From Hydractinia symbiolongicarpus (taxonomy: Eukaryota; Cnidaria; Hydrozoa; Anthoathecata; Hydractiniidae): a stretch of DNA of 64,000 nt. Every line of letters begins with the position of its first letter. Within the stretch, counting starts at the first letter, position 1. The notes beneath the pieces are model-generated. The model ran no database searches. It saw only the letters and a list, made by a program, of their open reading frames with translations, and was not told where the DNA came from. The position numbers and the translations under genes are program-made. Positions 1 through 64,000 of this stretch are shown here, one piece after another. The stretch lies in NCBI RefSeq assembly GCF_029227915.1, contig NC_079885.1, forward strand, positions 22,631,001-22,695,000. Reading direction: 5' to 3'.

Positions 1-837
1 CAGGCTCAAGCCTATCAATGAGGGGGAGAGCGATAGCGATTGCTCACGCAAAGACTTGCCCAATTCTAAGAAATGAGAAACTAGCTGAGCCATAAATTCC
101 AATCTCACAAAATTTTGTCTGGTTGAGCAATATCAATTCATCTCACTAGAAAATCAATATTATCTTTCTTATTAATTTGCATTAAAAAAAAACCAAAAAA
201 TATATAAAAAAGAGAAGATAAAATACATAAAAAAGATTTTGTAATAAAATATGTTCTTTTAAACTTTTTTATTTATTGAGATTACTCGCCCAGTCTAAAT
301 TATTTTAACTTTGGGGGAGCCATTTATTGGTGCTATTTTCTTATTGATTGGCTTGCAGGCTGCCTCCAGTATGGAAGATGACGTAATTGCCTCTATCCAT
401 TAAAAAATGTCAAAACATGCTGCAAATAATTTTAGGTCTATCAGCCTGAAGTTCTTGAGGCTTAACAACAAAATCATGCTATTTATGACAATCAGTATTC
501 TTAATACACCAAATCAACATGGATTTGTTCTTAAAAAGTCATGTTTTAGTATTTTAGTAATCATGCTGCCAAATGTAAGGTACTTGAACATGTAGGACGC
601 ACAAACGAAAAGATCATAATGCGAAATACCTGATTATGATAATGGAAAAATAAAACTTGACAAATTAGACAAGACAAAGATCTAGGTATCATTCTTAATT
701 ATTTACTAAGGTTCTCCAGTCCATTAATCAAAAGTGAAAAATAAGTTAAAAAAATAACATAAAGTTTAAAGTTGTAAGAAAAATAGAAAGAATTTCTAGG
801 TCATACACACTAGAATAAATAATATGTATAAAATATA
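1..837. other. AT-rich non-coding flank, no gene seen
   Basis: I see no convincing coding exon here. The missing first exon of the V-ATPase d gene (about 44 N-terminal residues in the animal family) was looked for and not found, so it probably lies upstream of the window. The stretch near 280-290 contains an ACTCGCCCA-type motif also seen inside the SINE at 838-1073, so part of this flank may be old SINE tail. Confidence 0.4.
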
Positions 838-1073
838 CATGGCTTGACATGGCTTAGATAAGGAGTCCTAGAGTACCTAATACTTGTTTTGAGCTACGCA
901 GATCCAATTAGGACAACTCCCTGCAACATCCCCAATTTTCTTTACATGGCTTGGGTTAACCCGGGGCTTTAGTAATATTTACTCGCCCATATTGAATCGC
1001 CACCAAGAGGGATTGACCCCTGGTCTCACGCACAAAGTGGGAGAGTTATAACCACCAAGCTATGAGGCCACCA
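838..1073 (-). repeat. tRNA-derived SINE (minus strand)
   Basis: Read on the minus strand from 1072, the sequence begins like a tRNA gene. It has a pol III A-box-like TAGCTTGGTGG and, about 45 nt later, a B-box-like GGTCAATCCC, followed near 1001 by a GGTGGC that echoes the start. A non-tRNA body then follows down to about 838. A tRNA-like head with A and B boxes plus an unrelated tail is the standard structure of a SINE. The 3' limit is approximate. Confidence 0.55.
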
Positions 1074-1717
1074 TATGATAAACTGCTAACGTAATTGTGT
1101 ATACATATATAACCTGACTTCACCTGCTTTATATTTGGTAGGGCTGGTTTGGTTACAGCATTATCATTTTCTGCTAGTCAAGAAGAAAATTTAAGGACAA
1201 CCTAAATATTTAAAGCAGTAAAAGATGGATCTTTTATCCTGGTTATTGTTCTTTTGTGCATTTGTATACTTTCTAAGACTTTAAGTCATCCATAAACAAA
1301 CTCCTAAGATTGGGGAAAGGGTTTTAATGCTACAGATGAGTTAAAATGAGGGATGGATCACTGGGGATGTCACCTTTTTCAGTCGCTGCTTGAAAATATC
1401 ATATCCACTTGTGTATTACAAACTATTTCCATATTAAGAAATGAATACTGCAGAAAGTAAATTTTTCTCTTAAAAACAATCCCAATTCAGAAAATGTTCC
1501 CTCTTCACACACATAAATTTATGGGGCAAACAAATATTTAAATTATGAAAAATTAAATCCCAATAATTTTTTTTAAATAAAAGCTATTGAGGGGAAAAAA
1601 CCTCATCAAAATTAATTAGGAGGTCTATTGTTTTTATATTTCACAAAATAGTTGGTTTAGCTTGAAGATTTTTTAAAATCCATACTCATTATTTAACCTT
1701 TTTTAACCTTGCTTTAG

Positions 1718-4700
1718 ATTTGAAGTTGCATCTGCAAAGCACAGACTATGGCAACTTCTTAGCTAATGAAGCCGGCCCTCTCACTGTATCTGTTATTGAT
1801 GAAAAACTTCGGGAAAAATTGGTAGTTGAATTCAATCATTTAAGGAACCAGGCAGTGGAACCTCTAGCAACATTTATGGATTTTATTACGTAAGTGCCTC
1901 GGTTTTTAACTCATCATATAATTTTTATTAATTATTGTTCCCTTTTTTGCTTCGTTGTAAAGTAGGTTAAATTAAACAAAAGTTAGAGAAAGAGATTACT
2001 GATGCGTCCGTGTTAACCTCAAATCGCATCGTAATTAATACCTTCTGGTATCATTTGTCTTTTAGTTACAGTTACATGATTGATAATATTATACTACTTA
2101 TTACTGGTACGTTACATCAGCGATCAATAGCAGAACTCATCCCGAAATGTCATCCACTTGGAAAGTTCCCAGAAATGGCATCAATCAATATTGCATCAAC
2201 ACCAGCAGAACTGTACAATGCTGTACTTGTGGATACACCTCTTGGTAAGACGAATCAATTTATTCTTGTTGGAATAGAGTTTTTTTATCTCAAATGTGAG
2301 TGGAATGTATTGTTCTGTATCATCTTTTAAAATTAAAAAAAAAACAGGAAATTGTGCACTTCCAAAGAGAGAAAAAAGTATTTTTCCTGTATATTAACAA
2401 ATTTTCTTTTAAGACATTCATAATCAATTTTAAACATGTGTGTCTCAGTGTGTATTTTCTGCTCAATATGAGTTTATGTTGTTTGTTCCATAGTTGGTGA
2501 GTCCATTTTGCATTAAATTTGGTCTGGAAAAGCTGGCGAAATTTATAGTTTTTACTAATAAAAGGTTGGAAAAGCTGGGAATGATTTGCAAATAGCATTG
2601 TTTTATTTTACCATATGTTCCTGCACTTTTTCACAATTTACTGTTGTTGACTACCATTTAAGCTATGCAAAGTTAAGAAATTTCTAAGCCAAACTACTTG
2701 TCAATTATATCACACTATAATATAATATAAATTTGAATTTTAACCCTTCCCGTCCCGTTCCCGGACTAGTCCAGGATATTGCTGCGCTAAAATAATCCCG
2801 ATCCCGGACAGGTGCGGGATTTCGCTAGGATAGCGATGAGGATGTAGTAGCAAGTGATATCCAATTAACAGATTATTTGGTCAGAGTGATAGTGAAGACG
2901 AAGATTTTTTGGGATTTTCTGATGGTGGGGAAGAATGTGTTGATGAAAGTTCAACTGATAATGATGAATTGGCAGAACCTAGTTGGAACTCTCCTGGTTG
3001 GAACTCTCCTGGTTGGAACTTGGGGCAATGGAAATCTGGTGACAAGAAGTTGCAAGAGTTGCCCCATTCTGCTGCAAATCCTCGAATAAATGTTGATATT
3101 CCTGAGGATGCCGACGAACTTTATTTTTTCAAACTGTTTATCACCAATGAAATTATTTATGATATAACTACTGAAACTAATTTCTATGCTCATGAATTTC
3201 TTTAAAAAGCTGGTGATGGTCTTTCTCCCTCTTCAGACCTGGCTAGATGGCCTGTAAATGGAATCTCTACTAAAAAAATGTCAAGCTTCTTGGCTTTGAC
3301 TTTTTATTTTGGCATAGTAAAAAAAGATTTACTAAAGTCTTATTGGTCAATAGACACTACTATTTCTACTCCATTTCCAAGAACTGTCATGTCAAGAATG
3401 GATGCTTTATCATAATTATAAAGATTTCATTGGTAAATATATTCAAATGATGTCTGAATAGAGAACTGAGAAACCGATAACGTTTTAGTATATACATTAT
3501 GTTTTATATATCTCAAAATTATGTTTTATATATTTGATAAGAAGTTCCTCTTACATTCCTTTTATTTGCTGGTGTAAAGCACTAACTAAGCATAGGTTGT
3601 GGTCCGATAAGCACAATCTAAGCATGGCTAATAGACGGATTGCCAACTTTCCTTTTATATACTTACAATTCTTACTGAATTGTCTATTACCGGAGTCGAA
3701 CCGGGACTTAGATAATGCTTTATGGCCATTTTTAAAAAAAAGAGAAATAACTTACATGCATTTTAAACATAGTATATGCTTTAAATTAGTTGTTAAGGTT
3801 TATTTTAGACTAATATTATGAAATTTACGAAAAATGTGTTTTTTTACTAAGAACGCCTGGGATCAGGGACATAATGTGTTAAAAAATGCCTGGGGCGGGA
3901 AGGGTTAATGACTTCTTCTCATCTGAAAGATTGGCTTTCTATAATAAAGAACCACCTTAAGGACAAGTTGTGACTACAATCTTTAAAACCTAAAAAGATA
4001 AAAAGATAAAACCAGGAGTTTGGACAGTTCTTCCATTTCAAAAATTAAGTTTTTTTTGTTAGATTTACCTTGTACATTTGACTACTAGCATCTAGTATTT
4101 CAGCAATTCTGCAATTTAAACGTTATCCTCACCATTCTTATCTGTTTTTTCTTATACCTTTTGACCATAAATTTTGTTTTCTATCATTGCTTATTTTTTC
4201 TGTAAATTCCCAGGGATTTTGTTTTAATTTTAGTTTTCTTGCCACTGGAAGAGTAAGGTTAGGGAAAATTACCCTAAGTTGCCAAAAAATTTGTGTGATC
4301 AAAATAGTGATTGTTTTTTTCAATAGTTTCACTCATCCAAATGAACATAATTAATTCTCATACTATTTATTTAAGAGAATGAGACGCTTGTTGCCATGGT
4401 CGCTTTGTGCTCATTAGTAAATTCAAATTCGAAGTTTACTATCACATATTTATTTGTTTTTGCTTCCGGGAGAAATTGTATTTTGCCATAATCCAAGAAA
4501 GCTACAAAACTACATTATTTTCAAACTAAATCTTAAGTATTTTTATTTCTCAAGATGATCTTAGTATGCTAGTCATATCCATAGATTCGTCTGTCCTATA
4601 TATATATTCTGATCCTGAGATTTTCACCTACTATGCATATCTCAGGCCATAGATATCTCAGGCCATGCATATCTCAGGCCATGCATATCTCAGGCCATGC

Positions 4701-7700
4701 ATATCTCAGGCCATGCTATTTGGTGCATTCTTAACACAGAGTAGCAATTGAGCTATCATTTTGAACAACATATGTTGAATATTGTAGACATGGTTGATGT
4801 ACAAATTTGATTCCAAACTATTAACCTCCTAACTTTCTTCTCCAAATCATGTGCATAGTTGTCATAACATGGAGCAATTTTTGGTTCATTTGGTATGCAA
4901 AAGGCCTAAGTAGATTTTTTGCTTAAAATTTAAATTTTTTATTATCTTTCAGCTGATTTTTTCAATGACTGTATATCAGAACAGGACTTGGATGAAATGA
5001 ATATTGAAATAATTAGAAACTCTCTGTATAAGGTATGTTATAGCTGTTTATTTACACAATAATTTAATTTCTGTAGCGAAGCGTATGTAGTGAATGTTTT
5101 GAATTACCCTGCGAATCTATATACTGAAATGCCACGGTTTTTCGAACAGACACGATTTCAGTAGTAATGTCAGTTGTTGTTCTTTTCCAGTTGAGAGCAA
5201 GATGACCAACATTTTTAATTGTGATTCATATTAGCTTTTAGAGCAATATCATTTGATAAAATGTTAAAAGGCCCTTCACCTTGAATAAAACTTGCAGTAA
5301 AGTTAAAGTAAAAGTTTAGGAAATTGTTTGTTGTTACGATGCGTCTTGAAAAACCTTATTTTTTAGCTATTCAGATGCGCAGAAGAAACATCTTTACATA
5401 AACATTTTTACTTATTTTCAATTGTAGAGTACACCTCACCAAATAACGCAATAAAAATGTTGTATTCCTTAATTATTATTATTTGTTGCTGATGAGTTAC
5501 TTTTCCAGACAATATTTCAAATGCACACTACTCGTATTCAGCGGTTTTGCTTTCGTTTTGCATAAATCTAATAAAATATGTTTATTCAAAGAGGATAACT
5601 TCCACTTTTTAAAATGTCACCATCCTTTAAATGCATCACATATTTCTCTATTTTCTTGTCAAATTTTGCAACCTTTTTGAAAACACAGCTGAAAACATGC
5701 TTGCAAAATGTGATAGACAGGTATAGCCTTTTGCTCTATCTGGGCGTAGCTTTTCTTATGCAGGTGGTCGATTCAGAGGTTTCCTCACTTTCTGGGCTCC
5801 TGATGATCATATTTTTTTTGAAAAAAAATTTTGTGCTTTGGAGAAGGGAAAGTTTTTGAATTTTAAAAACACCTAACCTCCATGTAAGAGTGTTATATGA
5901 TGTTAAATTAGTTGTTTTTTCTTTCAAACATGTTTATCTACGTTGTTGGATTTGGTGGTTACCAAGGGGTTGTTAAAGCACTTAAAAAAATGCACTGCTT
6001 TGTTTAAGTTTTGTGTTGTGATCTTTTATGTTTAGTATAATGGTTGTCTTTTTTTGTCATATATAGTCCTACTTGGAGTCATTTTCAAAATTTTGTGATG
6101 GTTTGGGTGGATCAAACGCAGATGTAATGTCATCCATTTTACAGGTTTGTTTTCCTTTTTCTTTCTTTTTTTGCAATTTCTTGCCCTGCTTATTTCAACG
6201 AAATGGTTAATAAAAAACTTGGAGAACTGGTCTTTTAATTTTTTAATTTCGCCAAAATTTCTGGAAAGATGAATGGCTTTAAATGCTGTAAAGCATCTCT
6301 TGAGGCAACCCCCCCCCCAAAAAAAAATTCACTGTTGGCAGTGAATTCCTGAGTCCTGTAATTAAAGTAAAAATACCAATAAGTGCCAGCTGTTGTATAA
6401 TCTCAACCTTATGTTTCTTAAAATCATTTTTCTTATAAATTTCAATATTAAGTATCTTACTGCGGCTAATGTTTGCTGAACTAGGTCTCAGAGATAATGG
6501 TAGGCAAGATTGCTAAACGATTTGTTTATTTTTTAACACACAATCACATATTAAGCTGTTAAGATTCCTGCAAATTGATACAAAATTTAAGAGCAAGAAT
6601 ATTTTAAATTGAATCATAACTTTTTTTATTGCATTGTACTTAATAAAAATCAGTGCGCATCTCACTGCTTCTTTTACATTGCATGCAAATTAATTAATAC
6701 GGTACTGAAAATAATTGTCACCGAAAAAGAAGAAACGATGCCAGAATATTAACAAGTGCATATTTTGTTATTAAATATTGGGAGTATTTTTTGTTTGCAT
6801 ATTTCATAACGCATGTAAACAGAAAGAAGTAGAGGAAGCAATACAAATTCTATATTTAATGTATTCTTGCTTTCGTTTGCAGTTTGAAGCTGACAGGAGA
6901 GCTATCATGATCACCATCAATTCATTTGGTACTGAACTTAATAAAGACGATCGTGCAAAATTATTCCCCAAATGTGGAAAGCTTTATCCTGATGGCCTCG
7001 CAAGACTTGCAAAAGCTGATGATTATGACCAAGTGAGACAAGTTGCTGACTGTTATGCGGTAAGCGAGACGTTGTGTCAGAATACTTTTAAGATGTTGTT
7101 TTTAAAAAATAAAGCGATCCTCCCCCAGGTTTATATTTTAATAAAAAATCTATATAATAGTCGTTGTCGCTTTTGTGAAGCACACACAAAATCTTGAAGC
7201 TACAAATAACAACTGCAAGATATTTTTATTTCAAAGGACATCCCCCACATAATCACATTAAGAGATTCCCATTAATTTTCGATGTTTCAGGTCCTGAGTT
7301 AGGGCAGATTTGAAATCATCCAAAACTCTCTTGAAGAGATTTACGGCGTTGAAGTAATAATCTCTCATAATAATGCATACTTTGAAAATAACCAACAATG
7401 GCCTTAGAATCATTTAGAATCAATTAGAATTAATTAACTTTATTAACTGTGGATATTAGATATGGATAGTGGTGCACATTTCTGAATTTTATGGTTGAAA
7501 GAAAATGGGTTTTTATCGGTTTATATTGACAATATTATCCTAATTGTTAAGAATGCAATCTAGATAAGTCTAAATAATAAATAAATAATAATTTAAAAAA
7601 ATAGTGTGTAAAGTGATTATTTCAGTTTAAAATTTAGCTAATAGACAAATTTTTTGATGATACCCCTACCAACGAAATAGATACCCCCAGAAAACTACAA

Positions 7701-10700
7701 AATTTATTGGAATTTTTTTGACCATGATAAGTTGTGTAGAATGTTTAGAAAAGTCGATGAGTTCTAAAAAAAACAGATGGGAGGGGGCTAATGTTATTCT
7801 GCCCTTCCCCCAACATATAATAGGGTTAAAAATAAATTTTTTCTTAAAAAAAAAGATATAAACGTTTGAGTGGACACCATGCTTATGTGAGAACACTTGA
7901 AACAGGAAATTATCCACATTAGTGCGTGTGATTTTTAATTATAAAAACAGCGAAAGGTCAAAAAAGTCTGTCTTAGCAGTAATAGAAGGACTGGTGGCGG
8001 TGAATGGTTATTTTCGACACAAGCATTTTTTCGTTTTTAGTGGTCTATGGAAAATGTGACAAACGTCAAAATATAGTTTCTACTTAAATACTTGTCTTGA
8101 TAGCCCAACAATTTTATAAGTATTTTAGCCTCTGTTATACTGATTGTATGAAGAGAATTATTGCGACATTATACTCAAATCCACCGTCACAATAAAAAAC
8201 TTGCGTCACATCAAAAGTCACATTAGAGTTCAAAGTACACACATGTCAGTTAATTAGTAGAAACCAGCCCCTACTATTATAATTAAAATAACCGCAAGAA
8301 ATTTTGAATGTTATCTGCTTTAGTAAGGAAAAAAAGTTCTAAGAATTGATTCATTATTTTTCAGAGTTCAAACATTTTAATTCCCACACAGAAGTAAAAT
8401 ATTTACATAGAAACCAGGTCCGTGACGACAATGCGCGACGGAAATAAATAAGTTTTATATCTTTCATGGGGAGCCGAGTGATACAATCATTTTTATGTAA
8501 GCTTATAATAGATACATTCTAAGCGTGTAGCATGCTACCCGTTTAATAATTACTTGACAATTAACGTATTACCACGCTTCAGTGATTTCCTTGCTAATAA
8601 ATTAATGATGCAGCCATTTTGTTTTGCGGCAGTTATGTGATGTTTGAGCTTTGCGTCGCTTGTATATTAAAAATCATTTAGAAGTATTTTTGGTTGTTAT
8701 AAAGTTTGTTTCACAAGAAGAGGGAGTCGAATTTCAAACACTGTGCTTCATCCTTTCTTTTTATGTCATCTGAATTACTGAGACAACAAGTTTTTTGTTT
8801 TTGTTCGAAAGTTTTTTGTCAATTTTTAATTTTACCACGTTGCAGATTTACAGAGCGTTTCATAGGTTACGAAAACTTCCCAAAGATTTAAGCTAACTTT
8901 AGGCTACAGTTACACTGTGAATTTCGTGTGTTTTAAATATACATCAATGTTTTTTTGTTAGATTGTTAGTAATAAATTCTCAACCTAACATCGATTCGCA
9001 AGCTTTGAAAACGCTTTGTGGTATATTGGTTTACTTATAAGAGCTCCTGCGTCATAGGCTGGTGAATTAAAACGGAAATTGTGTTTGGTGACAGGCGTTA
9101 ACTTGTCACGCCTGAAAAGTACTTTGAACAAAGAGGTGCACGCTATTGGCTCGTATAACAGCTAACATAGTACAAAATAGACGGAGTAGGAATAGGTCAT
9201 TGGTAGATTCAGCTTCAAAATGGTTGCTTTGAATTTTAACATCAAGGATTCAAGTTGGAATGATATATTTTTGTGGATTTGTGTTTTTCTATCTGTTTTC
9301 ACGTCGAATATGTTGGTGCTTACCGCCGTTTTATCTGTTTTGTCGTAATAAATTTTTGTTGGTGTTTCTTGTGCATTTTTTGTGGTAGGTAGACAGAATA
9401 CTTACATTTTATGGGAAAGTCCCATGGTACGAGGAAAAAGGACATTCAAAAAAGTGTTACCGAGTGCTTTATGGTTACACCTTTTTTAGCCTGTTCTGTG
9501 CTGCGTTAGAGTCAACTAACTAAAGCTTTTTTCGTGACTTCACTCTCGATGTCGGCTTTCTGATTAGACTTAAAAAAAAACGCGAGTGACTCCAGAAATC
9601 TTAGAATTCATAGAAATCATTCATAGAAATCTTGAAAGAAAAAGTTAGGTTCAATATACAGGTTAAGAAACAGAGTCTTCTCTTAGGAAACCTGGAAAAA
9701 ATTAGGAAATATGGTCATTTATATCGGGAAGGAGAGAAGACAGGAAGTATTCAGGTTTCCAACAGACATTTATTACTTTCGCTTCATTTGTATCACTAAT
9801 GACCACGACGAGCGAGTATGCGAGAAGCTATTCGTATTTACTTCTTGTTTAATTTTTTAAATTTATCAAAAAGGTCGAAAATTTTCAGTAAATCTCTGAC
9901 TAAACTCCTTAAAGATCCTAAACGTTGTAGAAGTTATAATTACTGTATGGCGTTGATATAAATTATTGTATATGTCAGTTATAAAGAAATCTTCGCGGAA
10001 AAAGCGAGTTTGTTTTCGTGATTTTGAGAATACGCCTAATCGGCAAGGTTTATTAACATAATGGCAACATAACATAACAAAACAATGTTAACAACATTAC
10101 CATATCAACAACATTACCATATCAACAACTATACCATATCAACAACATTACCATATCAACAACTTTACCATATCAACAACATTACCATAACAACAACATT
10201 ACCATAACAACAACATTACCATATCAACAACATTACCATAACAACAACATTACCATAACAACAACATTACCATAACAACAACATTACCATACAACATAAC
10301 AATAACATAACATAGTTATAGTCGGAGGGGAGGAAGAACCAATCGTTAGGATGGAATCCCCAACTTCCCACAACTTACTACTTATTATGAAAAAAATGTG
10401 AACATCAAAGTTTATTATCTTAATCCCGCGCGAATACTCTCCCCTCCCCTCCCCCTTAAGTATTTCTTATCTACCGTTATTAGTAAATTTACTCTAAAAA
10501 GTTTGCGCTTCTTTAGCTAAACATAACATTTCGTACTTTTTTCAGAATTATCAAGTGTTGTTTGAAGGGACTGGTGTCAATCCTGGTGATAAAACACTCG
10601 AAGATAAATTCTTTGAATACGAGGTAACCGTATGTTTGTATTGTGGCAGTGGTGAAATATGTACAGGAAAGGGGGGTCTACTGACCAGGTAGCTGCAGTT

Positions 10701-11585
10701 AGTGGTATGCATCAAGGAGATCTCTTTTTTAATTCAGATAAAAAAAACGCATCTTGATTTTTTATTTTACGGCAAGACGCATGTCCAAGCTTAACATAAT
10801 AAGAAAAGCTTTAGATCTAAGTTAAGAATCCTTTATACATTCAATTACCAACGCAAGTAGTTTTAACCCTTAAAGAACGGCCCGGTTTTTGAAAGGATCT
10901 TTTTCAGTCAACAAATAATCAGCTTCTTGAAATTTAAGTGGCTAAGCACAAGACCAAGACGGTTCATGTTGGGTACTGTTGGATAGGCCAATAAATACAT
11001 CGTCTTCTCAAACATGAAGAGCACTTCACGGCAGCGTAGTCATCAGGAGTTATGTCTGTTTAACTGAGGGGATGGTTTGTCTAATTTCGCCAGATATTTG
11101 CATTACCCGTCCTTTGAGGTTAAGAATATAATGTTCTGGGCACATCAACCATACAGAAAATGATAAGTTTTAAAGCACTGTTTTTCTTCCTTGTGTGTTT
11201 ATCTATGGTTCGCCACTGCCAGCCTAAGAATTAACATTTTGAGCTCTAGGTATGATTGGCTGTTGGTGACAATACGCCCATGTTGAAAAAAAATGACTAT
11301 TATACTATTAAAAAATTACTAACTTTCGAAAAAGCGTAAATCATGAAATTTTCGGGCACATAACAATTGGTGGCTCGAAAAAAAAAAAATTTTTGATTGA
11401 CAATGTATTGTTTATTGCAGGTGAAGTTAAACGTGAACGCGTTCATGCAGCAGTTTCACTTTGGTGTGTTTTACGCTTACGTTAAATTGAAAGAACAGGA
11501 GTGTCGTAACATCGTGTGGATTGCGGAGTGCATCTCGCAACGTAATAAATCCAAAATCGATAACTACATTAATATTTTTGAATAA
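1718..11585 (+). CDS. ATP6V0D1: V-type proton ATPase subunit d (V0 sector), 5' partial
   Basis: Subunit d is the cytoplasmic cap of the membrane V0 ring and couples the V1 rotor to the c-ring in the proton pump of endomembranes. Exons: 1718-1889, 2066-2244, 4953-5032, 6067-6144, 6883-7059, 10546-10623 and 11421-11585; all splices are GT..AG and in phase. The joined protein reads co-linearly with animal subunit d: [20 protein letters not shown] at the start, [59 protein letters not shown], and [20 protein letters not shown] with IDNYINIFE at the C-terminus. About 309 residues are present; the family is about 350, so only the first exon is missing (outside the window; the first codon here is split with it). 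Introns reach 3.5 kb and hold transposon debris. Identity is near certain; the animal d1/d2 distinction cannot be made. Confidence 0.96.
2858..3415 (+). pseudogene. piggyBac transposase, N-terminal remnant
   Basis: One reading frame resembles the N-terminus of DDE_Tnp_1_7 (piggyBac) transposases. It opens with an acidic stretch ([17 protein letters not shown]), then [20 protein letters not shown], then [36 protein letters not shown] and [15 protein letters not shown]. The frame is broken by a TAA at 3203-3205 and ends at 3413-3415, before any of the catalytic aspartates. A short tandem SPGWN duplication lies near 2990-3020. This is a dead transposase fragment and cannot move by itself. Confidence 0.75.
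3680..3712 (-). repeat. tRNA T-arm-like fragment inside the piggyBac remnant
   Basis: On the minus strand the sequence CCCGGTTCGACTCCGG forms a T-arm with a good pol III B box (GGTTCGACTCC). No A box or acceptor stem lies at the right distance, so this is a truncated tRNA or SINE piece, not a tRNA gene. It may mark a SINE inserted into the piggyBac element. Confidence 0.3.
4633..4714 (+). repeat. 16-nt tandem repeat (about 5 copies)
   Basis: The unit ATGCATATCTCAGGCC repeats head to tail about five times, with one copy altered to ATAGATATCTCAGGCC. It lies in the intron 2245-4952 of the V-ATPase d gene. It is a simple minisatellite with no visible function. Confidence 0.85.
10090..10294 (+). 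repeat. 17-nt tandem repeat (about 12 copies)
   Basis: The unit AACAACATTACCATATC repeats about twelve times in direct contact, with ATATC/ATAAC variants and occasional ACTATA or ACTTTA changes. There are no spacers, so it is a minisatellite and not a CRISPR array. It lies in the intron 7060-10545 of the V-ATPase d gene. Confidence 0.9.
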
Positions 11586-11863
11586 ATTTACTAGCCTCGG
11601 CTTTGTATATCACATTTAATATTAACTAGACTGCGAACCACTCTGTTTCTTATTATAACAAAACTTAAATCCTCTAGCTAGAGTATTATGCAATCCTATG
11701 GTTTGTTCTTTCTTAGTAAAACGATCTTAAAATGATATAAAGTCACGTGAGTTTAGCTTAATAACTTAATATCACGTGTTTGTTATTTTTTTATTTTTAC
11801 ATAAATTTCCCGCGTAATATGAAAAATTAATTTGAATTTTATAATGTTTTTGTTTAGCCATTG

Positions 11864-11869
11864 AATAAA
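11864..11869 (+). terminator. Candidate polyadenylation signal of V-ATPase d
   Basis: AATAAA lies 279 nt after the stop codon in an AT-rich 3' region. Another AATAAA overlaps the stop codon itself at about 11581, and a third lies near 12195. Which one is used cannot be decided from sequence. Confidence 0.35.
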
Positions 11870-12614
11870 GAGCTGTTTAGATGTTTGTATAAGAAAAGAG
11901 ATTCGTAACTTTCTTCTGTCGTTCTGTTAGAAAAACGAGTTTACATTTTTTGGTTGGTTTTGTTAGGTTTCTCCTTTTCACTATACACACACGACTGAAA
12001 AATTATTGAAATTTATTTTAACTGAAGCCTAACTTCCACCGAGTAGCAACCTAGCCACGGAGGTATATTCGTGATGGCTGTCCAAAAAAAAATAATTTGG
12101 TGGAAGATTGTCTCCAGTTATGCAGTGCAATTATTTTTTATAATGTATTTAATTTAAGAATATATATCGACAAGTCTCCTGCATCTTTTGCAATGAAATA
12201 AAGGATGTTGCATTTGATTATGCCTTGTTTATTAGTAAAGGTCTCTGCGTGGGAGAACTGCACAGATATGTGCATAAAACCGCAATTATTTAAACTGTAA
12301 ATGCCCCTTATAATGTAAGTTAATGGGTCTTTTATAGAAGTTGTTAGCTAAAAGATTTTTTCTGCGGCAAACTGGCATTTTTGGCATATTCCCTGGTGGT
12401 TCCAGATATCCATCGAGCGTTCTTACATGCAGAAGTTGTACTTTGCGAAAGAGTGAACTTCTGTTTAAAACACACTGATTCGAGCAAATTTCGTAACAGT
12501 ACACGAGATGTGACCAACATTGTGCCCAGTGCGTATGAGTACTTTTTACTACCGGTCGGAGATCATGGTCAATGATTTTGTATTTCTCATGATAACAGAC
12601 TTGTTAAAGCATAT

Positions 12615-12694
12615 CAACCTCGTCCTCGGACTTGTTAGGCTTTTTATATCTAGACAGGCTAAAAAAAGTCTATCATGTCCTGGGGACAAGGTTG
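12615..12694. repeat. MITE-like element, CAACCTCGTCC family, copy 1
   Basis: The 80-bp segment begins CAACCTCGTCCTCGG and ends CCTGGGGACAAGGTTG, so its ends are inverted repeats of each other (about 15 bp, imperfect). The same end sequence recurs at 12754, 16392 and 17613. Short non-coding elements with shared inverted ends are typical of MITEs. Confidence 0.5.
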
Positions 12695-12753
12695 GAAGCA
12701 AAGCCGAGGGTTTTTAGTAGAGGGTAGTTACTTCGATAGATGTCGGTGAACTT

Positions 12754-12805
12754 CAACCTCGTCCCTAGGGTCTTGTGGCCCCTGAGTGGCCACGAGAAAC
12801 GAGGT
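12754..12805. repeat. MITE-like element, CAACCTCGTCC family, copy 2 (truncated)
   Basis: Begins CAACCTCGTCCCTAGGGTC and continues with TTGTGGCC, the same type of sequence as the start of the copy at 16392. It ends in AACGAGGT, a decayed form of the inverted end. Confidence 0.4.
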
Positions 12806-13057
12806 AGAGTAAACTTGTTCCTACATTTGCCAGCATTAAACTATCGAAGCAACCGCTGCAGTGTGCTTTACAGTGAGCACAGAATCATTTGCAGATAACC
12901 TTCTTTCCAGGTCTTCTTTTTACAATCACCAAAACAAATGATAGCTTTGTTTGGTTTGTCAACAACTCAAGTTCACCAGTCCTTAGAATACTGCATTTCG
13001 TGTGTCCGTAGCACAACATTTTTTACTTTAGGACAGTTAGACAGAGTATGGTTATTA

Positions 13058-13116
13058 TTAATATAGAGAAGGGCTTGTATAAGCGACTGGTTAATACAAT
13101 CTCTTCTCTATATTAA
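13058..13116. repeat. Inverted repeat: 23-nt arms, 13-nt loop
   Basis: Arms 13058-13080 and 13094-13116 are inverted copies. The outer 14 nt (TTAATATAGAGAAG) and inner 6 nt (TTGTAT) match exactly; mismatches fall in the three positions between. A transcript would fold into a short hairpin. It could be a palindromic repeat or a small-RNA precursor; nothing in the sequence decides. Confidence 0.5.
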
Positions 13117-13579
13117 CCCGTGGAATCCACAGGGTCGTCCGTCCAATAAATACCACGGGAATTCTCCCGTCGCAAACAAAGTGATTAAAAATATATCATT
13201 TAAAATTTCGTGTGCCCGTAGCACTATTCTTTTCTTGCACACACAGAAAAAATTCGGATATTAATAATACAGAGATAAATGTAAAATATTTTAAACTCTT
13301 CATTTTAAATTTTTCACTACTTTTGCAAAAAAGGCAAACTCGTTCTCAGGAGTTCTTGTCTTAAAAACATAATAGTGGATCTGACATCACGCGACAAAAA
13401 TTTGGGATGAGAATGGGAAAAAGGTTTAATTTCTGCACCTTTAAGATTTCTAGGGGTGCAAAACTGAGAGAATTAGGGTGTTTTTAGCATGGATCCAATT
13501 AATAAAGCAGTATATGGGTATCCTAGCGTTTGCATGTGGAAGAAGACTCGAGTTAAGCATGTCACAGTTTTTTCAATCA

Positions 13580-15774
13580 TTAAGCCAAATCCACTAAATC
13601 ACTCTTTGATAATATTTTAATTCTTCCTGTCATTTCAGCCATGATCATTTTACTATGTTCCAGCTCCCGCTGACCTGGTCTTTCAGTTTTTAAAATTTCT
13701 GTTAAAGTACAAACGTTCTCATTGATTTCTTGAAACGCGGTTCCTGTTCTTCCAGTCAACAATATTCCATCACCTAGCGTGCTCAAAATGTCTTTAAAAC
13801 ATCTACACAGTGTTTTCATTTTTGGGATTCCTGATGATAACCTTTCAACAGAGTGGTACGATTTCTTAGCTTTGTTGATTCGCTTTGTAAAAACCTTCAA
13901 AGCCTCTTTCGTTTCTTTTGGTTTGTTTATTTCGTTTCTTGTCAAGGAAGAGTGGTCTCCTCCGTATTCGGTGGTGCACTCGTTGCGAATAAGTTCTTCA
14001 GTGAACGATGAAACACTATGCATTTTCTGGTCGTCAGACTACAACAGAAAACAAAACAGTAAAATAATATTAGCACCTTTCTTTAGAGAGACGTTTTTTT
14101 GCATGAGAAGCTATTTTGGAGGGCGCTCTATTATAACAGATTTCCTCCACATGAGTGTGGCGGGAGCGGTAGGGCGTTTATTTGAAGAAGAGGTACTTTA
14201 AGTATATTCATTCATTCAGAGAAACTCAGAAACGCAGAAGGTTAAACAGCCATAGCTAGATCGTAGATCCAAGAATAATTGTAAAAGTGGTCTAAGCACC
14301 ATTTTATTTTAAAGGTTACACAACACATCCCAAGTTTAATTCCAATCATTGATTTATTTATTTACACATGGAATAAAAGAACAACAACTGAGGGAGCACA
14401 ATCAACAACCAATAAACAACCGTGTCTTCTCATTTCTCATGTAAAACGCATCAATTAAACAGCAGGCGGGTCGTCTCCACTTTACCAACAAGTAGTATAG
14501 TTACAAAGAAAATAGACTAGATAAGGATGGGAGGTTGGTTGCCCCCTGTTGTTATCTATTTTGAGGACTGGACCAGATGTTTACAAAGAAGTCAATTACA
14601 TTAAAAGACTTACACACAATGAACTGTTTTTGCTGTTCCACTCATTCAAGCTATCCAATTCTTCGTTTTCATCTTCGTAATAAAGAAGTAGAATACACTC
14701 CACCATGCCGAATATTTTTCCAGCTGCTACAAAAAACCTTTCAACGAATGTTAAATGGAGACAGGCTTTGTAATCGATAATGCTCCGACCAAGCCGCGAT
14801 AATTCAGATAGTTCGCTTTTCACATCGTCTAGATGGGGTATTACGATGTTTTCGCCTAATGCCTGCTCTTCACTTTGAATAATTTCAACAATACCAACCA
14901 ATGCGTTTCTTACTTTTTCCGCCATTAATACCCCTTGTTTATTTCGATCGATTGCCGTAACTTTTTCCTTAAATTCCATAATTATGTTTCGCAGGTTTAA
15001 CAACACTAGTTTCTCTCCTTCCATTTTTGAAATTTCGATATCTATTTTGCAAATTTCATTCTGCAATTTACGCTTCATTGCTTCTAAAACGGCCTTCGAC
15101 TTTGGCGATCGTTTTGCTTGTTTCGATATGGAACTCAGGGAAGTTTCGGTATCACAAGTAGAAGTTGAAAGAAAAGACGAGGCAGAGTTTGACATTAAAG
15201 GTTGGAAAGTTGTTTCGTTGGAAACAGAATCTGAAAACTTTCTTCTCATGGATGGAGAAGCTATTACAAAATAACGATAGTCGAAAGATTTTGTGCCATT
15301 CGCCAAAGCATCATACGATTTTGTACGGTTCATTTTTGATTGGTGAGATGCTTGTTCTGATTGGGAAATATCCACCATGGAATTACTGTTCGTGTTTTTA
15401 TCCAATAGCGTTGAACTTCTGGCGTCTTTATCCACAAGTACTTCTTCAGCACTTTCGCCATCAAAATCATCCGTCCTTTTAATCTCCCTTTTCTCTCTTT
15501 TAGACGAATCGTTAACCTTTTTCTTACCTTTTTCAATCTTTTCAACACTTTCCGCTAAGACAATACGATTTTTCTTATTCTTTTTAACTTCTTTTACCTC
15601 CACGGTTATGTTGTCCATATGGTTCCCTCTAGAATCCTCCTTATTGTTCATTTTTATTTCTTCAGTTGCTCTAATCGGTGTGGAAGTTGTCACTTCATTT
15701 AAAACAGAATTTTCTCTTCTTAAAGAAATAAATTCATTTTTCTTGTTCTCCGCTTCTTCTGTTATAACGTCCAT
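13580..15774 (-). CDS. Unrecognised coiled-coil protein, two exons
   Basis: Exon 1 is 15774-14614 and exon 2 is 14038-13580. The donor is GTAAGT after ..SSLC, the acceptor is TTCTGTTGTAG, and the join is in phase 0. The product is 539 residues from the Met at 15774. The frame stays open to another Met at 15942 (595 residues), but a TATATAAA at 15839-15846 favours the shorter form. I recognise no family. The N-terminal 150 residues are very rich in Lys and Glu with several basic patches. A Ser/Thr-rich middle follows (for example SSFLSTSTCDTETSLSSISK). Then comes a predicted coiled coil from about EAMKRKLQNEICKIDIEISK through LDDVKSELSELSRLG. Exon 2 is again helical and charged (KEALKVFTKRINKAKKSYHS). 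No signal peptide and no clear membrane helix. It could be a cytoskeletal or scaffold protein; that is a guess. Reality as a gene is supported by the length of the open frame in AT-rich DNA and the clean splice. Confidence 0.7.
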
Positions 15775-15838
15775 CTTGAGACTCTTCGATTGACTTTTGT
15801 TTCTCTCACGACACGATCTTTGACACTTTCGAGTGTGG

Positions 15839-15846
15839 TTTATATA
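15839..15846 (-). promoter_or_regulatory. TATA box of the coiled-coil gene
   Basis: On the minus strand TATATAAA lies 65 nt upstream of the Met codon at 15774, which would place the transcription start about 30-40 nt upstream of that codon. This is the main reason for preferring that start. Confidence 0.45.
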
Positions 15847-16391
15847 AATAAAACCAAGTTTGTACCCAGTACTGATGATATCCTCAGCAAAGTTATGTAA
15901 TAGATTCTTGAGGAGAAAGTTGTTTTGACAAAAGATAAGCATTAAAAAGTAATTTAAGTGAAAACTTAAAATGGTTTTTTTTGTTATTTGATTGTTTTGA
16001 AAATTTAAAAAATATTTTAAAAAACACCCGGTGAAGTTAAAATAAACACTTCCCCTTTTCTCGTTTGAAATTCAACTGAGTTTTTCCGCTGTTCCCTGCA
16101 GTGGTCAAACATTAAAAAATATAATTTCATTTAAACGTTTAAACTCATTTTTTTAAAAAAATTATTCCCTCATCACAGTTATTTTAAAAAGACATTTGAC
16201 AAAACCCAGTCATCAAGACTCACTTTACTTCAATTCTTTACTTCTTTCTACAAGGCGTAGTCGTAACACGGTTACTTAGGAAAAGTATTTAGCTACAGAC
16301 TTTTCAGCTTTTAGGACCAATTCTACTTCAATATCCCTTACCTTTTGTACAGAGCGTAGTCGCAACACGGTCACGGTTGTGAAAGTAAAAG

Positions 16392-16513
16392 CAACCTCGT
16401 CCCCAGGCTCTTGCGGCCTCTGAACCGTTATTACGGAATGACCAACAACTTCATCAACAAGGCAAAATGGCCTGGGAACGATCTAGTAGAAAAAGGTCCT
16501 GGAAAAGAAGTTG
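16392..16513. repeat. MITE-like element, CAACCTCGTCC family, copy 3
   Basis: Begins CAACCTCGTCCCCAGGCTC and ends CCTGGAAAAGAAGTTG, an inverted and partly decayed copy of its start, 122 bp in all. It is the best-preserved left end of the family in this window. Confidence 0.45.
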
Positions 16514-16878
16514 AGTTGCTAACAAACTGTGTAAAAATATTTGTTAATCAAACTTTTTCATGTTAAGGACAGATGTCAAAAATAGAACATGTGGCATTAT
16601 AATTAACAACACGACATAGACATGTTGGATCAGCGAGACAAGATATCTTAGGATGGCTCAATTCAAAAGCAGGTGTTTAAAGTGTTAACATGATGATGTG
16701 TTGTTATGTAGCGCAGATAACAATTTAAACATGATCCCACTTACAAGAAAACGGGGTGTGGTCTTTGACAAAATTATGCACTATGTAGGCAACAGTGGTT
16801 TTCATTTATTTTTAAATAAAGACAAAACCGCTAATTTTGCGCATGCGTAGACCACGTGCACCACGTTTAAATCTGCTA

Positions 16879-17416
16879 CAGTAAAACCTCTCTGTAGCAG
16901 GAACCACAGGGACCACCATAAAGTGTCGATTACGTAGAGGTTTATCTGAAATTCTCTGCTGTTGTATGTCAAGGGACTAGGTTTGAAGAAAAAACAAAAT
17001 ATTGCGTAGATATCTTTAATTTGAAAATGTGGGACAGACTTGGGACTTTACAAAAAACAGCCTAGAGATTTTATGGTCGGTGTGATAAATTAAAGAAAAA
17101 TTAAGCGAAGATGTAAAATATTGTTTTAAAATTATGAGAAGTCAGTTCTGGGGATATGAAACACTGCTGTCAATCTTGTTCTCAGGGCAATATTTTGCTA
17201 TCCCAGCCAAACGACGTCTTGGATATTAAAAAAGCGAAAAATTGCCCTGGAAACAAAGTTGAATTGTCTGCTATAGAAAAAGTGTCCGCTGTAAAGTGTC
17301 CGCTACAAAGATATTTTGCTATGAAAGTTTAACCATGTTTTGATTTGTTACTGAGAAAGTGTCCGTTGTTAAGAGGTGTCCATTAAAAGAGATAGCAATA
17401 CAGAGATTTCACCGTG
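16879..17416. mobile_element. Possible Tc1/mariner (pogo-type) non-autonomous element
   Basis: The left end CAGTAAAACCTCTCTGTAG follows a TA and resembles pogo/Tigger terminal repeats. Near 17387-17416 an imperfect inverted counterpart reads, on the minus strand, CGGTGAAATCTCTGTATTGC. The interior carries several GTGTCCGCT-like motifs (17260-17380) and no coding frame. The right border is unclear. Confidence 0.35.
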
Positions 17417-17612
17417 GTCGCACTTTCTTTCAAGCCTGGATTACGAAATAGCCATGCTGTTGTCAGCAACATATAGATCTTTTAGGAGTTTGAATCTAAT
17501 CGAATAACCTAAGATCCCAAGTCTGTTCCGAACATTAGAAGGGAATTTTTAAACCGTGAATCTGATAAAAAGATATTTCCTCTCAGAGTACTCCGCGTTA
17601 TTAGTTAATAGA

Positions 17613-17699
17613 CAACCTCGTTTCCGGGGTTTCTTGCTTGTTAGCCGTCAAGCTAGCGTTAGCGGCTTCGACATCCGGCAACAAACCCTGGGGACGAGG
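17613..17699. repeat. MITE-like element, CAACCTCGTCC family, copy 4
   Basis: Begins CAACCTCGTTTCCGGGGT and ends CCCTGGGGACGAGG, an inverted match to the family start. Between them the sequence is imperfectly self-complementary (AGCTAGCGTTAGCGGCT). Confidence 0.45.
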
Positions 17700-17854
17700 A
17701 CGGTTAATAGGGCTAGTAGTTGTTAGTAGTTATTCTTATTTTAAGCCTATCAGACGCATATTTGGTAACATTTTATATTAAATTGCGCACAAACGGTTTT
17801 AGATAAACAATAAAATGAGAATGTAGTATGTTAATCAGTAAAGTGGAAACTCCG

Positions 17855-17909
17855 ACGTGACTTTAACGTGACTTTAACGTGACTTTAACGTGACTGTAAC
17901 GTGACTTTA
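17855..17909 (+). repeat. 11-nt tandem repeat (5 copies)
   Basis: ACGTGACTTTA repeats five times without spacers; the fourth copy reads ACGTGACTGTA. It is a short minisatellite. Confidence 0.9.
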
Positions 17910-18166
17910 CGGCTTGTTTCCATTTAACTGCATTTTCCGCCATTGCGCAGAAAACTCTTGAGATTTTTGTTGGTACATGCGCACTATTTGACAAAATTAC
18001 CGCTGATTAAAAGATTTTTTGTGCTCGAGAGTAGCTCTTGAGCTCAGCGTCAAAATTGAATTCATTCTACTTTTGGCGATGTTGTTTTCCTCTCTAGTAA
18101 CAAATAGCCAATGATATTTGAGTATTTTAAACTATTACGTAATTTGATGTTGCGGCAATAAGATCT

Positions 18167-18307
18167 CAAGAGGATTATGATATTGAAATTTTTATCCTGG
18201 ATAAAGAATCATATCCATGTTTATGGAATACAATCACTAGGTCTCATCATGATCAGAACATGGGTATTACTGCTTCGGAACAGGTTGTGAACGGTCTGGA
18301 AAACCAG
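18167..18307 (+). pseudogene. MADF/Myb-SANT-like fragment, probably transposon derived
   Basis: The plus strand encodes QEDYDIEIFILDKESYPCLW followed by NTITRSHHD and about 20 more residues, ending at a possible donor (CAG/GTTAGT). The start matches the MADF-type pattern: an acidic lead, FI, then YPCLWN. PIF/Harbinger transposons carry a second gene for a Myb/SANT or MADF-like DNA-binding protein next to the transposase, and a transposase remnant lies just downstream on the opposite strand. No start codon or complete domain is present. Confidence 0.35.
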
Positions 18308-18372
18308 GTTAGTTTGCTCTCTCTTTATATTTAGCTAACCAGCTCTAACTATGTGTATATATATTTATATAA

Positions 18373-18404
18373 ACTAGTCGTTAGCCCGTGAAAAAATTCA
18401 CGGG
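18373..18404. repeat. ACTAGTCG-headed repeat with 8-bp hairpin
   Basis: ACTAGTCG is followed by a perfect hairpin: CCCGTGAA, four A, TTCACGGG (18385-18404). The same ACTAGTCG head followed by a short dyad is found at 23208, so this looks like the end of a dispersed element. Confidence 0.45.
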
Positions 18405-18566
18405 TTTATGCAGCTAAGCCACCATTTTGTTTGACAGACAGAAAGACGTATACGGGTATTTTAATATAGATACTTATTAGCCTTGCAGCTATTATAAAAC
18501 TCATCAACACGTTCTAACACAGTGTATGTATGAAAGTGGCTAATACTGACTTATCGAAAGGATCAA

Positions 18567-19258
18567 TCAACTTACTTCTCCTTCTGCGGAATTAAAGTAT
18601 AACATGAAGTAGTCTCTTACTTCTTTGGTAGTTTTAGAATAGTTATTAGATCCCATATTTTGTAATAGTAATAATCCAATGTAAGCTTGAGTTTCCTCGC
18701 GCCACTCTCCGTTTTCTAAGTTTTCGTAGCCAACAAAACCAGTTGAGCAGTGTCTAAAATCGCCAATTTGTTTTTGACTTTTCATCAGATAGTTGTAGAG
18801 TACTACAACTGCGTTTGTAACTTGCGAAAGATTCTAAATCGGGCTGCGACAATTCCGAAAGAAATTTCAAGGGTCTCTTGATAATGTTGTTGTCTATCTG
18901 GTAGCCATGCTCGCTGTTTTTGTAAACTCCTCCAACGTTTTGGCGACCAGCATCCCCAATAACAAGCATTCTGAATTCGTATCTAGCATTACTTACGGCT
19001 AGTAAAATTATACTATGCGTTTTCTTATAATTAAGGGGAGCGTGTATTACCACATGCTTTCCATCAATCGCAAAATCAAGACTCATTGCCGGCCTGAGGG
19101 CTACCACAAGATCTTGTGTATGATACCCTATAATGTACCTTTGATCCTTCCCTCCGTTGGCGGGCATGGAATCTGATATCCTTAGGTAGGTCCGTAAAGG
19201 TAGTCGCAAAATTGTAGAATGGTTTTGAATTGACAAGCTCGTTCTCAAATTCCAGCAT
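18567..19258 (-). pseudogene. PIF/Harbinger (HARBI1-like, DDE_Tnp_4) transposase remnant
   Basis: Read from 19258 downward, two overlapping frames give a transposase relic. The central part has AIDGKHVVIHAPLNYKK, then SIILLAVSNARYEFRMLVIG and GDAGRQNVGGVYKNS, the order found around the first two catalytic aspartates of DDE_Tnp_4 enzymes. The C-terminus (NGEWREETQAYIGLLL, then VRDYFMLYF) also fits. It is broken: there is a frame change near 19200-19250, another near 18760-18785, the second catalytic Asp is replaced (the family usually has a D before GG; here NVGG), and the segment with the third acidic residue is missing. Confidence 0.65.
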
Positions 19259-19648
19259 ATTCTTTATTGTATATTTCGAACGACGTCAGATAATTGCATG
19301 CTATTGTACATACGCAACCACCCACATTATATGTGATATATTCGTGGTAACAGTACCAACATAACATTTTACCGCTTACCACAAACCGACGCCCGCAGGT
19401 ACACCTGTCGTACACATCGAGTACCCTTTCACAGTCGTTACATTGTTCCATTTATTTATCACAGTTACAAGGACGATCGTCAGGTCATCAAGACGTTCCC
19501 ACAAATCTTGAATTCTGTGCTTGTTATACTTCTTCCTCTCCTCCTCTTGTACGCATGCCAGGCTTACAAGTGGTAGGGATAGACCAATGGCAGTAAGGAA
19601 GGTCATAAAGATCATATTTTTCAAACTATATTGACAGCTGACGCACAT
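19245..19648 (-). other. Cys-rich short frames upstream of the Harbinger remnant, unrecognised
   Basis: Two overlapping minus-strand frames lie here. One (19451-19245) is rich in paired cysteines: CNDCERVLDVYDRCTCGRRF, then CWYC, reminiscent of a zinc-binding ribbon. The other (19648-19376) has a hydrophobic stretch, MIFMTFLTAIGLSLPLVSLA. Both lie between the transposase relic and the 25-residue repeat relic. I cannot assign either, and they may be decayed. Confidence 0.2.
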
Positions 19649-19665
19649 TTATTATATATATGTCG

Positions 19666-19943
19666 TTAGACATATTCGAGCACCGGGGGATACTTTTTAA
19701 CAGCTTTATTGCACACTTCCTGCGTTTTGAACCTATCTGGTATAAACCTGAGCGCAAGGGGAGACTTTTCAACAACCTCATTGCACATTTCTTGCGTCTT
19801 GAACCTGTCTGGCACATACTTGAACAGCCAGGGATCTTTTTTAACACCTTTGTTACACATGTCCCGCATCTTGAGATGGTCCGGCACATGCCTGAATAGC
19901 CATGGCTCCTTTTCGCCTTGTTGCACATGTCTTGGGTCTTGAA
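19666..19943 (-). pseudogene. Relic of a 25-residue repeat protein (VPDxFKTQEMC repeats)
   Basis: On the minus strand a 75-nt repeat encodes copies of VPDRFKTQEMCNKAVKKDPW, each followed by about five residues (period 25). Three clear copies and parts of two more are visible. The repeat resembles the DUF4116-like helical repeats dispersed in some invertebrate genomes. The first copy is broken: after ..DMCNKA the frame shifts by one base before ..EKEPWLFRHV. No start, no C-terminal domain and no stop in a sensible place are found. Confidence 0.5.
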
Positions 19944-20829
19944 ACTATTTATAGTGTTACTTTACAACACCATGTCTTTACTGCGCATGCGTTGATTTTT
20001 GATGAATATTAGTGTCATTAGGGAATTCCACTTTGATATGCGCGTTGATTTTTAGGGAATTGTGCTAGAACAATTTTGGAGATTTTATTCTACAGATGAT
20101 GACGTTATTACTTACCAGGGAATAATAGGAACTAGGTCTTGGATAGGCGGTGACTAATAGGGAATTTACCCCACTAGGCAGGGCTAAGCTTGGCATGGTG
20201 CTGGATGGTAGGGACTTGCTGTGACGTCTGAGGGCGTGCGCGTGCGCGAGATGTGCCTTGCGCTAGAAGGAACATTTCCCTATCTCTTCGTTCGACGTAT
20301 AATTATAATAGACGTCTCGCCGTTCAGTAAAAAAAAGTGACAAAACGCGCTGGGGAGGCTCTTCTTTTTATTTGACGACGGGCATTCTCGTCCAAAGAGA
20401 TCTTTGAGATGTTTTATCTCTGGGGAAGAGAATAGACGAAAAGTGCAGAGACGGTGTTTAACAAAAGTCTGTAGACGAGGTTGTTAAGGCACTGACGTGT
20501 AAGTTTTGAAACCTCTCTACAAAATCGCTACTATTAATAATTTCTATTTAAACACCGTATAGTAACAAAATACACAAGGTGTAAAACTTTCGGAAATGTT
20601 TAAATCACAGGAATGTTTTCTTTTAATACTATAATGTTTGGAAAATGGAAAATACAGTGGTTATTTCAGCGTCGTATGGCAGTGATTTTTGTTGGTTTAC
20701 CCTTTTGCTTTGATTTGAAAAAATTTAATCGAAGAAAATCAAATCTTGTATGTACGCGTGTGTTAAGCGCAAAGAGGGTTCGTTCGATTTTAGGGGACCG
20801 TGGACCCTAGTCCCTACTTTACTGGGCAA
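19944..20829. other. Intergenic stretch upstream of TPX2, nothing assigned
   Basis: No coding exon is convincing. The GC content rises between about 20210 and 20480, which may reflect a promoter or an old repeat. GACGAGGTTG at 20473-20482 matches the inverted end of the CAACCTCGTCC family without a partner. Confidence 0.35.
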
Positions 20830-20888
20830 ATTGGATAAAATCATGACCAATCAAATTCAACGAATACAAATCGCTGGCTTCTTATTGG
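20830..20888. promoter_or_regulatory. Cluster of three CCAAT boxes upstream of TPX2
   Basis: ATTGG at 20830, CCAAT at 20847 and ATTGG at 20884 lie 64-122 nt before the TPX2 start codon. Paired CCAAT boxes bound by NF-Y are typical of animal promoters active in G2/M, and TPX2 is such a gene in vertebrates. A TTTGAA (CHR-like core) lies at about 20714. The role is inferred from spacing and gene identity only. Confidence 0.35.
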
Positions 20889-20951
20889 TCAACATCCCTT
20901 GTCCGCCAAAGTTTGGAAAAGTCAGAAACGGATCAACTTCACTAAAACAAA

Positions 20952-23900
20952 ATGGACGAGGAAATTGACTCGAAATACGAATTTAATGCCCCCAAATTTA
21001 TTGACTTTTTACAAGGGGACGTAGATGAAGATGCAGATAAATGGTTTGGTAAGTTAAAAAATCCTTTTTTAAAAAAAATTTAGTATTGCGGATGCGATAC
21101 AAGATAGCCAGCTGGTTTAGATTTAATAAACATTTCAGGATAAGGTACAGATTTGGAAATAGTTTCCCTCTTGAGAAACAATTTCCATGTTCAGAATTTT
21201 TTTTTTTTTGTAAAAATAGGAAATAGTTTCAGAATATGGAATCCAATTTCAGTTTTCCATTTTCCACCAGCTTTGTGTTTCTGCATTAAAATCTTTTGAC
21301 CTATCTGGAGGAGTTGTTTTCGTTTGCGTCTAAAACAATGGACATGCTAACACCATGCACACGGGCAAGAAATATAAAAAACAGACCGCAACGATGAAAG
21401 AAGGTTAAAAAAGCAACTTACTTTTTGAAATAATTAAAACCTTATCTTAACAAGAAAAAATAATTGTTAAAAGAAAAAACCAATTCCAGCTCCTTAAGAT
21501 CTTTTATTCCCTAAATATATCAATTTAAGGAAATAGTCAATTTTTCTTATGTGGTCCTTTTTTATTGCCTGTAAGGATGTGCACGCTTATACGGAACTTT
21601 GTAAACATTTGCAACTCATCTGGGGTGGAGTTATACTGGAGTTCTAATAAAATTTACCCCTGTCTTAAGCTATTTTACCCAAATTCGGAAACAATTTCTG
21701 TTTTCCAAAAAAAAAAAAAAAAAAAATGCAGGGGCTGCGCATAACATAATGCATGTCAATGTCAACTACACATCACTGCAACAATATATTTTTAATTTAT
21801 TAACGGATCAATTCACAAATCCTAAAAATTGATTTACAGCTGTTCCTGGCATAATGCATGGCTATGATACTTTTGACTTTTTATATTTATCTATTAGGCA
21901 CCTGCATGTGAAATTTTTATTTCCTATACCTCTGAGAGCCTTTGGCCATTTCTCAAAAATACAGCTCAGAAATTCTTATGAAATCGTTATAATGGGGAAA
22001 TTCATTAGGATTATTCTTAGAACTTGAAAGTCACGACAACTTTATTTCGTTAAGAGGAATCATTTCGCGAAAAAAATTCTAAAAAACTTTTGTATTTTGC
22101 ATCAATAAATCATTTTGCATTAATTCGCCAGCCGTTGAACCAGTTTCACAAATGAATAATATAGAAGCCGTCAAATTAATGCTTTTACTGAAAGCGTAAT
22201 AGCTCAGTTGGCTAAGGCGCTGTAACGTGAACTCATGGATGAAAAGTCTAAAATGGTTTTTGATAATGGTTTTAGTAGCCAGGAAACCTCAGCATAATTT
22301 ATCTTACCACCAGGAAATCCAAATAGTTAAGGTGTGAAAAATTATGCTGGGTCTCAAAAGATTTTGATACTGACCGCACTTTTTGATTGGTTAATTTTAT
22401 TGTTCATTGCTGGCATGATCAATATTAGGAAATCTTCAGTTTTTAGCCTGAATGACCTCACTTACACAAACAAAATTTTTCTATTATTTAAGAAATTAAG
22501 ATGTGACCACGCTGTCTTTGTGCTCATTGGTTGATTGTAATTCAGGGTTTGCTATGAGGTGGATTTTAGTTTTATAGATTTAATCTGACATTTGTTTGCC
22601 TTTAAGCTTTCGTTTGGGAGAAACTGAATTTTATATTCTCTGAGAGAGCTTAGTTAACTAGGCTATATTTATAGTAGTGATTTATATACATTTTATGTGG
22701 TTACCTCACTAAATTCTAGGAAAGGTATATACCATGTCCATTGTTTCTAGGAAGGACTACAAGACAGTTCTCTGATAAGGGTAAACACTCAGGTGTTTAC
22801 CCTTATCAGAGAAACAGAAATCTGTGACCATAAACAAACTTTGTTGAAATTTTCTAGGTACAGGCATTTTGGAGGCACTGTATCTGACACAATTTTCTTG
22901 GTAAAGTCTCAACTAGGGTTGTCTCTTTTTATGGCCAGGTTAACAGAATTTAAAAGTAACTAAATGCAAAAATTAGTTTTTGATATATTGTCAGAAATGG
23001 GTGGTATGTTTCAAAAAATAAAGAAGTGCACTGTAATTATGTCTCTTTTTACCTCAATAACAGCTTTCTTTGCCATCAATATACTTTTTTAACGAGTTGC
23101 ATAGACACTTAATATTTGATAAACAACCAAAATAATTACGAATTAAATTGTTCGCTGAGTGATTGCTATGGTTTTGCCTCACAGCATCCTTATCACTTAT
23201 TATATATACTAGTCGATAAGGCCTGTCGAGAAATCCACTTACAGGGAATTCCATGAAGAAAACAACACACATGCTACACATAGCACGCGTAAATCTATTT
23301 TAGAAAATTTGCCCGTGCACTTTTTCTCTGGTTTATTTCACTCTTATCAGTCCCGTGAGTGTTCTTTAAGTAGTGTAAAAGTGCTAAATATATTTACAAA
23401 ATCACCTTGGTTTGTTGTAGGAAGTAATTTATAATAGGTAAATACCATATAATTAAATTTAAACAGTGGACAAAGAGACGTTGACACATGCCACACGTTG
23501 CACTTACTGCAATGGTCTGTCATTTTGTTTGTAGTGCTATTATTCCCAAACTTGTTCCCAGGGTTATATTTTCTGCTTAGGTTGTCTATTATCTATAACA
23601 ATGGTAAAAATGGGAGTCATTTTTTATCTATTCAAGTTTTGTTTGTTGTTTGTTAGCTTTTGGGAGATGGCTTGTTTGGAATAGTTTAAAGTTGTTTTTA
23701 GATTTTTAGATTTAGAGTAAAACAAGGAAAGACATTTCTGAAAAAGTCTATCATTACGTAGTACAAAATTACAATACAACATCTTCTAAATTTTGAAATA
23801 AGGTCTCAAATGAAATTTATTTAAAAAACCAATGACAATGCAGAAGGTTTATTTAAAGTCACAGGTGTTCATATTGTATCAAATACAAAACCGATCCCTC

Positions 23901-26900
23901 AAGAGCTGGTGGCAACAATTAAATTATATGTAAAAAAAAATGAATGAAAACATTCACATTTTCACACATTTTTTCCTCTCTTCGACAATAAGAAAAAAAC
24001 AGTTAAGAATTTTAACACTCATCAACACACATTTAATTACACACAGGCAGGAAAAAACACATTTCATTTTAACACTGGGAAAAAAACACGACATTTATTA
24101 ACTTTTTTAAAAAAATTTAATTTAAGCACAAGTGGTTATAAATGAGAAAATAGGTTGTTATAGATGTTTTGCTGATGTTAAAAAAATTGATGAAATTTGT
24201 TTATTCTTTGTCTGTAATGTGTAGAGGTTAAAACCCTGGTGAAAATAATGTATAGGATCATAGGGTTTATAATTTTTTCTGACGTCAGCAAAGACCCACC
24301 AAAACAATTAAATTTGTATACCCCATGCCTTCATCGTATAGATCTTGAAACACTGATCAAAAAATGTATAGGATCATGTATTCTTGTCAAACGGTTGCAG
24401 AGATTGGGGTTCAAAGGTTTTTGATGATGTCATTAACCTGTCCATTCCGTAATTGATTCGGGACCCAGGTTCACGTCACATCCTCGTTTCCAAGTTATTT
24501 GGCCTCAAAGTTTCAAATGCACTGTAATGGCTTTATTAATTTAAATTAAGGTATTGACGTTAAATCAGTGTTATTGATGTTGCAACGTTAAATTTGTTGA
24601 TTAACAAATCAGACATAACATTTTTGGCTACATCAAAGGAAAACGAACACATCCACTTTGCCTGTCACAGACACACACACTCTGTATTATTATAGAAATG
24701 GGACTTAAGAGTAGTAAACTAACTTTAAACTTTTTAAACTAGTATATCTTTGAAGATTAATTTTTAGATGAACGAGAAGGTGATGAAGGAGGCATTGACA
24801 TCGACTTAGTACCGTACTACGAAAAAGCATTGGGTGATAATGGATTTAAAAATGCAACTTCAGCCATAACAGCTGCTTTAAATAATGATCTTGATGAGCC
24901 TAAGCCTGGAAGTCCTGAGGCAGCATCAGAGCATGCGCAAATGGAGGATAAAGAGGAAGCGATGGAATGTGACGAACCAATGGAAGTACAAAACCATTGT
25001 AATAAGGAAGACAATGTTAAAATAGAAGACACTGGTGTACTTTTACCACCAGATAAAATTAAACAGGAAAGAAAATCTAATATGCCTAATACACAGTCTG
25101 TGGAAAATGTTCATGTGTTAAATATTAAGAAGGAGAGAGTTTCTCACATGCCAGAGCCTGCGGAAGACAAGCAAGAGTCAGAAAAAATGATCCCTGATAG
25201 TAATAAGGAGAATAACAATAAAGAGGGTGTGGAACAAACTGGAAGCAGTGATGATGTTGAAAAGGATACTAAGCCAGTTAAAGTTCCACCAAGAAAATCA
25301 AATATAAGACGTTCTTGGAGCAGTCCTAGTAATCCGCGTAAACAATCTGCTCCCAATATCAGACGCTCACAACCGCCACGACAGAGTGCCAAAAAGTAAG
25401 AATATAACAAACTAAGATTATGTGCTTGCAGTATTTCCATCACAGTGAATGTAAGAAACGTAATGATGTAAAAATTCTATCCTGTCGAAAGATTGTGCTT
25501 CGTGATGCTGAAGCCATTTTTAGAACTAAGCTATAGTTTTATATAATAGAAAAAGATGATATCTAAAATGTGAAAGCCTCTGCTGTTTTACTTTGTAAAA
25601 AAATTGTGTAAACTGTTTTATTACTTTTTTTTAGAAGCATCAATTATTCCGACACAAAGAAGCGAAAGACCACATTGTCTCAGGAATCTATGTTGTTTCC
25701 TAAGAAACCAAAGTTTGATTATGGGCCAACAATGCCAAATACCCCTTCCTTTGTCAGGTTGGTATGGTTTTGACAAATCGTTTTTATCAGTAAACATTTT
25801 TAAACCTGTTTTTTTTTAACTCTTAGTTAATTTAGTGAGGGACAAATGCTATGACAAAAATTCAGGAAATTCCATGTGACTGAACAACTGCCTGGGCGTG
25901 TTAGTCCTTGCATGTGCTAAACATTCTTTTTGCTAAGGTAAAAAACAAAAACACGTAAGTAACAAATTGATTTTTTTTAGAGCCGCAATGCATTAAGCAT
26001 TTGAGTTCAAGGTTCCATTTAAAAAATCAATTCTGAGATTTATCTGCATAATTTAAAACAGTTTAGATTAGCATTAAAATGTATTTAATTAAATATCAGG
26101 TTTTTTTACTACCTGAGATTATTTTTTGAACATTAGTTATTTACGTTTTAGTTACCCCCAACATTATTTGACCTAATGTTGGGCGTAACTAAAGCATAAA
26201 AAGTTGCAGTGCTTAAAGAATTCTCAACTTTACTTACCCTTAACAAATATATTTTTAAACATTATTTTTGTTGGTCTTACCTCAATCTTGAGGAAAAAGT
26301 AATAAATTCCAACCCTGAAGGATTGATGTCAATATAAATTATTTTTTTTTCTAAAACTGTAATTACGTGTGCAATTAACAGCATGCATGTAGTTTTACTC
26401 ATGGAATTCCCTGAAATCTGCACATCATTCATTGATGTGAATTCAAAGGTTAAACATTTATGTTCCCAATAATTAACTTAATGCTATGTTTCGGCTAGTT
26501 TCCCCAAGGAAACTGTATAAAACCTTTATAAGATAAATAAAAAAACAGAATAAAGTGATACATATGTTCCGCTGTTTTTAATGAAAAAGCCGAAACATGA
26601 AATTGGAGTTTTAAAATTTAAGCACACTTCTACAATATCCCTACTGTGCACCAATTTTTTATTTATCAGCAATTTCAGAACTTAAAATTTTACCCCATAA
26701 AGACAAATTTTAGCAATTTCTTTAATTTTGATGCCTTTTTCTTTTCAAGTATATTGTGTTAGGTTATATCAGCTAATGTATTTTTTATATTGGTGTTGTT
26801 TCAGAAAACTTAGGGAAAGAGGTCAGAAGCGTGGCCAGTCCTCTGAAGCGATCCAATTAAAGAAAATTCGAGATCTTCAAAACCACACTAAAGAGCAGTT

Positions 26901-29900
26901 AAAACGTAATCATAAAAATATGAAACAAGCCATCAAAGCAGGTTCATACATGCCTGTAAGATGCATGACTAACATTACAAAGCCCAAAGAATTCCAGTTT
27001 GCGACTGATACTCGAGTCAAAGAGCATACAATGCATACTCGAAGAGATTCCCAGAAGCCCTTTGAAAATCAACTGCGTAAACACCCACCGTCTCCTCCAG
27101 TAATTCATTATTTTTTACTATTTGTGTTCAGGATTTTGCAGCACCTAATTCCGGTGGAATTAAAACCATGTTCTGTGTTGACGTGTCCAGTCATATGCTT
27201 ATTTTTCATTAATCTAATGACAATATTCTTGTATTTGGTTGGGTTTCTTTATTAACATTATAAACAATGTCAAAGTAAAACTAAGAAGCAATGAAGTATC
27301 GTTAATATCATCTTTACAATTGTGTAAAAGATGTGTTATAAATTCAACAATTTACTACTATAGTAATGTTTACTTTTTGTAGGCAGGTAAGAAGGAATCA
27401 ACTAAGCCAAAACCATTTCATTTTGTACTGCCTGACAAAGGAGTTGCACCGAAGCAGAAATGGGAGTCAATGGCACAGTTTACAATGAATTTTCAAACAA
27501 AGACACCAGAGAGGTATTTACCATTAATTAGATTCATTGCTTTTATTTATATTACTTAGCATCTTTGTGTAGCTCATTTTTAGTCTTTTTTTGTATATTG
27601 TAGATCTGTAGTTAACTGCTGTCTTTATTCTCATTAAGAATGTAATAAGTAAGTTTGAGCAAAGTGATCTGCGTTTAAAAAGTCTTGATTTTAATCTGGC
27701 AAGTTTGGATTTTGGTTTTGGCTAGGTTTACGTAACTGAACATATTAATTCAATGTGTTATTGAAGTTGTTGCATTTCCTTGTAAACAAATTCACCTAAA
27801 ATAGGTTTTCGATCAGTGCACATGCTTGAGAATCACCGAACACAAAACCACTTGGACCACTCCCAAACTAAATTTTTTTTTAAAAATTAAACATGTCAAC
27901 ATTTGCACTTTATATTGCCATGTGGAATTCCACTTTAGTCTTATCCAAACGCTGACTAAGTTTCTTTTCTATTATTTTTTATTTTGGCTATTTTTTAGGT
28001 TCAGAATGAAACCAAGAAAAGACGAAGATAATTGCAGCGTAGACGGCGAGAAAAAGAAAAGTCACAAAGTTCAAGTCACTGTGCCTAAAACTCCCTTGTT
28101 GATGACTCGCACCAGATCTCGTCCTGCCAATGTTGAAAGTGCAGAAGAGCGAGAGATAAAAGAAGCTGAAAGTGTCAAAAGGTAAGTACTAACCCTGATA
28201 GTTGTTAACATTTTTTCGTCTTTTAACCCGATTTCTGGCTACCTCAGTGGTGGACTTGATTTTTTTTTATATGGGCCTCTATTTTGATATCTCAAAATTG
28301 AGTGATCATGAGTTAGGGTTAATAATTTATTAATCCTAACTCACGTCAGAAATTCGTCCTTCCTGGGTTAAAAGTACTGTCGTGTTCTCCTACATTTCAA
28401 GTAATGACTTCTTTTTTGAAGTTACCAATTCAAAGCAACTGAATTCAATCCTAAGATTGTCGAGATGCAGGGAATGTATGGTGTGAAGCAGGTACCTGAA
28501 GCATCGACAACACAAGTGAAACCATTCCACTTCGAACTGGATTCGCGAACGGATCATAGGAAGCAGAAAGAAGATGTGAATAAGCCGGCAGAAGTAAGTC
28601 GTTCAAAAGGAGCAGGTGTTAGCAGGAGCTTAGAATATGCCGAATGTGTTCATGTAATATATCTTCTTCCTGAATTTTAGAAAACAGCAACCGGGAAAGC
28701 CAAAATAAACACTTCACTGCCGTCAAAAATGGATAAGCCAAAACGAACAGAGGTGAAGCCATTTTCATTTGAAAGTCGCGATAAAGAACGTTATCAAAAG
28801 AAAGAAGAAAAAATCAAGGAGATTATGGAAGGCGAAAAAAAAGTATTGATACTCATAAATTTTCTTGTTTGGAAACTAATATCTACACCCCCTGTGTAAA
28901 TGTGCGCAAAGTGAAACGCAGCTGGTGTCCTTTACCTTTGTTAACAATGCTCTTTGACTGTTGTTGAAAGTGTACTCTTAAGTTGCTATGGATGTACAGA
29001 TGTTTTATTCTTTGATGTTGTTATAATTTTAGTTACACGAATTCCATGCACGTCCTCTGCCCTCGTTTTCACCTGAGGTGTTACCTGCTCCGGCCACTAA
29101 ACCTATAACTGAACCACAACCGTTTCATATATCAGTTGGATCGACAGCTTATCAACAAAAGCTGAAACAGAAGGTTTGTTTGTTTGTTTGTTTTTATGGT
29201 GTAATATAATGCAGGTTTTTATAGTATATTCACATTTTTTATAAGCAATAGTTGGCTACGAAAGTTGCTTAGCAGTAAACCTATAAGTATTTCTAAACAG
29301 CACTCATTAATTGTGCAGATGATAATTTTTTTTGCGCAATTCATTTTCGCCGACGAGTGCTCCAAATGTGCTTCACTTTGCGGAATGTATTATTGCGAAT
29401 GACTACATTTTCCCTAAATCTTTTTTTGTTGTTGCGGATGCCGGAGATTCAGTAGTGAAGGCAAATTTAGTATTTTGTCTCTTTCAGAATTATGTTTGTG
29501 AACGAGCAACGAAGAACTCAATGGCTTAGGTTCTACAGAAAATCGAGATAAAACATTTTGCGGTTGACTAATTTTTAAAATTTTGCGGAGCTTATATTTG
29601 CGGATAATGTGTTAATTCAGTTAGTGCGTTCTGTTATAGCTGGAAGCAGAAGCAGAAGAAGAGAGGGCTAAACGTCAATTTAAAGCTCAAAATGCTGACG
29701 TAGTCAAAAATAAACCGTTTAAACCGCTTACTGGGCTAATACCGCCGACTAGTCCGAACCAAGTTGTCATGAACTCAGATATTCGCGCCAAAGAACGGGC
29801 AAAGTTCGAGGAGTGGAAGTCCGAGCAAAATCGTCTCATGGAAATGGAGAAAATGAGAATACAAAAGGAAAAGGAACTAGAAGAAGAAAGGCAATTGAAA

Positions 29901-30041
29901 TTAATGCGAAAAGAGGCTGTTCCTAAGTCACACCCTGTTCGACGCTACAAACATATCGAGCTCCAGAAAAGCGATAAACCGCTGACTACGCCACAGACGC
30001 CTAACTTCGAATGCCAGAAGCGAGCTTTAACCAGGTTATAA
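20952..30041 (+). CDS. TPX2: TPX2, spindle assembly factor and Aurora A activator
   Basis: TPX2 nucleates microtubules around chromatin under Ran-GTP control and activates Aurora A. Exons: 20952-21048, 24768-25395, 25635-25757, 26805-27099, 27383-27513, 27999-28181, 28422-28593, 28681-28842, 29033-29173, 29640-30041; all GT..AG, phases consistent, 777 residues (human about 747). The N-terminus SKYEFNAPKFIDF..DADKWF matches the Aurora A-binding region. Exon 2 is acidic, then basic. Later exons carry the F-x-F/F-H-F motifs of the family (ITKPKEFQF, KPKPFHFVLP, VKPFHFELDSR, VKPFSFESRD, EFHARPLPSF, EPQPFHISVG). The C-terminus has the TPX2 helix (RAKERAKFEEWKSEQ..) and ends HPVRRYKHIEL..KPLTTPQTPNF, as in vertebrate TPX2. 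The first intron is 3.7 kb. Start chosen as the first ATG in frame with the Aurora motif. Confidence 0.95.
22193..22240 (+). repeat. tRNA-like 5' half (A box only), probable SINE relic
   Basis: AGCGTAATAGCTCAGTTGGC is a good match to the start and D-arm of a tRNA with a perfect A box (TAGCTCAGTTGG). No anticodon arm or B box follows, so it is not a functional tRNA gene. It lies in TPX2 intron 1. Confidence 0.35.
22768..22813. repeat. Perfect 21-bp inverted repeat with 4-nt loop
   Basis: Arms 22768-22788 and 22793-22813 are exact reverse complements (core GATAAGGGTAAACAC) around TCAG. In an AT-rich intron this is a striking exact palindrome. It lies in TPX2 intron 1 and would form a hairpin in the pre-mRNA. 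Confidence 0.9.
23208..23260. repeat. ACTAGTCG-headed repeat, second copy
   Basis: ACTAGTCGATAAGGCCTGTC starts here, following TATATAT. The head matches the repeat at 18373. The downstream part (AAATCCACTTACAGG) forms a weak dyad with CCTGT. Limits are uncertain. Confidence 0.35.
26147..26193. repeat. 20-bp inverted repeat with 7-nt loop
   Basis: Arms 26147-26166 and 26174-26193 are inverted copies with a single mismatch (TTTAGTTACCCCCAACATTA against TTTAGTTACGCCCAACATTA). It lies in TPX2 intron 3. Confidence 0.85.
28218..28376. repeat. Possible MITE with internal hairpin in a TPX2 intron
   Basis: The ends are CTTTTAACCC (about 28221) and its inverse GGGTTAAAAG (about 28374). Near the middle, 28309-28343 is a 17-bp inverted repeat with one mismatch and almost no loop (TGAGTTAGGGTTAATAA and its inverse). 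Size about 160 bp, no coding. Confidence 0.45.
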
Positions 30042-30769
30042 CGACGCGCGAAAAGAAAGCGAATTTGATTTTATGTTTTAATCTTTATATAAGCTAACAC
30101 TGCATTTATAATATTAAGGGAGGTTTTTGTAAATATAATATTCTTCCACTGGGATTCAACAAACTACCTGCGGGCATGCGCGCGTAACAGGCTTCCACGC
30201 GTCTTAGAAGCAGGAAAGTTGAACAACAATCAGGAAAAAAGCCAACATTCGATCTAAGAAAACACAGGAATCTTAAAGGTACGCTTCTCTTAACCACAAA
30301 ATTTTTTTCATGCAATATGTCTAGCTATTTCTATCCTGTAGTAGTTTTCGTGTGTCAAGGTGTATCTATTAAGACTTACATGTTCATAACTGCAGCTGTC
30401 GTGCAGGTATTGTAAAAGCAGATTGATGTTTAGGAAAATGTTTGACGTGCAGCGGGCATTCTTTATAACTCGATTTACATATGATGTATTCGTTGACTTT
30501 GTTGATACGTTAACGCTGGCTTTGTTTTCAAGTCTACAGAGATAGCCTTAGTCCCTACGCATAAATTTCAGGTAGCTTGATATACGGCACTTGAACGTTA
30601 ACCCTGGATAACCTTTTTTCTTTATTATGGCTACCATTATTTAAAAGAAAAAATCGGCGCATACTCGACATATGCCACCACACTACGTTAGTGGTATCCT
30701 TTTCTGCAACGATTAATTTGTGATTTATAAAATTATTCCACGTGATGTATTAGTTTTTACTGTGTTTTG

Positions 30770-30775
30770 AATAAA
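30770..30775 (+). terminator. Candidate polyadenylation signal of TPX2
   Basis: AATAAA about 730 nt after the TPX2 stop. A second signal lies about 50 nt later. This would imply a long 3' UTR. Confidence 0.3.
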
Positions 30776-32616
30776 CTGTATTCTATTACTCTATGTAACG
30801 TGTGCCTATATTTCTTTAATAAAATTTCCAACGTTAAACCATGAACTTTCAATACATGCTTTTTTTAAGAATACCAAAATTCTAACTAGGCTGGTCATTA
30901 TTCTTATTTCTCAGGTGTTCTAAACAACTGACCTATTGGTTTTAACCAAAAATTCAAGCCTGGCGTTCTTATAAAGCATATGCTTATGAATATACACTAC
31001 AAAACTCATTTTGCATTTTTATTTGCTAATACTTAAAATCTTATAGCTATCTTATATTTTCATGTTTATTGTACCCGGGACTTGTTTTCAGCACAGGATT
31101 AGTAGGGAGAAACGTTGAATAAAAAAACCCTGGCTAGAACGGATTTTGAGATTCTAGAAACCTGACCGCATATTCGCAAGGGCCACAGTCAAAAAAGAAG
31201 CCAGACACTGATAAATATTTTCCAAGGTTTTCTTCGATTTTTCAATATCGAAGACTGTTAATAAAATAGCAAGAAATGGCCCTATCAACAAGGTTGTTGA
31301 AAGATAGATCCTGCCATACCACAAAAAGTTTTGCAAATAAATTTGCTCGTTATCTTTTATATTCCGGTAACAGCTACGTTCCCGTGCTTTTATCTCTGCG
31401 GAGTTGCTTGCCCCGAGAAAGCGTGTTTTTTCACTTTTTAAGGAGTTTTAAATTTTATTTTACACATATACACAAGAAATTTCGATTTATACAGATTTTT
31501 GAGATTATTTGCCTGACCATCATCTTTGCAAGTCTTTGCATGGGGTATTCTTCATCCTTTTAAAAACTTTTTTTCTTTCCATGATAAACAAGATATTTAT
31601 CATTTTTCCTCAGCCCTTTCCACGCCTATAAAGAGACGTATCACCAACCTGATCCCTAGATCTACTTGCTTTGGATTTATGGTGCTGGGGCCGAGCTTGC
31701 TGTGTAACGGTCATATAATATTCGATTCGTATATAAATTAAAATGTCGAATGCGTACGTTTAGTTTAAATATAATTTAATTTCTGTTTAATTGCCATGGA
31801 GATAAGCTAGCGACACGGTTGGAAGTAAAAATTCTCATGCGTACCGAATTTAATGATCGTTTAAACGCTTGACTGCTCGTGCGCATCACAAAAATATGTA
31901 AGCTCAAATACCTCGCGCAAGAAATTTAAAATAGGTCTTAGAAAAAGTTTACACAGGATGTGGAAATATTTCAAAACAAAACATTAAAGTGTATTGGATA
32001 AAATTATTCAAATAAAAAATATCTTCACGAAGGATAGCACTTAGCAAGAAAATCCTAATATAGTTACGATTTCGCGAGAATAATTTCGAACGTTCATTCC
32101 TCCGCGTGCAGCCCACTCTTTTAACATTTTGAGCATTATTTGATCTCTAATTGTTTAACTAACAAGCAAAAGATCAAAAGAGCTCTTTGAAATTATTGTT
32201 CTCAAAAATAATTCTCAATAATTAATGAAGAGAGGAAATTCGAGCCTGAAGAAAAAAATAATTTCTGGCATTCGAACAAAAATAATATTTAGTAATATAT
32301 TTATTTTCGCCGGAAAAATTTAGAAATTAAATTGATATTTAAGTAAAAGGATGTTTTAGTTCAAAAATGTTATATTTGAGCTGATAACTTGTGCAAGTGA
32401 ATTATATTGGTAAGGAAAATTACTAGCTATATGTTTTCTTCGTATTTGAATGCCGCAGCACCATGGATGATTTTCCGTCGGCGTTGTTAGATTAGAGCAC
32501 TGATGTTCGTTATACAGCTCTGTATTAGACGCTGCTTATCACTGTGGGAAATTCTACATAAATTTCTTCGTTCCGCAGCTTAATACAATGTTGCATATAA
32601 TGAAATAACAGGCAAT

Positions 32617-32725
32617 TTATTGACAAACGTACTGTAAATTCTTTAACTGTCTCTTCCTTGCCGCCTTCTGCGTTCTTGTTGTACTTCTTTTCATCATCGG
32701 ATCGATCGCCTCCTCCTCTCTCGCC
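32617..32725 (-). other. Weak candidate terminal exon on the minus strand
   Basis: On the minus strand a good acceptor (TTCCTTTTCAG) precedes an unusually GC-rich stretch. One frame reads AREEEAIDPMMKRSTTRTQK and then a basic tail to a stop at 32617-32619, immediately followed by AATAAA. A second frame is also open. No upstream coding exon was found, although a donor-like GTAAGC at 33176-33181 on the same strand could end a 5' exon. It may be the end of a small gene or non-coding RNA. Confidence 0.2.
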
Positions 32726-33268
32726 CTGAAAAGGAAGGCTTATAGGTTTAGTCTTTTAGGTTAAGAAATGAAAATGAACTAGTTAAAGGAGTCATTATTA
32801 TTTCATTTGCAAACACTTTTGATTGAAGTAAACAAGTATATGAAAAAAAATAACCCGTTTCTTGCTCTCTTAGTTCTCTGTTGTGATTTAGAAATTTCTG
32901 AGGTTAGAACATTACGCAGAAAAAGAGACAACGCGCGCTATTTTTACCGCAGCTTTTGAAAAAGTGCTCAAGCCGTTGCTCGCTTTTAAATGTCGAGTTT
33001 GCTTTAGCGAGCGAAAAAATATAAACAAAAACATGTGGAGCTAACATTCAGAACAGTGGCAATTTTATTTCTTATTAGACTTTGTAAAAAAAATCCTTTC
33101 CTTCACTCTTTCACATTGTATAAATTTATACACAATGTGTCTAAGAGGTAATAAAATAATATATATTTTATATTGCTTACGAAAGAACAATTTACTGAGA
33201 TATTAACATTTTTTTAGGGACACATCACTTGTATAAGCTGATATTTTCACAGCTTCTTTTACACAAAC

Positions 33269-36200
33269 ATGATATTGTCGGAAGCAAGACTCATTCTGAC
33301 AGTATGCCTTCTTGGATTTCTTTCCTCTATACCCATTGGTAAGTATAATCACTTATTTTGTGTTGCAATAAGCATAAGCTAACTATAGATATTTATTACC
33401 TTTTTGTCTTTCTTTAGAAAAACGTAAATCTTTGCACCGTTATAAGAGAACTATGAAGCGTGACAATGTTGTATTATTTAACAAACCTGTAGAAGTTGAA
33501 AATGGTTTAGAAGGTAAGTACTAAAACATTTTTAGATATTTATCAATACATGATTTTGTAGTGTTCCTTTTCCTGCAGTAATTATCAATAGTGCTCATTT
33601 TCCTTAAATTTGCTTTCAGTTTGCTTTTCCTGTAGCTCCTTGTTTGTCTTCCTATTACATACTGGAGACCTCACCAAACATCAAAAATACATAAACAATC
33701 TAGGGCGTAAAATTATCTTGTATTTATCTCTCAAGCTAACAACAATTGTGTTCTTGTAATACACCTTTACGATAGTTCGGGAAAACTAACACTCCATCGC
33801 AGCTCATTTTGCATCAACACACTTTTATAAGAGTTTATTAAGGAGAAAACACGTTCTTTTGTGATAACTTTTTTTTTCAAATTTTGTTTTTAATGAAAAG
33901 TACACATAAGTTGTATCTTGTTATTATTAACTTTTCATGTAAATTTAAAGTAACTTAATACAAAGGAAGTTAAAAAACTGGAGAAAACACGCATTCGTCT
34001 ATAACAAACTCTTATAAAAACATATTTTTTACCTCCTATTGTAAAGCGATGGAGAGCTGTAAGAACGCATGTACAATTGAATTATCGTAAAGGTGTATTG
34101 CTTCTTTTCTCAACCATAATAACTGCACAAAATGTTATAAACTCCTTGTAAAAACACTCATTTGATAACGAATAAGAGCTCCATTAGCAACAAATACACC
34201 TGATGTTTTAACATTAAGTTATGTGAAATTTGAGAAAAAAATTCATAAATAAGAACAAAATGAGGCTGGATTTTGCAGTTGTGTTCTTATAAACCTTTTG
34301 AAACTAATTATAAGAACAAAAAAGGCTGTGATGTCTTACAATCATAATGTCTTACAATCAATTAGCCCTTCCAAACAATCAATTTAATTGAAAACAAAAG
34401 AAAAAAATGACTATTCCAAAATTAATTTGGAAAAGTTGCACATAAATGTGCAAGTTTTCATTTTCCAGTAAAGCCATATTGTGTATCATTATTTGAAATA
34501 GAACCATATTTTAGCGTTATTCAACTATCAGAAATATCTGGCTTAGGTGCAGGATTATTGTGATCAAAATTACATTATTTCCTATTGTATGTTAAATGTG
34601 TAAAACTGCTAGCATTTACAAATTTTTAAATGTGTCATGTTTCACATAAAAAATAACTATAAATATTGTGAAAGAAGTTTTAAAACAATGCTATTTACAT
34701 ATTTATAGGGACTGCAAAGTATATTAGTAACCCAAGAATGGTACGTCCATCATTACGGTCCAGTGTTCCAGAGGAAGATATTGATCTGCAAGTTTTACCA
34801 AATGATGTTGCTAATAGTGGTGTTGTAGCAACAAAGGATGGCACTAATAAAGAGGATAGCATAGTGCAAGAAGCTAGTAAACCTGGACAAATTATTAAAG
34901 GGTTTGCACAAGAACCAAATCCAACTGGTGCAGCACCTGCCATCAGTCCAACTGGTAATACTGCTCCTGAAGCTGCCAGTTCATCTGGTTCTGCAGGTTC
35001 ACTTGGTCCTACTGGTTCACCTAGTACTACAAGTTCACCTGGTTCACAAAATGATGATGCTAATAGTGGCGTTATTGCAACAAAAGGTGACACTAATAAG
35101 GAGAATAACATTATACAAGAGGTTGAAAAACCTGGACAAATTATTAAAGGATTTGCACAAGGACCAACTCCAACTGGTGCAGTGCCAAGTGGTACTGCTC
35201 CTGCTGGAACTCCTGGTCCTACAGCTGTACCTGCTGGTTCAAGGCCTCCTACAACCAGACCTCCTACAACCAGACCACCAACTACTAGGCTACCCACTAC
35301 TAGGCCACCTACAACCAGGGCACCTACAACCAGGCCACCTACAACCAGGCCACCTACTACCCAACCTATTACACAACGTCCCACCACAATGCCTATTGGA
35401 GGTACATTTGACTATGGTGGAGATGATTTATTTGGCAAGCTTGGAAAATATGGTTTAAATGCTCTCCCAGGTAATCAAAATGATGAAATAACTCATCAAC
35501 TTCAGGAAGCAGCAAAAGTTATAAATACTATACCTAAATTAGATGGACTTAACAGTAAGCAAAACCAACCACCTAATGCTAATGATGACATAACAAGGAT
35601 TAGTAATATGACTCAAGCATTACCAAATGAAAAACCTTCAGAAACATATCCTAATAGCAACAGTCAACCCTCTATACTAGTTCCTCAAATACAAAGCCTA
35701 CAGCAAGGATCTCAAAATCTGTTAAGTGGGGTTTCAAATGAAAATTCTGTAACAACTAATAACACAGGTGATATTTCTGGTAAACATGATATAGCGGAAC
35801 CAGTTACTACACCAACAGAATCACCAACTGTTAACCCATATCTGCCTACTGAACAGTCAACCCCTCTACCTAATCAGAAAACTACTCTTCCTGATGAGAA
35901 AACTGTTCAGACCACATCTAATGGCACAGCTACTACTTCAATATCATCAATACAACAGCAGCAGCAAGAGTCACACAGCATTACTGCAGGACATAAAACA
36001 GATACTGAGAACAATGGTGAACTTATTGGTTCAGTCATGAATATAAATCATCATACTGGAGAATCTAATCAAAATACGAATGACTTAAGTTACAACAGAA
36101 TTGAGAACTATGGAAGTAACAATATAATAGTTCCAGAAGAATCTAAAAACCCTTATTTACCTGATGAAAAAGATGTGAATAAAGAAAACAGTCAAACCAC

Positions 36201-39200
36201 GACTGAATCACCTCATCCAACATTTAACCCCTACCTACCAAAAGAGGAAAACGCTCAAGGGGCAACTGAGAAAATGCAAGGTGTTACGGAAACAACAACA
36301 GGTGTCCCTGATGCAACAACAACACTGGCACCTGATACAACACCTATGCCTGACACAACAACTCCCGCTCCTGATGTGACAACACCTGAAGTTTTAGAAA
36401 CAACAACTGCATATGTCACAACAACTGCTCTTCCAGATACAACAACACACAGTTTCAATGAGACAACCACCTCAAGTGTTGTGGAAACTACACTTGCTCC
36501 AGAAACGACATCAAGGCTTCTAGAGACCACAACAGTCTCACCAGATACAACATACAATCCTTATTTGCCAGTGGAAACAACCACACCTACATCCACTATG
36601 AGCACACCAACTACAGCACCCCAATTTGTTGAAACAACGCCAAAAGGTCCAAACAATGAAACCAATATTACAAATCAAGCTGCTCTCTATGGTATAGCCA
36701 ATCAAAACAAGTATAGGCTAGGTTATGCTGAGAAAGACATTCCAATGGACTCATCTGAAGCACAGAAAATTCTGTCAGGTGAGATGCAGCCGAATGAAAT
36801 TAACTTTTCTCCAGAAAATACAAAAACATATGATGCTCTTAAGCAACATGAGATGATATTAGGTGCGGCACAAAACAAAATGAAAAATGGATCTGTGGAG
36901 AATACATTAATTGGGTATTACAGTGAAGCGAATACAGGAGGTTTTCAACCAGTATCTAATGGCAACGCCTTGTTGGAAAATGCAACTTCAAGTGCAGACA
37001 ACTCTGCAAAACTTGCAGTTCCCAGCTTGACTACTAACTACACAACAAATAAAGTTAAAATTGAAGATAATAGTACTACTGATAGTGGTGTCAGCACTGC
37101 TCCATCATTTGGTGATAAACCACAACCAGACATTTTACCACAAGTTAATACAGAAACTCCAGTTTATGCAAAACCTATGTCTGCTCAATCCGAAATTCCT
37201 GAAGCTATGACCACACAGGTACAACCCATTGTAGCTGATCCAAATTCCGTTCAGCCTGATACTGTTCTGCCAAGTACAAAACCAAAGGCTGGAAATAAAG
37301 AGAATGCTTACATTAACAAAGCTAATAGTGGAAATCTTTCAATCCAAGGTGATGCAGTACCAGTTGCTGCTGGTAAAGATGTCAGTGTTGAAATAGCATC
37401 TCCCAACGGTCAAGAGGCAATTTATGAAAAGCCGGCATTGCCACAAGAGCCATATTATAGACCTGAATTTCATGGTGTTGCTGAAGTACCTTCTATGCTT
37501 GCTGAAACTGGGCAGAATGAGACAACAATAACACTATCAGCAAAGAATGAAAGTGAAATTAAACCTACACCAACTAATGTAAGACCAGTTGATATGAACC
37601 AAGGCACGTCTTTGACATTTACAACTCAAAAGCCAATACAACAAACGCAGCAGCAAACTGTGGCACCAGTGGAAACAGGTCCTTTTGTTTATCCTGTAAC
37701 ATTTAACCAATCAAGATCTGGCAACGAGTATCCTATGCCACCTCCACCAGCTCCACCACCACCTAAAGTACAAAATGAAAATACTGGAAATCATGCAGAT
37801 GAAATTACACCTCATAAGGTATACCTGCCTCCTCCACTCTACCAATTTGAAAATGGCACTAAAGTCGACTTTCAGAAGCAAATGCCTGGTAATCAAAATA
37901 TGACTATAGAGGAATTGCAAAATGTTTATGCGGAAGCTGACAGGAATGCAGCATCTGATTTAAAAGCTGGAAAGCCATCAATCTCTTCAACTAAGCTTGT
38001 TTCTGGCAGCGGTACTTTGTACAAAGGAGGTGCACTAAACCTTAGTTCTTTGATAAATGCAAACAAAGTCACTACAACTTTGCCTACCACAGCTATTCCA
38101 GTTAAAACAACTGCAAGTAAGTTTTTTGTTGAAAGTTTTACTGTTAATAGTGTTAGATTGAAAGAAATTAACCCCAGTGAGAATTTTTTGGATTTTTAGT
38201 CAAACAAACATTATTTATTTATCCTTCTTTGTTTCCTTTTCTTTAAACACCTCAAAATATTGTTTTCCTACATTTAGAGCCTCTTACAAATTGCCAAAGT
38301 GATCGTGAAATTGCCTCAAACCCAACTTCATTTGACATGTTCAAGCCTGAATGCCTTCCGGATGGTAGCTACAAGCCTATGCAATGCTATGAACATAAAA
38401 ATTTTGGAAAGTGGTGTTGGTGTGTGGATGGTAAGGGTCAGGAAGTTATAGGCTCCAAAGTTGACAATGCAAGAAACAACGGTAATTTAACTGATGAAAA
38501 ATGTAAAACATTGGGGACACAAAATGCAACAGAAGAATATTGGACTGCATTTTACAGACACACTACAACGACACCAACGCCAGCTGTTATTGTGACTACA
38601 ACTCCAATTCCTATTATTCTTGCAGGAGTAGAGACCACGAAAGGTAAAGCTCTTTAGTTTTTGTTGAATTTTTTTGTGACGTTTTGTGGATATAATCAGT
38701 GGTAATTAAAGGAGGATTTAATAGCTTAAATGTTAAAAGAATAGGTTTTTATGGGATTAGTTTAGTATAAATGTTCAGGGCAAATAAAATAGATTTGTAA
38801 GTCAGGGACCAACATAGGGGACTATGGGACCCAAGTAAGGTTGTGACTGCTTTAGAAGATTGACTAAAACATGATTCATATTTTAAAATTTAACTGTGTT
38901 AGAATAAATAGAACTGTTGGTCATTCACTTTTTTTTAACGCATGATGTTATATGATATGTATAATACTATCTTTAACTCAATTAAAGCTCTTATGATTCT
39001 GTTTTAGCTAAGATAGTACCACAATAGTGTGTTTTTCATATTTATTTGCAGTTTTGGTTTTTGCTAATAAATTCACAAAAAGGCTAGAACAATGACAAAA
39101 TAATTAAGCATTTATACTAAATGTCTTCTGCCAAAATAAATATGTGCTCATATAACTTAAATAACCTACTATGTTTAGGACCAACACAATGTCAAAAAGA

Positions 39201-42200
39201 AAGAAAACTTTCTCAATCTTCTATGATGAAAGGTGATACTTTTACACCAGAGTGCAATGAAGATGGTACCTACAAAAGCAGGCAGTGTTTTACACACCTT
39301 TATTATGGTAAACAATGCTGGTGCGTAGATAAACATGGTCAGGAGATTTTAGGAACCAGAAGAATTGATGGATCACACCCCGATTGCCATAAAGGTAAAG
39401 TAAAGTACCATTATTACAATAAAGCATGGACATGATTTAGACTTTTTAAATTATTATTAAATTATTACCTGCTCTTCTTGGTGAAATTTATTATACTTCA
39501 TCTCCTTTAGTCATTGAAGAAAGGTTAGAGTTATTGTAGTAATTATTTCCGAGGGTAATGTTACATACACTGTACTATACACTGTCACTATACTATACTA
39601 TACTATACTATACTATTCACTGTACTATACACTGTACTATCACTGTCATAAAATTTCTTTATTTTTTTGTTGAATTCCTTTTTATCTTTATGCTTTATGT
39701 TTTAGTTACCAACGAATTGTGTACATACGAACCAAAGAAGGGAAAATGCAGCATGCACATCACAAAGTTTTTTTACAACATTCAAACAAAAGACTGTGAA
39801 TTTTTCGTTTACTCTGGTTGCGGCGGTAATGCAAATAACTTTATGAGTGCTTTAGAGTGCGAATCAAAGTGTAAAAAGGGAACAGCATTACTGATTGAAA
39901 TTCCTGCTGCAGCTGTAAACAAAATTCAAACCAAAGATGTAAACAAAACAATGAATGGAAGTACTGCATTATACCCGGATGACACAAAAAAAGTTTATTT
40001 CAAACCTTCAGCACATAAACGAACTTTGGACTCCAGTGGAAGTGAAATAACTATAAAGTTTGGAATTATTGAGAGCTATAATGATGACTTGAAAAATAAT
40101 ACTAATCCTAGGAATGCAAGAATGAAGTTTATGGTTAATGAAGCTGTAAGAATTTTGTAAATAAATTGTGACTTGTGTTAATCATTTTTCTTAATTTAGT
40201 TGACATGCCAATAATTTTCTTTTTTAGCTACGTAAATTGTTTCCAAGAACATATCAAAAAGGACATGTGTTATCTATTGAGTAAGTTATTACGAAAAAGC
40301 TATTGCAAATGGCTGTGTTGGTAATAATTGATCAATTAAAGATTTGAGTAACTTTATTTAATGTATTTTTCTAGGCCACGAACTATTCCAGGCAATCAAA
40401 ATGATGTGAAATACACCACAATGACATTAACAACGTACTTCAATGAGTCCAATCCTGACACTATTGTAATGTTAAAGAATGCTATCAATTCTGGATCATT
40501 AGGAGATGTACCAACTATTATGAACAGCTGCGAAGTTGTGGATGATGCAAGTCAACATAGCCGCAACGACGCTAACGAGGAGCGTGTAGAACATACATTT
40601 GTAACAGGAGGTTTGGATTGCGTTAACAGTACATACGGCTGTTGTGCTGATGGAAATAGTCCCGCGGAAGGTCCAAGTGGAAAAGGGTGTGCAGAAGGTA
40701 GGCATGTTGTAATTTAATGAAAGGATGAACCTTTCAGAATGACTGAAATAACGAACAAATACTAGTTATATAGTTCAGTGTTATGTTTTCTTACTGAAAT
40801 AAGGATTTTAAAACACTGCACAAATATGATTGACAGTTCGTTTGTTACTAAAACTAAGCGTTCACGTTTAGAAAATTGTCCTTGTACAAGCATTGAAGCT
40901 GAGTTTGGAATTATGCAACCCTATTCAGTAACTATAGGTGAACCTAGTGATTCTACCCACCAGAAGTTATCAAACAAAATTGAAAAATGGGTAAGAAAAT
41001 GTGTATTAATGTTTTTACTATCCTACATACTGCAGTTAAGAAGAAATACATGTAATTGTGAATTAAGAAGCCTGGCATTATTATCTGTATTTATTCACTC
41101 CTTGTATTTTAGTTAAAGGATGAAGTCTATTCAAATGCAAATGAATTTAGTTCACTTGAAGTTGTTTCACTAAGGTTAGTAGAAATTACTGTGATGCAGG
41201 CTTTGGGGCATTACCCAAGTTAACGAAATGTTTAACTCATGGAATTATTTCTCAACGCAAATAAAAAAAAAATTCTGAATTAAAATGTAAAATAACAAAA
41301 GAACATCTTCTTTTAGTGAAAGAAAACATGAAGGAGCAATTGGTTCTGTAAGCTTGGTGGAAGCTGTCATTAAAATCAATTTTGGTTTGCCGTTGAGCGA
41401 TCCTATCACGCCTCTAAAACATCATATTGACACATCAAATTTAGTTTTACCAGTATTACCGAAAACATTGGTTGTCGCAAAAGGTATGAGGTCAAAATTG
41501 ATGGTGACTTGTAGCATGTTACATTGTCTGATTACCTTTATATTGCTAATATGTTGTACGTTTATCAAAAAACAGTGATATGCCTTAGCACAAAATACTT
41601 CTTAACAATAATTTTATTGGATGGTTGAAAAGTGTCATGCTCCATTGACTACTATAAAAATCACACCAGTTATTTTTAAGACAGAAGCTGAATGTGCGTT
41701 ATGTTAATGTTATCTAATATGTCTTTTTCATTTTTAGAAGATGAAAAGGCTAAAAACAAAGAAGGCAAAATGATCGGTGTAGTAGGTAGCAATGGAGAAA
41801 CGTCACGCATAACTCCTGAAGCATTTGAAAAACCATTTGCAATGTTTTCCTCGCCTGAAACCAAGTATGAACAAAACGCGGAAGGTCGAAGTCCAGGGGA
41901 GAATGAAGAAGAAGAAGGCTATAAAACCAAGAAGTTGACTTTGATGCTAGCACGACCGCTGAAGTATTTCCAAATGGGGAAATACATGGCACATATTGAT
42001 GCAGGTAATCCTGCATTGATCGTACCAAGTGAAAAGAATGATGGTACATACGAGGCTCATAAAGTATTTCCTCCATTTGCTGGTAGATATAATACCGAAT
42101 TAATTCCAATTTATAACAAGAATGGAAAAAAGATTGCTAATGTGGACTTTGAAGCAGCTCTTAAAAGGTACCAAGGCGACGTGCATAATAAACGGAGCAA

Positions 42201-45200
42201 CATCCCTCACCATGTAGAAATCAATCAAACCTCGTTCTTGTCTGAGATTGCTGCCATGCTGAATTTTGATCACTTTGAAGGGGATAAGATCTTAGATTCA
42301 TCCGGCCATGGAAATGATGGTTTAATGTCAGGTGCTGCCACATTAATGCATGCCAATTACTCATGCGGTATGGCATGCTGGCTTAGCGGCGGTGTCATCA
42401 CATTTGATGGAAGCCGTTTTAATCCTAAACCAAGCACAGCGATATCAATTGCAACCTGGATGAAATTAGGCTCAACTTCTGGAATACAGTCGGTATTTTC
42501 AACAGTTGGATTTTCTCATAATGATGGACAATTTCTGTTAGAGGTCAATGATGGCAAACTTATTTGGAAACACACTAATGAGCAGCAGTATGTCGTGTTT
42601 GATTGTGAAACCTCAGACGTTGTTATACAACCAGACCAATGGGTGCATGTAACAGCAACATACGATTCCGCAGAACGTAAGTAGGAATACATTCATCTGT
42701 TGGTATCAACTATAGTTGATGTAAATGTATAAGTTGTTTAAAGGTTACTACCACCATTTTCTTGGTACTGAACCATTTGTGTACAATATAAACAAGGCTT
42801 ACCCGTTGTCGAATTAGCAGATTTATTTACTTCTTTCATCCTTAGGTAAGGCTAAACTTTATATCAATGCTGAACTCATGAAAGAAATTAATGGTACCGG
42901 ATTGCTGTCTCAAGATTGGGGCCAAGAAGCTGTAATTGGAAGTAAAAACGAAGGCAATGAATTTAAGGGATGGTTTGACGAATTCGTTATTGCCACTAAA
43001 GCGCTTTCAAAATCAGAAATCAGCGATTTGGTTAAAGCTTGTGCATATGGTATGTCATCTCTCATAATACACTTTTCACTGGATCATCTTTTATATGTCA
43101 CGTGTTCTTCTTGCTGAATTATTGTACAATATATATATCAACAAGATGACAACCTTCTCTTTAGGAATTCCATCGCCACATTTTGGTCTGGACTTCCCCT
43201 GTAAAGAATGCAATATTTCCACAACCGCATCTCCAAGCACGACAGTTAGCACTACCCAAGGAAGTAGCTCGTCCACTGGTCCGACAGTAAGCACTACTCA
43301 GGGCAGCAGTACATCTACTGGACCCACTGTCAGTACTACTCAAGGCAGCAGTACATCTACAGGCCCAACAGTTAGCACTACACAAGGAAGTAGCACCTCT
43401 ACTGGTCCAACAGTAAGCACTACTCAAGGTAGCAGTACATCTACTGGTCCTACAGTAAGCACTACTCCTGGTAATAGTACTTCTACTGATCCAACAGTTA
43501 GCACTACCCAAGGAAGCAGCTCATCCACTGGTCCAACAGTTAGCACTACTCCAGGTAGTAGTACTTCTACTGGTCCAACAGTTAGCACTACCCAAGGAAG
43601 CAGCTCATCCACTGGTCCAACAGTTAGCACTACTCCAGGTAGTAGTACTTCTACTGGTCCAACAGTTAGCACTACCCAAGGAAGCAGCTTATCCACTGGT
43701 CCAACAGTTAGCACTACTTCAGCTAGTAGCACCTCTACTGGTCCAACAGCAAGCACCACTCCAAGCAGTAGTACATCTACAGGCCCAACAGTAAGCACTA
43801 CTCAAGGCAGTAGCTCATCTACTGGACCAACAGTGAGCACTACTACAAGTAGTGGCACTTCTACTGGTCCGACAGTAAGTACTACTCAAGGTAGTAGTAC
43901 GTCTACAGTTAGCACAACAGCTAGTGTTAGCACGACAAAAGCAATTAGCAATGAAACCACACTCGGAACTACTCCGACAGGTAATTTCCATATACCAGAA
44001 ATTATTTTTTAATATATGATATTCTTGTATTAAACTAATTGCATCTAATTATTATTATTATTTTGTTAAACAGGTGTGACCACTCCAACAACGCCTTCAC
44101 CAACAGTCCCACCTATTCGATCATGTCGGGAATATTATGATCGTTGTCACAGAAGACGTGATGGCACGTATCGTTTGACATCAGTATCTGAAGAAGAATC
44201 TGCAGAATCATTTTATACATATTGCGACATGACACGTGACCTAGGAGGCTGGACCTTACTTGTTACCAGTAAAAATTCCGGAGACTGGACTGAGGAAAAT
44301 TTGATCAATCATGGTGGAGATAATCCTTCACTTCAATCAGACTTCTCAATTTTATCACGTGCAGACGACATTACTTCGATAGTTGATGAAGGCTTTGAAT
44401 ACCGACTGGAGGCCGGCGAACCAGGACAGTTTGGTGGAATTTGGAAAGCACCATCTAACTATAAGTAAGTGTAGTTATTACAGTAAATTATAGACAGAGA
44501 AAAAAAGAACACATGTTCTAAGGAGTTTTATTTTGAACATCATTTACAACTTCAGAAATTTTGAAAAAAGTAGTACAATATGTATTTTGCTTTGGTTAAT
44601 TTCATTTTATGGCAAAACAAAAGTTAAACTTAGCTTAACATCATGTACTTCTCTTGCTGATTAAAAAAATACATTTTTCAACTTTGTTTGTCTGTATAGG
44701 ATTATTTCAAATTACAACAATCAAACTGACGTAACACTTGAAAAAAAATTTAGTCAATGGGACTTTATTGGATCTAGTATCAGATACAGAATGCCATATA
44801 TACCTATGGGTAGCAGTAAAGCCTTGTTTACGACTGCTGAAAACCCTGATAGTGATGACTTTGGTACGATCATCTCAAAAGAAAGAAAATATACGCCAGC
44901 ACCATGGATTAAAGGAGTTGCCGAAAACCCATTGAATATATGGTACTGGTTGAAAGAAGCTAAAGGTCAGTATGTACTGCAGTTGGTGATTTAACTGATA
45001 TACACAAAGTTAATAAGTTGCAAAAAAGAACATTGTGTTGCTATTTTTGACTCTATCTCCTAAAACTCTTAGCAAGCCATCGTAAAATTCCAATCCTTAT
45101 CTACCATAGGTACCTTCACTCACATGAACAACAATGTGCAAACAAATAGCCCAATTAACATATTTTACTACAATGTTGAAGTTGTCAATAACGAAACAAA

Positions 45201-48200
45201 AATTATCCTGGAATGGACTCTTGGTAGTGAACGCAAGTCACAAATACTTGAAATTCATAGTGTAACAAGGATGGTGAACGAATTGAGAACAACTGTTCCT
45301 CAGCCACCTGGTGTCACATTCAAAGTTTTAAGACATGCTGACCGATCACCATTATATATTGATGGCCAAGAGGAAATGGAAGTATTGCCATCGACTTCTC
45401 GAGAGGAGTTTTCTCTTTTGCCTATTTCTTCAGTAAAAGGTTAGTTTCATTTTCAAGACAGGTTATAAACCTAATTTTGAGATTTTTTTGTTTCTCGTTG
45501 ATCAATTATTTTTAATATTTTTTTCGTTTTCTACAGAAGATAACAAAGCTGAAGAGATGAACGTCTATTACTTTAACTACCAGTTTGTCAATTACGCTGG
45601 TGGCCAAGTTGATATTTCATTTGAAGAATTTGGACGTCCAGAGACTGTACGCTTAGATGCTGATGATGTGTTAAACTGGCTACGCGTATTTAGATCAAAA
45701 GAGGATCCGTTTTTTGTTTTAAAAGCCACTAACAAATCAAATGGTGTTCCCTTAAAAATCAATGGCGAAGATGAATACCATATGATATCGCATGACAATA
45801 GACTTGACGTCTTTGTTGTTGACATATCTGCAACTGGTGTGTTTTTTAAGCTGAATTTTTTTTTTTTTTGATTAAGCTAAATTAACTGAGCGAACACTTC
45901 AGGTGGATTTTAGTGAGCATTTGACCTTTTTACGAATCGTTAAAGACAGTTTTTGGTAGACACGGTTTGTGTTACTGCAGTCCATACTTGCATGTCCAGA
46001 TGTTATTTCCTTTTCTTAAAAGCCATGAAAACATTGTATCATGAAGGGAATATGTCTAGGAATAACATCTCAAGGTGTTGCAATGACATCAGCTTATAAA
46101 ACTAATTTAATATTTTTATATTTTGCAACTCATTAATTTTTTAGGAGAAAATATAGCAACTGCACCAACCACCTACTTCTTAAATATGAATGTTCAAAAC
46201 AATGCTGGAACAAGAATAACTATCACCTGGCGAGATGGCATTAAAGAAACGGACATTGACGAAGGAGCCAAAGGAGAATTCACTTACAACATTACATCTT
46301 ATGTCAAGAATCTACCACAGTACAACTTCATGATGGTTAGATACGGTACTAACATATCCGAGCTGGTAAATATGGAGTCAGTGATCATGGTTCATCCCAC
46401 AACTGAAGTGAATGCCCAGATAGCTACCTATACTGTTACATCGTCAGGTATAAAGAAAACTCGTAAATAATACTGTAAAGTAGCTAATAAAACACCAATA
46501 CGTTCGATTCTTGTAATCTTATATGCTGCATAATTGTCTACTAAATTAACTTCTAATCACACTTGCCTAACTTATTAGGTACTAGCACATCTACGGTTGA
46601 CAATTTAAGAGAAGATCCTGTTTGTCCTCCTGCAAGTAAGTGGCATAATCATTACATTACTGTGGAAATTGTGTGCAAGACCATTACAGTCGATAGTTTA
46701 TTAAAACAATAACTCATACCTTAAATTTACTATACCTTTCTTATTTTTCAGTTGATGGAGACTACTCAGAATGGACAACTTGGACAACTTGTAGTGTAAC
46801 ATGTGGAAATGGGTATAAAGCAAGGACAAGACAGTGTAATAGTCCTCCTCCAGAAAATGGTGGTAGATCATGCATTGATCAGGGCTTGGGAGAACCTACC
46901 CAAACGGCCATTTGTTATATGGAAGCTTGCAACAGTACGTTGTGTTGTAGCTTTGAAATATTTTGTGTTTATGAAGTTCCATTACATAGCCAATCATTTT
47001 ATTTTTAGGGCCAACTGGAATGATCACATATCGCCTGTACTCCATTATTGTCAATAAATTAGATTCTGCTGCGCGTGTAACTGCAACGCAGTCTGGACGA
47101 ATAGTGTACGATAAAACCATACACACTGGCCGACGATTTGAAGAAAGTCTCACAACAGAGACTTCTAATGGCACTGTGCCTGATCCATATATCTTCTCTG
47201 CCACAGACATTGATGGTGTGGTGACTTATTATGTAAACAATGGAGAAACCTATAATGTACCTTGGAATGAAAACGTCATTTATTATGTTATGTACATTGC
47301 TAAACATCCAGGACGTAAGTTGCTAAATGAGACTGAGTTTTTAAGTATTGAATGAGACTTTTTCCTAAATTATTGAAGATTGAATAAGACGACTTACTTA
47401 TGCCATATTTTCTATTCTTTGTAGCCGTTGGTGAATCCAAATTGTACTACATTAATATTGATTTCAATAATCTTGCAAGTGGTAATGCTTCCGTTCAATA
47501 TAAAGAATTTGAGTATGATAGAGAAAGAATTGTGTTATACAGTGCCATGTATTCTATTGAAATCGCTGCTATGCTGACAGAACGCCCTATGTTTACCATG
47601 ATTGCCAGAAATGAAGCCAATGGAAATCCATTTTTCTTGAATGGACAAACTGAGTGGAAAGTTAGTGGTTCTGAGTTCAAGGGCGAACGTAACTTAATCG
47701 ATATTACAGACCAAGGTCAGTTTGTTCTTTGAGCAACATTTCCTGTAGATTATAAACTAACAACAATCTAATAATACCATTAAGTAATATACAAAACAAT
47801 AGGGCATGCGTAGTTTTTTTTAAAAAAACTCTTACTTATATTTTTATTACTTAACCTTTTATATCTATTGTAGGATCCAGCACCACTGGCAATGCTCAAC
47901 GATACTTCCTTAACTTGGAGATTATCAATAACGCTAACACAGGTGTGGCCGTCCAGCTTGAAGGTAACTCAGCACCAATTAAAATACCAATGCGAGGTGT
48001 TGTGAAAATCAAGGAAACCATTATTGCTGTCAACAAGCCTGTTGGAAACGTTTATCGTGTGTTTGAAGACAGTGCATCACAAACAGTGCTGTATTTGAAT
48101 GGTAAAGAAGAACTAAATATTGCTCCATCTGTTAAAGATGAAGTGTACAGAATATTTATTACTGGAAAGGGTAAGAGTTTGTTATTAAATTTTCTAATGC

Positions 48201-51200
48201 TGCTGTGACATATCCATGATTTACTAGAAAGAATTATTTAATGGATTCATGTGTAGACTTTTCTTACAATTTTGTACACAGAAGATTGTACACTGTAATA
48301 TTGCGCACTGATATGATATAAAAAAGAAGTACATATTAGTCTGCGAGGAATTCTAATTAAGAAAATATATTTTTTTATTACGGAACTTTAAAATTTGGCT
48401 TTAAAAGCAAATAAACAACAGCAGAAAATGACTTCAATTGCATTTCTATTTTTTCTAGATAAGACAACGCCCCTTCAAGTGTACTACTTGAATCTACAAT
48501 TCATCAACATGTATGGACAAAACACAGTCACTGTATCTTGGGCTGACAACCACACAATGGTCTCACAAGACATACCAGGACTTGGAGAAGCATTTAAAGA
48601 ATCAACCGTCGCTCTGTCCTCTCCTCCCCAACCTATTTACATACAAGGCAAAATCAAAGGAACAAATCAGTCAGTAATGTTGAATGGTCAGGCAATGTAT
48701 CCAGCCATAGCAACTGAGACACAAAAGACTATACAAATTACCCTTGGGGAAGGTAAGTGAGAAATAAGATGATTTAAGTTTTTACTGGAACGCTTGAATA
48801 TTTATATTTGTATAAGACTCCACAATCTGTTTTTTAACCAGTTCCAAGGCGCACTGTCGTTTTCTCTATCCTTAATTTCATGGCTTTTTCATTTATTTTT
48901 CATTTTTTTTATCCTTAGATGGAAATGTCCCTGTTCCTGGACCAGTCAAGGTGTACTACATACGTCTTGAGGTTTCAAACTACCGAAGTGATGATGTTAC
49001 TCTAAAATGGTTATCTGACAACATTCCTCGACAGCAAATAAGCCAGAGCAGTTCAAAAATGATCGTTAATCAAATTCAAGTAGCATCCACTCAACCTGCT
49101 GATGTAAACTTCACTGCTGTAGATTCAAATGGTGTAGCTTTGTATCTGAACAATATGGAAGTTTTAACTGTAACTCCAACCATTGTAGAAGAAACAGTTA
49201 CAGTCATCTTAGGTAATATTTATAAATGATGATTAACAGTGTATGATTACCAGTGCTGCTGCAATCCTATCCATATACTACATGTTACCATAACCGTAGC
49301 TACCATATAGAATTGTCTATAACAAGAGTCTGTGATTCCAATTATTGTACTATTTCAAGTTCTTCTTTATGTCGAATGTTTAGCTGTAGAGTTTTCACCA
49401 TAACTTCCGATTTTTTTACCTATAGGTCAAGTTATCAAACCAGGAGTGACTACAACAATGACACCAACTGTATCAACCACATCTGGCACAACATCTGCAA
49501 CTACAACGGTCTCTCCGAGACCTGGCGAAATGAAAAACTATTATGTCAGAATCGAAATTAACAACTATGGAAATAAAGACATCAATATCAAGTATACCGA
49601 AAATTGGGAAGATCGTGAAACTGCTGTTCAGAAAAGATCGTCTGTTACAATCAATATGATCATACCATCTGTTATACCTCCAGAAGCGATTGTCTTCCGT
49701 GCGTTTGAAGCAGGCACTACTAATGTTGTATTGATGAATGAAGAAGAATCTATTGAAGTGTTACCAGATTTGCAGGACCGTAAAACGATTGCGAATATTG
49801 GTATGTTAAATAAAATACAATATTTATTTGAATGTCAATAAGAAATTCATGTAATGCGTTGCAAAACAACTCAAAATGGCGGTGCTTGATTAAGTATGAC
49901 CATAGATGTGATGTTTAAACGCTTGATTGCTGCAAATTTTTATTTTTAATGTGGAAAGGCAAATGACAAACATAATTTGTGATCTTGATGTATTTGCAAC
50001 TCCCTGTTGTTTGTTACTCTTTGTTTCTATTATTTTTTGTTAACTTTACTTATAAGTGTCATTTCTTGCTATCAATGACATTAACATTTCCACTAATCTA
50101 GGTTCTCCAACAACTACATGGCATTATGTATTAATTTTGAGTAATCAAAGAACACAGCCTGTGACTGTTCGTTATGTAAAGCATAACGAAAATATTGTAA
50201 AAGAATTAGGTCCATACTCACAGTTTATTGATCCATGGCAAGTCATACAACCGACAAGACCTGAACCTTTGCAAATCACTGCTTCTGATAGTGTGACAAA
50301 TAATCCAGTTTTGGTTAATGGTGTGACGTCTTACAGCGTTGAAGCGACAGCTACTACTGTCCCAATGAATATAATTATTGGTATGTGTACTTCACTCGAG
50401 GGTTTTAATCATTTTTTTGAGCATAACGTAACCCTTAGAATGCGAACCTTATTTGAAATGAACTTTTTAGGCACAAAAATACTTCTTGACTTGCCGGTTT
50501 TGATTGGACCCAATGGTAGCCCAATTTATCCTTTTTTAAAACATTGGGAGCTTTTAAACCAAGTCCTTAACTGTGGGGTGTTTTTGCCCGATTTTCGACT
50601 GTCTGCGTGTTTCGCACTTTAAGCGGTAATTTATTATAGGTAGGAGTCTTTTTCTATATAAACACGTGTGTTTGTTTACGTTTAGGAGGTGGTAATGGTG
50701 ACAATAGTAATAATGGCACCACAGGCGCAACCTCTAAAACGTACTATGTCAGTGTTCAAATAACCAACAACCATAACACTGGGATTGATATAAGATACCA
50801 GGAAGATTTACAGGAAGTTACGCGTAAGGTTGAGAAAGGTGGTGTTCAACTCATTGATTTTGTTATAAACACAGCCATGGTACCGCGTGACGTTTCATTT
50901 TACGCAGTTGAAAGCAATACTTTCAATGTTGTTTATTTGAACGATCGAGCTAGCTTTGAAGTAAGACCAAGTGAAGTCAGAAACACCATAACGCTTACGG
51001 CAGGTGGAGACTCAATAGGTAAGTGATTTTTGCAATCATGTTCGTATTAGGTATACGAACTCCTTACACCTAACACGAAGGGATATTTTGTACAAATTAA
51101 AACAATGAAAATAACAATTGCGGTCAATGTTCTTTTCGAAAACAGACTTCGTTTTATGTTAGTCAGTAATTCACAGAAATTTTCAATGATCGGAAATGAG

Positions 51201-54200
51201 TTTCTAAAAGGTCTGGGTTTTGAATTCTGTCGCTAAATTTTTAAAATTTCTTGACGAATCATGTCCGGTAAAATACTTGGTGAATATTTTCTAGGCAATC
51301 TGGAAACCTATTACTTGAATGTTCTTATCACTAATCATGGTTCGAAAACATACAGTTTTAAATATCCACCTGCAACAGGCAGACATATTGAATTACGTCC
51401 AGGTGGTGAATACAAAATAACTACACAGGTGAAGTTAGCTGAAGCTCCTAATCCAGTAAAAATCATTTCGTATGAAATGGTGTCAGGTGTACAAGGTGCA
51501 TCAAAGACTTATGAGTTAATCATGAGTACGGATCCATCACTTCAAACCCTGGATTTATCAGGTGGAGGCAGCCAATTTCAGATGTATTATCTAAATTTAC
51601 TATTGCAAAATATGGGCACTTCAATCGTACAGGTTATGGCTCCTGGTTTGCAATTGCCACAAACACTGTTGCCAAATACAGTTGGCTATATTGGTTTGAA
51701 ACAGGAAGTAGCTCAAAAGCCTGATGCAATAAATATCTTTGTTACTGGAGCAGGAAAGACAAGAACAATAACAGTAGAATATTCACTATCTCCAAACAAT
51801 CAAACGATAAATGTTGCAAGTGCAGGGAGTGGTAATGGTACAAATGGTGCAGGGACTGGTACAATGCAAATGTATTATGCAAACGTTCTCTTAGAAAACT
51901 CTGGTTCAAATACAATACAAGTTATGGGTCCTGGTTTACATATGCCATTGGTGCTTCAACCTAATATTGTTGGTTATATTAGTTTGAAAAAGGAAGCAAC
52001 AGAGAAGCCTGATGCAATAAATATCTTTGTTACTGAAGCAGGAAAGACAAGAACAGTAACAGTAGAATATTCACTATCTCCAAATAATCAAACGATAAAT
52101 GTTGCAAATGCAGGGAGTGGTAATGGTGAAAATGGCGCAGGGACTGGTACAATGCAAATGTATTATGCAAACGTTCTCTTAGAAAACTCTGGTTCAAATA
52201 CAGTTCAAATAATGGCCCCTGGCTTACATATGCCATTGGTGCTTCAACCTAATATTATTGGTTATATTGGTTTGAAAAAGGAAGCAACAGAGAAGCCTGA
52301 TGCAATAAATATGTTTGTTTCTGAAGCAGGAAAGACAAGAACAATAACAGTAGAATATTCACTATCTCCAAACAATCAAACGATAAATGTTGCAAATGCA
52401 GAAAGTGGTAATGGTGAAAATGGTGCAGGGACTGGTACATTGCAAATGTATTATGTGAATGCTCTCTTAAAAAACTCTGGTTCAAATACAGTGCAAGTAA
52501 CAGGTCCTGGCTTACTTTTGCCATTGATGCTTCAACCTAATTTCGTAGGTTATATTGGTTTGAAACAAGAAGCAACACAAAAGCCTAGTGCAATAAATAT
52601 ATTTGTTACCGAAGCAGGAAAAACAGCACCTCTCCCATTGGAGTATTCATTATCTGCTGAAAATCGTACTATTAAAATTGGAAATATGGCCGGTAATGTG
52701 AACGGAGCGAATGGTAGCAGCACAAGCGGTGAAACAAAATCATATCATTTGAAAGTAATTTTAGCGAACGCAGGAACATCATCTGTAGCTGTAAAATTGC
52801 CACAGCAGCCTTGGCCTATACCAATACAACAAGGATACCCACTTTATTATGCAACGGAAGCACAATCTGCAAACACACCTGATCCTGTTAGCATTGAAGT
52901 CACAGAAGGTGATGGTGCTGACAAGAAATCAAGAACTGTGTTGTTGGAATATAAACTGTCTCCTGAAAATCAAACTATAAGTTTAGGTGCAGGTTCAAAT
53001 TCTGTTGAAGCCGCACACGAAGGTAGTCTCACAATGGCAACTGGAACCACAGATGTTTTTAGTGGAGGTGTAATGCATGACAGTCCAACACAAGGTGATA
53101 CATCCTCAGCACTACAAGCTACGGTTACTGGAGGTATCATCACACAAGGTGGCACACCCACTATGCAAAGAAGCATGGGTGGAACTACAATGCCACTAGG
53201 CGGAAATGCGACACGAAATGGCTATGTGGGTGGAAACACAGTTACTGGTGGCACAATGACACAAGGTGGTGCATCGACCATGCAAGGTAGTAGCATGGGT
53301 GGAACCACAATGTCTTCAGGTGGAACAACAATGTCCTCAGGTGGAAATATGGCTCAAGGTGGCAATATGACTGGAAGCACAGTTACTGGTGGATCAATGA
53401 CACAAGGTGGTGCATCTACCATGCAAGGAAGTAGTATGGGTGGAACCACAATGCCATCAGGTGGAAATATGGCTCAAGGTGGCAATATTACTGGAAGCAC
53501 AGTTACTGGTGGATCAATGACACAAGGTGGTGCATCTACCATGAAAGGAAGTAATTTGGGTGGAACCACAATGTCACCAGGTGGAAATATTGCACAAGGT
53601 GGGAACGGGAATGGAAGCACAGTTGTTGGTGGAACAATGACACAAGGTGGTGCATCTACTATGCAAAGTGGTAGCATGAGTGGAACCATAATGTCTTCAG
53701 GTGGAAATCTGGCACATAATGGCAACGGGAATGGAAGTACAGTTGCTGGTAGCACAATGACACAAGGTGGTATATCTAGCATGCAAGGTGGTAGCATGGG
53801 TGGAACAACGACGTCATCAGGTGTAAATATGGCACAAGGAAGCAACGGAATTGAAAGCACAGTTACTGGTGGAACAATAACACAAGGTGGTGCATCTACT
53901 ATGCAAGGTGGTACCATGAATGGAACCACAATGTCTTCAGGTGGAAATATGGCACAAGGTGGCAACGGGACTGGAAGCACAGTTACTGGTGGCGCAATGA
54001 CACAAGGTGGTATATCTAGCATGCAAGGTGGTAGCATGGGTGGAACCACGACGTCATCAGGTGTAAATATGGCACAAGGAAGCAACGGAATTGAAAGCAC
54101 AGTTACTGGTGGAACAATAACACAAGGTGGTGCATCTACTATGCAAGGTGGTACCATGAATGGAACCACAATGTCTTCAGGTGGAAATATGGCACAAGGT

Positions 54201-57200
54201 GGCAACGGGACTGGAAGTACAGTTACTGGTGGAACAATTACACAAGGTGGTGAGTCCACCATTCAAGGTGGTAGTATGGGCGGAAGCACAACAACATCTG
54301 GAGGAAGTATGACACAAGGTGGCAATGGGACTGGAAGCACAGTTACTGGTGGAACAATAACACAAGGTGGTTCATCTACGATGCAAGGTGGTAGCATAGA
54401 TGGAACCACAACATCATCTGGAGGAGGTATGACGCAAGATGGAAGCACAGTTACTGGTGCAGTTACAACACAACCTGACGCATCCAGCAGTGGAGCTAAT
54501 ACACAAAATAAAACTTCTACATCAGGTGGTAGCACTGGTGGAACCACTGTAATACCGGGTGGAACTTCAACACAAAGTGGAATGTCTATTACGCAAAGTG
54601 GTAACATAGGTGGTATCACAACAATAACTAACGGTACTACGATGCAGGGAGGTGCTGCTACTGCACAAGGTGGAACAATGACGAGTAGTGGCAATAGCGT
54701 GACTCGTCCAGGTAAATACTTTACTTAGAAATGAATTTTAGACAGGAATGTATGAAATTAAAAGGCCTACCATTACACTACTTCATGTCCTTTCTTTCTT
54801 TGTTAGCTCTGGCAAAAGCATATAATATGCGATTGACTTTCACCAATTACGGTAAGCCACAGTCGGTACTCATTACTATCAAACAAAAAGATAAACCTGA
54901 TGAAACATTTGAAGTACCCAGCAATGGGTTAATGGATAGAGTTATTCAAGAAATATCTACCTCGCTGCCAAGTCCATTAGCAATAACAGCCGTTGAAAAA
55001 GGAACCAACAAAGTTGTAAACATTAAAGGCGAGGCAGAGCATAATGAGGAATTTCAGGAACCCATGCCAAGTGGTGAAATGAAAGGTGTTTCATTTACCC
55101 TCGGATCAGGTAAAACAATGTTTTTATTTTTTTAATTTTTATATTAACTACAACTAAAAGGTTACTCTGACTCTCCTTAATTCAGCACATTACCAGCATG
55201 TCGAGCCATTCAGCACCTTGATTCAGTGCCTTTAGAAATGCCTCAATATATGATTGATACCGTGCTTTCTATCTTACTATGTAATGTCAGAAGATGTACC
55301 CTAAACGGTTGTATTACATATACGTTATGTTCTATTTAGCCTCAAGATTCGACTTTTACAATGCTCTATTTGATTAAGTCTTCGAAAATAAATAAGATCA
55401 ATGGAGAGTCAAATGTGTTTAATGAAAGTCTAGGCAGGATTATATATTGCTGAATTAGATAATCGCATTAATATTTAATGTTTAAGTTCGCCTGTACGCA
55501 AATGTTTTTAGAAACACTGGGTACTGATATTCCAAGTACTGGGGTATATCACAACAACCTGATGGCTTCCAATGTTGAACCTCAGAATATATATTATGTG
55601 AGCATTCAAGTTGATAACGAAAAATCTAACGAAACTGTTATATTACGCTGGATTCTACCAGAAGCAATCAGCGATGAAAAACCTATCCCAGCTCATTCAG
55701 TTGTGGCTCATGAATTTCAAATTGGAGCTGTTGATGTTCCATCGCCAATCGAGTTCCAAGCTCATGTGAAGCGGACAGGAAATGTTGTTATGCTGAATGG
55801 TAACGAGAAATTGTATGTTAAACCAACCATGAATAAAAAAACCATGTTTATAAATTTGGAAAGCGAACCAGCTACAGGTAAAAGCAAATAATGTTAGGGA
55901 TTTATGTGGTGTATCTATATTGCTTATAACTTTTTTTCATGCTTGATGTTGTTATTTTAGCCACGTGTCCTCGGGATTACAACAATATTTTGCAATTTTT
56001 ATAATTATTTACTCTTAAATACCTAGATTCAGCTGCTACGGGAAAACCTGAATCCAAGATATATTACACGAGCGTGCATTTGAACAACAATGAAAACAGA
56101 GATATTTTGGTTAAATGGAAGGAGATTGACGAAGTCAAAAATGGAACTATACCAGCCGGTGGAGCATTAGTTCAAGAATTTGTCATCAAAGCCAATACAG
56201 AACCAGATAAAGTTGTATTCACTGCATATGATCCTAGTAACATGGCAATCGTAAGTATAAACGGAAAACAAGACTTGGTTATTACTCCTTCGATTCAAAA
56301 GAACAGAGTAACAGCAAACATCGGTACTGGAGCAGGTAAACACATTATATATATACTTACCTGTGAGATCAACATCTTATGTGCAATATGATGAAACCTA
56401 ACATTAGATATCACTGCTTTCTAATACACAACCAGTCTTCCCTAAAATTAGATTGGAAGAAAATAATAATTAGATGCTATTTAATTTTAGGCCAAGGAAA
56501 AACGTACTACGTCAACTATAATATTGTCAATCAAATTCCAAATGGTAACGTCACTTTAAGTTGGACAGAAAATGGAGAATCGAAGGAGACATCCTTATCC
56601 GGTTTGGGAACTGCAACCTACCAAAGTCAATTTTTGTCTACCAGTACACCAAACATGATTAACATAGAAGGCAAAGGTGATGCATCCTTGGGGACTATTC
56701 TAATTAATGGAAAGGCTGACTTCGATATGGAGCCAAGAGATACAGCAGAGTTTTTAAATCTGGAAATAACTAGTAGTGCAGGTGCCTCCTCTTTGGCAAG
56801 CTCGACAACATCAACTGTGTCACCAGCATCACAAAGCTCCTCTCAATCAACTGCAGGTTCGAATACTGGAGCAGATAAAACATATTACATTAGCATACGA
56901 GTCGAAAACAAAATCAACAAACCAGTTTGGCTTGTGTTTGCCGAAAATGGTCATCCTGGAGAGCGAGAAATACCAGCAAATTCGGTCCAAACTGCTGAAT
57001 TTATAACAACCTCTGCATCTCCTCCTGAGAAAGACGTTGTCTTCAAAGTGTACTCCTACGACCGTAAGATCCAACACTTAATCAACAATAACCAAGAAGC
57101 TATAATACCTCCGAGCACCGAACGAAAGGAAACTTCCCTTATTATTACTGACTCGCAACAAAAGGTATTATACATCAACTTGCATGTAACAAATAACGCT

Positions 57201-60200
57201 GGTAAGAAGGTTACTTTGGTATGGAGTGAAGATGACAGTCCAAAGACTGAAGATATAGAAAACGAAGCTTCGAGGAATTTAACTAAAATTATCCGCACAT
57301 CAGATGACCGTCTACCAGAATATGAATTTCAAGTACATGAGTTTGGAACCAATAGGAACCTTTTAATTAATGGACAACAGACGTTTACTATCACACCAAG
57401 TGATGATGAAGAAGCAGTAACCTATATCAACATTTCACCATCAAGTGGTAAGTGTATCTGACTGTGAAATGCTTTAATGGCTTGTTCGCTTGTATTTATG
57501 TGTTACAGGACTTTAATTAGTCTGCTGAATGTTTGCTACATGACTGGGGAATTCTCACTTCTGATATATTCTATTTCCTATTTAATAATGATTGACCTCT
57601 TAGATAATGGCAATCATGGACCAGCTTCTGCTAGTGAAGTGACAGAAACCCATCTAGTTGTACTATTCGACAGTCAATTGGATCGCATGATAAAAATCAT
57701 TCCTAGCCGAAGTAGTCGAGGAAAGTATTTTGTAGAACCACGTGGATACCTGCAGGTGAACATTACAATCGACAGTCAAGATCCATTTCAAGAAATAACC
57801 TTCAAAGCTGTTGATCAGGAGAAGCAGATAAAGCTTTTACTGAACAATTCAGAATGGATATCTCTTAAACCAACCACAGATAAAGATTTTGAATACAAAG
57901 TAGTTATCACACCCCAAGGTAAAAGACTTAACCCATTATGCTGCGTCGGTACTCTTTTAAAATCTGTTTAATGAATGCGAATATGACTTTACTTCTTTTT
58001 TCTAGCCTTGAAAGTTATTCCAAGCCATTCGTATGCACTTCTGGAAATAAATGACGACCAGATCTACGGTGATCCTCCGCTCATGGCACATGGTCAAATT
58101 GTTGGCGTAGATGGTGGTGGCTTACTCTTTAATGGTGTAGACACCTGGCTTGACGCCTCCTTTAAATCAAACGATTGTTTGATCAAACCAGGATTATGTT
58201 TGAATGGTTTTACAGTTGCATTAAAAGCTGCGTTTATGACCTCTCCTGATGTTAGGTACATCCTGGACAGTGGCGCACATGGTGGATCTTTTCCTGGTGT
58301 GTCTTTATATATGAAGGGCGACAAATTGCACTACCAACTCACAACGAACGATAGAACATGGACCGTAAGTATCATTCACACCAAACATCTTTATATCCTA
58401 GTTGAAATGACAATTTTAGTATCTTTGTTTAATAACAACCTTTTTTTCTTTCAGGTTGAACACCAACCTGTAGTAGACGGAGAAAAATGGTCCTACCTCA
58501 TCGCAACATGGCATCCAGAAAAGGGTCTCTCTCTGTATGTAAATGCTTTATTAGTTGCCACAGACAATCGAGGAGTGCATATTCAACAGTCGACATCAAA
58601 TGAAATCAATCCAAACTTTAGTATTGGACGCAATATTCGCGGAGAAGCGTTTGCTTCAGTTAAAATAAGTTCGTTCACAACCTTTAACACATATATTGAA
58701 GCTGCAGATGTACCGAATGTTTACATGTTCTTCTGGAGCAGCTGTAAGTAGTTATAGTTTTTGGTAAAATTGTAAGATAGAGACTAGCGTATTGATATTA
58801 CTGTGAGCATGAAATCTAAAGACGCATTTAAGCATGATTTTTTTTTACTTTCAGATGCTGCCCAAGCTTACTACGCCAAACTGCGCATATACAACGAAGT
58901 TGGTCGGGATGTTTCATTGATACCAGATAAAGGGAAAAGCGATGGTTTTCTGATTCAACCAGGAAAACCTATGGAGATTACTTTGATTGATTTGTCCACT
59001 GATGGTAAATCTGTTTCGCCAGTATTTTTCAACGTATCTGACGTGGAAACAGGAATGCCGTTATTGATCAACAACAATGGAAAGCCACACGAAATTTTGC
59101 CCACTGAGAATCAGTCGGAATACATTGACCTGATCATTACTTCACCATGTGAGTTTTTTGTGGGTTTTTTTGGTGCATCCAATGCCTGTAGGATTACCTA
59201 AACTTTCTAAGTAAAAATACTGTTCCCCGGCTCTTATGTCATCTATTTGAAGAAGAAAGATTTTCTAATTTGGCCATTTTACTCTATTTGTTTTTCATAG
59301 CTCCTGGTGCCAACCCTTCCTTTATTTGGTTGACAACTACATTGAAAAATAGTCAAATACCAACAAATCCTCCAATTGTTGTGAATGGCGAAGTGCAGGT
59401 TGTTGATGGTGGTATTTTCATGGATGGTGCCAAGGGATCTCTGACAGTAGGGGAGTTTGATGGTAAGTAAAAGCTAAATACCTGACAGGTTGCATGAATG
59501 ATTATTTCTTTTCAGCATATCTTTGTATTCAAAAAAAGCGCATGATTTTTACAAACCACCAAGCTAGTTTTGGGCGTGTTCAGATGGAATCGGTTTGATA
59601 TAGTCCGAGTTTAAGGAAGGAGCATCTTTAATAACGGTATTTTTATTTTAAAGGAGACTGCTTTGCAAATCCAATGTTATGTGACCAAGGGATGACTGTG
59701 GCTGGTAAAATCATGTTAGATGATAGTATATCAGCGTACAGCACACCAAAATATGTGATTGATTCTGGTGGCCATCGCGGGCAAGGTTTCTCTGTTTATT
59801 TACAAAACGGACAAATGTTTGCTGAAATCTCATACAACAGTAAAATGTGGAGAGTAAGTTGATTTAAACCAATCAATGATATAGATTCGTTAATGTAAAT
59901 TGTTGTAAATAATTTACATTTACGGATTCTCAGTTTTCGTCTTACTCTGTTGCTCTTTTTAAACAGCTATTATACGGTATACTAAAGTGCTTACATTTTG
60001 TAAAAATTTGATATGAATTTCTGGAAGCTGGACGTTCTAGATGCTCTAAGATTGTTGCAGTGTGTATGACAATTAAATTTTACATGCTCCTTTAGACTCG
60101 AAACAATGTACCACGTAACAAATGGTTATTCTTTGTCATCACTTGGGCCAAAGATAAGGGACTGACAATGTACATCAATGGTGAATCTAACTCAAAAACA

Positions 60201-63200
60201 GATGAAATTGAAGTGCAAGAACACGGTGCTGAGAAGGACCCAAAGATCACAATAGGAATTGAAAACACGAATAATGCTGATACAAAAGCAAGCCTGACCA
60301 GTAACATTTTCATATTGTTTGATCAATACGTTACCAAAACAGAAGCATCGAAAATATATGTTTATTACTGGGGACATTGTGAGTTTTTTTCAATGTTTAT
60401 ACATGCGTAAATGATTTAACATGTCCTAAATTATTTCTTATCTCTTACTGTACCTCAATTCTTCAACGTTTAAAATGTTACCTAATGGTTTTGTAACTAT
60501 CCCTTTAGCCACTACAATTTCTACCGATCGTTTCATTAACGTCAACTTCGAAAACAAAGCTGGCGAAGATATCGTCTTATATCCCGATAAAGGCGAACAC
60601 AAAACGAATGGATACTCCATCAAACCTAGAATGATCCTAGAGTTACGTTTAGTAGAACAAGGCACTCAAACTAACTTCCCAGTCACATTCCGAGCTAAAA
60701 GTACTGCCTCTGGAGAGTCATTACCACTAGATGGTGAACAGACATATGTAGCTACTCCTTCGGAGAAATCAACTCAAGTGTTTATTGTGGACATCACAAA
60801 GCCATGTAAGACTTTTTTTTATGAAAAATGCTTTGTTGCGTTGTCTTTTACAGCTTTCGTCCTGCTTTGCTTTGGAAATCTTATTTTAATTGCAGTCTGT
60901 TTCCACTTTATTGAATTATTTAAAGAGTATTTATGAGGGCTTTCTGTGTTGTGATTTATGTTCAATGGCAATGGGTGACACTTTATTGGCTCTACAACGC
61001 GCATGTTAAGAATACTATTAATTCTTATTTATGTTTTCATGACCTCTAATGATACTCTTTTTACATTTTATAGTATCTTGTCCAGAAGAAAATGGGGTTT
61101 TCCCTGACCCAGGAGATCATTACTTTTTTGTGACGTGTAATCAAGGAATAGCACAACGGAAAAAGTGTCCATCAGGAACCATTTATAGCAAAGAGAATAA
61201 AGAATGTATTAAGGAGAAAGATGGTAGGTTTTTTTATCCTGCGATATACTGTGTCAACACATTAAGCAATATATTTCCAATACAATTTTATTCTTTATTC
61301 AGTCAATCTATATTATTTCAATTAAGTAATGTTTTTTGTTTCTACACGACCTAAGTCAAGTTGCCTTGAAATTGTTAAAAATTTGTACTCGTAATGTACA
61401 AACTCATGCAGTTTTATCAGTATATTTTTTCCTGTTAGACGATAAAAAGACAACTGCGAAGATTTCTGCTCAAGTCAAATTCCAAAACTTAGCTGGTAAG
61501 GATGTGACCATCTTAGCTAAACCTGCCATTGAAAGCATTGCCAAAGAAATCGAGTTAAAGCCTGGTTCAAGAGCAACATTGAAGATAGACGAATCATCCA
61601 TGGACGAACCTGTGATATTTTCAGCCAAGTGGACTGGTGAAGAAAATGAACTATGGTTGAATGGTAACAAGACGTTTGAAGTGCAGCCAAGGACGGAAGC
61701 AAATTATACAGTAGAAATCACTGTAACTGATCCAGGTAAGAAGATGGTGATTAGAAAAGTGCTTTAAGGAAATTTGCAGACATTTTCCATATGTGCTATA
61801 GAACTAATCATGCCATTGGCTAATGGATTGTTGCCATTTGCAATAATGACTAGGTTTTTTAAATTTTGCTTTGTTTGTTGTTTTAGAATTCTATTACACT
61901 GCAACAACGTATACAGCTGATGGTGCAAATGCAGGAACTGCTGCGAAGATTTACCTTAAACTTGTTGGCGTGTATGGTCAGACAAATGAAATCCAATTGG
62001 TTGGAAGTGACGATAATGTGTTCAAAGCTGGAGAGTAAGTTTTTTGTCTGTCTGCATGTCGTCTTACAATGCACTTATGTAAAGCATTGAATCTATATGT
62101 TCTGCTTTTGTTTTGTGTTTGAATACAACATGTATAACTATAGATGTATATTTCTATAATTTACCTTACTTGATACTTTAGGACAGACACCTTCAAGATC
62201 AATGCTGGTAATTTGGGAACATTACAACGTATTACCATTCGAAATGATGACAGTAATAAAGATGTTAATTCATCAGACTGGCATTTAGAAAAAGTTATTG
62301 TAAACGATACGTTGGGTAATTCGTTCAAATTCCCGGCAAATGTATGGCTTTCACATGAACCAGGAAAACGATTGGAGATGACCTTTGATTTGAGTAAGTT
62401 TGAGTTAATCAATATTAAGGTTCAGGTTTTGGAAATAAAACGTGTTGCAGGCAGAGATTTATACTTATTTTGGTTTATTTACTTCTTCCTTTGTGCCCAT
62501 CCTTTTGTTGTATAAAGTAACGGATCAAAAAAATTTCGAGTGGAGGCAATTTTGTTTCCTGCGTATGTCTTCTAATTATACAATGTCTATAATTACGCTC
62601 GCTATACCACAGGAAAATCACACACTACGTTTTACTCTATAGACACTGGCGCTGTTGATAGCAGTGGCGCATCCAGCGGTGCTCAACCAGTAAACACAGC
62701 TAAATTGGATGTGGTGAACTCATTATTCCGAAAAGTAAACTTAAAGGTATCAACATTGGAGAAACCATTTGAATTAAAGGAAGAGTATGTTGGCCAACTT
62801 ACCATCACGACACCAAGTAATGCTGACGTAAACATGACTGCAGTTGATGCTGATAGTGGTGTTTCTTATTACATAAATGGCGAACTTGTTTACAAGGTAC
62901 CTGTTAGAACTGCTGGCGTATTAGAGAAGATATATATCGGTGACAGTAAGTTAAATTATTCCTATTAAAAAAGGCCTTGGCACTTCACACTAAAGTTTTT
63001 GTTTGTTTTATTGATCCAATACTTAGGCAGTCTGATTACGTATTGCAAAATACGTCATGTATAGTCACATGTGTTTTAGTAGATCTAGGAAATGCCAGGG
63101 TCGGTATATGCATATATTAGTATAGATTTGTAATATTTTGTAAAGTAATTTACCTATATCCTCTTGGAAGGACTATCCACGAATGCGGTTTGGCAACTCC

Positions 63201-64000
63201 AATATAGCACATGCAGACTCTAGCATTTTCTAGCACACCAACATGAAAAGAGATTCTCCGCATAGGAAGTCAAAATCTTTTCTATTCTTTCTACAGAACG
63301 AAACGTCGCTAAAGAACTTAAGAAATTCCGAAATTACCAAACGCATGTTGGAGTTAAGAAAATGCTAGAGTCCTCAAGAACGGTCTATGAAAAAGCCCAA
63401 CGTCATTCCGCTGTACCTAAAGCAGTAATTATGTTATGGTTGGATAATCATTTGGAGTATGCAGTTGAATTAAAGGAAAAGAAAAACAAGATCAACCCAA
63501 TTATAATCCAAGGCAGGGATTCAACAAAGTTTGGCATATCCCTTTCCTCAACAGGACCGTTTCAGTTCGAGGCCTTTCCTCTTAAAGGAAGTGATCAAAA
63601 AAGCTTATTATTAAATGAGAAACCAGTCTTGGAGATTCCATTGCAAAAGGATATTAACCATTTCGTTCATGTTGTCATCACTGAAAGTGGAGACAATAAA
63701 GCTAGTGGTGGTGGGACAGAACAGACAATACCAAGCGCGCTTTCTGATAACTCGACTAGCAGTAGTAATAGCACTGAAGCATCAAAGCCAGACGAGAAGT
63801 TTCCCACAATGCAAACCAAGATTATATTTAATAATAAAATAAACCATACGGTGAAAATATTCGATATTACTGGCGCATTTAAAGCATTTGATGTTCCTGC
63901 AATGCAACAATATCAACACACTGCATCGATCAAACATGGTTGGCCATTGCAGCTGAAAGCTGACAGTGGCAGCAAAGGAGAAAAAGCGTTGCTGAACGGA
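33269..64000 (+). CDS. Giant modular secreted protein, 3' partial (48 exons seen)
   Basis: One gene model joins 48 exons from the ATG at 33269 to the window edge, 20,943 coding nt and 6,981 residues with no stop; the last exon is still open at 64000. Every junction is GT..AG and every exon length agrees with its phases. Exons 1-2 (33269-33338, 33418-33513) encode a signal peptide (LILTVCLLGFLSSIPI) and a dibasic stretch (EKRKSLHRYKRTMKR). The remaining exons are described module by module below. Order: Thr/Pro-rich region, two thyroglobulin-1, Kunitz, SEA-like, Cys cassette, SEA-like, LamG, mucin repeat, fibrinogen-like, about 30 copies of an unrecognised beta module interspersed with thrombospondin-1, Gly/Ser/Thr/Met repeat, two LamG, chitin-binding and PLAT. 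No membrane segment is seen inside the window. It is likely an extracellular matrix, mucus or cuticle component. I do not recognise a named orthologue. It could be two genes if some linking intron is wrong, but no internal start, stop or polyadenylation site suggests that. Confidence 0.85.
33758..34099. repeat. Large imperfect inverted repeat (MITE-like) in intron 2
   Basis: The outer ends AATACACCTTTACGATA and TATCGTAAAGGTGTATT are inverted copies. Further in, CTCCATCGC pairs with GCGATGGAG and CTTTTATAAGAGTTT with an AAACTCTTATAAAAA block. The whole 342-bp segment is therefore a long imperfect palindrome, typical of a fold-back MITE. Confidence 0.6.
34709..38116 (+). other. Giant gene exon 3: Thr/Pro/Asn-rich, mucin-like N-terminal region
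   Basis: A single 3.4-kb exon encodes about 1,136 low-complexity residues. Near the start a block (ANSGVVATKDGTNKEDSIVQ..KPGQIIKGFAQ) is duplicated 249 nt downstream. Next is an eight-copy 5-residue repeat RPPTT (about 35239-35360). NPYLP occurs four times (near 35835, 36149, 36226 and 36556), each beside acidic or Thr-rich sequence. A Thr-rich segment with many TTT follows (36280-36650), and a polyproline run PPPPAPPPP lies near 37738. Many N-x-T/S sequons and clustered Thr suggest heavy glycosylation. No cysteine-based fold is seen. Confidence 0.85.
38278..38643 (+). other. Giant gene exon 4: thyroglobulin type-1 domain 1 plus Thr-rich tail
   Basis: The Cys pattern of a thyroglobulin type-1 domain is complete: NCQSDRE, PECLPDGSYKPMQC, the hallmark WCWCVDGKGQEVIG, and a final EKC. 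The exon then adds a Thr/Pro tail (TTTTPTPAVIVTTTPIPIIL). Such domains bind or inhibit cysteine proteases in some proteins and are structural in others. The exon is symmetrical, phase 1-1. Confidence 0.92.
39179..39394 (+). other. Giant gene exon 5: thyroglobulin type-1 domain 2
   Basis: A second complete domain on its own phase 1-1 exon: TQCQKERK, PECNEDGTYKSRQC, QCWCVDKHGQEILGTR and a final HPDC. Its exon border matches that of the first domain, as expected after tandem duplication. Confidence 0.93.
39706..40145 (+). other. Giant gene exon 6: Kunitz/BPTI domain and start of SEA-like domain 1
   Basis: The six cysteines have exactly the BPTI spacing (8-15-7-12-3) from LCTYEPKKGKC to ECESKC, with FFYN and VYSGCGGNANNF at conserved positions. 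The P1 site after the second Cys is Ser (CSM), not the Lys or Arg of trypsin inhibitors. After the domain comes a linker and the first strand of a SEA-like domain (SEITIKFGIIESYNDDLK). The exon ends in phase 0, unlike most exons of the gene. Confidence 0.93.
40036..40490 (+). other. SEA-like domain 1 (exons 6-8)
   Basis: Coding parts: end of exon 6 (to 40145), exon 7 (40228-40280) and the start of exon 8 (40375 onward). Order: beta strand EITIKFGIIESYNDDL, helix NARMKFMVNEALRKLFP, then VLSIEPRTIPGNQNDVKYTT and TLTTYF. This follows the SEA pattern of strand, helix, strand, turn, strand. SEA domains sit in heavily glycosylated secreted or membrane proteins. The autocleavage G-S-V-x-V motif is not evident. 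Confidence 0.55.
40375..40697 (+). other. Giant gene exon 8: end of SEA-like domain 1 and Cys-rich cassette
   Basis: After the SEA-like strand the exon encodes CVNSTYGCCADGNSPAEGPS followed by GKGC; with the first residues of exon 9 (EENCPC) this makes a compact cassette. The C-x2-S-x-YGCC-x-DG-x3-A-x-GP-x4-C pattern resembles a small cassette known from papilin-type and other matrix proteins. Phase 2 at its start, phase 1 at its end. Confidence 0.7.
40872..41483 (+). other. Giant gene exons 9-11: SEA-like domain 2
   Basis: Exons 40872-40990, 41113-41174 and 41317-41483. The order is EAEFGIMQPYSVTIGEPSDS, helix HQKLSNKIEKWLKDEVYSNA, NEFSSLEVVSLR, then GSVSLVEAVIKINFGLPL. Dipeptide EF, the STHQKL helix and the GSV strand fit the SEA consensus better than domain 1. 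The introns fall in the helix (phase 0) and after the LEVVSLR strand (phase 2), the same phases and order as in SEA-like domain 1. Confidence 0.65.
41738..43049 (+). other. Giant gene exons 12-13: acidic region and LamG-like domain 1
   Basis: Exons 41738-42676 and 42846-43049. The first 170 residues are charged and not assigned. From about 42243 a concanavalin/LamG-like fold follows: NFDHFEGDKILDSSGHGNDG, GGVITFDGSRF, ISIATWMKLGSTSGIQSVFS, WVHVTATYDS, then (exon 13) KAKLYINAELMKEI and GWFDEFVIATKALSKSEISD. These are the standard steps of a LamG/jellyroll domain: DSSG-x-G-N-DG, W-H-V-T-x-T-YD and FDEF. Confidence 0.85.
43165..43980 (+). other. Giant gene exon 14: mucin-type 14-residue tandem repeat
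   Basis: After a short Cys-containing lead (DFPCKECN), about 16 copies of a 42-nt unit (43248-43919) encode GSSTSTGPTVSTTQ with Q/P and S/T variation. Almost every residue is Ser, Thr, Gly or Pro, so dense O-glycosylation is likely. The reverse strand stays open in two frames through the array; those frames are artefacts of the repeat. Confidence 0.92.
44074..44965 (+). other. Giant gene exons 15-16: short fibrinogen-like domain
   Basis: Exons 44074-44464 and 44700-44965. After a Thr/Pro linker the sequence has SCREYYDRC, GTYRL, FYTYCDMTRDLGGWTLLVTS and NSGDWTEENL, the start of a fibrinogen-related domain (the CDM and GGWT elements are diagnostic). The C-terminal half diverges (IGSSIRYRMPYIP, then APWIKGVAENPLNIWYWLKE) and the calcium and ligand pocket of full FReD domains is not recognisable. 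The internal junction is phase 2; the outer ends are phase 1. Confidence 0.75.
45110..46447 (+). other. Giant gene exons 17-19: beta modules 1-3
   Basis: Exons 45110-45439, 45537-45836 and 46145-46447, each a single phase 1-1 exon encoding one copy of an unrecognised module of about 95 residues. Pattern: (F/Y)YxNxxxVNNxx, x-I-x-x-x-W/F strand, a spacer, F-x-V/A-x-R/x strand, then L-Y/K-I-NG-x-E-x-x-x-V-x-P. Examples: INIFYYNVEVVNNETKI with LYIDGQEEMEVLPS, and NVYYFNYQFVNYAGGQVDIS with PLKINGEDEYHMIS. No cysteines. Confidence 0.85.
46579..46934 (+). other. Giant gene exons 20-21: linker and thrombospondin type-1 domain
   Basis: Exon 20 (46579-46635) is a 57-nt phase 1-1 linker with one Cys. 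Exon 21 (46752-46934) encodes one TSR: DYSEWTTWTTCSVTCGNGYK, then RTRQC, GGRSC and ICYMEAC. The W-x-x-W motif and six cysteines are present. TSR domains are commonly C-mannosylated on those tryptophans and bind glycans or matrix. Confidence 0.93.
47009..51018 (+). other. Giant gene exons 22-29: beta modules 4-11
   Basis: Exons 47009-47314, 47425-47715, 47874-48170, 48459-48752, 48919-49212, 49426-49800, 50102-50380 and 50686-51018, one module each, all phase 1-1. Typical N-terminal strands: KLYYINIDFNNLASGNASV, QRYFLNLEIINNANTGVAV, KVYYIRLEVSNYRSDDVTLK, KTYYVSVQITNNHNTGI. Typical C-terminal ends: LYLNGKEELNIAPS, LYLNNMEVLTVTPT, VYLNDRASFEVRPS. Some carry a Thr-rich or Gly/Asn-rich leader. No cysteines in the fold. 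Confidence 0.85.
51295..54711 (+). other. Giant gene exon 30: six fused beta modules plus low-complexity repeat
   Basis: This 3.4-kb exon (phase 1-1) encodes beta modules 12-17 without introns. Module 12 begins ETYYLNVLITNHGSKTYSF. Modules 13-16 start at 51579, 51867, 52155 and 52443, exactly 288 nt (96 residues) apart and very similar (QMYYANVLLENSGSNT and SPNNQTINVA in each). Module 17 starts near 52740 (KSYHLKVILANAGTSSVAVK). From about 53040 to the end the protein is a Gly/Ser/Thr/Met/Gln-rich repeat (separate entry). Confidence 0.9.
53239..54465 (+). repeat. 120-nt coding tandem repeat (about 10 copies)
   Basis: The 40-residue unit is close to GGTMTQGGASTMQGGSMGGT followed by TMSSGGNMAQGGNGTGSTVT. 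It repeats with an exact 120-nt period. 53761-54000 and 54001-54240 are two near-identical 240-nt units (about four differences), which shows recent duplication of a two-unit block. The first copy has an extra seven-residue insertion. The array is free of cysteine and aromatic residues. Confidence 0.92.
54807..57918 (+). other. Giant gene exons 31-35: beta modules 18-24
   Basis: Exons 54807-55109, 55512-55877, 56027-56335, 56491-57447 and 57604-57918, all phase 1-1. Exon 34 holds three modules in tandem separated by a Ser/Thr linker, so it probably arose by intron loss or internal duplication. Clear examples: QNIYYVSIQVDNEKSNETVI, KTYYVNYNIVNQIPNGNVTL with ILINGKADFDMEP, VLYINLHVTNNAGKKVTLVW with LLINGQQTFTITPS. 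Exon 31 keeps the fold but its first strand is altered (YNMRLTFTNYG). Confidence 0.85.
58006..59148 (+). other. Giant gene exons 36-38: LamG-like domain 2 and beta module 25
   Basis: Exons 58006-58364, 58455-58743 and 58855-59148. LamG-like elements: GGGLLFNGVDTWLDASF, CLNGFTVALKAAF, WSYLIATWHPEKGLSLYVNA and NFSIGRNI. Two cysteines (NDCLIKPGLCL) replace the usual loop. The domain is split by a phase 0 intron after RTWT. Module 25 follows on its own exon (QAYYAKLRIYNEVGRDVSLI with PLLINNNGKPHEILP). Confidence 0.8.
59301..60805 (+). other. Giant gene exons 39-42: LamG-like domain 3 and beta module 26
   Basis: Exons 59301-59462, 59654-59853, 60096-60378 and 60509-60805. LamG features: GGIFMDGAKGSLTVGEFDG, GDCFANPMLCDQGMTVAGKI, KWLFFVITWAKDKGLTMYIN and DPKITIGIEN. 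The phase 0 intron after SKMWR matches the one in LamG-like domain 2, and the following beta module (DRFINVNFENKAGEDIVLYP with DKGEH) is closest to module 25. The LamG-plus-module pair is therefore a duplicated unit; copy 3 has gained one extra phase 1 intron. Confidence 0.8.
61074..61223 (+). other. Giant gene exon 43: chitin-binding type-2 (peritrophin-A like) domain
   Basis: One phase 1-1 exon: CPEENGVFPDPGDHYFFVTC, then NQGIAQRKKCPSGTIYSKEN and KEC. The pattern C-P-x4-G-x-F-P-x-P-x2-Y-x2-C-x2-G-x-A-x4-CP-x-G-x-x-Y-x4-x-C fits CBM14. Four of the usual six cysteines are present; the pair around the middle strand is missing. Chitin binding is known for the family and is plausible for an animal with a chitinous coat; it is not shown here. 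Confidence 0.75.
61439..61735 (+). other. Giant gene exon 44: beta module 27
   Basis: Single phase 1-1 exon. Starts KISAQVKFQNLAGKDVTILA and ends ELWLNGNKTFEVQPRTEANY, so it keeps both ends of the module. Length 297 nt. Confidence 0.82.
61887..62393 (+). other. Giant gene exons 45-46: PLAT/LH2 domain
   Basis: Exons 61887-62034 and 62182-62393, joined in phase 2. The order ATTYTADGANAGTAAKIYLK, NEIQLVGSDDNVFKAGETDT, LGTLQRITIRNDD, DWHLEKVIVND and FKFPANVWL matches the PLAT fold (D-x-x-x-A-G-T-x-A, F-x-x-G-x-x-D-x-F, W-H-L-x-K-V). PLAT domains bind lipids or proteins at membranes or in matrix. Confidence 0.88.
62643..62945 (+). other. Giant gene exon 47: beta module 28
   Basis: Single phase 1-1 exon with a Ser/Gly leader (SSGASSGAQP). 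The second half fits the module well (NADVNMTAVDADSGVSYYIN then GELVYKVP); the first strand is divergent (LDVVNSLFRKVNLKV). Confidence 0.75.
63297..64000 (+). other. Giant gene exon 48 (cut by the window edge): beta modules 29-30
   Basis: After a charged helix (RNVAKELKKFRNYQTHVGVK) the exon encodes a divergent module (KAVIMLWLDNHLEYAVELKE ... SLLLNEKPVLEIPL), a Ser/Asn linker, and the start of another (TKIIFNNKINHTVKIFD ... GEKALLNG). The frame is open at 64000, so exon 48 and the gene continue to the right. Confidence 0.8.

Follow-up and report, generated by a model that had tools for sequence, protein, structure and literature searches.

The stretch of DNA analysed here (hereafter the window) covers 64,000 nucleotides of the Hydractinia symbiolongicarpus genome (assembly of 481 Mb in 76 contigs), and was examined together with the next 29 kb, 93 kb in all. 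One gene is filled by a family of cysteine-free modules of ~93 residues each. Upstream of this giant gene lie exons of two other genes (window positions 1666–7194 and 27805–30038), one for a V-ATPase AC39/d subunit and the other TPX2-like; on the minus strand, 14599–16071 is an open frame of 491 residues that matches nothing in Pfam. Downstream are an intronless serine carboxypeptidase ORF (L004:79–1416; Peptidase_S10, E 3.2e-94) and a SAM-domain ORF (L004:7237–8676). The features of the giant gene are listed in Table 1.

Table 1 Features of the giant gene in window coordinates; "VHL-fold" refers to the fold predicted for module 1
Feature	Position	Strand	Basis
Candidate first exon with putative signal peptide (MILSEARLILTVCLLGFLSSIPI)	33269..33338	+	phase-1 donor at end
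Long Ser/Thr/Pro/Gly-rich low-complexity exon, same gene	34709..38116	+	acceptor uncertain
Two thyroglobulin type-1 exons	38278..39394	+	PF00086 E 5.8e-13, 3.4e-16
Kunitz domain	39720..39875	+	PF00014 E 9.9e-17, residues 60–111 of ORF 39543–40157
LamG/ConA-like domain, two exons	42430..43049	+	PF13385 E 4e-9, 3e-8
Mucin-like Ser/Thr coding repeats	43242..43906	+	period 42 bases, 15.8 copies
Fibrinogen-like domain, two exons	44107..44965	+	PF00147 E 2.5e-4; splice phases
VHL-fold module 1 (modelled; 13 relatives, 59–81% identity)	45157..45429	+	profile search, model
VHL-fold module	45560..45829	+	iterated profile search
VHL-fold module	46168..46437	+	iterated profile search
TSP1 exon, phase 1-1	46752..46934	+	PF00090 E 1.6e-11
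VHL-fold module	47023..47304	+	iterated profile search
VHL-fold module	47439..47708	+	iterated profile search
VHL-fold module	47897..48166	+	iterated profile search
VHL-fold module	48476..48751	+	iterated profile search
VHL-fold module	48948..49217	+	iterated profile search
VHL-fold module	49533..49805	+	iterated profile search
VHL-fold module	50113..50385	+	iterated profile search
VHL-fold module	50736..51008	+	iterated profile search
VHL-fold module, first of six in exon 51295–54711	51303..51560	+	profile search, splice phases
Four weak divergent copies in 288-base tandem repeat	51579..52661	+	i-E 0.0013–0.012
VHL-fold module, first two thirds only	52737..52925	+	i-E 1.3e-10; 0.027 with wider profile
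Gly/Thr/Met-rich 120-base coding repeats, within exon 51295–54711	53227..54425	+	tandem-repeat scan; coding repeats at 53319–54425
VHL-fold module	54815..55066	+	iterated profile search
VHL-fold module	55586..55864	+	iterated profile search
VHL-fold module	56056..56328	+	iterated profile search
VHL-fold module, one of three in exon 56491–57447	56499..56774	+	profile search, splice phases
VHL-fold module	56877..57152	+	iterated profile search
VHL-fold module	57162..57437	+	iterated profile search
VHL-fold module	57648..57911	+	iterated profile search
LamG/ConA-like domain	58006..58743	+	PF13385 E 8.5e-7
VHL-fold module	58863..59141	+	iterated profile search
LamG/ConA-like region, several exons	59301..60300	+	PF13385 E 6.6e-5, last ORF only
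VHL-fold module	60532..60798	+	iterated profile search
CBM14 chitin-binding exon	61074..61223	+	PF01607 E 1.8e-8
VHL-fold module	61468..61728	+	iterated profile search
PLAT domain, second half	62182..62393	+	PF01477 E 1.4e-7
VHL-fold module	62699..62944	+	iterated profile search
Divergent module	63422..63688	+	i-E 5.5e-6, wider profile; 0.61 in first search
Divergent module cut by window edge, continues to 64069	63803..64000	+	wider profile

The candidate first exon has the highest hydropathy among the ATG-led stretches in 26.0–35.2 kb and ends in a good donor site; the long low-complexity exon contains no Pfam domain. Two of the tabulated domain assignments lie below the Pfam cut-off: the fibrinogen-like stretch slightly so (21.4 vs 22 bits) and the last ORF of the third LamG/ConA-like region (23.5 vs 27.6 bits). 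A further Kunitz exon is located at 73.2 kb. The domain company suggests that the gene product is probably a giant secreted protein. Near the end of the array, a Gly-Met-Asn-rich stretch (window coordinates 71475–72167) adjoins a module and has a match in Pfam to the collagen repeat (E 5e-11), which probably reflects composition rather than a true collagen.

With predicted splice sites, a gene model for 44107–57918 comprises 20 exons and 3291 codons without a stop. All 18 exons from 45110 to 57918 in this prediction are multiples of three with AG/GT borders and phase 1-1; the modules mostly occupy one exon each, and two of the 18 exons hold several. Module exons further downstream are compatible with the same phase. 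The predicted exons thus show the symmetric phase 1-1 pattern of an exon-shuffled extracellular module. The FN3 and Ig repeats found in giant matrix proteins are likewise encoded by symmetric phase-1 exons.

To delineate the module family, the six-frame translation of the window was searched with an iterated profile. Of the 43 matches listed, 27 had i-E < 0.01, all on the plus strand between 45157 and 62944; 24 of these reached i-E < 1e-9 and the other three were weak. With a fourth weak copy at i-E 0.012, the search yields 24 strong and four weak copies, the match of the weak ones being limited to the first 67–68 of the 91 profile positions. Two further copies at the window edge (63422–63688 and 63803–64069) were recovered with a wider 49-module profile, which itself includes window modules and was built without the first of these two. 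At i-E < 1e-3, this profile finds 34 copies in the window and the next 9 kb, 24 of which end within the window; nine more modules follow position 64069, up to 72580. Across the 93 kb, it has no match on the minus strand and none outside 45.0–73.1 kb. The count of about 30 copies given in a preliminary description of the window is therefore fair (24 strong, four weak, and two at the edge). The array end that it placed at 64000 is wrong, as the array continues past the window edge to about 72.6 kb.

A profile built solely from 16 modules of the stony coral Pocillopora verrucosa contains no window modules and so provides a non-circular check of the family. Across the 93 kb it produced 21 plus-strand matches at i-E < 1e-3, including 17 within the window, and no match on the minus strand or outside 45.0–73.1 kb. 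In a leave-one-out test, each of the 23 modules tested scored 19.5–66.9 bits with a profile built from the remaining 22, compared with 4.5–13.6 bits for the best of 200 shuffles per module. Pairwise identity between modules is 7.5–31.5%, with a median of 17% over 253 pairs, and cysteine is absent from 23 of 23 modules, so that the low identity and the lack of cysteine initially noted are both borne out. The two signatures originally proposed for the module, taken literally, match none of the listed ORFs; the column of the signature tryptophan holds W in 8 of the 23 window modules and an aromatic residue (W/Y/F) in 15.

When the module alignment was compared with proteins, 22 matches were obtained, of which 13 are unnamed relatives of module 1 with 59–81% identity. 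Set against the ~17% identity among paralogues, this level of identity between species indicates that module 1 is far better kept than the likeness of modules within the gene. The motif PQPPGV is invariant across the 14 rows compared (module 1 and its relatives; window 45154–45435). As the best conserved copy, with this invariant stretch, module 1 is, judging from its sequence, the copy most likely to have a specific role in binding.

With the spliced protein as a query, three matches were found among 7127 scored candidates, for proteins 0.55–1.75 times the query length. One of these, P. verrucosa LOC131774603 (5081 aa), is annotated only as "uncharacterized" and carries 16 modules, each with i-E 1.1e-5 or better. 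Its precomputed Pfam list includes TSP1, EGF, Kunitz and PLAT, and VHL is absent from it. The coral and Hydractinia proteins share the modules, TSP1, Kunitz and PLAT, as well as fibrinogen-like, LamG-like and CBM14-like stretches recognized by eye in the coral protein, and have a similar C-terminal order (module-LamG-module-CBM14-module-PLAT...Kunitz). Relative to the Hydractinia protein, the coral protein has about half the number of modules and a larger number of TSP1 repeats; it also contains EGF domains, and its LamG-like stretches and modules alternate. Fish SCO-spondin and starfish hemicentin were rejected as module carriers because no modules were found in them; their matches are presumably due to TSP1 alone.

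The module does not belong to a named family in the libraries searched. No match above the cut-off was found in Pfam-A for the 24 window modules, 10 further module ORFs and eight Pocillopora modules, or in NCBIfam for the 24 modules. For the same three Pfam sets, the VHL family gave no match at E ≤ 10, with HMMER filters removing most matches above about 0.1. For module 1, however, the confidently predicted fold is that of the pVHL β domain, a seven-stranded β-sandwich corresponding to pVHL residues about 63–154. A fold search with this model returned pVHL in all 50 rows listed, and FN3 or Ig in none of those rows; the identity between module and pVHL β domain is about 11–13%. An earlier single-sequence model (pLDDT 70) did not retrieve VHL in the fold search. 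The single-fold prediction comes from one well-modelled module, whose profile the other modules share. The module has no Pfam-A or NCBIfam name, but the initial description of it as unrecognized is not supported in that form, as its fold, according to the model, is a known one. Rather than a new fold, it would represent a new use of that fold, and probably a divergent branch of it. The claim that a β-rich, cysteine-free unit is repeated within a single giant protein, which is probably secreted and also carries matrix domains, is supported. On the strength of the model, the module is an unnamed, probably extracellular unit with a VHL-β fold.

We compared the module with the pVHL β domain (PF01847, residues 63–154) using hhalign and a set of 18 VHLs, all from vertebrates. 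In three of four tests, 77–78 columns were aligned in the register of the structures. Profiles of 23, 33 and 49 modules scored 21.1, 20.05 and 21.1, respectively, against 17.4, 13.9 and 18.0 for the best permuted profile in 100 trials each. The 16 coral modules alone scored 19.1, over just 32 columns, vs 17.4 for the permuted profile, and control profiles of LamG and TSP1 scored at most 17.4 over 17–24 columns. Asn occupies the N78-equivalent column in 48 of the 49 modules and the N131-equivalent column in 43, with Asp at the latter in four more; both residues are invariant in 17 of 17 VHL rows. In PMC6464237, Asn78 is described as a frequent disease site, changes of which are said to destabilize the β domain. 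Thus, module and pVHL β domain resemble each other in predicted strand layout throughout about 93 residues, in having Asn buried where pVHL has N78 and N131, in matching hydrophobic positions, and in weak in-register profile similarity. They differ in that the module has no Pfam match, has low identity to pVHL, and lacks the residues of the hydroxyproline pocket (see below); moreover, pVHL is an intracellular subunit of a ubiquitin ligase, whereas the modules are arranged in tandem, are probably secreted and have no α domain.

This similarity might also be an analogy of folds, in which a generic Ig, FN3 or transthyretin-like sandwich reached VHL-like strands independently and still served as a spacer repeat. 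By every method, the sequence similarity to VHL is below significance: HH probabilities for modules against the VHL family are 2–15%, the best E-value of the module profile against VHL proteins in HMMER is 21, and the alignment with human VHL alone is short and out of register. The nine matches of the module profile among PDB sequences do not include VHL and are headed by two designed Ig-like proteins (E 6.5e-5 and 1.1e-4), and single modules have stray FN3-like and Ig-like matches below the Pfam cut-off (FN3_IL27B_N, E 0.009; fn3_5; Kre9_KNH). The modules do share with FN3 and Ig repeats the tandem β-sandwich arrangement in large extracellular proteins and, with FN3, the paucity of cysteine. 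Unlike such repeats, the module 1 model finds pVHL in every one of the 50 fold-search rows listed, and the 24 window modules have no Pfam FN3 or Ig match above the cut-off. We regard analogy as unlikely but worth serious consideration. The sequence evidence for homology is suggestive, not decisive, and homology of the module to VHL is likely but unproven. The module would then be a distant homolog of the VHL β domain that retained the structural asparagines and the core.

The hydroxyproline pocket of pVHL comprises W88, Y98, S111, H115 and W117; PMC3688787 and PMC6464237 name Y98 as a pocket residue. The Y98 column is aromatic in none of the 49 modules, and the candidate H115 and W117 columns, where the mapping is uncertain, hold H in one and W in two cells across the 49. 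The column equivalent to W88 is aromatic (W/Y/F) in 15 of the 49 modules, all of them among the 23 in the window and none among the 10 downstream or the 16 from the coral. Judged from these columns, the pocket is not kept, with a small doubt left by the 19 of 49 modules that have an aromatic residue one column past Y98. Predicted module exons extend no more than about 15 residues beyond the module core before the next domain follows, so that an elongin-binding α domain is absent, and the 24 window modules and 10 module ORFs have no Pfam match to VHL_C. In our preferred scenario of distant homology, the pocket would have been lost, and the α domain either lost or never present.

A different proposal is that certain modules recognize hydroxylated collagens in the way that pVHL recognizes hydroxylated HIF, making the protein a collagen cross-linker. 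Consistent with it are the predicted VHL-β fold, the often aromatic W88 column of the window modules, the aromatic residues next to the Y98 position, the pocket-strand segments that are among the best conserved in the module 1 relatives (PQPPGV), and the interaction of pVHL with collagen IV reported in PMC3688787 and in the literature cited by PMC6464237. Against these stand the Y98 column without a single aromatic residue, the near absence of H and W at the possible H115 and W117 columns, and the absence of an aromatic residue from the W88 column in all downstream and coral modules; collagen reading thus appears most improbable. A broader and still quite doubtful idea is that the VHL β domain, instead of being peculiar to the oxygen-sensing ubiquitin ligase, is one branch of an older superfamily used massively by animals outside cells, some extracellular copies of which still bind hydroxyproline-rich partners such as collagens, the reported binding of collagen IV by pVHL being a trace of the common origin.

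We consider it probable that the product of the gene is a giant secreted protein of matrix or mucus, the main repeat of which is a VHL-β sandwich distantly homologous to VHL and acting as a rod and binding unit. Akin to FN3 or Ig repeats, the modules would form a modular rod holding the lectin-like, chitin-binding, TSP1 and protease-inhibitor domains at intervals within the extracellular matrix, mucus or a cuticle-like layer. A role as a structural or adhesive repeat, deduced from the domain company, is most likely. The same protein could instead be a component of glue or mucus, or of stinging capsules, rather than of the matrix. The mucin-like and Gly/Thr/Met repeats and the protease-inhibitor and chitin-binding domains would suit such a location, whereas minicollagen-type Cys-rich domains are absent from the Pfam matches of the exons scanned; we view this placement as possible but the less probable one.

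Work on the pVHL β domain has centred on its reading of hydroxyproline in the hypoxia response and on its use as a handle for drugs in targeted degradation. The predicted fold of the module suggests that the VHL shape is also a building block outside cells. What would be new is the tandem use of the VHL-β fold in animal extracellular proteins, the fold itself being known. VHL-like repeats in such proteins were not found in the literature searched (mainly open-access, preprints apart), where a sea anemone matrisome paper (PMC12549020) is indexed with one mention each of "VHL" and "von Hippel-Lindau", neither of which occurs in its readable text. An extracellular VHL domain would have a precedent in the bacterial VHL β proteins described in PMC9002001: in its table, a single-domain protein has the SignalP result "Signal Peptide". 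Compared by description only, these proteins (e.g., Litorilituus sediminis EMK97_00595) resemble the modules in having no elongin role, and differ in having one domain each that Pfam or InterPro recognizes. If our reading is correct, cnidarians possess a large unannotated extracellular sister family of VHL, and a giant matrix protein left uncharacterized by annotation gains a name for its main repeat. The family would supply no fewer than 50 naturally diverged sequences, 34 from the Hydractinia gene and 16 from a single coral protein, to separate the VHL residues required for the fold from those required for ligand binding, and would open a route to the origin of the VHL domain.

The module probably spread by exon shuffling, as phase 1-1 exons, combined with tandem duplication. 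In the window, a 288-base tandem repeat at 51681–52625 (3.3 copies, 90% match) has duplicated whole modules within one exon, and the high match of this array indicates that the protein is still changing by duplication.
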